A stretch of 64,000 nt of DNA, taken from Amylostereum areolatum (lineage: Eukaryota > Basidiomycota > Agaricomycetes > Russulales > Stereaceae). Below the pieces are notes generated by a model. That model was not told the origin of the DNA. It did not search any database and saw only the letters and a program-made list of their open reading frames with translations. Positions 1-64,000 of the stretch are shown in pieces (position 1 is the stretch's first letter; each line of letters begins with the position of its first letter). Where the stretch lies: assembly GCA_012932865.1 (NCBI GenBank), contig SAXG01000005.1, positions 806,001 to 870,000 of the forward strand. Direction: 5' to 3'. The position numbers and the translations under genes were made by a program.

Positions 1-6
1 CCGAGT

Positions 7-155
7 CCATGTTCTCCCCTCGGACTCCGACGAACGATGTGGAAGTCGGAATCCGTCTGCTCGAACGCGCGCATCACGTCAACAAGAAATGCCATCGCGA
101 GGTCGAGTCCGGCGAAGCACGCGCGGTGGACGTCTGGACACCGGTGTATTGACCT
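7..155 (+). repeat. Duplicated 149-bp segment, copy 1, with micro-inversion
   Basis: This segment matches 47255-47395 over its length, in the same orientation. Positions 31-63 (33 bp) are the reverse complement of 47276-47308, with one mismatch. An 8-bp extra stretch near 130-138 looks like a small tandem duplication of GTCTGGAC. Neither copy lies in a recognised gene, and similarity stops abruptly at both ends. Confidence 0.85.
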
Positions 156-537
156 CCATGGCACGTGCAACGCGTTATGTGTGCGCAGGTACTGATACAT
201 CCAGACTCAATGTTCTGTCGTCAGATCTGTGAGCTCGGATCGATATCGCGAGCTTGACAGTCGTTGCTCCCACTAAATAGCATCGCGAAACGAGGGATAT
301 GTAGCACAGAGTTTTCGTGGCCGTGGTTGACCATGTAAATATATTATAAGCTCACTAAAATGTTGCTCACTTAAGGGTCCTTTGCCCGGTCGACAATTCA
401 CCAAGGACGCATCGAATTTACATAACGAATCTCTCGGTATGCTTCCAATTTAAAAAATGCCCCACATGTGTTCTATGATACGGGAACGGGGGGAGGATGT
501 GGAAGGCAGAAATAAGACCTTCATCTTCTCACAGGAG

Positions 538-592
538 TGAAGCGGAGAGCGAAGCGGACTGTGAACGGCGGCTGGTTCCGAACCTAACTCTG
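538..592 (+). repeat. Dispersed repeat, copy 1 (GGTTCCGAACCTAAC core)
   Basis: The stretch ends in GGCTGGTTCCGAACCTAAC and is preceded by a run of AAGCGGA-like words. Related copies lie at 4205-4278 (minus strand), 5570-5695 (plus) and 35040-35100 (plus). The repeat lies just upstream of the Mug135-like gene. Its nature is unknown; it may be the end of a small non-autonomous element. Confidence 0.5.
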
Positions 593-668
593 GGACAGCC
601 GACCGTCCATCGGAGCTCATGCGCTCATGTTCAAAAGTTGACTTTCACCTGGCACCTCTTCACCAATC

Positions 669-1688
669 ATGGATTTTCCACCGCCGGTCTTGACTCAGCC
701 AGCGGTAACGCTCGATAACTATATGCTCCTTGTAGGGTATGCGGGGATATTGAGGAACGGGATGAGTACGTCTTGTCCATACTATAACTAAATCCGCCAC
801 ATTCATTGACCCCTGCCGCCCCCCATCTAGATCTCCCTGAGGGACACCTACTACACATTCCGGAAGATCCGTATCGGATGCTTATGGCCGATGCTCGCGC
901 GGCAGTAGTGCCGAGTCGCATGGAATGGGAGGATATGCCTGCACCAGGTGCGTTATACTTCTCCAGATGTATCCTGATCTGACCCAGCAGTCAGTGGGCA
1001 ATCTTGCTGCTGGGCTTGCACCAATAATGCAGGCCCTGGACAACCTACAGGTTATCCACAACAACCTCCACGCTGAGATGCAGGTTATCCACAACAACCT
1101 CCACACTGAGATGCAGGTTATCCGCAACAACCTCCATGCTGATATTCAGGGTGTTCGCAATGAACTTCAGGGCGTCCGCAATGAACTTCAGGGCGTCCGC
1201 AATGAACTTCAGGGTGTCCGCACTGAGGTCCTTGAGTCCGTCGGCAACCTCCGGGTGGAGATGAGGAAGTATGCCATCCACGGCATCAAGGTGTGTTTGA
1301 ATTTAATTGCTGTCTCTCTGTGGGATTGACATGACTTGCAGGCCTACAATGGCCCGAGGGGCGGTGTGGACGACCCCTTTGAGATTGTCCCCTTCCCCAA
1401 TGGGCAGTTGCCCGAGGATCTGGGTGTACGTGTTCAATTCCCATTTCATATATGTAACACAAGGTCGATATTCACAACCCCTTTCAACTCTAGGTGGAAG
1501 AAACCTATGACTACATACCACTAGTCTCCTTCGCTGCCATCGATTCACTGAATATGGCCCAAGCCCGGCGCTATATCCAACGCTATGGTGTTGTGGATAT
1601 CCCACCCAGGTTATCAGCGCGGAGGCAGCTACTTGCCCGCCTCATTGGCCCCCAAGGATATCGGGTGCAGCTACGTGGCTCCCTTTGA
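669..1688 (+). CDS. Mug135-like protein (five exons)
   Basis: Unknown function; probably a nuclear or cytoplasmic coiled-coil protein. Proposed exons are 669-765, 831-904, 967-1290, 1342-1425 and 1494-1688. The first intron has donor GTACGT and acceptor TCTAG, and splicing keeps the frame (ATG A + AT CTC). The second intron boundary is the least certain: 905-966 or 908-966 both keep frame. Introns three (1291-1341) and four (1426-1493) are canonical and phase 0. The middle of the protein is a heptad-like coiled coil built from tandem repeats (separate entry). The last exon, containing LNMAQARRYIQRYG and ending in RQLLARLIG, resembles the Mug135-like C-terminal domain common in agaricomycetes. 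That family assignment is from memory of the motif pattern. The start ATG is chosen because the frame extends cleanly into exon 2. Confidence 0.6.
1048..1230 (+). repeat. Coding minisatellite: 3 x 33 bp then 4 x 21 bp
   Basis: Three 33-bp units (1048-1080, 1081-1113, 1114-1146) encode QVI(H/R)NNLHAEM-type repeats. Four 21-bp units (1147-1230) encode QGVRNEL. Both unit lengths are multiples of 3, so the frame is kept. The units are nearly identical at the DNA level, which indicates recent expansion. They would lengthen a coiled coil by whole 7- or 11-residue turns. Confidence 0.9.
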
Positions 1689-2235
1689 ACTCCTGCATTC
1701 TCAGTCATCCATCCATCCTACCGCATACTGTATTCTCAATTGTCCTCCACATGACTACCACATCATCATTTTGTATCCCCCCCATTACTTTATTCCGTAT
1801 TTAACGCCTCTGCGTAGTGTCTTTCTAGTCTAGAATGTGTACATGTGCGGTTGTGGTATCCTTATACATACATTGTCACAGTCCAAGCAACGGCACAAAC
1901 GGGGACTCGTTCATGCGGAGAGTGCGGACAACTCCTCCATGAACACGGGAGTCCACGGCCTGGTCGATCCACATCGTGGTAAAGCCCGCGCGCAGCGAGA
2001 AGTTCCTCGTGCGTGCCCTGCTCGACCACCGCGCTGTCCTTGAGCACAATAATGAGGTCTGAACCCGGCGTCAGCAACGCCGTACGGCAGGAGAAAAAGA
2101 AAAGAAAGACCGACCAGCTTCGACGACGATCCTGAGCCGGTGCGCGATGAAGATGCTCGTGCGGGCGCTGCCGAGGAGCAGCGAGTTGATGTTCCGTATC
2201 AGCTCCGTCTCCGTCCTCGAGTCCAGCGCCGACGT

Positions 2236-2300
2236 CTGCGCCCCACACCGGTCAGCGCCTCCCCCTCACCACGGAACAAACGAAAAAAAGAACGCCTCGC
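2236..2300 (-). other. GC-AG intron in the ATM1-like relic
   Basis: The Walker B exon ends with codons for DEA at 2301, and the next exon starts with codons for TSALDSR at 2235, exactly as in the family. The 65-nt intron between them begins GCGAGG and ends CGCAG. It is either a rare natural GC-AG intron or a T-to-C donor mutation in the decaying gene. Confidence 0.65.
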
Positions 2301-4204
2301 CGCCTCGTCGAAGAACAGGATCGGCGCGTCCTTGAGGCTCACCCGCGCGACCGCCAACCGCTGCTTCTCCCCGCCCGAAATCATCAGCCCGCGCTCGCCG
2401 ACGGTCGTCGCGTACCCCTCCGACAGGCCCTGCACGGTCTCGTGCACATGCGCCTTCTTCGCGGCCTCCACGACCTCCTCGTCCGTCGCGTCCAGCCGGC
2501 CGTACCGCACGTTGTGCATGATGTCCGCGTGGAAGAGCGGGGTGTCCTGCGGTACGACGCCGATCGCCTTGCGGGGGGACGCGAGCTGGATCTGGTGCAC
2601 GTCCTGCCCGTCCATGAGGATGCGCCCCGAGGAAGGGTCGTGGGATCGGTAGAGCAGCCGGAGCACGGTCGACTTGCCGCAGCCGGAGGGCCCGACGAGC
2701 ACGACCTTCTTGCCGGCCGGGATCGTGAACGAGAGCGAGCGGAAGAGCGGGCGCGAGGGGTGATACGCGGGCGAGACGTTCTCGAACGTGATCGCACCGC
2801 CTTTCAGCGCGAGCGGGGGCGCGTTGGGCGGGTCCTGGTGAAGGGAGTTGTTTAGTGTTCGGAACGGACAAAGGGTGGGGCTGAGGAGAGATTACCTGCG
2901 GAGGCGTGTGTTTGGCCATGATGTTGAATAGGACTTCCATGTCCAGCAGGCTCTGGCGGACCTCGCGGTAGATGGTGCCGAGGAAGTTGAGCGGCATCGA
3001 AAGCTGGAAGACGAGCTGGCTGACCATGACGAGGTCGGCGACGGTCATGGTGCCTGTCGGTCACCCAGTCAGTTTTGACCATACCCACACAGTTTGGAAA
3101 GGGAGACGCACCGTTGATGACGCCTTGCGCGGCGAGGAACATGATGCCCGTGAGTGCCGTAGAAAAGATGATGTTCTGGCCAGAGTTGAGGAAGGCGAGC
3201 GAGGTCGCAATCTTGACCGAGGCCTTCTCGTACGGGCTGAGGTGCTTGTCGTACTGCCTGATCTCGTGCTGCTCATTGTTGAGGTGCTGCACATCCCATG
3301 AGTCGGTGCGTTTGTAGGCGGAGGGCCGCAGGTTAAAAAAAAAACTTTGACAGCCTCGTAGTTGATCAGCGAGTCGAGGCTTTGTTGTCCGCGACGTTGG
3401 CTTCACGTGGAATTGGGTTCTGTCACGCACTGCGTTAGGAAGATGAAACGGTTGGATCCATGCGTCGGAAGACCCACCTCCACGCGGTCGTTCGAACCGC
3501 GAACCAGGTGTATGCGCCCATGGTTGCGAGTGTGATCGCCGCGTAGTCCCATCCAAACTTGTAGGTCTACGCAAAAACTCTAGAATGAGATTAGATGCGA
3601 AGGACGGCGATGGATTGCGATGCACCAGGATACCGCAAACAAGGGATATTTCCAGCGCGGTCGGGACGACACGGAACAGGATGGCCTGGAGGACAAAAGT
3701 GATTCCTCTGTGAGGGCACTGTCAGAGTCCGGGGACGAGACGATGCGGACAAACGACGTACTAGGTACCGCGGTCGATGGCCCGCGTCAAGCCGCCGGTC
3801 TGCCGTGATAGGTGAAACTTGAGGTCAAGGTGGAGGAGATGGTCGAACGTCTCCCGCACGACCTTGCGAATCGCGCGCTGGCCCACCTTGGCAAAAACGG
3901 CGTTGAGGAGCTCGCTAAAGAGCGTGGCGCCGATGCGAGCCGTGCCATCTGATGACGAAACCCGTAAATGGGTGCGTTTGGAGGATTTGTGATGGGGACC
4001 CACAAGCACGACCGATCCGCAGACGATCCAGACCGTCGAGTCCGCCGTGAGGGGTAGTTGGAGCGCATCGATGATTTCCTTGAAGAAGAGCGGGACTTGG
4101 ACGTTCGAAAGCTGTCGTTTCCAACGTCAGTCGCCTCATCCGGTCTGCACTGCGCGGAAACAACGCACCTTCCCTGTGAGGAGCAGTCCGATGCCAGTCA
4201 CGAC

Positions 4205-4278
4205 GTAGGTTCGGAGCAAGCCCTTGCTCCGGGCCGCGCTCCGCGGGCACCTCTGCAGAGGGGCTTGCTTCAAGATGC
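4205..4278 (-). repeat. Dispersed repeat, copy 2 (inverted)
   Basis: Read on the minus strand, the segment starts GCGCATCTTGAAGCAAGCCC and runs to CTCCGAACCTACG. It aligns with the plus-strand copy at 5570-5660, so the two form an inverted pair about 1.3 kb apart. Its inner end coincides with the point where ATM1 homology begins. Confidence 0.6.
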
Positions 4279-4671
4279 GCGTCGGACATAGACTTGATCC
4301 TCCTTCCTCCGTTCCTCCCCACATGCATGGATTCACTCGAGAACCTGTAAATTTATCTTAATAATAATCATACCTAGCCTTTCAGACACTTTCCAACCTC
4401 AAGGGACAACTCGGAACTGCATAGCCTTCCTTCCCAGCGGCATCACAGTCCAAACCCCTACATCGGACTCGCTGTAGAATCGGGAGCCCTCCATTCGTAC
4501 AAAATCCACCTATCATATCAATCTCACTTTCATGTAGCCTATCCATGCAATTTTGACGCACCCGTAAAATTCTACGGCGCTGAGCTCGTAGATGTCGAGC
4601 CGGTGACAGGACTGTAACGGGATCACAGACCAGTGACACTGTGACGACGCGTACGCGACCGAGCTCGGAGT

Positions 4672-5142
4672 ATGACATCGTCGACAATGGTGGCTCCCAC
4701 CGCGAACGGCCTCCTCTTCACGCCGTCATGGGATACTGTGTTCGCATCAGATGCCCTCAAAATCCCCGCCGATGTAAATATCAAGACCGACCTCATTGCC
4801 CAATGCCATCTCGTGGCTTCTCTCATCCTTTTCCTTCACCTCTCGCTTCGCGAGTTTGTTTGTTTCTTATTCGAGACCCCAATCACGAAGATCAAAACTC
4901 TCGCTGGAGAATTCATGGCGCACCGTGCGGGATGGGTTTTCTGCCCCTCGCGTCTCTACGCCGCCTGGCATACACGGTGGCCTCGAAGCCGTCCTCACCT
5001 GCACAACACCATCATCAAGTCGTGCGCACGCGAAATCGGCCGACATCCCTTTGGCGTGGGCGAGGGGGTTCGTGGCCTTTGGGAGGATATTCTGGCACCA
5101 TTGGAAGTTCCTTGGTTCGACATGGTGGAGGTAGGAGCTTAG
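4672..5142 (+). CDS. Hypothetical protein, 156 aa, weak
   Basis: An open frame from ATG to TAG with an amino-acid composition that looks more protein-like than most ORFs here. It has a Trp/Arg/His-rich middle (AHRAGWVFCPSRLYAAWHT) and a C-terminus rich in acidic and hydrophobic residues. I do not recognise a family. An antisense ORF covers part of it. It could be one exon of a larger broken gene, or chance. No promoter or intron was confirmed. Confidence 0.25.
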   Translation: MTSSTMVAPTANGLLFTPSWDTVFASDALKIPADVNIKTDLIAQCHLVASLILFLHLSLREFVCFLFETPITKIKTLAGEFMAHRAGWVFCPSRLYAAWHTRWPRSRPHLHNTIIKSCAREIGRHPFGVGEGVRGLWEDILAPLEVPWFDMVEVGA

Positions 5143-5569
5143 GAGGGCGAGCGCAAATTCTCCCTCTCCTATCGCGCCGCGCGCGGACACGGCTCGTCCT
5201 CAATCAGAGAGTCACGTGACGGCGTATGTACGTGATTTCGACAGGAACCCATACACACCGACGTGTATACTCCTCCCACCTGCACTAATACACATCGAAA
5301 AATTCGTGAACCGTTCTATGCATGTATGCGCGTATTGTGAACCAAGTTGGATACCAACCCGATCCTTGAATACTGAATAACAGAGGGACAAAGTTCACCT
5401 GCACATAAGGGTCTCTTGGTAGAGCTATAGTTTGATTTACAGGGCGGAAAATATATTATTGAAGAGCACAAAGCCTCGGGATACATACAAAAAACAAGTT
5501 CCGTGATATGGCATGGACCGTAAAGTCGAGAGGACGAGCTGTATACTCTCGACGGCAAGTCACTAGTAT

Positions 5570-5695
5570 TGCGCATCTTGAAGCAAGCCCCTTCTGACAA
5601 AGGGCGGCGGAGCCGGAATTGACTTTGAAAGAAGGCGGCTTGTTCCGAACCTAACGCACGCCCCAGTCGTCCTTCGGCCAAAGGTAGCCTCGTGA
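5570..5695 (+). repeat. Dispersed repeat, copy 3
   Basis: Begins GCGCATCTTGAAGCAAGCCC and continues through GGCTTGTTCCGAACCTAAC to GGCCAAAGGTAGCCTCG. The first part pairs with 4205-4278 in inverted orientation. The last part matches 35061-35100 in direct orientation, except for an internal stretch missing there. It lies about 70 bp outside element A1. Confidence 0.55.
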
Positions 5696-5759
5696 CCAGG
5701 CTGATGGAGATTACCAAGCATGACGCCGACCGTCCGGAATGAGAGCGCAAGCGGAGTCT

Positions 5760-5764
5760 CATTC
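5760..5764 (+). repeat. Target-site duplication CATTC (left half of A1)
   Basis: CATTC directly precedes the 5' LTR of A1. Its partner is not next to A1's own 3' LTR. It lies at 21418-21422, where the minus strand reads CATTC, next to the 3' LTR of A2. The partner exchange marks an inversion. Confidence 0.9.
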
Positions 5765-6187
5765 TGTCACGGATCGCTCCATTTCTCTCTTCGTTTGCAG
5801 ACCTCGTACACGCGACGTGTCACGGCACATGACTTTCCTTCGCATCACATGCTTCAATGATGTCATTGCCCGGACTTCCGAGCGGGGTTCCGCATCCTTA
5901 TCTATGACATCACTGCTCTGGACCTTCGTCCTCCGCCCCATGACTCCTTTCCTATTGTTCCCCCCGCTCACACCACTATCGCATCGCATCGCACCATCGT
6001 TCCCACTTGTATATAAGGACAGCGTTTCTCTTCCCTTTTCCCTAGACTGTCCATCTCGTCATACGGTACTGTAGCGCACGTTGCACTACCCTAGGCCTGA
6101 CACTCTCAAATCCATCTGTTCTCTCTTGCTCCTCCCATCGTCGCGACTTAGGCGGTTCCATCGGCCTCATAAACTGTGTTTCTGACA
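5765..6187 (+). repeat. A1 5' LTR (variant 1)
   Basis: 423 bp, starts TGTCACGG and ends TCTGACA. Diagnostic variant-1 bases include AGGCCTGACACTC and AACTGTGTTTCTGACA. It differs from the LTR at 21423-21845 at only one position that I can see, but at many from the LTR at 19965-20387. It contains TATATAAG at 6010-6017. The transcript start is expected near 6044. Confidence 0.95.
6010..6017 (+). promoter_or_regulatory. LTR TATA box
   Basis: TATATAAG lies in the LTR. About 33 nt downstream is TAGACTGTCCA (6043-6053), where the transcript should start. The same layout occurs in all family-A LTRs and, in different sequence, in the LTRs of B. Confidence 0.75.
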
Positions 6188-6189
6188 CC

Positions 6190-6200
6190 TGGACAGTCTA
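6190..6200 (+). other. Self-priming primer-binding site of A1
   Basis: TGGACAGTCTA begins 2 nt after the 5' LTR and is the exact reverse complement of TAGACTGTCCA at 6043-6053 in the LTR, at the predicted 5' end of the transcript. This is the Tf1-type self-priming arrangement, in which the RNA's own 5' end, not a tRNA, starts minus-strand DNA synthesis. Confidence 0.8.
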
Positions 6201-6204
6201 CCCC

Positions 6205-6209
6205 TACGC
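6205..6209 (+). repeat. Target-site duplication TACGC (B, left)
   Basis: TACGC precedes B at 6205-6209 and follows it at 13728-13732. A2 and A3 have a single copy at the corresponding place, which confirms B inserted into A1. Confidence 0.95.
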
Positions 6210-6667
6210 TGTCAGCAACGACTAGTGCGACAGCACCAAGTTACGACAAAGCTGACAGAGGAAGAGGACGACAGAGGGGAGCCGATCAGACACGGCGGCA
6301 GACAAGGGAAAGCAAGCAAAGTCGGTAGAATTGACTAGCTCGAGATAAGGAATATGTACAGCGAGAGCGAGCCTTATATACACAAGAGGAGAGAGACTTA
6401 GGTAAGCAACCAATACACGGCGATCAGTAAGCAGACCAAGTATAAGTAAGCAGTCGTATGTAAAAGAGCATAGCATGAGTCAGTATCGTACAGCATGAGT
6501 CAAGAGAAAGGAGTCAGACCCGGACCGAGATGAGTCACGTGGGTCCGGGCGGGATATAGATGAGCCGGGTCCGGGCCAAGGTGGAGCCGGACCTGGTGAT
6601 AAGTCGATAAGTCCTAAAGCGTGTAACCGATGTAAAGTAAAAAGAAAATTATAGACCGTTCATGACA
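6210..6667 (-). repeat. B 3' LTR
   Basis: 458 bp; on the plus strand it starts TGTCAGCAACG and ends TCATGACA. It contains a TATATAAGG element on the minus strand (plus-strand CCTTATATA near 6372). It differs from the partner LTR by one indel and two substitutions. The pol stop codon lies just inside this LTR. Confidence 0.95.
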
Positions 6668-8180
6668 TCACCCCTTCCTTAGATTCGACGTCCTCGTCGT
6701 AATCAGATCCAGTTTCTTCCTCCGACAGGAGTTTCCAACGATTAAGGCGTGCAGGTTTCGGGGCACCCGGATGTTCACGGTGGAAGTCGTCAATGCGTTT
6801 CTTGGCCTTCTGGAGATTGGTGAGAGGCTCCCAAGTATTGTCATTGTCTGGGTAGCCTTTCCATTTGACGAGGTACTTGAAGCCGCGACCAACCTTCTTG
6901 GAGTCTATAATCTTTTCGACCTCATAGACTTCCTCTCCTTGGACTAACTCTGGCGGTGGAGGTGTAGGTGCTTTCTGATTGTCAAAGGCGGGACCGTTGT
7001 GTGGAGATAGGAGGGACTCGTTGAAGACCGGATGTTTTCGTGACCAGGATGTAGGGAGGCGAAGCTTGTAAGCCGATGCTCCGACTTTTTCCAGGATTTC
7101 GAAAGGACCAAAGCGCTTGTCATCTAGCTTTTGCATAGGACGTGCCGTTTTGATTACGGTTTGGCCATCTCTGGTCTTGGCTTCCAGCCAGACGAAGTCG
7201 CCAATTTTGTAATCTATTGGTTCGTCCTTCTTGCGATCGTAAAAGCGCTTTTGATCGTCCTGTGCTGCCTTTAGCGCAGAGCGGGCTTCCTCATAGATGT
7301 CTCGCATGCGTTGTGCAAACTCGTTCGCCGATGGGTTGTCTGTCTCACGTCGAGGGTTTGTCCCCAGGTAGAGTTCCCGACCATAGTTGGCAAAGTTGGG
7401 AGACATCCCAATCGAACTATGGACCATGTTGTTGAGTGCAGTCATGGCAAGTGGGAGGTAACGTGTCCAATTGTCCTGTCGTTGATTGACGAAGATGCGA
7501 AGGTAGTTTTCCATGGTCATGTTGGAGCGTTCGGTCTGTCCGTCCGTCTGAGGGTGATACGCCGTGGACGGGTTCCCTTCAATGCCTAACAGTTGGAACA
7601 ATGCTGTGGTGAATTTGGAGACAAACACGCTGCCACGGTCGCTGACGATCTTTCTAGGAATTCCATGATGGGGGACCACCTCGCGTAGGTACTCGAAGGC
7701 GAGTTCGTCCTCCGTTAGGTCTTTGGTCGTGGCCCAGAATACAACCTGCTTGGTACCCATGCAGTTCACATTGCAGATGGCGTCTTTTCCATCCGAGACT
7801 GGGAGCGGCATGACAAAGTCGATGGATACATGCTCCCAAGGCGCTTGTGGCGGGTCATGTGGGTGGAGTGGAGCGGCAATGCGATCATGTCTAATCTTGG
7901 TACGTTGGCAGGTCTCACATCCTTCAACATATTTCCGGACATCGTCTCTAATGGCAGGCCACCAGTAGTTGCGCGTGATGAGCTCATGGGTCTTGTATCG
8001 TCCTGGGTGACCGACAAGCGGGCCGTCATGATGAGCTTGGGTGATGTCTGCACGGAGTCCTTTGTCTCTTGGGACATAGAGTCTGTGTTGCCAGGTGATC
8101 GTTCCATCTGCGTGTTCCAGCCATCCCTTCACTTTGAGTGCTAAGGCGTGTTCTACTGCATGGTCCTCGGAGTAAGGTAG
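6660..8180 (-). CDS. pol: B pol, 3' part: integrase and chromodomain
   Basis: Integrase inserts the cDNA copy into the host genome. The zinc-binding region (H..H, then CETCQRTK) is followed by the catalytic core, with D in SIDFVMPLP, D in IVSDRGSVF and E in DGQTERSN. The C-terminus is a chromodomain (VEKIIDSKKVGRGFKYLVKW ... NTWEPL), which in related elements binds modified histone H3 and directs insertion to heterochromatin. The region around CNVNCMGTK in the core differs from the usual VVDRLTK pattern. The frame is offset from the upstream pol part at about 8175, where ERIQEAT changes into the LPYSEDHAVEHA frame. This is a disabling indel or a sequencing error. The last codons (GVMS) run across the polypurine tract into the LTR. 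Confidence 0.9.
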   Translation of the reverse strand, partial: LPYSEDHAVEHALALKVKGWLEHADGTITWQHRLYVPRDKGLRADITQAHHDGPLVGHPGRYKTHELITRNYWWPAIRDDVRKYVEGCETCQRTKIRHDRIAAPLHPHDPPQAPWEHVSIDFVMPLPVSDGKDAICNVNCMGTKQVVFWATTKDLTEDELAFEYLREVVPHHGIPRKIVSDRGSVFVSKFTTALFQLLGIEGNPSTAYHPQTDGQTERSNMTMENYLRIFVNQRQDNWTRYLPLAMTALNNMVHSSIGMSPNFANYGRELYLGTNPRRETDNPSANEFAQRMRDIYEEARSALKAAQDDQKRFYDRKKDEPIDYKIGDFVWLEAKTRDGQTVIKTARPMQKLDDKRFGPFEILEKVGASAYKLRLPTSWSRKHPVFNESLLSPHNGPAFDNQKAPTPPPPELVQGEEVYEVEKIIDSKKVGRGFKYLVKWKGYPDNDNTWEPLTNLQKAKKRIDDFHREHPGAPKPARLNRWKLLSEEETGSDYDEDVESKEGVMS

Positions 8181-10413
8181 CCTCCTGAATCCGCTCAATG
8201 AAGACATTGTCAGGTCCATTGGTTATAATTCCTGCATGGTTGAGGGCGCGAAAGAGTTCTGGTTTCAGGAGGACAATGTTTTCATTGTCTTTCTCCCCCT
8301 TCTCAAGGCCCGCTAGTCGGGAAATAGCATCGGGTTTACCCATTGTTTTGCCAGGCTTGTGGAGTAGCGTACAATGATACTCTTGTAGCTCCGTTAACCA
8401 TCGTGCTTGTCTCCGATTTAGCTTCTGCGCCTTGCGGAAGTACGTGAGATTGCGATGATCCGACCAGATTTCAAACTCCTGTCGTGCCCCCATGAGGTAT
8501 TGTCTCCATTCCTCTAGCGCCGTCATGATAGCCAGTAATTCCTTGTCATAAATCTCATAGTTCCTCTCAGCTTCGCTGAGGGACTTTGAGAGGAAGGCGA
8601 CCGGGTGCCATTTGCCATTGTCCTGTTGTTGCGAAAGTACCGCGCCCGTGGCATAGTCAGAGGAGTCCGCCTCGACACGGAACTGTCCATCGTCTGTAGG
8701 GATTGCTAGAACTGGCTGCGATGTTATACGTCGCTTGAGTTCCTCAAAAGCCTCCTGCTGTGGGGTGTCCCAGACCCATTCCGTCTTCCCAGTGAGTTTA
8801 GTCATTGGGTGAGCAATGCCACTGAAGTCCTTGATAAAGCGACGGTAGAAGTTGCAAAAGCCCAAAAATGATTGAAGTTGTTTCTTCGTTTTGGGGGCTG
8901 GCCAATTGGTGATTGCCGCGACCTTTGCTGGATCCATGCGAACCCTTCCTCCGCCAACAATCATGCCCAGGTATTCGATTTCTGCCTTCTCAAACTCGCA
9001 CTTTTCTGGCTTCAGATAGAGTTTGTTTTCTCGCAGGATCCGAAGGACCTCCTTGACTATTCGACGATGTTCTTCTAGCGTATGTGTGAAGATGAGGATG
9101 TCGTCCAAATAGACGACCACGACTCCTTGGTGGATCAAGTCTTTGAACAGGTCATTCATCATGGCTTGGAACGTAGACGGGGAGTTGGTGAGTCCAAAGA
9201 ACATGACCGTAGGCTCGTAGAGACCTTTGTTCGTGCGGAATGCAGCTTTCCACTCGTCCCCTTCTTTAATCCGAACATTGTTGTACCCCCATCGGACATC
9301 GAGCTTGGTAAAGTGCCGTGCTCCTTTAAGTTTGTCAACCAACTCTTGGATGAGCGGGAGCGGGTAACGGTTCTTTATTGTCATCTCATTGAGCTTTCGA
9401 TAGTCCTGTACAGGACGTAGCGAGCCGTCTTTTTTCTTGATGAAGAAGAATGGGGAGGCCATGGGTGATTTGGACGGTTGAATCCGGCCAGATCTCAGGT
9501 TCTCTTCCAGAAAGGCGTCCAGTTGCTTCTGCTCGTCCAATGTGAGGGGGTAAACTTTGCAATCAACCGGTTTGAAGTTAGGAGTGAGCTCAATGGCGTG
9601 GTCCCATGGGCGTCGCTCAGGGAGCTTGTCGAAGTCGTCTTTGTCAAAGATGTCCTTGAATTCGTGGTACGCCGTTGGGACTCGCTCAGAGAAGGTCTGT
9701 TCCTTTTTCTTAGCGTGCTCTTCAATTGCAATGTCCGATGCATGGGTCCGGATGTGGTATGTCGCTTTGTAGCCATCCCAGTCGAAAGCAAACAGCTGCT
9801 CGTCCTTTTCCATGTGGACTGGCTCTTCCTCCTCCTCTTCATCCTCATCGATATTGAGGAGGGGAGGGGGACGAGAGCAGCTGATAGGGCATCGGTCAAA
9901 TTCAATTGACCCGGATTTCCAGTCGATGTGAGGGTTGTGCTTCTTTAGCCACTCATGTCCAATGAAAAGGTCCGTATCTCCTAGATTGGAGACCGCCAGG
10001 TCAATGTTTTCTTCATGGTCTTGAATATTTAGGCGAAGTGTGACATATTCCGTAATGGGACCTCCTGTGTTGAGAGTGCCGTCTGCATTTCGTACTGGGA
10101 TTGGGCGAGCAGTCCGTCGCGTGGGGATGTGATTTTCCTGCACAAACTTCGTGTTGATACACGAGCCAGTGCAACCACTGTCCAGGAGTGCGAGAGCTTT
10201 GACAATGCGTTTGGAATCTACCACCAGTTGTGTGGGAATGACCGTTTGTTCCTTGGCGCTGGCGGAGCGTATGAACTGCATAGGAGTGGCGAGCTCTAGT
10301 AGAGCTTGACATGCTAACTCGTCTCCCATGCCAGTTATTTCCTTGATGGCTTCATAAGTAGCCTCGTCACGGCGTCGGTGGTGTGTCCAGATGCGAAGGA
10401 TTGCAATTCGCAC
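8150..10413 (-). CDS. pol: B pol, 5' part: protease, reverse transcriptase, RNase H
   Basis: Aspartic protease (ALLDSGCTGSCIN), reverse transcriptase with FIKKKDGSLRPVQDYR, GLTNSPSTFQ and the active site YLDD (in VVYLDDILIFT), then RNase H (VEADSSDYATGAVLSQ, ERNYEIYDKELLA). The ATG at 10413 is only the first in the open frame. Gag ends at 10835, and the stretch 10414-10834 is not in a common frame with either, so how pol is expressed is unclear. Between them lies an imperfect tandem repeat (about 10531-10615) that may be a later expansion and may have shifted the frame. Confidence 0.9.
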
Positions 10414-10530
10414 TTTCGGGTTTGTCTTCCCTTAAGCGACGAAGCGTCCATTGAGCCGTTCCAGGTGCCATATAACATGATTTGGGCGCCGTGCCCCTTC
10501 CATCGCACGGCGTTGTCCCTGACTTCACAG

Positions 10531-10615
10531 GGTCCATATCCAAAACCGAGTCCGTATCCAAAGCCGTATCCAAAACTGAAGCCGAAACCGAAGCCATATC
10601 TAAAGCCGAAGGCTC
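10531..10615 (+). repeat. Imperfect short tandem repeat between B gag and pol
   Basis: Runs of the words CCAAAACCGA, CCGTATCCAAA and AAGCCG are repeated with variation. On the minus strand in one frame this reads as (L/D)DTDSVLD-like repeats. It sits where the gag-pol junction should be. Confidence 0.6.
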
Positions 10616-10834
10616 ACAAATCGAGGCCTGAGTATCTAAAATAACAACGGGACGCGTGCCCGTACCGATAGAGTCCGTAAGAGAAGTCATAATGGGGATA
10701 TCCCCCGTAGTAGTACAGTCCCGAATCAACAATGCGCATATGTAAACGAGAACCAGGCCACCGAGGCGCCACAAAACCAGACGAGCGAGAAACAGAAACT
10801 TGGGCTTCAGATGCCGTGTACATCGTCAGCCCCC

Positions 10835-12091
10835 TCAAAAACCCTCCTTCTTCTCCTCCACCTTTGGCTGAGCTTGAAGCGCGTCCATCACGCTTTTCCG
10901 ATCTTCGGCCGACAGGCTCCTAGCCCAGGCGGTGGGCGTCTCGAACGTCTGTGCTCGAGCCTCCCGCTTTGGTGGTTCCGTGTACCGGTCCCTTCCCCAC
11001 ATGTCTCGGATGTTCTTTACGTCCACCCTGCAGTCCCGCACCTGGTGGCCATTCTGTCCGCAGCGGAAGCATCGCCCCTTGATGTCGACACGGTTGACGT
11101 CCATCGGCTGACCTTTGCCACCGTGCACCGTGCCGGTTCCATCGCGGCGCCATGGGACCTGCCCCCCTTGTTGCCCATTGGACGATCCTTGTCCTTTGGG
11201 TTTTTGGTTCTGCACGGGTCCACTGCGCTGGGTCTTAAGGTCCTCCCGCTCCTGTCGCAGACCGTCGATCAGGATGATGCGCTCTTTGAGGTCCTCATAT
11301 TTCTGAGGAACGTGACCGCTGTCGTAGATGGAGTCGATGGTCCGATAGTAGACGTTGTGTTTGAGCAGCTGCATGAGGTGGATAGGGTCCTGCGCCGTGG
11401 AGTATCCTGCCTTTCTTGCGAGTTGCTCGAACTTGGCGAAGTATTCATGGGCAGTGGTACCCTTCGTCTGTTTGAACCCGTCCAGTTCGACTGCGGCACG
11501 GTGCTGCTCATTGACGTCGGTGAAGGCCCCTTTGAGTGCTTTGTGGAAGTCCACCCAGGCGACCATGGCTCCATTGGCCAAGTGTGCATCCTCATACTCG
11601 GCCTTCCAGGTGCGTGCTGCCTCCCCCGTCATGTAGGTGAGAATGAAGAGGACTTTGTCCTTGTCCGTCACGAGGTCATCCTCAGCAGCTCGCATGTATT
11701 CCTCGCACGACCGCATCCAGTCATTGAAGTCCTCTCGTTTCCCAGAGAAGCCTTCAGGAGTTTTCGCGTGGACTTTCTTTCGGGGGGGTCTGGCGGCGGC
11801 GGCGGCTGGGGCACTAACAGTGACCGCAGGGGGGTTGACGGTGATGGGGGGGGCCGTGACGTTGACGGTGGGGGGTGGCAGGTTGAGGGCAGCAACAAGC
11901 ACGGCAGGGATGGCGACCCATTGGCCATTTACTTCCATGAGCCAGGCATCGTCGGTGCCGTTATTCATGTGTTGGATGGGAGAGCCAGTTTGGCCGATGA
12001 CAATGTTCCATGTTCCACCGATTTCGGTGCAGTTGGCGAGTTCGGCGGGGAGAGGGGGTTGGGGGTCGGTGCGGATCCACTGGGCAGCCAT
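10835..12091 (-). CDS. gag: B Gag (nucleocapsid-type structural protein)
   Basis: 418 aa. A Pro/Val-rich N-terminal region is followed by a retrotransposon Gag core (FNDWMRSCEEYMRAAEDD ... AARTWKAEYE ... FKQTKGTTAHEYFAKFEQ). Near the C-terminus is a CCHC zinc knuckle, CFRCGQNGHQVRDC, that would bind the element's RNA. Gag assembles the virus-like particle. The frame is open without a stop for a further 102 codons upstream of this ATG, up to the stop of the leader ORF at 12398. Confidence 0.9.
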   Translation of the reverse strand: MAAQWIRTDPQPPLPAELANCTEIGGTWNIVIGQTGSPIQHMNNGTDDAWLMEVNGQWVAIPAVLVAALNLPPPTVNVTAPPITVNPPAVTVSAPAAAAARPPRKKVHAKTPEGFSGKREDFNDWMRSCEEYMRAAEDDLVTDKDKVLFILTYMTGEAARTWKAEYEDAHLANGAMVAWVDFHKALKGAFTDVNEQHRAAVELDGFKQTKGTTAHEYFAKFEQLARKAGYSTAQDPIHLMQLLKHNVYYRTIDSIYDSGHVPQKYEDLKERIILIDGLRQEREDLKTQRSGPVQNQKPKGQGSSNGQQGGQVPWRRDGTGTVHGGKGQPMDVNRVDIKGRCFRCGQNGHQVRDCRVDVKNIRDMWGRDRYTEPPKREARAQTFETPTAWARSLSAEDRKSVMDALQAQPKVEEKKEGF

Positions 12092-12397
12092 GATTGGTTC
12101 GTCGAGGTCGGAGAAGTCTTCGTCGGTGACAGGCGGTAGGGCGGAGGCGGCGATGAGGTTGAAGTCGGCTTCAGTGAGGTCGTCTTGGCTTTCGTTGGTG
12201 AAGTACCAACTGATGCCACTTGTTTGGGTTGCTACGAAGGCGACTTCGACAGTGGTGTCTCCGAGTTGGACAAAGAAGTCGTTTCCTCGTTCAGTGAAGC
12301 CTAGAGGGAGGGGATATATGTAGCAGTTTTCGTCCTCAACGTCGGTGTCGGAGTCAGAACTGGAGTCGGAGCCGTTGAGTCCGAACGAGGGAATTGT

Positions 12398-13006
12398 TTA
12401 TAAGTGGGTGAGGTCGATGACCTCTGGCTGGGTGAGGTCGATGACCTCTGGCTCTGGTGTGGGGCTGGGGGTGTTGCCTGGTGTAAGGAGGCGGTGGGTG
12501 TGTCGAGTGTCTACTGGTATTTTCTCGTTGGGCGCGTAGAAGGATTTTGGGGGTTGCTCGAGTTTGTAGCGGTAGGTGACGTATGGGCAGGAGTAGACGT
12601 AGAGGTTTCCGTTTCCTTGTTCGCTTATTTTGAGGCGATAGAAGTGGATGTCTATGATGGAGTCTTCAAGTTCTTCTGCACCGAGGGCGACCTTCCAATT
12701 GTGCCAGGCCCAAGGGTCTTTAGATTCGTTGATGAGGGAGATGATAGCGTCGTGGCTGATGGGGATGAATTCTTGTACTTGCGAGCGCCAATCTTCCATG
12801 CACGAGCCCCCAGTCGAAATGGTTACTCTGTGCGGCAAGGGAAGATTTTGTCGAGGGAAGGTGGTTCTGTTATGAGATCGCAAGACGGTCTGCCTCAGTC
12901 TTCTCGACCTGTTGGCTGTCTCTTCGTCTAGGGGACACGAGCCCAAAGACTTCCTAAACCGCTTTCCTTTCGCCGCTTTTACTCGTTTCCTACACCAAAG
13001 GTGCAC
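12398..13006 (-). CDS. B leader ORF, 202 aa, with tandem SUMO-interaction-like motifs
   Basis: Unknown function. It lies between the 5' LTR and gag, in the same frame as gag and separated by a single TAA (12398-12400). The central part (DAIISLIN ... SKDPWAWH ... CPYVTYRYKLEQ) resembles the family-A leader ORF (KDPWTAHG ... APTYHTYLIQ), so the two share an ancestor. The C-terminus repeats PEVIDLT twice through a 24-bp tandem DNA duplication. VIDLT next to acidic residues is the classical SUMO-interacting pattern. N-terminal residues are basic (RKRVKAAKGKRFRK), possibly a nuclear signal. Confidence 0.6.
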   Translation of the reverse strand: MHLWCRKRVKAAKGKRFRKSLGSCPLDEETANRSRRLRQTVLRSHNRTTFPRQNLPLPHRVTISTGGSCMEDWRSQVQEFIPISHDAIISLINESKDPWAWHNWKVALGAEELEDSIIDIHFYRLKISEQGNGNLYVYSCPYVTYRYKLEQPPKSFYAPNEKIPVDTRHTHRLLTPGNTPSPTPEPEVIDLTQPEVIDLTHL

Positions 13007-13258
13007 CTTCTACTGTCACCTCTGAGCTTTCAACTCCTGGTATTGGAGAGTCTCGAGTAGGTGTAACGTTTCGAGGAAACGTCAAGCCGGCACCGGTATA
13101 CGTGCGCACGACCACAATGTCAGGGTAACGAGTCGCGTACTCTGGGGGCAACGGTCTAGGGCGGCACGGGGGAAGAACAAGGTCAGTACCAGACGGGTAC
13201 TACTACTACTACGCTACAGTACGTAGGGACGGTCGTAGGGTGGTGCAAGAGTAAACAG

Positions 13259-13268
13259 ATCTCGAGCT
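13259..13268 (-). other. Self-priming primer-binding site of B
   Basis: On the minus strand AGCTCGAGAT begins 2 nt after the 5' LTR. It is the reverse complement of ATCTCGAGCT in the LTR (plus-strand 13398-13407), which lies about 34 nt downstream of TATATAAGG. The layout is the same as in family A. Part of the match (CTCGAG) is itself a palindrome, which weakens the case slightly. Confidence 0.7.
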
Positions 13269-13270
13269 TA

Positions 13271-13727
13271 TGTCAGCAACGACTAGTGCGACAGCACCAA
13301 GTTACGACAAAGCTGACAGAGGAAGAGGACGACAGAGGGGAGCCGATCAGACACGGCGGCAGACAAGGGAAAGCAAGCAAAGTCGGTAGAATTGACTAGC
13401 TCGAGATAAGGAATATGTACAGCGAGAGCGAGCCTTATATACACAAGAGGAGAGAGACTTAGGTAAGCAACCAATACACGACGATCAGTAAGCAGACCAA
13501 GTATAAGTAAGCAGTCGTATGTAAAAGAGCACAGCATGAGTCAGTATCGTACAGCATGAGTCAAGAGAAAGGAGTCAGACCCGGACCGAGATGAGTCACG
13601 TGGGTCCGGGCGGGATATAGATGAGCCGGGTCCGGGCCAAGGTGGAGCCGGACCGGTGATAAGTCGATAAGTCCTAAAGCGTGTAACCGATGTAAAGTAA
13701 AAAGAAAATTATAGACCGTTCATGACA
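13271..13727 (-). repeat. B 5' LTR
   Basis: 457 bp, same ends as the 3' LTR. TATATAAGG on the minus strand corresponds to plus-strand 13433-13441. Confidence 0.95.
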
Positions 13728-13732
13728 TACGC
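13728..13732 (+). repeat. Target-site duplication TACGC (B, right)
   Basis: Right-hand copy; A1 internal sequence resumes here. Confidence 0.95.
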
Positions 13733-14327
13733 CTACCTCGCACCCCTCTCTCCATCTACCTCTGCCGTCTCTACGACGTTAAAAACTCCCACCACGGACC
13801 TCCCGAACGCACCGGTTTTCCTCCCGTTCAACGGAAAGCCGATCACCCCCCGCGACGACGCACCACTCCCCTACCCTTGGTCCGACGCCGTCACCGTCAA
13901 CTGCCTCGTCCCTGTACAGAACCTCTGCAAGAAAGATCCCTGGACCGCGCACGGCCTCAACTTCCGCATCTTCGAGTGGAGGTGGCACAAGGATCACGGT
14001 ACTGTCGTCCTCGCCCTATACGTCCGGATCACTACGTGCATCAACGTAGATCTCGAACGCCTTGAATTCACCCTCCACGCCCCCACCTACCACACATACC
14101 TCATCCAAGACGCCCCCAACCCGATCCTCCAAACCAGTTTCACCTCTGTCTCCCAGTTTAACCGCCGGACCCCCGAATCCACCCCGCCACCAGTCCTCCG
14201 TCCCACCATCAAGGGTAAGACCCTTCGTCGCCGCCACCACGAACACAAGATCCGCCAGGCAGTAAAAGCCGGCTACCTCACCAAGAAACTCCTCGGCCGT
14301 CGCCCCATCGCGGCGGACTTCTTCTAG
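13733..14327 (+). CDS. A1 leader ORF, about 200 aa, unknown function
   Basis: Reading frame between the 5' LTR and gag. The only in-frame ATG (13722) is inside B, so it did not exist before B inserted. In A2 and A3 the frame is open upstream through the primer-binding site into the LTR and has no ATG near here. Visible features are WSDAVTVNCLVPV, KDPWTAHGLNFRIFEWRWH, APTYHTYLIQ and a basic tail (GKTLRRRHHEHKIRQ). It ends in a TAG (14325-14327) that is conserved in A2 and A3. After the TAG the same frame stays open through gag. A 66-nt GT-AG intron (14262-14327) could remove the TAG in frame, with the TAG itself supplying the acceptor. It is related to the leader ORF of B. Confidence 0.55.
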
Positions 14328-14918
14328 ACCATCATCACGTCCTCCACAGCCCCTCGTCCCCCCACCCCGAACCTTCCCCCAGGCGTCTTTCGAGACTACT
14401 GTCCCGAAGAATACTATATCCTCACCTCGCAGCAGACTAAGGAATCCGTACGTTGGCTGCACGACGAACCAAACCGGCAACGTCGAGACTGGTACTTCGA
14501 CGACCGCGACGAACAACCCTACGTCGAAGAATCAGATTTTGCCACCGCTGCGGACGTTCTACAGCGCTTCCTGAACCCCCCTCCGACCAACTCGCCCCCA
14601 CCCCGTCGACGTACTGTAATCGAAGTCCCAGAAGGGATCAACCACAACGACACAACCGGGAAGTGGTACGCCTATAGACGGAACAAGAACGGAACCCCAG
14701 GACGATCAGTAGTTGAGTGGCAGCCCACTTCGTTCAGTCCCGTCCAAGATCACTGGTCGTGGCATCATAACCAGCAATTCCTCACCCCCGCCGACTTCCT
14801 TGTCGCAAAACAAGTTGAGGACGAAGTTGAAGAAGCAGAAGAACGCCGACGAGAAACCCTACGCCGCCTTGATCAAGAACTCGCCCAATCCCTCACCGTC
14901 CCCCTCCCCTTCGACAAG
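14328..14918 (+). CDS. A1 open frame between leader stop and Gag ATG
   Basis: 197 codons without a stop, in frame with both the leader ORF and Gag. It contains acidic and aromatic stretches (ESVRWLHDEPNRQRRDWYF) and a short charged helix near the end (KQVEDEVEEAEERRRETLRR). It is probably translated as an N-terminal extension of Gag, by stop readthrough or splicing, or not at all if translation starts at 14919. Confidence 0.4.
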
Positions 14919-15944
14919 ATGTCCGACGCCGAATCCAAACCTGCCGTCTCCAAGCGGGAGATCGGCCCCAAGCCAAAGCCATTCAAAGGCGATAGACGCG
15001 ACACCCTCCGGTTCTCCCTCGAGCTCCGCATGTTCCTGCGCGTTAACAAAGATGTTTATGCCACAGATGACGCCAAGATGATGCTCCTCCTCAGCCTGAT
15101 GGAGGACGACACGGCGAAAGCCTGGGCCACGCATCGCCGCATGGAACTCTTCGCCGACGAAGACGAGAAGGAAGACGCCGACACCCTCGACCCCACGCCC
15201 CCAACACTCCACTATAGCTCCTACAAAGAGCTCTTCGAGAGGTTTGGCAAAGACTTCGTGCCCGTCGATCCGAAGATAGAGGCTCAGCGTAAGATCAACG
15301 AGCTCGCAATGACCACCCGGGACGTCACTGACTTTATCACCGAGTTTGAGATGCTGGCAACCATGTCAGCGTACGACGACGAGGCGCTGATCCACTTTTT
15401 CAAGAAGGGACTTCAGCGTGACCTCGGCAAGCAGGTGGCCCGGTCGTACCCGTTCCCCACCAAGCTCGCGGAGTGGAAGGATCGCGCCCGCCGCATCAAC
15501 CACCAGTGGCTCGAAGAGAACCCGGAGAGGAAGAGCAGTCAGTCCAAGGGGGCTGTCGCGCTCACCTCGAACGGTTCGACCAACGACTCCTCGTCGCGCC
15601 GGGTCGGCGCCTTCACCAACACCTCGACCCGCCCTGCAAAGCTGACGGACGACGAGCGCGCAAAGATGATGCGCGAAGGCAAGTGCTTCATGTGTCGACA
15701 AGCCGGTCACGTCTCCCGCGACTGCCCCAACCGCGACTCGAGCGCGCGACGGGTGGGCGCAGTAGAGACTGGGTCCAAGGCCCCTCCCCTGCCGACAAAC
15801 ACGGCTCCGTCCACTGCGAAAGCGGCTCCCGACCCATCCAAAACCATCGCGGCGATCACTCGCCAGCTGAAGGATCTGGACGCGGAAGGCAAGGAGCAGG
15901 CAGTAGCGCTGTTGAAGGACATCCTGGAATCGCAGGATTTTTGA
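14919..15944 (+). CDS. gag: A1 Gag
   Basis: 341 aa. Retrotransposon Gag core (LRFSLELRMFLRVNKDVYA ... AKAWATHRRMELF ... DVTDFITEFEMLATM) followed by a zinc knuckle, CFMCRQAGHVSRDC. It builds the particle and packages RNA. The ATG at 14919 is the first in this part of the frame and is the likely start if the upstream frame is not used. The frame ends GAT TTT TGA, and pol continues in the -1 frame. Confidence 0.9.
   Translation: MSDAESKPAVSKREIGPKPKPFKGDRRDTLRFSLELRMFLRVNKDVYATDDAKMMLLLSLMEDDTAKAWATHRRMELFADEDEKEDADTLDPTPPTLHYSSYKELFERFGKDFVPVDPKIEAQRKINELAMTTRDVTDFITEFEMLATMSAYDDEALIHFFKKGLQRDLGKQVARSYPFPTKLAEWKDRARRINHQWLEENPERKSSQSKGAVALTSNGSTNDSSSRRVGAFTNTSTRPAKLTDDERAKMMREGKCFMCRQAGHVSRDCPNRDSSARRVGAVETGSKAPPLPTNTAPSTAKAAPDPSKTIAAITRQLKDLDAEGKEQAVALLKDILESQDF
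15936..15944 (+). promoter_or_regulatory. Candidate -1 frameshift site at the gag stop
   Basis: The gag codons GAT TTT TGA contain five T residues, so a Phe-tRNA on TTT could slip back one base and still read TTT, moving into the pol frame (TTT TTG AAA) instead of stopping. The site is identical in A2 and A3. It is not a standard X XXY YYZ heptamer. Confidence 0.45.
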
Positions 15945-18900
15945 AACGCCCCCCAGTCGCGTCGTCTGGTGGAGGCAAAGGACTTTTGGTATCATCGTCG
16001 AATCGTTTCGCTGTATTATCATCCATGCATACCTGTGAGCAATCGTATCCCCCGTGTTTGTATCTGTCTACTGTCACCAAGAACAGGCAAACACCATCGA
16101 TCACGCTCAAAGTCAAGCTGATCGGACGAGTTACCAAAAGAGAAATCGGCGCAGACGCGCTGCTTGATAGCGGCGCAGAAGGAATTATCCTGAACCGAAG
16201 CTTCGTTGAACGCAAGAAGCTCACCACAAGAAAACTAGAAAACCCGTTCCCCGTGCGTAATGTGGATGGCACCGAGAACGTCATGGGCTGGGTACGCGAC
16301 ACAACGACCCAGCGGATCCGGATATACTCGCAAGATTCAAGGGCGTACCATGAGGAAGAAGCTGAGTTCTTCATCACCGACATCGGCGATCATGACATGA
16401 TCCTTGGAACAGACTGGCTCGACGAGCACAATCCCACCATAGACTGGAAACGAGACCGTGTTGACATGCTCCGCTGCCCTCCCTCGTGTACTCTGTCCAA
16501 ACCTCCTGTGACGAACCTCGCAACCAAGCCACGGAAACCATCATCGGTCCAATCACAGCGTAAGGTTGAAGCAGGTAAAACCCCGAGGACACCTCTCGTC
16601 ATGGACGATCCCTTCCCAGAGCCGACATATGTGTCCTGGACCCCAGTCCCCACTTATGTTATTCCTGCACGCAGAGTCAAAGGTGTTCGCGTCCGCACGG
16701 TCCATCGCTCCCCTCTACCCGCACGACTCTTCACTGAAGACGACGACGAGCGGCCCATGGTATTCCGAGACTGGGAGATCAATGGACTACGCCGCGCCGG
16801 AATCCTCCCTGAAACCGACGGTCCTAATCCAGATGCAATACCCATCCGCGCGGGCTTTACAAAAGCGCAGGAGCTTGCAGAGCATTCAAAAGAGAACGCA
16901 CGCCCGCAAACCTTTGAAGACTTAGTCCCCCCGCCGTACCGCGACTTTGCGCCTGTATTCGACAAGAAAACCTCCGAGCGACTTCCTGACCGACGACCAT
17001 GGGACCATGCTATCGACATGAAAGACGGCTTTGAACCCAAACCGTGCAAGATCTACCCCCTCTCACCTTCCGAGCAGATCGAACTCGACACCTTCCTCGA
17101 TGACCACCTGAAGAAGGGCTATATCCGCCCATCGAAGTCACCTCAGGCGAGTCCGTTCTTCTTTGTGAAGAAAAAGGATGGAAAGCTGCGTCCCGTACAG
17201 GACTATCGAGAATTAAACAAGGGCACTGTCAAGAATGAATACCCATTGCCACTGATCTCTGAAATTGTCGACCGCCTCAAAGGTGCAAAGATCTTCTCCA
17301 AGATGGATGTTCGCTGGGGCTACAACAATGTCCGCATCAAGGAAGGCGACGAGTGGAAGGCTGCGTTCAAGACGAATCGCGGTCTCTTTGAACCTACGGT
17401 GATGTTTTTTGGGCTTATGAACTCCCCTGCAACATTTCAGGCAATGATGAATGAACTGTTCAAGGATCTCATCGACTCGGGCAAGGTCATCATCTACATG
17501 GACGACATCTTGGTGTTCACTCGCACCATGGACGAACACCGTGCCATAGTGCGGCAGGTTCTGCAGCGTTTGCAAGACAACGACCTCTTCCTCAAACCGG
17601 AGAAATGCGTCTTTGAGCAAGACTCTGTCGAATACCTCGGACTCATCATCTTGCACGACAAGATCGCTATGGACCCCGTCAAGGTAGCAGGTATTCAGGA
17701 CTGGCCGACACCACGAACGGTCAAAGATGTGCAATCCTTCCTCGGCTTTGGCAACTTCTACCGACGTTTCATCAAGGACTTCTCCAAGGTTGCACGGCCC
17801 CTATTTGATCTGACAAAGAAGGACTGCACATGGGACTGGTCGACGGACTGCCAAACTGCGTTTGACGCACTGAAAGCTGCATTTACTTCTTCCCCCGTCT
17901 TGGTCATGCCTGACCCAAAGAAGCCTTACCTCGTTGAAGTCGATGCCTCGGACTTTGCTACTGGAGGTATACTCTCGCAGAAAGGCGACGACGGTCACTG
18001 GCACCCAGTGGCGTATCTGTCCAAGGCCCTATCGGAACCGGAACGGAACTACGACATCTACGACAAGGAGCTGCTTGCGATCATCCGTGCGCTTGAAGCC
18101 TGGCGCCACTACCTCGAAGGCGCCCCCGACACCGTCGAAATCTGGACAGATCACAAGAACCTGGAGCACTTCAAGACGGCACAGAAGCTGAGCCGCCGAC
18201 AGGCACGTTGGGCTCTATTCCTCACTCGATTTGACTTCTCGCTCGTTCATAAACCAGGAATTTCCCACCGCCCAGATCCAATGTCTCGACGACCCGATCA
18301 CAAGGATGGTGTTGAAAACGACAACAAGGAGCGCGTCTTGCTTGACCCCAAGTACTTCCAAGTACGCGCAACAAGACCAGGAGCAGTAACCTCCCTCGGT
18401 GATGTCGAACTCCGACGACGTATCCGCGACTGCAAAACCAAGGACATCGAGGTCGTTCAAGCCCTGGACGCCATCTTACGAAACGGACCACGTACACTTG
18501 TCAAGAACCTTCAAGAGTGGAACTACGAAGAAGGCCTGGTCCTGTTTAGAGGAAAGGTATACGTCCCTGCGGATGACGAGTTGCGATGCGACATTGTCAA
18601 AATGTACCATGAATCACCCCTGGCTGGACACCCCGGTCGCTTCAAGACTTACGAGCTTGTGAGTCGTGAATATTGGTGGCCTGGCATGTCTGTCTTTGTC
18701 CGCGACTTTGTAGCAGGATGCGCAACCTGCCAGTCGACGAAGACACAGAGCAGCCGACCCCACGTCGACATGATCCCAAACGAAGTGCCCGATCGACCAT
18801 TTGGCGTCATCTCCACTGACTTCATTGTCGAACTCCCTGACTGCGAAGGCTATAACGCCGTCAATGTCGTGGTCGATCGCCTCACCAAGATGGTGGTTAC

Positions 18901-20032
18901 CACCCCATGTACAACGAAGATCACCAGCGATGGCACGGCCGACATTCTCTTCGATAAGGTATACCGACACTATGGCTTAGCAGACAAGATCATCTCGGAT
19001 CGTGGACCCCAATTTGCTGGACAGGTGATGCGTACACTCAACGAGAAGCTCGGGATCAAGTCCGCCCTCAGCACAGCGTATCACCCACAGACAGACGGCC
19101 AAACCGAACGCGAGAACCAGAACCTCGAGCAGTTCCTGCGAGTATTCTGCAACTACCGTCAAGACGACTGGGTGAAGTGGTTGCCCTTCTTCGAGTTTTC
19201 TCACAACTCTCGCACCCATGCAGCTACTGGAAAGGCTCCCTTTGAAGTCCTCTACGGCTTCCTCCCCAAGATGTACCCATCCGTAAACCCGTCCTCAAAG
19301 GTCCCTGCAGTTGAAGAACGCCTCCGTCAACTTGAAGAAGTCCGACAAGAGATCAAAGCCAGCCTTGCCCTCGCATCTGACTTAATGAAGCACTACAATG
19401 GTGACACGATCAGCAAATCGACACTGTTCGCCGTTGGAGACAAGGTCTGGCTCGAAGGCAAAAACCTGAAGATGACGAGGCCGAAAGCTAAGCTTGCTGC
19501 CAAACGATTTGGACCCTTCGAGATCGTTGACGTCATTAGCCCAGTGAACTACCGCCTGAAGCTGCCGAAGACGTGGAGAATCCACCCAGTCTTCCATGCT
19601 TCGCTGCTCACCGCATACAAGGAGACAACGGCACATGGTCCAAACTATGAACAACCGCCGCCTGACCTCGTTGATGACAAAGAAGAATATGACGTTGAAG
19701 ACATCATCGACTCGAAGCCGACCCGCAACAAGAAAGGCATACAATACCTCATCAAGTGGGTAGGCTATCCTGACTCCGAGAATACCTGGCTCCCTCGCTC
19801 CTCGCTCTCAAAAGTCACCGACATGATCGACGCCTTCCACAAACGCCATCCAAACGCGCCCCGCCCTGTGTGTTCCCTCGGCATCTCCTTTGACGATTTT
19901 CTCGCATCTACCCTTGCAGATGACATCGCGCTCCAGGCGAAAGCGCATCTTAAAGGGGGGGTAATGTCACGGATCGCTCCATTTCTCTCTTCGTTTGCAG
20001 ACCTCGTACACGCGACGTGTCACGGCACATGA
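15945..20032 (+). CDS. pol: A1 Pol: protease, RT, RNase H, integrase, chromodomain
   Basis: Open in the -1 frame relative to gag; the frame is already open from 15473 inside gag. Protease LLDSGAEG at about 16165; reverse transcriptase with PVQDYRELNKGTVKNEYPLP and active site YMDD at about 17494; RNase H VEVDASDFATGG at about 17935. Integrase has an H..H and GCATCQSTK zinc site (about 18610-18740) and catalytic D (STDFIVELP), D (IISDRGPQF) and E (DGQTERENQ). Last comes a chromodomain, VEDIIDSKPTRNKKGIQYLI to ENTWLPRSSL (about 19690-19820). The frame does not stop before the LTR: it passes through the polypurine tract (LKGGVMS) and ends inside the 3' LTR at 20032. No internal stop or frameshift, unlike A2 and A3. 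Confidence 0.95.
19952..19961 (+). other. A1 polypurine tract
   Basis: AAAGGGGGGG ends 3 nt before the 3' LTR. It primes plus-strand synthesis and is also translated as part of Pol. Confidence 0.8.
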
Positions 20033-20387
20033 CTTTCCCTTGCATCACATGCTTCAACGACGTCATTGCCCGGACTTCCGAGCGGGGTTCCGCATCCTTA
20101 TCTATGACATCACTGCTCCGGACCTTCGTCCTCTGCCCCATGACTCCTTTCCTATTGTTCCCCCTGCTCGCACCACTATCGCATCGCATCGCACCATCGT
20201 TCCCACTTGTATATAAGGACAGCGTTTCTCTTCTCTTTTCCCTAGACTGTCCATCTCGTCATACGGTACTGTAGCGCACGTTGCACTACCCTAGACCCCG
20301 GCACTCTCAAATCTATTGTTTCTTCTCGCTCCTCCCATCGTCGCGACTTAGGCGGTTTCATCGGTCTCATAAACTGCGTTTCTGACA
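19965..20387 (+). repeat. A1 3' LTR (variant 2)
   Basis: 423 bp. Variant-2 bases (AGACCCCGGCACTC, AACTGCGTTTCTGACA) match the LTR at 28103-28525 apart from about two C/T differences. By sequence and by its flanking ACGTT it belongs with the A2 5' LTR. Confidence 0.95.
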
Positions 20388-20392
20388 ACGTT
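20388..20392 (+). repeat. Target-site duplication ACGTT (partner at 28526-28530)
   Basis: ACGTT follows the 3' LTR of A1. The minus strand next to the A2 5' LTR (28526-28530) also reads ACGTT. These five bases are part of a splice donor, GTACGTT, in the ancestral DUF6589 gene. Confidence 0.9.
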
Positions 20393-20437
20393 CTTATTTT
20401 TTGAACTATGTTTTTCACGCTTACACTTGGCGGATAG

Positions 20438-21215
20438 GACTACTACAAAGCTCATGGTAGCGGCGCATCATGGGAATGGCTCGGGACCATCGCTCCTTGC
20501 GTGGAGATCTTGCGCAAGCTCGCTACCCAGGTCCATGGCACCCTCGGCTCCAAGCAGGGCAACATTCATGCCGATGCTGATCTCACGGAAGACATTGATG
20601 AACTCATGGGCAGCCTTGCACACCACCGGGTTTATGTGGTGGAACATGGCCGCCATTTCGAAGCCAATGACCCCACCACCGCCGTCGACGTCATCACAGC
20701 AGGTTACAACAAACTTACATACGGTGCCCCTTCGCCTCTTCAGCAGTTCAACGACGCCTTTGCGATTCTCCAGCAGCGTCGAAGAATTCACCCGCTCGTC
20801 GGTGCCAGTACCAGTGAGCACGCTACAGCTCTGCCCACTGTCGATGGTAAGCCGATACATCCTTATCAGCCATGATTACAATGTTCATACATCTACTCGT
20901 ACAGTTGAGATGCGAGATGTGTCATTGGTCCCTGATCCTAACTCCAGCTTTGCCGATGAGTCGACAATGTCATCAGCATCCTCCGACACATCCTCCGACA
21001 CATCCTCCGACACATCGGAAGAAGCGGCGATCGCAGCGGCCATGGACAACATACCCTCACAACCTGATCTTGATCTATTAAGTGGGGAGGATGTGGCATT
21101 GGACATGGATGGAGGGTATTGGCTTGATGAAGATGCTGAGTCTGACATAGAGTTTGACGAAGAGAATAATCCTGACAGTGATATTGACGCTATTTCTTCT
21201 GACAATGATGACTAA
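20438..21215 (+). pseudogene. DUF6589 gene, displaced 3' exons
   Basis: 3' half of a DUF6589-family gene whose 5' half is at 28533-31392 on the opposite strand. Exons are 20438-20846 and 20905-21215. The intron tail before 20438 (20388-20437, ending GGATAG) has lost its donor to the rearrangement. Exon 4 encodes HGSGASWEWLGTIAPCVEI and RKLATQVHGTLGSKQGNI, matching the conserved end of the DUF6589 domain. The last exon adds an acidic tail with a 12-bp tandem repeat (SSDT units) and ends in DNDD. Joined to the 5' exons across the A2 insertion, the coding length is an exact multiple of three (1,158 aa, or 1,138 if the 60-nt in-frame intron is removed). In its present place it lacks a promoter and start. 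Confidence 0.85.
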
Positions 21216-21311
21216 ACAGATATGTACATCACTTGTATCTATTTAGAAGCCGGGAAACGAGGGTAACAAGTGTCGGGAGCCACTTGACGGTGCAGGAGGA
21301 AGCATAGCTTT

Positions 21312-21387
21312 GCGCGCAAAACATGAAATTTCGCTAAGTCGGGATCAGGATTGGCCCCCCGCCAAAACCGCCCCAAGTGTGCCCAGG
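21312..21387 (+). repeat. Candidate terminal inverted repeat, left copy
   Basis: 76 bp containing GAAATTTCGCTAAGTC and GCCCCCCGCCAAAA. It aligns without gaps to 34951-35026 with 12 mismatches (about 84%). As assembled the two are direct repeats. Once the inversion of 20388-21422 is undone they become inverted repeats that flank the DUF6589 and RecQ-like genes. Confidence 0.65.
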
Positions 21388-21417
21388 CTGTATGGAGATT
21401 CCACGGCAGGCCGGCTG

Positions 21418-21422
21418 GAATG
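21418..21422 (-). repeat. Target-site duplication CATTC (partner at 5760-5764)
   Basis: The plus strand reads GAATG, so CATTC on the minus strand follows the 3' LTR here and pairs with the 5' flank of A1. Confidence 0.9.
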
Positions 21423-21845
21423 TGTCAGAAACACAGTTTATGAGGCCGATGGAACCGCCTAAGTCGCGACGATGGGAGGAGCAAGAGAGAACAGATGGAT
21501 TTGAGAGTGTCAGGCCTAGGGTAGTGCAACGTGCGCTACAGTACCGTATGACGAGATGGACAGTCTAGGGAAAAGGGAAGAGAAACGCTGTCCTTATATA
21601 CAAGTGGGAACGATGGTGCGATGCGATGCGATAGTGGTGTGAGCGGGGGGAACAATAGGAAAGGAGTCATGGGGCGGAGGACGAAGGTCCGGAGCAGTGA
21701 TGTCATAGATAAGGATGCGGAACCCCGCTCGGAAGTCCGGGCAATGACATCATTGAAGCATGTGATGCGAAGGAAAGTCATGTGCCGTGACACGTCGCGT
21801 GTACGAGGTCTGCAAACGAAGAGAGAAATGGAGCGATCCGTGACA
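21423..21845 (-). repeat. A2 3' LTR (variant 1)
   Basis: 423 bp. It matches the A1 5' LTR at all but one position seen, and differs from the A2 5' LTR at many. Confidence 0.95.
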
Positions 21846-24800
21846 TTACCCCCCCTTTAAGATGCGCTTTCGCCTGGAGCGCGATGTCATCTGCAAGGGT
21901 AGATGCGAGAAAATCGTCAAAGGAGATGCCGAGGGAACGCACAGGGCGGGGCGCGTTTGGATGGCGTTTGTGGAAGGCGTCGATCATGTCGGTGACTTTT
22001 GAGAGCGAGGAGCGAGGGAGCCAGGTATTCTCGGAGTCAGGATAGCCTACCCACTTGATGAGGTATTGTATGCCTTTCTTGTTGCGGGTCGGCTTCGAGT
22101 CGATGATGTCTTCAACGTCATATTCTTCTTTCGTCATCAACGAGGTCAGGCGGCGGTTGTTCATAGTTTGGACCATGTGCCGTTGTCTCCTTGTATGCGG
22201 TGAGCAGCGAAGCATGGAAGACTGGGTGGATTCTCCACGTCTTCGGCAGCTTCAGGCGGTAGTTCACTGGGCTAATGACGTCAACGATCTCGAAGGGTCC
22301 AAATCGTTTGGCAGCAAGCTTAGCTTTCGGCCTCGTCATCTTCAGGTTTTTGCCTTCGAGCCAGACCTTGTCTCCAACGGCGAACAGTGTCGATTTGCTG
22401 ATCGTGTCACCATTGTAGTGCTTCATTAAGTCAGATGCGAGGGCAAGGCTGGCTTTGATCTCTTGTCGGACTTCTTCAAGTTGACGGAGGCGTTCTTCAA
22501 CTGCAGGGACCTTTGAGGACGGGTTTACGGATGGGTACATCTTGGGGAGGAAGCCGTAGAGGACTTCAAAGGGAGCCTTTCCAGTAGCTGCATGGGTGCG
22601 AGAGTTGTGAGAAAACTCGAAGAAGGGCAACCACTTCACCCAGTCGTCTTGACGGTAGTTGCAGAATACTCGCAGGAACTGCTCGAGGTTCTGGTTCTCG
22701 CGTTCGGTTTGGCCGTCTGTCTGTGGGTGATACGCTGTGCTGAGGGCGGACTTGATCCCGAGCTTCTCGTTGAGTGTACGCATCACCTGTCCAGCAAATT
22801 GGGGTCCACGATCCGAGATGATCTTGTCTGCTAAGCCATAGTGTCGGTATACCTTATCGAAGAGAATGTCGGCCGTGCCATCGCTGGTGATCTTCGTTGT
22901 ACATGGGGTGGTAACCACCATCTTGGTGAGGCGATCGACCACGACATTGACGGCGTTATAGCCTTCGCAGTCAGGGAGTTCGACAATGAAGTCAGTGGAG
23001 ATGACGCCAAATGGTCGATCGGGCACTTCGTTTGGGATCATGTCGACGTGGGGTCGGCTGCTCTGTGTCTTCGTCGACTGGCAGGTTGCGCATCCTGCTA
23101 CAAAGTCGCGGACAAAGACAGACATGCCAGGCCACCAATATTCACGACTCACAAGCTCGTAAGTCTTGAAGCGACCGGGGTGTCCAGCCAGGGGTGATTC
23201 ATGGTACATTTTGACAATGTCGCATCGCAACTCGTCATCCGCAGGGACGTATACCTTTCCTCTAAACAGGACCAGGCCTTCTTCGTAGTTCCACTCTTGA
23301 AGGTTCTTGACGAGTGTACGTGGTCCGTTTCGTAAGATGGCGTCCAGGGCTTGAACGACCTCGATGTCCTTGGTTTTGCAGTCGCGGATACGTCGTCGGA
23401 GTTCGACATCACCGAGGGAGGTTACTGCTCCTGGTCTTGTTGCGCGTACTTGGAAGTACTTGGGGTCAAGCAAGACGCGCTCCTTGTTGTCGTTTTCAAC
23501 ACCATCCTTGTGATCGGGTCGTCGAGACATTGGATCTGGGCGGTGGGAAATTCCTGGTTTATGAACGAGCGAGAAGTCAAATCGAGTGAGGAATAGAGCC
23601 CAACGTGCCTGTCGGCGGCTCAGCTTCTGTGCCGTCTTGAAGTGCTCCAGGTTCTTGTGATCTGTCCAGATTTCGACGGTGTCGGGGGCGCCTTCGAGGT
23701 AGTGGCGCCAGGCTTCAAGCGCACGGATGATCGCAAGCAGCTCCTTGTCGTAGATGTCGTAGTTCCGTTCCGGTTCCGATAGGGCCTTGGACAGATACGC
23801 CACTGGGTGCCAGTGACCGTCGTCGCCTTTCTGCGAGAGTATACCTCCAGTAGCAAAGTCCGAGGCATCGACTTCAACGAGGTAAGGCTTCTTTGGGTCA
23901 GGCATGACCAAGACGGGGGAAGAAGTAAATGCAGCTTTCAGTGCGTCAAACGCAGTTTGGCAGTCCGTCGACCAGTCCCATGTGCAGTCCTTCTTTGTCA
24001 GATCAAATAGGGGCCGTGCAACCTTGGAGAAGTCCTTGATGAAACGTCGGTAGAAGTTGCCAAAGCCGAGGAAGGATTGCACATCTTTGACCGTTCGTGG
24101 TGTCGGCCAGTCCTGAATACCTGCTACCTTGACGGGGTCCATAGCGATCTTGTCGTGCAAGATGATGAGTCCGAGGTATTCGACAGAGTCTTGCTCAAAG
24201 ACGCATTTCTCCGGTTTGAGGAAGAGGTCGTTGTCTTGCAAACGCTGCAGAACCTGCCGCACTATGGCACGGTGTTCGTCCATGGTGCGAGTGAACACCA
24301 AGATGTCGTCCATGTAGATGATGACCTTGCCCGAGTCGATGAGATCCTTGAACAGTTCATTCATCATTGCCTGAAATGTTGCAGGGGAGTTCATAAGCCC
24401 AAAAAACATCACCGTAGGTTCAAAGAGACCGCGATTCGTCTTGAACGCAGCCTTCCACTCGTCGCCTTCCTTGATGCGGACATTGTTGTAGCCCCAGCGA
24501 ACATCCATCTTGGAGAAGATCTTTGCACCTTTGAGGCGGTCGACAATTTCAGAGATCAGTGGCAATGGGTATTCATTCTTGACAGTGCCCTTGTTTAATT
24601 CTCGATAGTCCTGTACGGGACGCAGCTTTCCATCCTTTTTCTTCACAAAGAAGAACGGACTCGCCTGAGGTGACTTCGATGGGCGGATATAGCCCTTCTT
24701 CAGGTGGTCATCGAGGAAGGTGTCGAGTTCGATCTGCTCGGAAGGTGAGAGGGGGTAGATCTTGCACGGTTTGGGTTCAAAGCCGTCTTTCATGTCGATA

Positions 24801-25246
24801 GCATGGTCCCATGGTCGTCGGTCAGGAAGTCGCTCGGAGGTTTTCTTGTCGAATACAGGCGCAAAGTCGCGGTACGGCGGGGGGACTAAGTCTTCAAAGG
24901 TTTGCGGGCGTGCGTTCTCTTTTGAATGCTCTGCAAGCTCCTGCGCTTTTGTAAAGCCCGCGCGGATGGGTATTGCATCTGGATTAGGACCGTCGGTTTC
25001 AGGGAGGATTCCGGCGCGGCGTAGTCCATTGATCTCCCAGTCTCGGAATACCATGGGCCGCTCAGTCGTCGTCTTCAGTGAAGAGTCGTGCGGGTAGAGG
25101 GGAGCGATGGACCGTGCGGACGCGAACACCTTTGACTCTGCGTGCAGGAATAACATAAGTGGGGACTGGGGTCCAGGACACATATGTCGGCTCTGGGAAG
25201 GGATCGTCCATGACGAGAGGTGTCCTCGGGGTTTTACCTGCTTCAA
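21846..25246 (-). pseudogene. pol: A2 pol, RT to chromodomain, frameshifted
   Basis: Same domain order as A1 pol. A T inserted in a run near 22134 shifts the frame just upstream of the chromodomain, which continues in another frame (22215 to 21778, running into the LTR). An A inserted at 25064 separates the protease part from the reverse transcriptase part. All catalytic motifs are still present (YMDD, DD35E). Confidence 0.9.
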
Positions 25247-26129
25247 CCTTACGCTGTGATTGGACCGATGATGGTTTCCGTGGCTTGGTTGCGAGGTTCG
25301 TCACAGGAGGTTTGGACAGAGTACACGAGGGAGGGCAGCGGAGCATGTCAACACGGTCTCGTTTCCAGTCTATGGTGGGATTGTGCTCGTCGAGCCAGTC
25401 TGTTCCAAGGATCATGTCATGATCGCCGATGTCGGTGATGAAGAACTCAGCTTCTTCCTCATGGTACGCCCTTGAATCTTGCGAGTATATCCGGATCCGC
25501 TGGGTCGTTGTGTCGCGTACCCAGCCCATGACGTTCTCGGTGCCATCCACATTACGCACGGGGAACGGGTTTTCTAGTTTTCTTGTGGTGAGCTTCTTGC
25601 GTTCAACGAAGCTTCGGTTCAGGATAATTCCTTCTGCGCCGCTATCAAGCAGCGCGTCTGCGCCGATTTCTCTTTTGGTAACTCGTCCGATCAGCTTGAC
25701 TTTGAGCGTGATCGATGGTGTTTGCCTGTTCTTGGTGACAGTAGACAGATACAAACACGGGGGATACGATTGCTCACAGGTATGCATGGATGATAATACA
25801 GCGAAACGATTCGACGATGATACCAAAAGTCCTTTGCCTCCACCAGACGACGCGACTGGGGGGCGTTTCAAAAATCCTGCGATTCCAGGATGTCCTTCAA
25901 CAGCGCTACTGCCTGCTCCTTGCCTTCCGCGTCCAGATCCTTCAGCTGGCGAGTGATCGCCGCGATGGTTTTGGATGGGTCGGGAGCCGCTTTCGCAGTG
26001 GACGGAGCCGTGTTTGTCGGCAGGGGAGGGGCCTTGGACCCAGTCTCTACTGCGCCCACCCGTCGCGCGCTCGAGTCGCGGTTGGGGCAGTCGCGGGAGA
26101 CGTGACCGGCTTGTCGACACATGAAGCAC
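25062..26129 (-). pseudogene. pol: A2 pol, protease part
   Basis: Protease LLDSGAEGIILNRSF followed by the region up to the 25064 insertion. It overlaps the end of gag in the -1 frame, as in A1. Confidence 0.85.
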
Positions 26130-26894
26130 TTGCCTTCGCGCATCATCTTTGCGCGCTCGTCGTCCGTCAGCTTTGCAGGGCGGGTCGAGGTGTTGGTGAA
26201 GGCGCCGACCCGGCGCGACGAGGAGTCAGTTGGTCGAACCGTTCGAGGTGAGCGCGACAGCCCCCTTGGACTGACTGCTCTTCCTCTCCGGGTTCTCTTC
26301 GAGCCACTGGTGGTTGATGCGGCGGGCGCGATCCTTCCACTCCGCGAGCTTGGTGGGGAACGGGTACGACCGGGCCACCTGCTTGCCGAGGTCACGCTGA
26401 AGTCCCTTCTTGAAAAAGTGGATCAGCGCCTCGTCGTCGTACGCTGACATGGTTGCCAGCATCTCAAACTCGGTGATAAAGTCAGTGACGTCCCGGGTGG
26501 TCATTGCGAGCTCGTTGATCTTACGCTGAGCCTCTATCTTCGGATCGACGGGCACGAAGTCTTTGCCAAACCTCTCGAAGAGCTCTTTGTAGGAGCTATA
26601 GTGGAGTGTTGGGGGCGTGGGGTCGAGGGTGTCGGCGTCTTCCTTCTCGTCTTCGTCGGCGAAGAGTTCCATGCGGCGATGCGTGGCCCAGGCTTTCGCC
26701 GTGTCGTCCTCCATCAGGCTGAGGAGGAGCATCATCTTGGCGTCATCTGTGGCATAAACATCTTTGTTAACGCGCAGGAACATGCGGAGCTCGAGGGAGA
26801 ACCGGAGGGTGTCGCGTCTATCGCCTTTGAATGGCTTTGGCTTGGGGCCGATCTCCCGCTTGGAGACGGCAGGTTTGGATTCGGCGTCGGACAT
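25868..26894 (-). pseudogene. gag: A2 gag, one frameshift
   Basis: As A1 Gag, but an inserted A at 26228 (plus strand) breaks it between the Gag core and the zinc knuckle. The zinc knuckle CFMCRQAGHVSRDC and the T5 slip site before the stop are intact. Confidence 0.9.
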
Positions 26895-27485
26895 CTTGTC
26901 GAAGGGGAGGGGGACGGTGAGGGATTGGGCGAGTTCTTGATCAAGGCGGCGTAGGGTTTCTCGTCGGCGTTCTTCTGCTTCTTCAACTTCGTCCTCAACT
27001 TGTTTTGCGACAAGGAAGTCGGCGGGGGTGAGGAATTGCTGGTTATGATGCCACGACCAGTGATCTTGGACGGGACTGAACGAAGTGGGCTGCCACTCAA
27101 CTACTGATCGTCCTGGGGTTCCGTTCTTGTTCCGTCTATAGGCGTACCACTTCCCGGTTGTGTCGTTGTGGTTGATCCCTTCTGGGACTTCGATTACAGT
27201 ACGTCGACGGGGTGGGGGCGAGTTGGTCGGAGGGGGGTTCAGGAAGCGCTGTAGAACGTCCGCAGCGGTGGCAAAATCTGATTCTTCGACGTAGGGTTGT
27301 TCGTCGCGGTCGTCGAAGTACCAGTCTCGACGTTGCCGGTTTGGTTCGTCGTGCAGCCAACGTACGGATTCCTTAGTCTGCTGCGAGGTGAGGATATAGT
27401 ATTCTTCGGGACAGTAGTCTCGAAAGACGCCTGGGGGAAGGTTCGGGGTGGGGGGACGAGGGGCTGTGGAGGACGTGATGATGGT

Positions 27486-28102
27486 CTAGAAGAAGTCCGC
27501 CGCGATGGGGCGACGGCCGAGGAGTTTCTTGGTGAGGTAGCCGGCTTTTACTGCCTGGCGGATCTTGTGTTCGTGGTGGCGGCGACGAAGGGTCTTACCC
27601 TTGATGGTGGGACGGAGGACTGGTGGCGGGGTGGATTCGGGGGTCCGGCGGTTAAACTGGGAGACAGAGGTGAAACTGGTTTGGAGGATCGGGTTGGGGG
27701 CGTCTTGGATGAGGTATGTGTGGTAGGTGGGGGCGTGGAGGGTGAATTCAAGGCGTTCGAGATCTACGTTGATGCACGTAGTGATCCGGACGTATAGGGC
27801 GAGGACGACAGTACCGTGATCCTTGTGCCACCTCCACTCGAAGATGCGGAAGTTGAGGCCGTGCGCGGTCCAGGGATCTTTCTTGCAGAGGTTCTGTACA
27901 GGGACGAGGCAGTTGACGGTGACGGCGTCGGACCAAGGGTAGGGGAGTGGTGCGTCGTCGCGGGGGGTGATCGGCTTTCCGTTGAACGGGAGGAAGACTG
28001 GTGCGTTCGGGAGGTCCGTGGTGGGAGTTTTTAACGTCGTGGAGACGGCAGAGGTAGATGGAGAGAGGGGTGCGAGGTAGGCGTAGGGGTAGACTGTCCA
28101 GG
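27486..28102 (-). CDS. A2 leader ORF
   Basis: Same sequence as the A1 leader ORF without element B. The frame is open from the 5' LTR through the primer-binding site to the conserved TAG at 27486-27488. No ATG occurs near its start, which suggests that translation, if any, begins inside the LTR-derived part of the RNA or at a non-ATG codon. Confidence 0.5.
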
Positions 28103-28525
28103 TGTCAGAAACGCAGTTTATGAGACCGATGAAACCGCCTAAGTCGCGACGATGGGAGGAGCGAGAAGAAACAATAGATTTGAGAGTGCCGGGGTCTAGG
28201 GTAGTGCAACGTGCGCTACAGTACCGTATGACGAGATGGACAGTCTAGGGAAAAGAGAAGAGAAACGCTGTCCTTATATACAAGTGGGAACGATGGTGCG
28301 ATGCGATGCGATAGTGGTGCGAGCGGGGGGAACAATAGGAAAGGAGTCATGGGGCGGAGGACGAAGGTCCGGAGCAGTGATGTCATAGATAAGGATGCGG
28401 AACCCCGCTCGGAAGTCCGGGCAATGACGTCGTTGAAGCATGTGATGCAAGGGAAAGTCATGTGCCGTGACACGTCGCGTGTACGAGGTCTGCAAACGAA
28501 GAGAGAAATGGAGCGATCCGTGACA
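28103..28525 (-). repeat. A2 5' LTR (variant 2)
   Basis: 423 bp, nearly identical to 19965-20387. Followed on the plus strand by AACGT (28526-28530), that is, ACGTT on the minus strand. Confidence 0.95.
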
Positions 28526-28532
28526 AACGTAC

Positions 28533-31392
28533 CTTTATCCAGAAGTTCAAGTGCTCCTGCAGAAGGTCGACTTCTGACCACGTGTTCGGCTTTCCGGTGG
28601 GATTGACTAGGCAGTTCTTGAATATGACCGCGCTGCCTGTGACTGGTGAGATGTGAATTTGATTGGGAAGGGGTGCTCACGTTAAAGATGGCGGCCAGAC
28701 ACGCGTGATGTTGTGTATAAGATACAGGACCTCCAGCGCGTACTTTAGGCGTCCTTGAGCACGGAAGCTGCATGCCCATATTTTGAGGACCAAGATGACA
28801 CGTCCCATGTCGCCAGATTTGATTGCATCGGTGAAGTCGCGGAGGTGGAGACTGTCGCGGATGAAGAGGACGCCGCTTTCAAAGACCATGTCGCCGTGCC
28901 CTTCGCCCTTCTGAACGCGCTCTTTGCGGAGGTTGTAGGCAACATCCGGGCTTGCATACTTGTCGACAACAGCTGTAGCGTGACGTTGCAGGTCGTCCCA
29001 TTCTAGGTTTTCAGCGTAGTCGTCGAGGGAGGCCTTGTCGGACACGAGGAGGAGACAATGAAGGACCCGTGCATATAATGAAACAAAGATCAAGTCACGG
29101 CAAGTACGGAAAGGGGGGAGAGAGGTTGGTGTGATGGGTTTACGCTTGAGTAGTGTGTTGTGGGCGGCGAGAGAGGCGGGGTTTGTGAAATCATGATTGA
29201 CGAGGCCGAGGTAGGTTTGCATGATGCCGTGGGTTGCGGCGAGCTTGTAGTGGAAGAGCCCAGGAACGAAAAGCGCCCATCGCATCGCCGACGCACCTCC
29301 CTCGTTTCCTGCTCTCACTGCCGCCACAGCACGCAACCGTGCAATCGACAACTGGTCACCTGCCACCAACTTAATGGTCTCTGCGAACTCCTTCTTCTCT
29401 GTATCAAACCCAAGTTCCTTAACAATTGCTTGGATTACCTCCGTGTTGCCTGTGATGGAGGACTCGTTGATGTTGAAAGCAGGCAGAGGGTAGACTTCGG
29501 TAATGTGCAACGGTATCTTGTGCTCTGTGATAGGTTCTGATTCTTTGACGTTCTTACGGTGCACTTGCATCTTCTCGCCACCAAACCGGACGGCAATGCG
29601 GAGAACTGTATGAATCATATATTCCCGAGCCCGCGTTCTTTCGTCAGGTGTGAGTATTATGTCTTCGGGCAGGAGGGGGCCGGCTTTATCAATAGCTTCG
29701 TCAAGCTGACCAGTTTTCATAGCTTCGTCATCTGCTCCGAACAGCGGTATTGTCGTCGCGCACGTCCCATTTTCCTGGGTATCTGGATACATCATACAAC
29801 TGAGGACCTGGCAGGTGAACAGAAAGCTGGAACATACCGGTGCGTCCTATCACCTGCTCGGGGGATTTCCACATCATATTGATATTGTCATAGACGACCA
29901 AGATATGTTGGGACGCAGCGACCATCCTTGCGAGACGTCGCATGGATTGAGAAAGGTGTTCAAGTGTGCCCATTCTCCGGCGCACTTTTTTTGATATCTT
30001 TGGGCCTGAAGGTGCCAGCGCGGGTACAGGGGATTGGACCGCATGGATGCGCGGTTCAGCTTGCGGGGTAGGACTCGGTGTCAATGTAGCCGAGACAGCG
30101 GCGAGAGGTTGTGTAGCGGCTGGAGGACTGAGATTGTTGCTGTTCGCAGTATCGAGGTCTTGAACGGTGGCTGCACGGGGCGAGACAGAAAGCGGTTGAG
30201 GTTCTGCATCCTCACTCGAAGGTTCGTGAATGCTGTCAACTTCCGAGTTGTCAAACAGTGAGTCCAGGCTTTTCCCCCCTCGGCCTGCTAAGGTCACATA
30301 GCTGACACTCAATCCTAGGTGGTTCAAGACACTGATGTGCTGGCGGCTGGCTCCAGTTGAGTAGAGGTATAGGCCGAGAACGTGCCGGGAATACGAGTTA
30401 CGCTGGCTCCATTCTCCCAGCAGTGTGATTGCGCTCGTTGCTGCGAGCTGTGACATTGGAAGGTAAGCATTCCCCGCCGCAGTATTGTACAAATATACGA
30501 CACTTACAAACTCCTTATGTTCCAGCTTTGCGGGAGAACATTCAATCTCTTGCCGTTCAGTCGTCGCGACGGCCTTGAAGAGGTGCAATATATTCCGGCC
30601 ATGCTCTTGCAGGATATTGCATTGAGAGTGAAAATCCATGCCCAGCATGAACACTTTATCGATTGTGGCAGGCGGGAAAAGTAGTTTGAGTTTGGTGATT
30701 CGATTTGCCTCGTGGCCAACGACCTTGACTGCAATACTCATCACTCCTTCTTCGACAGTCTCCCGCGCACGCTTCGACTTGTCTGACTTTGAGGCCCACC
30801 ACTCCAGGACTCGGTGAACAACCGCAGGCTTGGAGAAGAACTGAGTCCAACGCCAACCTCGCGAGAGATTTTGGGGGTCGAACACGTAGAGTAGGAGCTC
30901 TCCCATCGTCATGTCGCCTTCTTCAAGGATGGTCAATGCCTCCACAATGGTTGTACGTTTGGCTTCCTCTTCAGCTTCCTCATTATCCAACCGTTGTTGC
31001 TCTTCAGGTCCACTTCGTGCCGCTATCGTGTCATCGCGCTGTTTGCGCCCTTTCCGCCGCCGATCCTCTTTGGTTCGAATAGGAGAAGACGCGTACACAC
31101 CGGGATCACTGCCATCGGCGCCGAGGAGCTCCCTCCCCCTATACCGTTCAGGGGTCACCGGTCGGGGAAGTGGAGGATATCCTGGTATAGGAGAATCGGG
31201 AGAGCTCAGTCGAGTCAAGGGCTGTGGTCCAGAAAGTGTGCCGGGTTCGGGGGTTTGAGTGTCGGCACGTTCACCAAATTGCGGTGCGGGCAGTGGCACT
31301 ACATTGGACAGAACTGCGATTGGTGAAGACGGGAGGACGGATAAAGGCGACGACGGCGCGGGGGGTGACGAGGATGGCAAGCTGGAAGGCAT
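28533..31392 (-). pseudogene. DUF6589 gene, 5' exons (split by A2 and inversion)
   Basis: 5' half of a DUF6589-family protein of unknown function. Exons: 31392-30508, 30447-29838, 29782-28681 and 28632-28533, with introns of 60, 55 and 48 nt (the 60-nt intron is in frame and could be retained). Conserved pieces include VVYDNINMMWKSPEQVIGRT, NGTCATTIPLFGADDEAMKT, AMRWALFVPGLFHYKLAATH and the LVNPTGKPNTWSEVDLLQEH block. The last exon ends at AAG before GTACGTT, where A2 begins two bases into the donor. The remaining exons are now at 20438-21215 in opposite orientation. The Ser/Pro-rich N-terminus looks disordered. As assembled the gene cannot give a full protein. If the orientation is an assembly error, the gene may be intact apart from A2 in its intron. 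Confidence 0.85.
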
Positions 31393-31635
31393 GAAGGTTC
31401 GCTACTATGTCCTTGTTCTTCACACTTTTCTGATAGGAGGCCTTCGAAATGTGGGTCCTGGGGATGCGTGGAGAGATGCACTGTGCGCAAGAGCTGAGTG
31501 AGAGGGTGGGACGAATGGCGACGGACACCTCCTAACAAGTGTATAAATTTTGTTTCAAATGACAAAGGTCTCCTATCTTGCTCCGTCCCACCACCATAGT
31601 GACCTCCTCCCATTGCTCCACACTCACCCTATATC
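31393..31635. promoter_or_regulatory. Divergent promoter region, TATA box at 31542-31547
   Basis: 243 bp between the start codons of the DUF6589 gene (minus) and the RecQ-like gene (plus). TATAAA at 31542-31547 is oriented for the RecQ-like gene, 94 bp before its ATG. Sharing one short spacer suggests common regulation. Confidence 0.6.
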
Positions 31636-34600
31636 ATGTCCTCGCGTCCCCATGCCGCTTCCCACAAGGTTCGACGTTCTCGCACCACCCGCCGTGCCCC
31701 AGCCAATAGTCGGAGCCAACGGCCACCTGCTGAGCCCGCACGGACCCTCACACCGCAAGAGCTTGAAGAGATTCGCAGGCTCATGAAAGAGCAATTTGGC
31801 GGGAAAGATCCCCGCCCATTTCAACTTGATATGGTTCAATCTCAAGAAGAACGGAGAGATGCGCTGTGCCAGGCAGCGACGGGCCAAGGAAAGACGGCGA
31901 TCGCGGCGGGGCCCTATGCACTCCCCCAAAACCAGGATAAGGTCACCCTCATGATATCTCCTCTCATTGGGCTTCAGAACGAGATGGTGTGTTCCGTCAT
32001 ATTCAGGGCTATACAGTCTTGCTCATTGCACTGTCCGGATGCTAGGTGCAAACCTTTAGGAACGAGTTCAATTTGGCCGCCGTTGCGGTGAACAGCTCCC
32101 ATGGCGGATGCACAGACGGAACCCTTGATGTATGCTCCATTCTCCTCGCCATTCCACTCGATTTTAACACCCAACTTAGGCTATCATTCACGGCGATTAT
32201 CGTATTGTTTTGATCTCGCCTGAAATGCTTGTTTCACGGCGGTTCATCGATCGTGTCCTGCGCAACCACGCCTTTGCAAGCCGCATCTACTCGGTCGTCA
32301 TCGACGAGGCGCACTGCATCTCACACTGGGGAGCCGAGTTTCGCAAGAAGTACGGGGAAATTGGGATGATACGGGCCTTCCTACCTCGTACAGTACCTTT
32401 CATTGCCGTTTCGGCCTCTCTCACTAGACGCGTCACCCGAGACATCATCAACAAACTTCAATTGAACCGTGGCCCATTCCTACACAAAAACCTAGGCAAT
32501 GATAGAGGCAATGTCTCCCTTGCTGTCCGCGCTATCCACCACCCAATTTCCTCCTATGTGGACCTGGATTTTGTCATCCCGTCTGGAGTGCGAGTCGCCA
32601 CCGACATCCCAAAAACATGGATCTACGCGGACAACATCACGAACGGCAGCGAGATTATCGATCACCTCCGCACCCTCTTACCCGACAACCTACATGGCGT
32701 CATCCGCCCTTATAATGCCGCGCACGATAACGAGTACCGGGATCAAGCCATGGCACTCTTCCGCTCGGGGGAGATTCGCGTGTTGATGTGCACCGACGCA
32801 GCGGGCATGGTCAGTGGCCCGTTCTTTGTGAGAGGACGTCAAACTCACTACGTTTTCAGGGTTGTAACATACTTGACATCGAGAGGGTTGTCCAGTGGAA
32901 GCTGCCGGGTAAATTGTCCAGCTTCGTGCAGCGAGCGGGACGTGCCGCGCGTGCGCCCGACACCCAAGGCCTCGCTGTTTTACTGGTTGAGCCATCGGCG
33001 TACTCAACCGATCTTGGGCAGGGCGACCGGTCACCTGAAACCGCGAAAACACCCAGCAAGGGTAAATCACGATCAGCACCCAAGGCAGCGCGCAAGAAAG
33101 CCAACGACAAGAATTACGCACGTTCTCGAGGACGATTCCGGGGTGGTCCTAGTGGCCATGACGATCCCGTTCCGCCGGGCAGCGAAACCCCACCAGTTGA
33201 CGAGGACGATACCACCGAGGGTCTTCTTCACTTTGTCCAGACGACGCAGTGTCGAAGGGAGGTTCTCTGCCAGGTGTTCGACAACCCTGAACCCGGTGAG
33301 CACTGGCATAGCATCGTACTCGAACAAAGCGACGACTTATCTTTTGTTTCATAGCGCCTACCGTCCCTTGTTGCGACATATGTGCTCCTAATCTTCTCGA
33401 TTATATTCGCCCAGGCCGGAAGTCTTCGGTGACAGCAGGTCCTCGGTTGACATACGACCGTGAACCTACGGCCGCGCGTTTAGCATCGTTGTACAGCTGG
33501 CGTGAAGATGTCTTCGCACTCAGCCCGTCTTACGCGTTCATGACACCTGAAGCTATCCTGCCAGATGAAGCCATCGAGAAGATTGCAAAACTCAAAGGGC
33601 CACTCACCGCAATCACCATATCGGGTGTCCTCGCGCGCTCATGGCCTCTGTGGACACAATACCAACACCAACTTACCACCCATCTCCTCGGACCCTCGAC
33701 AGCCCTGACAGCACCACAGCCCATCGCCCCTCACGATTCCGTGTCAGCGACAGAAGCACAAGGTTCCGGCCCTCCATCCGAGTCCTCGACGAGCCTCGAT
33801 CCTAATACAGGGCAAGACATCCTTGCGTCGGCGCCGCCTCCCTCTCCTGTTCTCCAGCCACCGCGCTCCGCCAAACGGTTGCAGGCGTCCAGGGACGATG
33901 CCGTGGATGGAGTCGCCAATCTCGACACCCAGAGGACGCTCGGAGGTGATGAGGATGGCAGTGCTCGCGCTCGGAAAAAACCCAGGACACGGGCGCCCGA
34001 TTGCTCACCTCTCACTCCCACGCCGACCGCGACAGCCTCGCAAACCGCACAACCTCCTCCGCTCCCGGCGCCCACCCTCTCCCATTCTTTCCAGGTTCAG
34101 AGCTATGTCCACTCGCATGCAGCACCTTCAAGTTCAAGCTCGCTCGCAGAATGGCGCGTCGATCCATCTCAAACCTCTCACACCTCTGCACCTCCACACT
34201 CGAACCGCACACCCTCCACTCCTGTATCGCGTCCGCCATCTCATTCATTGCGCGCGGCGTCGACGTCTGCGTCGTTTCAGCTCCCTCCAGCGGGTCCTGC
34301 GTTATCCTTTCTCCCACCTGAAAGTCCAAGTCAGAGTCGTCCAGCTCCACCGCCGCCACCGTCCCTTCCGCTTACCCCGCATGCATACCCATACCCGCAC
34401 ACCGCTCCCTTTCATCAACCGTATCTTCAAGCCCCAAGCCCCTTTGTCACACCCCCGCATCATGTCCCCGCCTTCCAGAATTTGTACACACCCTCTTCAC
34501 CTGTCCAACACTGGCAAGCCGTGCCTGGGCCACCATATACCCATTATTACCAAGGCTATCCTGGTGCATATCTCGCAGGTTGGAACGCGTCGTTCAGCGG

Positions 34601-34667
34601 TGCAGGGCCGCCTCAGCCGGGAACCCCTCAAGTTCAACCACACGCTCCTTCGTCTTTCGGAGGGTGA
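31636..34667 (+). CDS. RecQ-like DEAH helicase
   Basis: ATP-dependent 3'-5' DNA helicase of the RecQ type. Exons 31636-31986, 32046-32129, 32180-32809, 32860-33295 and 33355-34667 splice to an uninterrupted 937-aa frame. All introns are GT-AG and 44-59 nt. Motif I ATGQGKTA, motif Ia ISPLIGLQNEM, motif II VIDEAHCISHWG (DEAH), motif III AVSASL and motif VI VQRAGRAAR are all present, so the helicase core looks functional. A small Cys-containing element (PCCDICAPNLLDYIRPGR) follows. The remainder is a long Ser/Pro-rich tail without a recognisable HRDC domain. The family is greatly expanded in agaricomycetes. The neighbouring DUF6589 gene is divergent, and candidate inverted repeats flank the pair, so this copy may be part of a mobile element rather than a core repair gene. 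Confidence 0.85.
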
Positions 34668-34950
34668 TGCGGCGTCGCGCACCTACTGTGCAGTACGTAT
34701 TTTGTAACACGGCTAAATTTTTCGCAAAACTCACTTGCCCCGTCACCCCGTCGTTCAGATATCCACCCACGTGGGGCTAATGGGTCTTTCCCCCCATCGA
34801 AAATTGACGATTCTCGTCACGGTTTTGCCGTCTCTCCTAGTATATCTTTATTTTCTACTTTTTAGACATAATAGATGATGGGGGGGACACTTTATTTGAA
34901 CATGGAGGACGGTGTTGAGAAAGAGGAAAGAAAGTGCTTTGAAGAGGTCC

Positions 34951-35026
34951 GCGCGCAAAGTGCGAAATTTCGCTAAGTCGAAATCAGGATTTGCCCCCCG
35001 CCAAAAACGTCCCGAGTGAGCCCAGC
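34951..35026 (+). repeat. Candidate terminal inverted repeat, right copy
   Basis: Partner of 21312-21387; 76 bp, about 84% identical, and most differences are transitions. It lies about 285 bp after the RecQ-like stop codon. Confidence 0.65.
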
Positions 35027-35039
35027 CGTTACCCAGTGT

Positions 35040-35100
35040 AGCGTAGCGGAGCTTGAATGTAACGGCTGGTTCCGAGCCTAGGCCAAAGGTTCGCCGCGAG
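35040..35100 (+). repeat. Dispersed repeat, copy 4
   Basis: GGCTGGTTCCGAGCCTAGG followed by CCAAAGGTTCGCC, related to copies at 538-592 and 5570-5695 in the same orientation. Confidence 0.5.
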
Positions 35101-35371
35101 TCGGCGTATGAATCTATGATGCATTGATGACCCGGTCCCTTCTCCGTTGTTCGAACTGCGACACCTTTTCATCCGGGACGAGGTCTTAGTGGACATCTTC
35201 ACGGCATCTTTGGGCGAGGACTTGGGGGCCGTTTCTGCATAATGTTTGGCAAGATGTTTGAATGTGCGTGGGGGAAGAAAGGAGGAAGAGGGGAGGGGAA
35301 GGCGATGACGGCAGTGGGTCACGGGAGGTCACGGGTGAAGGAAGGGCGAGGAAGAGGCGCCCGAACGACGC

Positions 35372-35379
35372 AGAGGTAG
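35372..35379 (+). repeat. hAT target-site duplication AGAGGTAG (left)
   Basis: AGAGGTAG precedes the left inverted repeat and recurs at 46155-46162. Eight bases is the size expected for hAT elements. Confidence 0.95.
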
Positions 35380-35664
35380 CAGGCTCTACCACGGGTATAT
35401 CCAGATACATCCGTGTATCCGTGGGAAAATATCCGCGGATAGGTCAATCCGCGGATGACAGTCACCGACGCACGAGCGTGACAGACCCGCTACTTTAACT
35501 CCCCAGATGTTTTGAACGCGTATGGAGACATTATATAGCTTTAACGTACACCATAAAGTGTATATACATCCAAGCATGTACAATAGAAGGTCGTAAGTCA
35601 TGATTACTTGCATATACTAAGCTCAATTGAGCATCAGTGCGGAGTGATTGCGGAAACGGCGAGA

Positions 35665-37507
35665 TCATTTGAGCAATGGGCCACCTTTCTCTTTGAGGAT
35701 CTTCTCAGCGTGATCCACGGTGAACCAAGGCGCCTTGGACCAGGCCCCAACGCCCATCTTGGCTCGGAATATCTGAGAAGACATGTGTTCTTGGTTCCAG
35801 TTGACTTGGTTGCGGCCCTCCGAGAACGCGCGTTCCGCATCCACGGTTGTTGCTGTAATGGTCTCAGATGTGATGAAGGGAACAATACTGAATAGCGTAC
35901 CCGGGGCAGACGTGAATGAGAGGCCCATATGGGCAAGGGCAGGTTGCGACTTGAGGCGGGCATCCCAATACGAAAGGACTGTTGCGCCGGATGCGTAATC
36001 GATGACGGATGGAGGTGTTGAAAGATAGACTTCAATGTCGTCTGCATCGCTGTCAGATGGCGGTGTGGCGGCTGTTTCGGCAGCAGACTTCCACCGATTG
36101 GCCCCCTGGAAGCGCGAAGAGCATGATCAGCAGAGGTATGTTGAGAGCAAGGCTCCTGGAGAAGTCCACACGTACCCTTGCTCGTCGCGGCGCTGGTAGG
36201 TCTTGTGGTTCATTTGCCGGTAACGGTCTTGAAACGGCTCGGGAAAGTTGGGCATATGTCTGCTTGAAACGCGCCTCGACGACTTTGCGCACGTCCTTGA
36301 CCTCGTCGTCCGACCAGCTGAGTTCCTTCTTGAACCACTCTAGCTTACGGTCTGGACACATTACTAGCGTTTACGTTGAGTGCTCCATTGAACCAGAACA
36401 AAAAACCTACTCACCGCACGCGATAACATATGCTTCGCAATCACCGAAACGTTGGTAGTACTTGCGGGTCATGAGAAGACCGCCGTAGGCAGCGACACGG
36501 CAGACTGCCGGGAGTTCTGGCGCGTTTGACATCCTTTCGAGATCCTTTTGAAGGTGTTCAAATGCAGGGATGACATCAATGATCAGTGGTACGTCAACAC
36601 CTTGAAAATGAAGTGTAATCTGGTTTATAGACTAGCATGAGGTAGAAGAAGTGAGTGTCAACCGTAGAAATGTCGAACAACAACCTACATCCAGCATGTC
36701 ATAGAGGTCCTCTGAGAGCTGTTTCTCTCGCCCCGTCAGCTTGAAGGATCCGAGCTTAAGATCCGCATTTGATGTCAAGGCCGACACAGCGTGCTCGAGG
36801 GCAAGGTGCGACTTAAGACACCCATGCTCGGAATCCCACCGAGTTGCATTTCGCCGATGTAGATATTGGAAGTTTCCAAGGTCTGTGTTGGGTGGAAACT
36901 GGTCGACAAGGTCTTCGAAAACCTTGCGTAGAACAGCGTTGTCGGAAAGCTTGATTGCGAGGCCGGAGATCTAGTATGAAACGGCCGTTAGCTACTAATA
37001 AGCTCATTCGTCCGGACTCAGACCAAACGCACCTTTGGGAAGACCTTCAGTGCTGCCCGAGCTTCGGGCTCACTGATCACGATGCCACAAGCTCGCATCT
37101 CCTGGATCGCCTGTGCGCGAACGGAGCGCACAGCTTCGGTGTCCCTCTCAGACTGCCCTGCATCTGCTAGAGCGCGAACAGCTGCCTCTTCCTCCGACTC
37201 CTGTTCCAGTGCTGCTTCATGTACTTCTCGCAATTCGGTGTCTTCTGTATCCTCTGGAGATGACGCATCGCAGACGGTGTCGCTTTCCGCGGTGTTCAAC
37301 AAGGCGGGTGCACGCTGGGACGGTTGTCCAGCCGTGGTAGTCGCGGACGGCGTTGTCTTAACTTTCTTCTTCCGCTTGTACTGTTTGTCGAAGAAGGAAA
37401 TGATCATCTATTCATGGTGTGTGTCAGCGAAAGCAGTCTGGTGTAGTATTTGATCATACCTTGGCAGCGAGCTGGACAGCGTGGAGGAAGCATCGAAGGC
37501 GATCTGG
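35665..37507 (-). pseudogene. hAT transposase, C-terminal part
   Basis: Continues the transposase interrupted by A3. Blocks include LRCFLHAVQLAAK and MIISFFDKQYKRKKK, then an acidic region, then NATRWDSEHGCLKSHLALEH. The dimerisation region VDAERAFSEGRNQVNWNQ with SSQIFRAKMGVGAWSKAPWF closes the protein. The third catalytic residue is E in DAERAF. At least four introns interrupt this part (for example the phase-0 intron ending before ATGATCATTTCC near 37407). Frames between exons appear consistent except near 35930, where two ORFs overlap and the splice was not resolved. Confidence 0.85.
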
Positions 37508-37512
37508 GAGAC
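37508..37512 (+). repeat. Target-site duplication GAGAC (A3, left)
   Basis: GAGAC precedes A3 and follows it at 44614-44618. It lies in a coding exon of the hAT transposase. Confidence 0.95.
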
Positions 37513-37932
37513 TGTCAGAAACGCAGTTTATGAGACCGATGAACCGCCTAAGTCGCGACGATGGAAGGAGCGAGAAGAAAATAGATTCAAGAGTGCCGGG
37601 GTCTAGGGTAGTGCAACGTGCGCTACAGTACCGTATGACGAGATGGACAGTCTAGGGAAAAGGGAAGAGAAACACTGTCCTTATATACAAGTGGGAACGA
37701 TGGTGCGATGCGATGCGATAGTGGTGCGAGTGGGGGGAACAATAGGAAAGGAGTCATGGGGCGGAGGACGAAGGTCCGGAGCAGTGATGTCATAGATAAG
37801 GATGCGGAATCCCGCTCGGAAGTCCGGGCAATGACGTCATTGAAGCATGTGATGCAAGGGAAAGTCATGTGCCGTGACACGTCGCGTGTACGAGGTCTGC
37901 AAACGAAGAGAGAAATGGAGCGATCCGTGACA
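37513..37932 (-). repeat. A3 3' LTR
   Basis: 420 bp, variant-2-like but 3 bp shorter. Differs from the A3 5' LTR at two positions (ATTCAAG against ATTCGAG; GAGTGGG against GAGCGGG). Confidence 0.95.
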
Positions 37933-38760
37933 TTACCCCCCCTTTAAGACGCGCTTTCGCCTGGAGCGCGATGTCATCTGCAAGGGTAGATGCGAGAAAA
38001 TCGTCAAAGGAGATGCCGAGGGAACGCACAGGGCGGGGCGCATTTGGATGGTGTTTGTGGAAGGCGTCGATCATGTCGGTGACCTTTGAGAGCGAGGAGC
38101 GAGGGAGCCAGGTATTCTCGGAGTCAGGATAGCCTGCCCACTTGACGAGGTATTGTATGCCTTTCTTGTTGCGGGTCGGCTTCGAGTCGATGATGTCTTC
38201 AATGTCATATTCTTCTTCGTCATCAACGAGGTCAGGCGGCGGTTGTTCATAGTTTGGACCATGTGCCGTTGTCTCCTTGTACGCGGTGAGCAGTGAAGCA
38301 TGGAAGACTGGGTGGATTCTCCACGTCTTCGGCAGCTTCAGGCGGTAGTTCACTGGGCTAATGACGTCAACGATCTCGAAGGGTCCAAATCGTTTGGCAG
38401 CAAGCTTAGCTTTCGGCCTCGTCGTCTTCAGGTTTTTGCCTTCGAGCCAGACCTTGTCTCCAATGGCGAACAGTGTCGATTTGCTGATCGTGTCACCATT
38501 GTAGTGCTTCATTAAGTCCGATGCGAGGGCAAGGCTGGCTTTGATCTCTTGTCGGACTTCTTCAAGTCGATAGAGGCGTTCTTCAACTGCAGGGACCTTT
38601 GAGGACGGGTTTACGGATGGGTACATCTTGGGGAGGAAGCCATAGAGGACTTCAAAGGGAGGCTTTCCAGTCGCTACATGGGTGCGAGAGTTGTGAGAAA
38701 ACTCGAAGAAGGGCAACCACTTCACCCAGTCGTCTTGACGGTAGTTGCAGAATACTCGCA
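37865..38760 (-). pseudogene. pol: A3 pol, end of integrase and chromodomain
   Basis: Follows an inserted A near 38764 that breaks pol inside the integrase core, after DGQTERENQNLEQF. It contains the C-terminal integrase region and the chromodomain, and runs into the LTR. Confidence 0.9.
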
Positions 38761-41700
38761 GGAAACTGCTCGAGGTTCTGGTTCTCGCGTTCGGTTTGGC
38801 CGTCTGTCTGTGGGTGATACGCTGTGCTGAGGGCGGACTTGATCCCGAGCTTCTCGTTGAGTGTACGCATCACCTGTCCAGCAAATTGGGGTCCACGATC
38901 CGAGATGATCTTGTCTGCTAAGCCGTAGTGTCGGTATACCTTATCGAAGAGAATGTCGGCCGTGCCATCGCTGGTGATCTTCGTTGTACATGGGGTGGTA
39001 ACCACCATCTTGGTGAGGCGATCGACCACGACATTGACGGCGTTATAGCCTTCGCAGTCAGGGAGTTCAACGATGAAGTCAGTGGAGATGACGCCAAATG
39101 GTCGATCGGGTACTTCGTTTGGGATCATGTCGACGTGGGGTCGGCTGCTCTGTGTCTTCGTCGACTGGCAGGTTGCGCACCCTGTTACAAAGTCGCGGAC
39201 AAAGACAGACATGCCAGGCCACCAATATTCACGACTCACAAGCTCGTAAGTCTTGAAGCGACCGGGGTGTCCAGCCAGGGGCGATTCATGGTACATTTTG
39301 ACAATGTCGCGTCGCAACTCGTCGTCTGCAGGGACATATACTTTTCCTCTAAACAGGACCAGGCCTTCTTCGTAGTTCCACTCTTGAAGGTTCTTGACAA
39401 GTGTACGTGGTCCGTTTCGTAAGATGGCGTCCAGGGCTTGAACGACCTCGATGTCCTTGGTTTTGCAGTCGCGGATACGTCGTCGGAGTTCGACATCACC
39501 GAGGGAGGTTACTGCTCCTGGCCTTGTTGCGCGTACTTGGAAGTACTTGGGGTCAAGCAAGACGCGCTCCTTGTTGTCGTTTTCAACACCATCCTTGTGA
39601 TCTGGTCGTCGAGACATTGGATCCGGGCAGTGGGAAATTCCTGGTTTATGAACGAGCGAGAAGTCAAATCGAGTGAGGAATAGAGCCCAACGTGCCTGTC
39701 GGTGGCTCAGCTTCTGTGCCGTCTTGAAGTGCTCCAGGTTCTTGTGATCTGTCCAGATTTCGACGGTGTTGGGGGCGCCTTCGAGGTAGTGGCGCCAGGC
39801 TTCAAGCGCACGGATGATCGCAAGCAGCTCCTTGTCGTAGATGTCGTAGTTCCGTTCCGGTTCCGATAGGGCCTTGGACAGATACGCCACTGGGTGCCAG
39901 TGACCGTCGTCGCCTTTCTGCGAGAGTATACCTCCAGTAGCAAAGTCCGAGGCATCGACTTCAACGAGGTAAGGCTTCTTTGGGTCAGGCATGACCAAGA
40001 CGGGGGAAGAAGTAAATGCAGCTTTCAGTGCGTCAAACGCAGTTTGGCAGTCCGTCGACCAGTCCCATGTGCAGTCCTTCTTTGTCAGATCAAATAGGGG
40101 CCGTGCCACCTTGGAGAAGTCCTTGATGAAACGTCGGTAGAAGTTGCCAAAGCCGAGGAAGGATTGCACATCTTTGACCGTTCGTGGTGTCGGCCAGTCC
40201 TGAATACCTGCTACCTTGACGGGGTCCATAGCGATCTTGTCGTGCGAGATGATGAGTCCGAGGTATTCAACAGAGTCTTGTTCAAAGACGCATTTCTCCG
40301 GTTTGAGGAAGAGGTCGTTGTCTTGCAAACGCTGCAGAACCTGCCGCACTATGGCACGGTGTTCGTCCATGGTGCGAGTGAACACCAAGATGTCGTCCAT
40401 GTAGATGATGACCTTGCCCGAGTCGATGAGATCCTTGAACAGTTCATTCATCATTGCCTGAAATGTCGCAGGGGAGTTCATAAGCCCGAAAAACATCACC
40501 GTAGGTTCGAAGAGACCGCGATTCGTCTTGAACGCAGCCTTCCACTCGTCGCCTTCCTTGATGCGGACATTGTTGTAGCCCCAGCGAACATCCATCTTGG
40601 AGAAGATCTTTGCACCTTTGAGGCGGTCGACGATTTCAGAGATCAGTGGCAAGGGGTATTCATTCTTGACAGTGCCCTTGTTTAATTCTCGATAGTCCTG
40701 TATGGGACGCAGCTTTCCATCCTTTTTCTTCACAAAGAAGAACGGACTCGCCTGAGGTGACTTCGAAGGGCGGATATAGCCCTTCTTCAGGTGGTCGTTG
40801 AGGAAGGTGTTGAGTTCGATCTGCTCGGAAGGTGAGAGGGGGTAGATCTTGCACGGTTTGGGTTCAAAGCCGTCTTTCATGTCGATAGCATGGTCCCATG
40901 GCCGTCGGTCAGGAAGTCGCTCGGAGGTTTTCTTGTCGAATACAGGCGCAAAGTCGCGGTACGGCGGGGGGACTAAGTCTTCAAAGGTTTGCGGGCGTGC
41001 GTTCTCTTTTGAATGCTCTGCAAGCTCCTGCGCTTTTGTAAAGCCCGCGCGGATGGGTATTGCATCTGGATTAGGACCATCGGTTTCAGGGAGGATTCCG
41101 GCGCGGCGTAGTCCATTGATCTCCCAGTCTCGGAATACCACGGGCCGCTCGTCGTCGTCTTCAGTGAAGAGTCGTGCGGGTAGAGGGGAGCGATGGACCG
41201 TGCGGACGCGAACACCTTTGACTCTGCGTGCAGGAATAACATAAGTGGGGACTGGGGTCCAGGACACATATGTCGGCTCTGGGAAGGGATCGTCCACGAC
41301 GAGAGGTGTCCTCGGGGTTTTACCTGCTTCAACCTTACGCTGTGATTGGACCGATGATGGTTTCCGTGGCTTGGTTGCGAGGTTCGTCACAGGAGGTTTG
41401 GACAGAGTGCATGAGGGAGGGCAGCGGAGCATGTCAACACGGTCTCGTTGCCAGTCTATGGTTGGATTGTGCTCATCGAGCCAGTCTGTCCCAAGGATCA
41501 TGTCATGATCGCCGATGTCGGTGATGAAGAACTCAGCTTCTTCCTCATGGTACGCCTTTGAATCTTGCGAGTATATCCGGATCCGCTGGGTCGTTGTGTC
41601 GCGTACCCAGCCCATGATGTTCTCGGTGCCGTCCACATTACGCACGGGGAACGGGTTTTCTAGTTTTCTTGTGGTGAGCTTCTTGCGTTCAACGAAGCTT

Positions 41701-42050
41701 CGGTTCAGGATAATTCCTTCTGCGCCGCTATCAAGCAGCGCGTCTGCGTCGATTTCTCTTTTGGTAGCTCGTCCGATCAGCTTGACTTTGAGCGTGATCG
41801 ATGGTGTTTGCCTGTTCTTGGTGACAGTAGACAGATACAAACACGGGGGGTACGATTGCTCACAGGTATGCATGGATGATAATACAGCGAAACGATTCGA
41901 CGATGATACCAAAAGTCCTTTGCCTCCACCAGATGACGCGACTGGGGGGCGTTTCAAAAATCCTGCGATTCCAGGATGTCCTTCAACAGCGCTACTGCCT
42001 GCTCCTTGCCTTCCGCGTCCAGATCCTTCAGCTGGCGAGTGATTGCCGCG
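38761..42050 (-). pseudogene. pol: A3 pol, protease to integrase core
   Basis: Long open part with protease LLDSGAEGIILNRSF, YMDD reverse transcriptase, RNase H and most of integrase including D and D of the catalytic triad. E lies in DGQTERENQ just before the break at about 38764. Confidence 0.9.
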
Positions 42051-43027
42051 ATGGTTTTGGATGGGTCGGGAGCTGCTTTCGCAGTGGACGGAGCCGTGTT
42101 CGTCGGCAGGGGAGGGGCCTTGGACCCAGTCTCTACTGTGCCCACCCGACGCGCGCTCGAGTCGCGGTTGGGGCAGTCGCGAGAGACGTGACCGGCTTGT
42201 CGACACATGAAGCACTTGCCTTCGCGCATCATCTTTGCGCGCTCGTCGTCCGTCAGCTTTGCAGGGCAGGGTCGAGGTGTTGGTGAAGGCGCCGACTCGG
42301 CGCGACGAGGAGTCGTTGGTCGAACCGTTCGAGGTGAGCGCGACAGCCCCCTTGGACTGACTGCTCTTCCTCTCCGGGTTCTCTTCGAGCCACTGGTGGT
42401 TGATGCGGCGGGCGCGCTCCTTCCACTCCGCGAGCTTGGTGGGGAACGGGTACGACCGGGCCACCTGCTTGCCGAGGTCGCGTTGAAGTCCTTTCTTGAA
42501 AAAGTGGATTAGCGCCTCGTCAGTCGTACGCTGACATGGTTGCCAGCATCTCAAACTCGGTGATAAAGTCAGTGACGTCCCGGGTGGTCATTGCGAGCTC
42601 GTTGATCTTACGCTGAGCTTCTATCTTCGGATCGACGGGCACTGAAGTCTTTGCCAAACCTCTCGAAGAGCTCTTTGTAGGAGCTATAGTGGAGTGTTGG
42701 GGGCGTGGGGTCGAGGGTGTCGGCGTCTTCCTTCTCGTCTTCGTCGGCGAAGAGTTCCATGCGGCGATGCGTGGCCCAGGCTTTCGCCGTGTCGTCCTCC
42801 ATCAGGCTGAGGAGAAGCATCATCTTGGCGTCATCTGTGGCATAAACATCCTTGTTAACGCGCAGGAACATGCGGAGCTCGAGGGAGAACCGGAGGGTGT
42901 CGCGTCTATCGCCTTTGAATGGCTTTGGCTTGGGGCCGATCTCCCGCTTGGAGACGGCAGGTTTGGATTCGGCGTCGGACATCTTGTCGAAGGGGAGGGG
43001 GACAGGTGAGGGATTGGGCGAGTTCTT
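41954..43027 (-). pseudogene. gag: A3 gag, multiply frameshifted
   Basis: Homologous to A1 Gag but broken by inserted bases at 42268, 42522 and 42643. The zinc knuckle at about 42210 is intact, and the gag stop with its T5 run (41954) is conserved. A further insertion at 43004 lies just upstream of the Gag ATG, in the frame joining leader and Gag. Confidence 0.9.
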
Positions 43028-43575
43028 GATCAAGGCGGCGTAGGGTTTCTCGTCGGCGTTCTTCTGCTTCTTCAACTTCGTCCTCAACTTGTTTTGCGAC
43101 AAGGAAGTCGGCGGGGGTGAGGAATTGCTGGTTATGATGCCACGACCAGTGATCTTGGACGGGACTGAACGAAGTGGGCTGCCACTCAACTACTGATCGT
43201 CCTGGGGTTCCGTTCTTGTTCCGTCTATAGGCGTACCACTTCCCAGTTGTGTCGTTGTGGTTGATTCCTTCTGGGACTTCGATTACAGTACGTCGACGGG
43301 GTGGGGGCGAGTTGGTTGGAGGGGGGTTCAGGAAGCGCTGTAGAACGTCCGCAGCGGTGGCAAAATCCGATTCTTCGACGTAGGGTTGTTCGTCGCGGTC
43401 GTCGAAGTACCAGTCTCGACGTTGCCGGTTTGGTTCGTCGTGCAGCCAACGTACGGATTCCTTAGGTCTGCTGCGAGGTGAGGATATAGTATTCTTCGGG
43501 ACAGTAGTCTCGAAAGACGCCTGGGGGAAGGTTCGGGGTGGGGGGACGAGGGGCTGTGGGGGACGTGATGATGGT

Positions 43576-44193
43576 CTAGAAGAAGTCCGCCGCGATGGGG
43601 CGACGGCCGAGGAGTTTCTTGGTGAGGTAGCCGGCTTTTACTGCCTGGCGGATCTTATGTTCGTGGTGGCGGCGACGAAGGGTCTTACCCTTGATGGTGG
43701 GACGGAGGACTGGTGGCGGGGTGGATTCGGGGGTCCGGCGGTTAAACTGGGAGACGGAGGTGAAACTGGTTTGGAGGATCGGGTTGGGGGCGTCTTGGAT
43801 GAGGTATGTGTGGTAGGTGGGGGCGTGGAGGGTGAATTCAAGGCGATTCGAGATCTACGTTGATGCACGTAGTGATCCGGACGTATAGGGCGAGGACGAC
43901 AGTACCGTGATCCTTGTGCCACCTCCACTCGAAGATGCGGAAGTTGAGGCCGTGCGCGGTCCAGGGATCTTTCTTGCAGAGGTTCTGTACGGGGACGAGG
44001 CAGTTGACGGTGACGGCGTCGGACCAAGGGTAGGGGAGTGGTGCGTCGTCGCGGGGGGTGATCGGCTTTCCGTTGAACGGGAGGAAGACCGGTGCGTTCG
44101 GGAGGTCCGTGGTGGGAGTTTTTAACGTCGTAGAGACGGCAGAGGTAGATGGAGAGAGGGGTGCGAGGTAGGCGTAGGGGTAGACTGTCCAGG
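43576..44193 (-). pseudogene. A3 leader ORF, one frameshift
   Basis: Same leader as A1/A2, with an A inserted at 43846. The TAG at 43576-43578 is conserved. Confidence 0.55.
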
Positions 44194-44613
44194 TGTCAGA
44201 AACGCAGTTTATGAGACCGATGAACCGCCTAAGTCGCGACGATGGAAGGAGCGAGAAGAAAATAGATTCGAGAGTGCCGGGGTCTAGGGTAGTGCAACGT
44301 GCGCTACAGTACCGTATGACGAGATGGACAGTCTAGGGAAAAGGGAAGAGAAACACTGTCCTTATATACAAGTGGGAACGATGGTGCGATGCGATGCGAT
44401 AGTGGTGCGAGCGGGGGGAACAATAGGAAAGGAGTCATGGGGCGGAGGACGAAGGTCCGGAGCAGTGATGTCATAGATAAGGATGCGGAATCCCGCTCGG
44501 AAGTCCGGGCAATGACGTCATTGAAGCATGTGATGCAAGGGAAAGTCATGTGCCGTGACACGTCGCGTGTACGAGGTCTGCAAACGAAGAGAGAAATGGA
44601 GCGATCCGTGACA
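44194..44613 (-). repeat. A3 5' LTR
   Basis: 420 bp, nearly identical to 37513-37932. Followed by GAGAC at 44614-44618. Confidence 0.95.
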
Positions 44614-45859
44614 GAGACCACGGAATGTTGTGATCATTGCTGGAAGGTGGCGTGCAGTGGTGTCACAGTTTGAAGCATTGTCCATGCCGAGGAGGTGCAG
44701 CTGGTGGATATAATCAGAAGGCTGTGGTTGAACAGAATCGGAAACCTACAAATTTTGCGAGCCCATACCGGTTGAGACAGTCGAAGAGTAACTTTGCGAT
44801 GTTGAACCCGGTGTGCCGGTCTGTAATCCTAACCACGGAGTCAGAGGGGGCGCAAAGGGCCGAGATTATAACTTACTTGACAATCTCGAGTAGCATGCGG
44901 CGGAGCTTCGCCTCCTCCTCCCAGATGATAACGACACCAACATTTGAAGTATGGGTTGGATCGCTCCAGCCGTCGGTGACCACATGAATTGACCTTCCGT
45001 GCCGCTGAATACATAGCATGTAAGCGTAAGGACAAAAATGTGCATGATTCGCATACCTCAAAATGATTACGGATCAGTGGTCCCAGATCTTCGTACAGTC
45101 GCAGCACGTCGCGCTGGACGGTTTGCGGGGAGGGAAGTCGGAGGGATGGATCACCGCTTAAGAACCTACACTCCTCGATGTAGAAAGGATCGCTAACGGA
45201 ATTGAAAGATCTTTTGGAAGATGAGCATCGGAGCGCGATCAGGGCGCGATGACGGGCTTGAGAATATGGTTGAGAGTTTCGAAAAGCGGCAGTTGAGGAT
45301 GATGAACGACCAAAACGGTTATCACACGTTTTTGCGTTGCTGTTCATATTGCCGGTGCCGTCCGTGCCGCCTTTGGTGCGATCTCGCCAGGTAGGTGGAT
45401 GCTGGGGTGCGGAGTACTTGCAGGTGAAGACGAACCAGATAATGCGAGAGCCCTCTGACCCCTCGCGAACAATGCGCCAGTTGTAGTGGTCGTAAACTTT
45501 AGATGTCCATTTTGACTTGGCCGCCGCTAACAGGGTTCCAGTCAGCTAGAAGAAAGCAAAGATCTCGTCAAGTACGCACCTATGAGCTCTTCATCCAAGA
45601 CCTCCCAGGCCTTCTCAACATCCATCGTGTAGACCTCGTCCAGTCGCTGCTGTGCGGGATCGACATCCTTCCGTGCACATTTTCTTGGTCGTTTACGTGG
45701 CGGTTCAAGCAAGGCAGTACTCGACGAGGGGCTGATCGAGTTTCGAGAGGGGGTAGAAGGCGCCGAGGGCGTAGAAGTAGCGGAAGAGAGTGTGGGAGTA
45801 GCAATGATAGTGGGTAAATTAAGACAAGTGGTATATGAAGGAGTGAGATTAATGGACAT
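44614..45859 (-). pseudogene. hAT transposase, N-terminal part
   Basis: N-terminal half of the same transposase. It starts at 45859 with a Ser/Thr/Pro-rich, basic stretch (PPRKRPRKCARK) that may act as a nuclear signal. A BED-type DNA-binding region follows (VYDHYNWRIVREG ... FVFTCKY). Next are FNSVSDPFYIEECRFLSGDP, the first catalytic D in HVVTDGWSDP and the second in GMDNASNCD. Introns lie near 44831-44880 and 44718-44758. The reading frame is cut at TTFRG by A3, and the next residues (LPDRLRCF) resume at 37507. The splice between the first exon and the BED region (about 45550) did not resolve to one frame, so a further defect is possible. Confidence 0.85.
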
Positions 45860-46154
45860 TAGTAAAAAGGTGTGCTTCGCCGCCAGCAGAAAAGGCGCAG
45901 ACGGCGAGCGTGTTAGGGGAGGAAGCGACGGGAGAAGGGGGCTTTATAGACATTTCGATGGGTAACCGTGAGACACGATCAACAAACTTTCGACGCGTCG
46001 TGGCCCGTGGGCGATCAACAAGTGACGGACGCGTTACATAACGCGTGACACAGCGCGTTGCACCGGCACGGATGGCTATCCGCCGGATACGGATGCTTTC
46101 CCACGTATAACCATCCGCGTCATCCGCGGATGAGCCTATCCGTGGCAGAGCCTG

Positions 46155-46162
46155 AGAGGTAG
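46155..46162 (+). repeat. hAT target-site duplication AGAGGTAG (right)
   Basis: Matches 35372-35379 exactly. Confidence 0.95.
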
Positions 46163-47254
46163 TCTTCTCCCCAAGGCAGACGAGACACTTCCGTCAAACC
46201 TTCTCAAGTTCAGGATCCTCTACCGCGCCGATCTTATGATTGATGGAAGACATCCCGTACTCTGCTCGAATATCTGGGACGCATGGGGTCCCATCCGGCT
46301 GGTTTGTGGCCCAAACGCTTCTGAGTCCTTTTTGCACACGACGGTGGGACTCAGCTGCCAGGAACTTGTCGAACCATACCGCACCGGTGGACGAGGACAC
46401 CCCCGACCTCCCGCAATACGTTATGCGACGATCCCTGCTGGATCCTGGATCCTCACTTCCCCCCCCCCTCCCGTCTTTTTTCCCTCTTGGCGTTCTCTAG
46501 ACTTGAGAACAAAACTTTGAGTACGACGCTCAGGCTTCTTTGTTCGCTCTAGGCCTGCGCGCTCACGTCACACTCTAGTCGTACCAGGTGGAATCCAAGC
46601 TTCGCGCCGCCGGGCAGCTTCGAGGCTCGAACGGTTGGCCGCGCTCGCACCGTTCCCCACTCTGACCAGCGCCGCCGATGTAGTCTGCTTGAACAGGCTT
46701 GAACCTATGACTCTGACTTTGCCCACTCGCCGACCCGATTATTTATTTCTTTCATTCTTCCCTTTTCGCAGGGTGCGGCCTCGCGTGCTTCGATTCGCTC
46801 AGCTTCCGGAAGAAATGCGCACGGTACGCACGCACGCACGCACGCCCCCCGTCCATCGTTCGCGTCCGGATATCAGACCCAATTTCGACGGGGGAAAAGC
46901 ACCGACGCTATGCAACCAAGCACGCAATTCGAGCCCGTCTTTCGTGGGATGCGCGACTGTGCCCCGGCCGCAACCGCGCATCGACATCCCTCACACACCA
47001 GCGACACACGCGTAAAGACGGTCGACGGGCGGGGGCAGAGCTTGTTGGGATCCTTGCGAGGGAAGCTCGACGCGACGCGCACGGTCGTCGGACGGCTGCG
47101 CAGTTCGGGGGAGGGCCAACGCAGGGTGGCAGGGGTTCGGCGCAGAGCGGGGCAAGGCGACGCTGACAGACTACAGTGGCGCACGGAATCTGGAACCACC
47201 TCTCTCGCCCCCCACCGTCCACCCCCTTCCCCCCGCCCCGATGATCGTTTACGA
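46163..47254. other. GC-rich stretch without supported gene
   Basis: Short ORFs on both strands (for example 46194-46400, minus, 68 aa), none recognisable. No promoter or repeat of note. Confidence 0.4.
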
Positions 47255-47395
47255 CCATGTTCTCCCCTCGGACTCCGAGCAGACGGATTCCGACTTCCAC
47301 ATTGTTCGTCGCACGCGCGCATCACGTCAACACGAAATGCCATCGCGAGGTCGAGTCCGGCGAAGCACGCGCGGTGGACACCGGTGTATTGACCT
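47255..47395 (+). repeat. Duplicated segment, copy 2 (reference orientation)
   Basis: Partner of 7-155. The 33-bp block 47276-47308 is inverted in the other copy. Its ends are an imperfect inverted pair, CGAGCA and TGTTCG. Confidence 0.85.
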
Positions 47396-50300
47396 GGCAT
47401 GTAGTAACTTAATGATTGATGGAATCCTGTTGGGATACTCTACTATGACCAATCGCCCCCCCCGCCCCCAAATCCAAGGCTTCTGCGACTTCCTGGCTTC
47501 TCGTGGTATGTATATGCTGCCTATGGATCCCTCTTCGTCGCTTCTTCCCTCTTTCGCAGAAGACGGCGCTCCCCCTCCCCTCCGATAGACTTTTCGCGGC
47601 CACCCAGAGCGCGGGAATCGTCGTTCACGTGTAGTAAAGTAGCAGTACATACATATGTAACACGGTCGGCGGACGCGCGATGGGGGTGTGGCGCTGGATC
47701 CGAGCCCGTGGGCGTCCAGTCCACGACGGCCGATGCTGAAGTCGGTCTCGTTTCGTTCCGTTTCGATGACGGTTGCCCTCGACAGTGACCTTTCCCCCGG
47801 TCCCCCGCGCGCTCGCCCCCGTTCTTCGATCGCGGTGGTTCGATGTTCACGTATGCGCCGAGCACGTACTTACTACTTACTTACATTGTCGGCGCTGGGG
47901 CTCTGAAACGATCTGAGCTCTCGGATCCTCCCCCCCTCCCCCAGTTGCAACGCAACTCTTCCCGCCCCACGCCAATGCAGCGCCTCGCCGGTCGAATCGG
48001 GAAGGGTGTTTGTTCTCAGCGCAGATATATATGCACGATGTATAAAGTAACTTAGAGAACTGAATGGCGTATCGTCCCGTCAATCAGCACATCAGTGCCC
48101 CCACCGTTTACGCGGGCGCGCCGCCGCCCGCCGTCCGTCGTGAATCGTCAGTTCTCCGTCGTCGGAAATAAACAAGAAACGGACATACATACGCAGACGG
48201 CGGAAGGAAGAGAAAGGGAGGGAAAAAGGCTCAAGGTTCGACGTTCGTCATCCGTCACGCGTCACGGGGCGCGTCCCACCGTCGACGGCGCCGCGATCGC
48301 ACGTGGGACTTCGAGCTTCAAAGCGACAAGTGGATTGTGAAAGTAAGCTGGCGTGGGCATCGACGCTGCGTACATAGAGTTACTATGCGCATACGTACTG
48401 CGTCCGCGTCTTCCCCGTGATATCCCTCCCCGCGCACCCCATCCGTTTGGGTCGGTGTTCGCCGCGTAGGTAGGGGACTCAGAGGGCAGTGGGACCCGGA
48501 AGGGAACGGACGGGGGCTCGGGTGGTGGGGCGAGAGACGCGTGCGACGGACCTTCATGATCGAGTCTTGGAACCTACCATTGACATTGAGCTCACTTAGC
48601 TGCGACCCCCCCGCGACGCTCGGATTTCCGTGATCGCGTGCGTCTGCTAGTTTGCGGGCGGGCTGGCCCCGCTCGTCATCGTCGTCGATTTTTGGGTGGT
48701 CCACCGGTGGCCCCTTTCCCACCTCTGTCCTTTTCTTGGGGGATGCCTCGACGCGTCGAACGGACGCCTATATCCGTGCGGTTAATCCCCGATCGGTGGG
48801 GAGAGAGGGGGGGAGGGGAGGCGGACGAAAGGAGGATATCTGGACGCGTTCTACAAGAGTGCTTCACAGATTCGCAGAGTCGAGGGCGAGGGCGAGTGGA
48901 GAGCCAAGGACCGTACGTAGCTGTCCATTTGAGCGTTATGCGGCCCGGGGGGGGGGGGGGGGGGGGGAGCTTGTTCGACGTGCGGCCGTCTGGGATCGAT
49001 GGCAACCGGATGCAGGTGGCACGCCTGAGAGCGGCGGGCGGCTCCTGTTCGGGATTCGGATACTTGGTTGACAGTGTGTGCTTCAACGCTCACCCTGTAC
49101 GTGAGTGACTTGCCACGCAAAGGAGGAACCGGCCGCTCGCTCGCGTACATAACGCGGATTTGGTTTGGACGGCGACGGCGACGGCAACGATGGCAGCACC
49201 TTATTTCAAGCGACGGGCGCGGGCGCTGTCAAGTCCCACGGGCAGAAAGACCGGCCAAACGCGGGTTTTTGGGGGGATGTTCTCTCTCTCGCGCGCGCGG
49301 GGTGGGAGGCTGCAACGGAATGTTCTTGGGGCCAATCCGAGCCTCCGAGCCAGAGCGGCGAGCGTTACCGTACCGCGCCCGATCACGGTGGCACGGTATT
49401 GGGGGGGAGGCCGACAGAGACCAGTCCCGTGTGGATCCCGAGCGGCGCCCTGAGGCCTGAGGCCTGAGCTGAGGCCCGAGCAACGAAGCGATCTCATTGA
49501 AAGGCTTGAAAGGTTCGGAAGATCGCCCACGCGTTCGCGTTCATTATGCGTCCCGCATCCGGCTTCGCAAAGCCTAACGGACCCCTCCCCCACGGCCCCT
49601 TCCCCTTCCAGGAAGCGACGCTCGCACGCGCGGTTTACGCCCCCCTCCCTTCCTCGCCCTTTCTTCCTGCGTTGCATGCACGCATCTGGGCGGTGTGTTC
49701 GCTGTTACTTGTAAGAATGAGAGGGAAGAGAAAGGGGGCTCCCGCCCGGGAGAGAGAAGTGGCCCGGGCGAAGCGAGAATCGCGGTGGGCGTCGATGTTG
49801 TAAGTTGTTGCTACCGCCGTCGCTGCAAGTGATTTCATATCGGATGCGGAAGGCGGAAAGGAAGGAAGGCCGCTATCCGTGCATCGCTGGGCGAGATTGA
49901 ACGGGCTCGGAATAGGGAGCGTGCGGTGACCATGAGCGATTAGCGGGGGGTATGGAAGGGGAAGTTCTTTAGAGTTCCGTCCAGGCCAAGGGTCGGAGGG
50001 AGGGCCTGAGAGGATGCGAGAGAAAGAAGCGTGGCCGGTGTGAACGGACGAAGGGGGTACCGCGGTCGATGGGTGCTGTGGCACCGTGTCCGTAGCGGGG
50101 GGAGAATGGGAATGCGGGGGATGGATGGCGGAATGCGGGGGAAGGCATTGTGGCACGTGGGAAGGTGGGGGAGGACATGACGCGGTGGATGGAAATGGGC
50201 ATAGGACATGGGCACGTACCCATCCCGTCTTGGGAGCGAACGCGGATGCGTCGACGAAGCGCAGAGGCCGGCCGCGTATATCCGTCAGCTGTCCTGCTCC

Positions 50301-53300
50301 CGATCGGACGACACCATCCCATCGCGCTCGGAGGAGACACGGCGCGCGCGCGAGGGCCCCGTCACCTGTGACCTCGCGCGTCAAAGGCAGAGTTGCGAAG
50401 GTTCACGTCGAGGCCAAAAACATAGGAATAATGACAGACATCTCCAGCTGGCAGGTTCCGAGCTTGAGCATAGGCATGAATCCGCTCGGGTGGGTCCCGA
50501 CGCTCGTCTCTCGTCTCTCGTCCCTCGTCCCTCCAATCCGCGCACGCGCGCGCTTCCCCCCTGCAGCGTTCGCCCTCAGGCTCCTTCCAACTTCCATCGA
50601 CCGCGGAAGGTGCCTCCGCACCGCACCCACACGCGCTGTCGCCGGTGATCGCAAGCGGCAGAACGCCCTCTCGAGGTCCGAGGACGAGGCTTCGGCTTCC
50701 CCGTCGATGATGAGGCCGGGCGACGGGAGGGGCCCTTCCCCTCCGTCGCGACCTGCCCTCTTCGGAAGGGATGATTGCGGCGGTCCTTGAAGCTTGAAGG
50801 ATCACATCTAGTGTGCGCGCACGAGCGGAATGGGCTCGGGGGAGCCGCTTCCACGTCCCTGCTCGGAACGGGTACGGGTGGGTCCTGGGCGGGCGTTGCG
50901 GGTTGCTCGCAGGGGAAGAGATAAGTATGAACTGGGGTCGTGCACGAAAGGAACGTGAACGGTGCGTGTTACGAGCGTGCGCAGGCGAAGGGCGGGAGAG
51001 GACCGGGGACGAGCTCGAGCTGAACGAAGGCGAGGATGCGAGGAGCAGGCGTGGAAATGAACGTGTGGGCGCGCGGTTGGAAGGTTGGAATCGGGAGGCG
51101 GGCTCGGGCAGTGGCCCGGGAGGATGGTCCGGAAATGAACGCGTTCGAGAAGGTCCGGCAGGAAGAGTCTAAGAGAGAGGGGACGAGGCGGGGAAGCGGG
51201 CGGTGGACCACGGTGGATGGTCGAGGACCTCCCGCCGCGTTCGTGGCTGGGACGGCCGAAACGGGCGGGGCGCACGACCCAAACGGTGACCGCCGACCGT
51301 CGCGCATGTCGGCTTTCGAAACAGAAACCGGTCTCGGTTTGTAACTCGTGTGTTCGACGTGTCGGCCGTCCCGAACGAGGGGAAGGACGCGGTGTCGACG
51401 ATCGCGAAGACGCGTCTTGTCCTCGTTGCTTCCCGCACGTGCACGTGCCACGCCGACATCCCTCCTGACGATCCTCCTCAACAATATCAACCCATCCTTG
51501 AACCTTCCCGATCCGGGTCCCATCGCGCGCACGGGCACCCTTAAACTCTATCCGCCGTCCTCAACCAGAAACGACGATGCTCCCCTCTGGACGCCGCCAC
51601 TGACCCCAAGGTACACAACGCCCGGCCATCGGTCCCCTGCCGTACACGGTCCCGCCGCTTCCCTTTCCGATACTCTACGAAGCCACCTTCTCTTCGGCTC
51701 GTCACCGCAACTAGCTCCTCATCCGTCATCGGTCCTTGACGCGCCATTGTCCCAACGTCCCCCCGTCCAGCCCAGTGACACGTTCGCTGCAATCGCGAAT
51801 GCAATATCCGTGCGCATGTAAGTAAGTGAGTATGATGGAATTACCGCGTCGAACGTCGTCCCGTGGCGTCGGCCTTCGTCCCCTCTCATCTCCGCGGTCC
51901 TCCGATATCCATCCCTTCTCCACTTTGACCCACCTTGGCCGTCCCGTCCGCGAGCGCGCCCTCGCTCTGTGCCCAGTCCAACGACATGCGCCACCGGCAA
52001 CCGTCAACGACCCTCAACGCCGCCAGGTTCCACCCCGCGTCGTCCTCGGACCGAAGCCACTCGTCCGTCGCCCCCCCCCTCCCGTCAAGCCACACGAAGC
52101 CAGCGCCACGCGTCCCCAATGTCGGCAGCGAGAAGCCTCGCTTCGCAATGATCCCAGAGTCCGCGCCAGTCCGCAGTCAGCAGTTCTGAATCTCCCCCAG
52201 AGAGTGCGCGCGCCCAACAACGTACACGTCCCTCGCTAAACGCTTTGACCGGCCCACGAACAAGGCGAGCGAGGAGCGCCCGACCGGCCCAGTTCGTCCT
52301 CCCCCTCTCCATAATCCGGCATGCGACAGCAACAGCGTGATACGACCCACCAAGACCCGCGTCCCGTCGAAGCCCGTGCGCGCGCGGTCTCGGTCCACCG
52401 AATGGCACATCGGCGCCTGCGTTCCGTCCAGCCAGCCAGTGAGAGAGCGCGAGTCCAGCTTCCAATCGCGTCCAACGTGCCCAAGAAAACATCGCTGACT
52501 TACGACGGGCCCTCGAACCTCCCACTTTGCCACCCAGGCTGTTTCGCTTCGCGCGCGGGCGTCCTCCAGAATCTCCACCTTCGTCCCCACCTCGCTCGGT
52601 CCTCAGAATTTAAAGTCGAGTATGACTGCCCCCCCCCCCCGCCCCTTCTCTTCTCTTCTTTAATCCTCCCACAAATGATCCCCGTCGGATTCGGGCTTCT
52701 CCTCGCGTCCCCCAGAGCGCGAACGCGAGCGATACCGAAACGAAGCCTCGACTTCCGAAGAGCAGGGCAGAGCACACGCACCCCGCCCTCTTTCGTTTCC
52801 AGAGTCGGTGCCGCCGTCCCTCTCCCCCACGGGGTCGACTGGACGATTCACCGCGAAAAAATCGTCGAGCCTCTATCCCTTCGTCCTTCGTCTCTCTCCC
52901 TTCCTCGCGCGCAAGGCATCGCAATAAAAGAAAAAAAAACAGGGAAAAAGATATGTCGCGTGCGCGAATATGCCGTAAGGAACTGCCCTCCCGGGTTCCT
53001 CGTGAACGCTTCCACAGACGCTTCCCTTCGCGCCCCCGCCCGATCTCGATCGACGCGCGCACCCCCGATGGGGAATAACGTTTCCCTCGAGTCGTATGTG
53101 CCCAAGTGGTCCCCGTCAAAGTGCCCCGGGACCGCCGTGGTATGACGTTGCGTTCGTCGGGGGGTGCGTCCGGGATGGGGCGAGCGGCAAAGGCAGGGGA
53201 GGCGGGGATAAGCACGGGCACGCGGAGCAAGGAGGCGGATCTGTTATTTTTTGCAGGGAGATGCGGGATCGTTTGCGGGGAATGCGGAGGGAGGGAAGGT

Positions 53301-55934
53301 GGGGGTGCTGGAGGGGGGCGGCGCGTACGCATATAACGGAGCTGGGGCGATGCGAGCACAGGCGGCGTGGAGGACTCGGCCTCCCCCTTCAGCGAGTGGA
53401 GACTGCGCTCTGGCGCGGGGGCGAGCGCGTTGCGGAGATACGGGATGAGGCAGATCGCGCTTGGGGCTCACGCACTTCCCCCCCCTCCGCGTTCGCCCGC
53501 CCGCTGGCTGGTTCCCTCCGCGCCACACGTACGTACGACGCGCCCATGGTTTTCCGGGTCCATCCTCTTTTTCTTTTCTTCGCCCAGGCAGGAGTCCCAC
53601 GTGCGAGCGCCTATCCTATCTGCGCACCGGGCGGGAATGAAAAGATTTCGAGGACGGGGCCGTATGTATGTACGCGCGCGCGGGGTTTTTTTTGCGGACG
53701 TACGTGGACGTACGCGTGTACGTACGTGTCCGATCGAGGGGAGGGGGAAGTTGGGTATTATTCTTTTTACGTCCGGGTGGGGGGTGGAGGTTACATACGA
53801 GCGATCGAGAGCCGGGGGAGGGGGAGGAGAGAGAGGTCCTGGAGGGACCGGGTGAACGACGGACGGACGGGATCGATGGGGGTCGGGTGGACGAGATAAA
53901 TAACATCGTCTTCTTTCATTCTTGCTTGCGGGTGTGGCACCTTTTTTGCGTTTTGAGGTGGTTTGGTTTGATTTATGAACGAGGGGGGTGGGAGTCCGTG
54001 GGATCGCTGTTCGACGCCCATGATCAGGGAGATAGATCCGAACGCGTCGCGCTCCACGGGGGAAGGTGCCGAGTGTATTGAGCGGGCGTGGAGGGGGGAT
54101 GCGTCTTGAGGCTGAGTTGCCGGAGGGGAGCGGGCGAAGGAGGGAAGGGATGATGGGATGGGATGGGACCGGGGACGAAGACTGGGAATGGGAATGGGAG
54201 GGAGAAGATCGGGGTTCACGTCGACGCTGGGAGGGGGTCCGGCGTAGGGCTGCGTCGCCGGGGGTGTGTGAGAGAAGGGGGGACGTCGAAGAAGGGAAAG
54301 GGCGAGCGCGCGTCTTTGGGAGGGTGGGGGGTTAGGGCGGCGGAGGGGTGTGGATGTGGGCAGTGGGAGGGTCTGGGCGATAGTCGGGGCTTTGTGGCGC
54401 ATCGCTATATTGCAGGACTCGCGGAACATCATCCACGGGCGAAGGCGTTTGGCACTGGCAGGTGGGGACGTGGACGTCAGACAAAGATGCGTTCGCGAGG
54501 GCCAGGGCGCAACAAGACTCGAGCGTTCGTTCGAACTGCGAACCGGGGTGCGTTATCCCCTCGGAGCGTTCGCGTTCAAGCTTCAAGCTTCGACGGGCGA
54601 CCGGGAGCGTTGTTTGACAGAACGGAAAGGAGCGCGCGCGCGCGCTGGAGGGAGATCCGTCGACCAAGGCTCAAGGTCAAGGGTGCAGCAGCAGCAGCAG
54701 GATGCATCGTCGTTGCCAGGCGAACGCAGAACCGGACGCGATGGACGCGAGCGCGCGCTGGGCGGTGAAAAGCCTGGGGGGGCGGACGACCATGGGGGTA
54801 GGGGGGTTTGGACGCGCGTTTGGTTCGGTTCCGAGCGGGTGGTCCGGGGGGCGAAAGTGGAACAGGGACGGTGCAGGGACGGTGGGGGGGGAAGCGGGAA
54901 TGGGGGAGAGGGCGGAGTGGATGGGGATTGTGGAGAAGAAGAGCGCAGGAAAGCGGTGGGATGGGGACGGGCTGTGGAGCTGCATAATGAACGCGGAGGC
55001 GTGTGCGCGGACAGTGAATAGAGGTGTGTACCGTGAGGGGCACCGATGGGAGGAGACGGGGTGCGGACGGGAGTTGGGACCTCGGCGGTGGAGAGGGATC
55101 GTTCCTGCGGGTCGAGCACGGGCGGGGTTGGAGTGCTTGCTACGGAGCCAATGTCAAATGTTCGGGAGCGGGGACAGGGCGAGAATGAGCATAAGTAATG
55201 CACCACTTCGGTCACAGTGAACCTGGGGGGGTAAAACAAAAAGTCAGGAATTCAACCAGCCGGGGCCGTTTTCGGTGTGACGAAGAAGGCTGGAAGAAGA
55301 GGAATAAACAATGGGGGAGGATGGGAAGAAAAGAGTTTACGCCTTTTCTCGCTTGGGATTTCACAGGAAAAATCAATGAGCGCGGTCACAGACGTCGGCG
55401 CCTTCTCGGCGCGTCGCACGCAAGGCTCGCAGTTGTGCCTCGTGCTCGCGTAACGGCCTCGTGTCTCTCGCCTCGTCCTCCCGGAGCCCTCGCGGACCCG
55501 GCCGGGGGGATAGGTCCATGGACCGCCGAGAAGCGGTCTCAACGCGAATGAGCACCCACAGGCGCCGTCATTTCGAGCGTCGGCTCCTTTGCACGACGCT
55601 TTTTGGGCGTGTGCGACCGAGGATGTGTTTTCCTTCGAGAGAATGGCGGTAGCAGACGACCCGCGAGAAAGTGAGGAGTGGGAGGCGGCGGAGGAGGCGG
55701 AGGGAATGGGCGGGGGAGAGTGAGGGAGAGTGACGGGGCTGGGCGAGAAGTCGAGAAGCGTGGCGGAGGTAAGCGAGGGCGCCGAGTGCCGGGGAAGCGG
55801 TGGTGTGACCGCCGAAAAAATAAGGGTGAATTCTTCGAAAGGAAAAGGGGAAACCCTGGAATCTGGAATCTGAAATATATTATACATAAACGAGAGGAGG
55901 GAAGGGAAGAAGAAAAACGAACGTCCCCTTCAAC
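47396..55934. other. 8.5-kb GC-rich region without supported gene
   Basis: Long overlapping ORFs occur in all frames, as expected from high GC, and none shows a recognisable domain. Composition is strongly strand-asymmetric: about 51350-53100 is C-rich on the plus strand, and about 53130-55900 is G-rich. Other items are a run of about 21 G (48947-48967), a CTGAGGC-type repeat (49450-49480), (CAG)5 near 54684 and several CGCG-rich stretches. The part next to 55935 may hold the promoter of that gene. Unrecognised lineage-specific genes cannot be excluded. Confidence 0.4.
48947..48967 (+). repeat. Poly-G run (about 21 G)
   Basis: An uninterrupted run of G. It could form a G-quadruplex and is a likely site of length error in sequencing. 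Confidence 0.8.
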
Positions 55935-57914
55935 ATGGCCCACGCGCCCGCCCTCCTCCCCGACGCCGCCGACGACCGCGTACAGCACTGGATTGCTGAA
56001 CTGTACAGCTTCGCCCTCTCCGAGCACGACGCCGCCGACGACGCCGCCCCCTCCCTCCGCGACTCCCACGTCCTCCCTCAAGACTTCAACTTCGACCCGT
56101 TCATCACCTCCCTCTCCGCCTCCAACGCCCTCCCCGAGCAGCCCCGCGACATCGACGATGCCGTTCAGCTCCTCGTGCACGAGATGAACTCCTGGCGCGC
56201 TCCCTCCGACCGCGACAAGGTACGCTCGCCGCGTTCCGCGTTCCGGTCCCCGTGCTCACTTTCTCACACCCGCCCTCAGCCGCTGCCCCCTCCGCCGCCC
56301 TCCGTGTCCACCCCGACCTCCTTCGACTTTCCCTCTCCGCCCGCCTCCCCTCGCTCCACCACCTCCTTCCTCAAGCGTCCCTCCCTCCCCTCCCTCGCCC
56401 CCGACGATGGCGAAGACGACTCGCCCGAGCGCGCTCTCATGACCTCCGCCTCCTACGCGTCTCTGCGGTCCCGCGCTTACTCCCAATGCGCGCCCCCCTC
56501 CCCCACCGCCCGCTTCCCGAAAGCGCGAGACGCGTTTCCCGAGCATCTCCACCACCCTCTCCGTTCCCCCCGCCCACTCCCGTCATCCCCCACACCGCGT
56601 TCCCCCTCCCCCCGACTCCGAGCACACCGACGACGCCCACCTCGACCTTATCCCAACTCCTACGCGACCCCCGCCCTCACCAACGGCTCTTCCCTTTCCT
56701 CCACCCCCTCGCAACTCTCCTCGACTCCCTCTCAGATCCACTTGCCCTCCCAAGTCCATCTCCCCACCTTGTCTGCTAAACCTTCCCTCCCATCCCTCAC
56801 CTCTCGACCCTCTTTCCTGGTCGAAGACGAAGTTCAGCTCACTCACCTCCACCCAACCGCCTACCTCACCCCGCACCACCCCATCGCGGAGGCCTCCCGC
56901 TGGAGCGTCGCCACCTCCGCCCAGGATTCCCCCGTCCCCGTCCCACAGCGCTCCGACAGCATACAGCGCATGATCCTCCCCGCCGTCATCAAGGTCAAGA
57001 AGGAGAAGGAGAGCAGGTCCATCCGCAAGCGCATCATGAGCACCTTCGGCATGAGCCCCAAAAAACCCTCCCCTTCCTCCTCCGCGTCCTCCAGCACTCC
57101 CACCAGCTCTTTCCCCCCCACCCCGAGCACCGCCGCCACCTTCAACCTGTTCGCCCCCTCCCCGGCCTTTCCCTCCGACGAGGTCCTCCCTCTCGCTTTC
57201 GCTCGCAATCCCGATCCTTTCGCCGCCCCGTCCCACTACCGTGAGCAGGATTCCGACGACTACGCCGCCTTCCTCGCCCGCATGCCCCACTCCCCCCGCA
57301 TCAACGACGTCCTCGACTCCAACTCGTCCTACATCACTAACTCGTACATCTCCGCCGCCTCCCCCATCACCCCCGCTCTGCCCACTCCCCCCATTCCCAT
57401 GTCCCCCTCCATGCCCCTCTCGCCCCTCGGCGACCCCGAGTTCGGTCTGCGCGTTCCCTGCGCGTTCGACCAGGACGAGACCGTGCGCGCGTCTCCCAAG
57501 AGCAAGAAAAAGGCCAACCGCATGTCCTGGGCCAGCGCGAAGAGCCGCACCATGCGCAGGCTCGTCGTCAGTGGCCTTGAGCGCGAGAGGGAGGATGTGA
57601 AGACCGCGGTCGACGTCGACACCGAGACCATGAACGATCAGGAGCGAGCCGTCAGGGCTTGGTGTGCGGTACGTTTCCTTTCCTCTGATCCTGCCTCCTC
57701 CGTGCCATTCAATCGTGTCTGACGTCTGCTTTCCTTATTGCAGGGTTTCGGCGAGGTCCGTCGCATCACGCGCACCCCCGCGGGCGCGCTCGTCGTCGAG
57801 TGGAAGCAGTCCAGCGTCGCGGACACCGTCTGTCGGCTGCAGGCGCGCGTCCAAATCCAGGGCGCCGGCAGCGTCGCGCTCTCGTGGGTCGAGGGCCGCC
57901 GGAAAGTCTTCTGA
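55935..57914 (+). CDS. Ser/Pro-rich protein with C-terminal RRM-like domain
   Basis: Exons 55935-56219, 56280-57668 and 57744-57914 give 614 aa. Intron 1 (60 nt, GTACGC to CTCAG) is in frame and could be retained, adding 20 residues; intron 2 is 75 nt. The N-terminal 95 residues are acidic and helix-like (RVQHWIAELYSFALSEHDAA). A long low-complexity Ser/Pro-rich middle follows, with a basic patch (KVKKEKESRSIRKRI). The C-terminus (ERAVRAWCAGFGEVRRI, GALVVEWKQSSVADTVCRLQ, GSVALSWVEGRR) has the spacing of the later strands and helices of an RNA-recognition motif. The first strand with RNP2 is not clear. It is likely a host RNA-binding or regulatory protein. No frame damage is seen. Confidence 0.7.
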
Positions 57915-59420
57915 GCACCGAAAGACGTGGCCCGCGCCGACGAGAGCCGGGCAGCTGTCCCCGTGGAGACGGACGGGATCTGCTTAGGCCCCACGGATGA
58001 GGATGAGCAGGCGCAGCCACGCGCCACGAGGACGCGCCCTCGCTTCGGTCGCCGGCTGGGAGGGCCAAGACGGCGACGAGGGCACGCCGAGATCGCGGTC
58101 GAGCAGAGCGGGAACGTCGCAGTCCGTGGGACTGGACGTACGCCGGTCGCGCGTCCCCCACGTCCTCCGATACCCCGTTTGTACAGATTCAGATTGCGCG
58201 CATATCGCGGAGGCAGGGCGCATCAGGCCGATCTGCCTCGTTTCGCGCTCCCCACACACATCAAACCATCCCCCCATCTTCAAACGCTCCGCACCCATCA
58301 CCATCCGCAGGGTGGGCGGGCTTCCCTTGTACGAACATCCGGACGACCCTCGCAAGTGTACCATCCCATCCGCATCATCGCATTTATCATTTGGCATATA
58401 TCCATCCGCGCATACACGCGACAAACACCCCTACGTCGGCCTCTGTGGGTCAGACGCATACATGTACATCACGCACCCCCGGCCGACGAACGCTGTATCC
58501 TTTTTGTCCCATCTTTGTATCCCCTACTCGGCGCGACGCGTTCTCAATTACCACTTTCATTCCATTCCCGCCCGAACACTCTACCGTGGAACGCCCCCGC
58601 GCCGTGCAGAGTAGCATATGCCCGCTCGCTCGTTTGTATTCTACTGCATATATCCACACGCTCCTTTCACCGACCCGTTCTGTCCCCATGCTGTATCTCC
58701 GCATGTCCCCCCGTCCTTTCTTTCGTCGCTGTACCGGACTTCCTTCTTGGGACATTGTCATCGTCGGACATCGTTTCGTGCCCCTTGTACTACCACGCTC
58801 TTTCACTCTCCCACTAGACGCTTTCCACTCTCGTTCTCCTCCGCGTTCCCCTTTTCTCGTTCCGCAGATCGATCTACACTTGCATACCACCCATCCGCCG
58901 TCGTCGTCCTTACGTTCGTCCGGGCCCACCCCACGCCTCTACGCACGCATACATCCTCCCTTCCCTACCTTCCACCCCGCTCGCATGACCCTCTTCATTC
59001 ATTCATTCACTCATTCTTTCCTGCGCACAATACGCACTCGCTCGCTCGCTTCGCTCTGCCCGCCTCGCTTGCTCGCTCTTGTCTCGCCCCGTTCGCTCCC
59101 TCCCGAATCCCGTCGTCCATCCCATCCGATCCATCTTCCAACCGAAAACCCGTCTAGTCCCCGCCGCACATCCCAGCGTGCCGCTAATGCGCCCCCCCCT
59201 TTCCTCCGCTTTCCATCCTGTTCCATATCATCTTCCGTTCGATCGTCTCCCCTCTTCCTCGCAACATTATCGTCCTCTCTCTCCCTCGGTTCCGTCCTTG
59301 TCTCTCCTGTCGCTATTTTTTTTGTTATCGTCGTCGTGGTCCTCGTACATACGTATATAGATCGAGAGAGGGGGGCGCTCCTCGTCGCGTCGCTTTTCGA
59401 CGCTTGTTTATAGTGTAATA
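57915..59420. other. Pyrimidine-rich 3' flank
   Basis: No gene supported. Strongly C/T-rich on the plus strand, continuing the bias of the upstream coding region. It may include a long 3' untranslated region. Confidence 0.4.
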
Positions 59421-62400
59421 TATGTTCTCGAATTCACGGTCGGACCGTCGAATGCGAACGCTCCTTCATGCTATTAAGCGGCGGGATTGTCGCGAGTGCA
59501 TACAATCCGTTGTACACAACTCGGTGAAGAGGCCCCCAGCTGCCTTCGCCATCCCCCAACGACGACTCCGCTCAACGTCACGCAACGCGTCAACCACCGA
59601 CGTCGGCCTTCGTCATCGAGCGGCCCGCCCGACCCACCCCACCCACACTCAAAAACTCAAATTCAGAAGGAAAAAAAAAAAAGAAGACCGCCCCGAAATC
59701 GGGATCGGCGCCGAGGGGGCGGGACGAGTCGCCAGCGGAGGGGCGCGGGGTGGATGAACGCATGATCCGCTCGTGGGTCTGGGTTGGGTTCGAGGGTGCT
59801 TGAAATTCTGCAAGGATGCGTTGGTTGAATTTGTTGCGGGGACGGGGACGGGGACGGGGACGGGGACGCCTGTATTGCGTATGATGTGTGATGGGGTACT
59901 TGCGCGTCGCGGGTGGGCTGGGATGCGTGCGTCCTCTTTCGCTTTCGAACGGGAGGTCCTTTTTTGGTTTTTTTTTGGTTTGAGGTGGGCGGGGTTCTTT
60001 ATGTTGTTTATTGGGGAGGTGGGGGCGAGTGCAGGGTGGTGTCACTGGACGTCGATATTGGACGGTGGCCGATGACCAGGTCCGAGAGGGGGTGGACTGG
60101 GGCTGGCTGCTGAGCGCGAGCTGAAGCGCTGAAGGGCCTGAGGTCTAGACTCTGGACCGGGTCGTGCGAGGGTTCGGGGAATTTTGAAAATGACAGAGTG
60201 AGAGGGTCGGGGACTCGGGGTCGTGTGCGCCCTTGCGTCCCTGCAGATGATTGTCATTGGGTCGGGCGTGACACGATACAGGAGCGGACCGTCTGGACGA
60301 TCACTTCAACGGTATGTAGTATGCGCGCGCTGTCATGTGGCATGGGATCGCTGCGACTAGTCGTTGGGACTGTCAGTGGATTGGCAGTGTCAACGAGGTT
60401 TAGTGTGGCAGCGGCGTTGTCGTCGTCGTCGTCACTTGTGGACCGAGGACCGAGATGACAGCGACTGAATGTGACAGAACGTGGAACCGGCCCAGTTCAA
60501 TCTCGGGGCGCGCCATCGTTCGGGCGGGAGGAGGCCAATAATATTAGGGAGGCGTATACGACACGACGGGCGACGGGGACCAATGGGAGGGCCGGACGAT
60601 CGTGCTCAGTTGATCCCGATTCACGACGCGCGGGATTGGGCGACGGAAGGACGACTCAGCCTCGACGGGATGTGTCCAAGTGGAGGGTGGGCATGGGGAT
60701 CCGTGTTTGGGGGGGAGGGACCAGACTCGATGTGGGATAGGTCCTCGAGTCCTCGATCACCTCTGCGATTTGTTGAAGCCGTGTCTTACCTACGTGGTCT
60801 TGCCCATTCGTTCGACGTCCAACGTCCAACTCTCGCGCAGCGCAGCTTCCGAAGTCGACGGGTGCAAACTTAGCTTCCAAGGGTCGCCGGGTTACGAGAT
60901 AGAAGGTGTCTGTGCATGATTAGCCGGTAAATGTGGTTCACTCGGTGAAGGGCGTGATTGCGAACATAGTACCAATTCAGGCGTGGGCGGGGTACTAAGC
61001 AAGTGAGCGTTCCTAGGCGCGGGTGCGCATAGTAATGCATGGGTGACGGCGGAGTTGGCCACGAAGAGCACGTATATGTGCATCATGGGTATCAGCGGCG
61101 GGGGCGAGCGGAGAGGCCGACAACGACACTTGGCATGGTGGGGAGCTGGTAGGTCGAAGGGCGACGTTGGTGCGACTCGGCTGCTAAGTAGACATCATAT
61201 ATTCAATGTTGTCTTTGTGCGGAGGGTCGTATCGCCGTCGACACCCGTCATGCAAACGACAGAAAACGACCTTGCCCAAACGAAGGCCCTATTTAGGCCC
61301 CGCCCGTCGGCTTTCTGGCGGAGGAGGATTGGAGGAGTTTGGTTCATCAGCGGTGCTAGTCAAAATGCCTCCGATCTGAGACTCAGACTCGGACGGAAGC
61401 GATGCAGGATGACGCGGTCCCGTGCTCGACCGATGACGCACGGGGACAAGGTTTCACTGGCCTTCACAAGTGAGATCATTGTGATGTCAAGCGCGTTCAT
61501 CCGTTTTTTGGGTGCCCTCGGCTTCGTCAAAAATGTACCTCGGTACGTGGACACTAGACACGCAAAATGGAGACCCTGCGATGGATTGACGGGCTTCGCT
61601 TCGACCTGAACGCGCCTTCAACCGATCGCCGCGGGGACGGGAGCCTGAGGTTGCTGTTCTGTTGGAAGGCCGACGGAGGTAAATGGAGGGAGGTGGCATG
61701 TGGGGGAGCCGTAGACGGAGGCAGATGTGGTGGACGGATAACAGCCGATCATCGATGTGGATTGGGGGGTCCACGGAATGGATCTTGTCCACCTGCTCCG
61801 GGTCTGTGCAGACACGCGATGCCGTCCCGAGAGGTCTCCGGCTACCCGTGGACCGCAGGACCTATCGTGCCACAGTCGGACGGGACGTGGGACGCGGGAT
61901 GTGCAGCGTACAGCGTGGATCCTGAACATTGGATATTGAGCAATTGTTTCCTCGACTAAGTTGGCGGCGAACAGCAAACACGACCTCATGTTCAAGGTCT
62001 CATAGTGAAGGGCGGGAGCATGGATGAAAGTCATGGAATGGGCTGTTCGCCTGCTCGAAGGCTGAAGCTTGACTGGCGTTGCCCTTGGTGGTGATAGTGG
62101 CGCAAAGACCAGTGCCAGCGTTGATGGACGAGGTTGGTGCGGAGTATAACATGTAATGCGCCACGATAGCAAGTTGTTCGTCGACTGTTGGTTTAACGGA
62201 GGAGCGTAACATTGGTCTGGGTACAGAGGGGTTCAACATGAAGGGCTCGGCCAATGTAACATCAACCCGTCCAAAAGATCTCCGACAAACCGAGAGTAGG
62301 GCATCCTGCGCGCCACGAAACTCATTGTTCGGGGAAAGCGGAACGGGGGGTGCTCGCCGTCCAACCCCTACGAGCCCGTAACCTCATGTTGGATGGCGGG

Positions 62401-64000
62401 AAAAGCGATGAAAGCCCGCCGCGCAACCGCGTGTTCGCCTGCTTGAAGCCGCGCTCGGCGGCGCACAGGTCGACCAAAATTGAAACGGAAAACGAAGGAC
62501 AAGAGATACAGGTCCAGCAACAACGGACGCGCCCAACGCCAACGCAGTGACTTTCGGAATGAAAGAGGAAATTTCATTCGTCTGGGGATCCACTGTCCAC
62601 TGTGATATTGGACCGCCCCGTAGCCTCGTGCTACTGTTGAAGCTTGAAGGATTATCGGATCGTCCTGAATGAGCGCCACGGCCAAGAAGTCGATAACGAT
62701 GATGCATTGATATGAATTGGATGGTCTGCCCGTTGCGTTGGAAGGTCGCCGCCGGAATAGTACTATTGGTACGCCCATCCTTTAGGTGGCGCGATCAAAA
62801 GGATCCCCGTGTCGCGCGCGGCCAGACCGCAGCACCCCATCTTCAGCGATGAATCACGGCGACAGTCAATGCTCCTCGCAGGCTAGCAAAGTTGTATTGG
62901 CATCGCGGATGGGGACCTTTGTGTTCGCCGGGGACGTGAGTATGAAGCAGAAAGCAGGCAGGTAGTCGTGTTCCACGGCCAGGACTTGGGGTGGAGATAC
63001 AGTCTAGAAGGTGGGGTCAGGGATTGGTGCATCGTGTTGAGGGGGTGTCGGAGCACTGTGAAGAACTTCACGATAAGGAAGAAGGTACCGAGCTCGAGGC
63101 TTGATGGTCATAGCCACGCGCCGCCGGTCCTGTGCTGTGAAGGCTGGTATTGTATGTAGGCGCGCGGAGGACTGGAGGTATGCAGGACGACTCTTCTAAG
63201 GCGGGGACAGTTGACAATGAAGATGGCTCGGATACCAACCTTCGAATGCATGGGTGCAGTCAGTGCATTGATGTATCCACGTCGAGAATCTTCCCCGCAC
63301 CAGGTGGCATGGAGTCTCCATGGGTGTTCAACCTAAGGCGTGCAATAGGTCAACCATGAAAGAGTCAAGTACGTCCGCCTTGAGATGAGAATGTGTGGAG
63401 GATGGGGTTATTGGATGGTTGGTATCGCGAGGTCCGACCGATGGAACTGACTGGAAGCTGGGGGAGGAAGAAACAACCATCGGAATCTGTATACATGCTG
63501 TGCGCCCGAAAAAAAGTTGCATCCACATCCTCGGACGTTGCGTTTGGGGGGTCTGCCGCTCCTTGCCCCACCGCGGGCAGGGCTTGCCACGTCAGGCTCC
63601 TACAAGACAAAAAAAGAGAAAGTATGAAGGGTGGAAGGAGAGCTCCAGGGGAGCGAATGGATTGCAATGGAATGGGGAAGTAGGATGGCACGAGGATGGT
63701 GGTTCGAGGAGAGCGGAGACATGCGGTGGCAACGAGGACGTGGGGCGCCAAGTCATTCTATGTTTGTGCACCTTGCGGCCTCCACACAGTACATCATCCC
63801 TCCAACTCTACATCTCGGATTGACGGCGATTCCGAACAGACAATGAAACAGGAACCTATAACATCGTGTCCTGGCTGCCGACGGGCGGTGTTTTGCTACG
63901 AGTGGACACCAGTGTTAAGTTGAGAGGCAGCAGCGATCGATATGAAAACCTCGAGGTCGGCGGGGTGACTAGTCTGAGAGTGGTGCCAGTCGATCCAAAG
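59421..64000. other. Right-hand region without supported gene
   Basis: Only short ORFs. (GGGGAC) repeats at 59838-59868, a (GTC)n run near 60416-60436 and a TTGAAGCTTGAAGGAT word at 62639-62654, also present at 50789-50804. A minus-strand stretch at 62000-62254 and another at 62384-62707 have somewhat protein-like composition, but I recognise no family and found no convincing splice pattern. Confidence 0.35.
59838..59868 (+). repeat. (GGGGAC)5 hexanucleotide repeat
   Basis: Five near-perfect GGGGAC units; potential G-quadruplex. Confidence 0.85.

Follow-up and report, generated by a model that had tools for sequence, protein, structure and literature searches.

A segment of a DNA transposon in Amylostereum areolatum was probably inverted by a crossover with gene conversion between two retrotransposons

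The Galileo inversion 2z3 of Drosophila buzzatii is a natural polymorphic inversion whose crossover was mapped to 141 bp (PMC2775673). The Galileo copies described there are chimeric, with ends that are >99% alike between copies and about 6% apart within a copy. In Saccharomyces, a 24-kb region of chromosome XIV containing 15 host genes is found in both orientations, and this flip/flop is recurrent (PMC9731477). The locus described here appears to be of the same known kind, since it bears the signature of the Drosophila Galileo inversions.

The window we analyzed is a 64,000-nucleotide stretch of A. areolatum contig SAXG01000005.1 (assembly GCA_012932865.1, positions 806,001 to 870,000, forward strand), and coordinates are relative to it unless another contig is named. 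It contains two retrotransposons in opposite orientations, A1 (5765–20387, plus strand) and A2 (21423–28525, minus strand), both of which appear to be chimeras of two original insertions that we call E1 and E2. A third copy of the family, A3 (37513–44613, minus strand), has a matched target duplication, GAGAC, and served as a local control. Ty3/gypsy elements are marked by the domain order protease, RT, RNase H, integrase and chromodomain, by 5-bp target duplications and by LTRs that end in TG...CA. A1 and A2 have all of these features and are Ty3/gypsy elements with a chromodomain. The A1 interior (13733–19964, plus strand) has gag followed by these domains. The A2 interior (21846–28102, minus strand) has three one-base insertions that are absent in A1 and A3; these could be sequence errors, which would point to weak polishing at this spot.

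A preliminary description of the window had reported that LTRs and target duplications are crossed between A1 and A2, and LTR alignments and flank readings bear this out to the base. The 5′ LTR of A1 (5765–6187, plus strand), assigned to E1 as its 5′ LTR, has 1 difference in 423 from the 3′ LTR of A2 (21423–21845, minus strand), assigned to E1 as its 3′ LTR. The 3′ LTR of A1 (19965–20387, plus strand) and the 5′ LTR of A2 (28103–28525, minus strand), assigned to E2 as its 3′ and 5′ LTRs, have 2 differences, so both proposed pairings agree with the alignments. The many differences reported inside each element are also there: 20 substitutions and 2 gap columns separate the LTRs of A1, and 17 and 2 separate those of A2. 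Across all four LTRs, 19 of the 22 variable columns (gap columns included) follow the crossed pairing, none follows the within-element pairing and 3 are changes in a single LTR. The flanks cross in the same way. A1 has CATTC on the left (5760–5764, plus strand) and ACGTT on the right (20388–20392, plus strand), while A2, read on the minus strand, has ACGTT (28526–28530) and CATTC (21418–21422), giving one CATTC duplication for E1 and one ACGTT duplication for E2. The probability that both 5-bp matches would cross by chance is ~1e-6. Both breakpoints are occupied by homologous copies in opposite orientation. Galileo 2z3 likewise has an opposite-orientation pair, exchanged target duplications and chimeric copies (PMC2775673).

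Both retrotransposons are nested inside one DNA transposon (5685–35080), which survives as three pieces: 5685–5764, the inverted spacer of 1,035 bp (20388–21422) and 28526–35080. Its ends are where homology stops to two uninterrupted copies elsewhere in the assembly, C170:55086–62722 and C145:117543–125196 (for C145 the right end is at 35079). AcademH transposons have terminal inverted repeats, and here the repeats TAGgCTCGgaACCAG / TAGcCTCGtgACCAG are alike at 12 of 15 positions; the left end of the C145 copy is without the first T. The transposon is flanked by a 9-bp target duplication, GGCCAAAGG (5676–5684 and 35081–35089, both plus strand), and the sister copies have GGATCAAAT in C170 and the 10-bp GATAGGGAGG in C145. 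It also contains a RecQ-like helicase piece (32180–33388, plus strand), matched with E 1e-12 in one search and just above the Pfam cut-off in another. As described in PMC10045372 and PMC10799480, AcademH elements have a helicase gene and 9- and 10-bp target duplications and are low-copy in Basidiomycota. By its helicase, its duplications of 9 and 10 bp and its inverted repeats, the host transposon may be called AcademH-like; the link to AcademH through DUF6589 is our own suggestion.

An open stretch at 28680–29846 (minus strand) encodes DUF6589 (profile positions 3–331, E 1.5e-102) and is the upstream portion of the gene that E2 interrupts. An exon from the spacer completes the profile, and the spacer is predicted to hold the last coding exon(s). 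Our gene model uses two introns picked by eye with guidance from the family consensus, as the top choices of an automatic ranking by frame length did not follow the reading frame of the family. Its frame ends at the position matching 20875, and an additional intron picked by eye would extend it to 21215. A search with the DUF6589 sequence gave no match below E 0.03 among solved structures, Foldseek gave none with E below 0.001, and our literature search found no mention of DUF6589. A gene of the host genome as the one cut by the inversion was ruled out: the flanks lose their homology to C170 and C145 at 5685 and 35080, which places the cut gene within the DNA transposon. The earlier proposal of a reversible switch for the cut gene lacks support in this transposon gene. 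In our model E2 lies in an intron and E1 behind the stop codon, so the restored orientation would still keep the 7.1 kb of E2 within the gene.

The two uninterrupted sister copies also indicate which orientation of the spacer came first. In C170 and C145 each target site is present once, the spacer is opposite to that in the window, and nothing is lost or gained at the breakpoints; 148 bp that open contig C18 have the opposite spacer orientation as well. This suggests that the orientation in the window is derived (or misassembled), and strengthens the preliminary reading of an inversion. We rejected the C170 and C145 sites as alleles of the window, as they are other transposon copies, with 91% and 99.7% identity, respectively, to 28526–35080. 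A second allele was not found in the assembly, where the flank at 48000–56000 matches only itself. The ACGTT junction has a single occurrence in this one assembly, and the occupied locus appears once, in one orientation. Galileo 2z3 also has single target sites in its non-inverted state, and nested insertions with matched duplications of their own (PMC2775673). There, however, the non-inverted reference is the other chromosome, whereas here it is a pair of paralogues from one assembly.

A1 and A2 are far more alike inside than at their ends. Their interiors have 8 differences in ~6.2 kb, and the LTRs are ~5% apart. Two switch intervals bound the shared type. In A1 the switch falls at 13818–13912 (plus strand; element positions 531–625), with E1 type to the left and the type common with A2 to the right; in A2 it falls at 21772–21862 (minus strand; element 6664–6754), between an interior of the type common with A1 and an LTR of E1 type. 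Both intervals were judged against one relative with E1-type LTRs, C66:830884–837985, read at its two ends only. A1 agrees with this relative at element positions 401, 413, 485, 527 and 530. Past 530, A1 equals A2 at all further columns read, up to 1226, and the relative is unlike both at 10. At the 3′ end (772 columns), the relative has 31 differences from A2 and 31 from A1, and A1 and A2 have 2 between them. A switch that coincides with the LTR borders was rejected because E1 states continue to element 530. Over the 6,038 positions between the switch points A1 and A2 have 5 differences, whereas the LTR next to this stretch has 21 over 423 (p ~4e-21), and the arms are near-identical over ~6 kb. 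Galileo 2z3 has one switch point, in contrast to the ~6-kb tract common to both copies here (PMC2775673).

The source of the shared type can be traced in part. In the 5′ part, the nearest copies to A2 (C34:566867, C13:783680 and C13:774455, tied; 40 of 443 candidates scored) have E2-type LTRs, so the middle type there is that of E2. In the 3′ part no candidate beyond A1 came close, whatever its LTR type (40 of 416 scored; the next after A1 reached 1327 vs 1362 bits), so the data identify E2 as the donor in the 5′ part only. For the interior as a whole, the nearest to A2 is A1 (10614 bits), followed by a copy at 10350 (26 of 1019 candidates scored).

A second, complete LTR retrotransposon of another family is nested in A1 (6210–13727, minus strand). 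Its LTRs (6210–6667 and 13271–13727, minus strand) are 2 substitutions and 1 gap apart, and its target duplication TACGC (6205–6209 and 13728–13732) is a matched pair. The other two local controls, A3 and the host transposon, likewise have matching duplications. The nested LTR pair, with 3 differences in 458, is more diverged than the E1 pair, with 1 in 423, even though the nested element inserted into E1; with counts this small, the excess was not significant (p 0.38, computed with a slightly larger nested count). The interiors of A1 and A2 are less diverged than the nested LTR pair (p 0.015), consistent with an exchange later than that insertion. Compared with the E1 and E2 LTR pairs, the lower divergence of the interiors gave p 0.064 for all changes and 0.015 for substitutions only.

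On this evidence from one assembly, we think it likely that 20388–21422 was inverted by one crossover between E1 and E2, accompanied by ~6 kb of gene conversion. Such a combination would explain why A1 and A2 switch at different points with one type between. The AcademH-like transposon would have inserted first, followed by E1 and E2 in opposite orientations inside it and then by the third retrotransposon inside E1. E1 then probably suffered a break or gap for which E2 served as the repair template, with a crossover as the outcome. This would have left E1 sequence at the outer ends only, copied E2 sequence into the middle and flipped the spacer. On its left, the converted tract stops 86–180 element bases beyond the nested insertion, which would have blocked further pairing.

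It is also possible, as the preliminary description had cautioned, though in our judgment rather unlikely, that both insertions are genuine and still arranged as they first were, and that the assembler reversed the 1-kb spacer. A wrong path through the repeat would yield both LTR crosses automatically, over arms with only 5 differing sites in ~6 kb, and the occupied locus is present only once in the assembly. However, the contig is 1.43 Mb long, has no N in the window and traverses three copies of a repeat whose LTR gave 915 first-look candidates across the genome, of which 40 were scored. The underlying data must therefore span 7.1 kb in most cases. Target duplications match in 19 of 24 copies elsewhere, and in the adjacent A3, which suggests that the assembly gets through this repeat correctly in most cases; the other 5 of the 24 may be further recombinants or misjoins. 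Of 28 places considered, 4 do not enter this count: C120 is a lone 3′ LTR, and at C34:1001651, C45:723626 and C95:2607675 one end was not found. The count includes two matches read by eye (C45:132320 and C158:83079; the scripted count was 17), and it becomes 18 of 23 if C111:7546 and C137:13415, which share flanks, are one locus present twice, as is probable. An assembly flip would still require conversion or a mosaic birth for the identity of the interiors.

A live flip/flop, in which the pair goes on homogenizing the 6-kb arms and repeatedly reverses the final coding exon(s) of the transposon, so that nuclei or strains carry both orientations, seems to us distinctly improbable. The Saccharomyces chromosome XIV region resembles the present locus in having near-identical inverted repeats of several kb with an inversion between them, but it is recurrent and occurs in both orientations, whereas here the repeats are retrotransposons and one orientation is seen in one assembly (PMC9731477).

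Slightly less probable again is that E1 was born a mosaic. Template switching in retroelement replication can join an E2-type interior to new LTRs of E1 type. E1-type RNA would have recombined in this way with RNA of E2 or of a near-identical sister, making the interiors alike from the outset, and a simple crossover at any point in the 6 kb would have inverted the spacer later. The position of the switch points near both LTRs fits this, but a second switch would be needed at 531–625. The donor RNA would also have to come from the neighboring element just 1 kb away from the insertion site or from an unseen sister, since none of the 26 copies scored, apart from A1, comes this near to A2. The lower divergence of the interiors relative to the LTR pairs also argues weakly against it.

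Two unrelated non-reciprocal events that made two separate chimeras without an inversion are very unlikely, close to negligible: elements with unmatched duplications do exist (C34:1019422, whose two LTRs are of unlike type, and four more), and no complementary partner for them was found among the 27 elements examined, but here the two duplications and the two LTR pairs are all crossed between these neighbors and the spacer is opposite to C170 and C145.

The preferred reading, a crossover with gene conversion, differs from Galileo 2z3 in its setting: Galileo is a DNA transposon studied by comparing chromosomes, and here LTR retrotransposons bound a 1-kb spacer inside another transposon (PMC2775673). 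If real, the locus is an unusually readable fossil of a single recombination event between retrotransposons, recorded in crossed duplications, in the ancestral order kept by sister transposons and in tract ends mapped to intervals of ~90 bp. It also means that LTR divergence inside one assembled element can mislead dating: the LTRs of A1 are 20 substitutions apart, and those of E1 only 1.

Self-comparison of the N-free window located three copies of a 7.1-kb LTR retrotransposon: A1 (5765-20387, plus strand), which is interrupted, A2 (21423-28525, minus strand) and A3 (37513-44613, minus strand). The 5' LTR of A1 differs from the 3' LTR of A2 at 1 of 423 positions, and the 3' LTR of A1 shows 2 differences from the 5' LTR of A2. 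The LTR pair within A1 is separated by 20 substitutions and the pair within A2 by 17, with 2 gap columns in each case. When all four were compared, 19 of the 22 variable columns grouped crosswise, three reflected a change in a single LTR and none grouped by element. The 5-bp flanks of A1 and A2 are crossed like the LTRs (CATTC with CATTC, ACGTT with ACGTT), and A3 has GAGAC on both sides. Both the LTR crossing and the exchange of duplications claimed in the preliminary description thus hold, and its coordinates were correct. Nested within A1, at 6210-13727 on the minus strand, is a second retrotransposon that is complete and belongs to another family; its LTRs differ by 2 substitutions and 1 gap, and TACGC flanks it at either end.

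We searched the assembly (57.13 Mb, 182 contigs) with the 1,035-bp spacer between A1 and A2 (20388-21422). Beyond itself, it matched C170:61636-62647 (97%), C145:124087-125121 (92%) and, with a 148-bp piece at 100%, the start of contig C18; three further matches are to a 75-bp repeat near the opposite transposon end. C170 and C145 both have the order reverse of 28526 onward, spacer forward, reverse of 5685-5764. Their joints overlap by exactly 5 bp, which are the target sites ACGTT and CATTC in one copy each, so both sites are unoccupied there. The window spacer is inverted relative to these unoccupied sites, in agreement with the proposed inversion, and the E1 (CATTC) site in C18 is likewise unoccupied and uninverted. 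C18:1-16763 and C170:62500-79260 have 16.8 kb in common at 99.8%; C18, which starts within the host transposon, is probably an allelic or duplicate contig.

Similarity to C170 and C145 ends at window positions 5685 and 35080, at a 9-bp duplication, GGCCAAAGG; the corresponding duplications are GGATCAAAT in C170 and the 10-bp GATAGGGAGG in C145. The unit into which E1 and E2 (ACGTT) inserted is a 7.7-kb DNA transposon with imperfect inverted repeats at its ends; the genome has three copies of it at no less than 91%, and C94 and C111 carry distant relatives (64-66%). It codes for a RecQ-like helicase and a DUF6589 protein, and its closest protein relatives are metagenome entries; relatives with a species name come from Basidiomycota (e.g., Lactarius, Cubamyces, Trametes), which makes a basidiomycete the likely source of the window. 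It resembles AcademH, for which a helicase and 9- or 10-bp duplications are among the marks stated in PMC10045372. Nearby, at 4206-5653, is a 1,448-bp repeat that has, among 40 scored of 48 candidates, five more copies of full length (99-100%), fragments and, on C111, a partial copy that is longer. Its ends, TAGGTTCGGAGCAAGCC and GGCTTGTTCCGAACCTA, resemble those of the AcademH-like element, of which it is perhaps a non-autonomous relative.

Eight differences separate the A1 and A2 interiors, and A3 departs from both at 99 columns. Among 26 scored of 1019 candidates, A1 is closest to the A2 interior (10614 bits; next, 10350). The LTRs are of two types, about 5% apart, both with relatives elsewhere: C66:830884-837985 and C148:102656-109756 for E1, C34:566421-573522 and several C13 places for E2. 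The C66 interior was compared at its two ends only (831 and 771 bases). A1 carries E1 states, shared with C66, at element positions 401, 413, 485, 527 and 530; past 530 it equals A2, and C66 is unlike both at 10 columns (626-1226). Judged against C66 alone, the type therefore appears to change at 531-625 in A1. Over 772 columns at the 3' end, C66 shows 31 differences from A2 and 31 from A1, which differ from each other by 2. C66 is last unlike both at column 6663, and the A2 LTR is unlike that of A1 from 6755 onward, which by the same yardstick suggests a change at 6664-6754 in A2. The intervening ~6 kb would be of one type in both elements. Its 5' part is apparently E2's, because the three tied nearest copies of that part of A2 bear E2-type LTRs (40 scored of 443 candidates); its 3' part is closest to no known type among 40 scored of 416. 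The A2 interior (21846-28102) has three one-base insertions absent from A1 and A3, representing either real damage or sequence errors, and its open frames are shorter than those of A1.

We suggest that a gap in E1 was filled with sequence copied from E2 and that this repair ended in a crossover. This would leave E1 ends at both outer sides, E2 sequence mid-element in both copies, and the spacer turned. On its left side the shared type stops 86-180 element bases away from the nested insertion, at which homology to E2 is lost. The nested retrotransposon may have entered before the exchange, which fits the divergence of its LTR pair (3/458) versus the A1 and A2 interiors (5/6,038; p 0.015).

It is unlikely, at perhaps one chance in a few, that the assembler rather than biology turned the spacer round; we keep that much weight on it because inverted copies that are nearly identical over ~6 kb pose more difficulty to an assembler than the average case. 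However, A3, the nested retrotransposon and the host transposon, all within the window, each have matching target duplications. We also surveyed the flanks of 27 other family elements and one lone LTR, a non-random sample from earlier match lists. Of the 24 copies with both ends, 19 had matching 5-bp duplications, 17 of them identified by script and 2 by eye, so in most of the cases read the assembly passes through this 7.1-kb repeat consistently. The other five had no partner among the 27 surveyed elements. One, the full-length C34:1019422-1026518, carries a different LTR type at each end and duplications CATTG and CCTTT, and is a further recombinant or a misjoin; the others are at C106:31864, C96:75001, C150:203619 and C107:416902.

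The cut DUF6589 gene was modelled on the uninterrupted C170 copy, spliced at two predicted introns picked by eye. The DUF6589 match covers profile positions 3-331 (343.9 bits) before splicing and 3-410 of 410 (466.5 bits) after. Since the spacer exon supplies the final 44 matched residues in this model, the last coding exon or exons are predicted to lie in the spacer. ACGTT forms bases 3-7 of the second predicted intron, and the E1 target is downstream of both possible frame ends, 20875 (model) and 21215. With the spacer flipped back, the 7.1-kb E2 would still sit within the gene, and no observation supports the earlier idea of a reversible switch.

The description of Galileo inversion 2z3 in PMC2775673 includes opposite orientation, exchanged duplications, chimeric copies and nested secondary insertions, and A1 and A2 show all four signs. 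Recurrent inversion via homogenised repeats is already known from Saccharomyces, as described in PMC9731477. If real, the A1/A2 inversion is a new, small and clear example of an already known kind of rearrangement.
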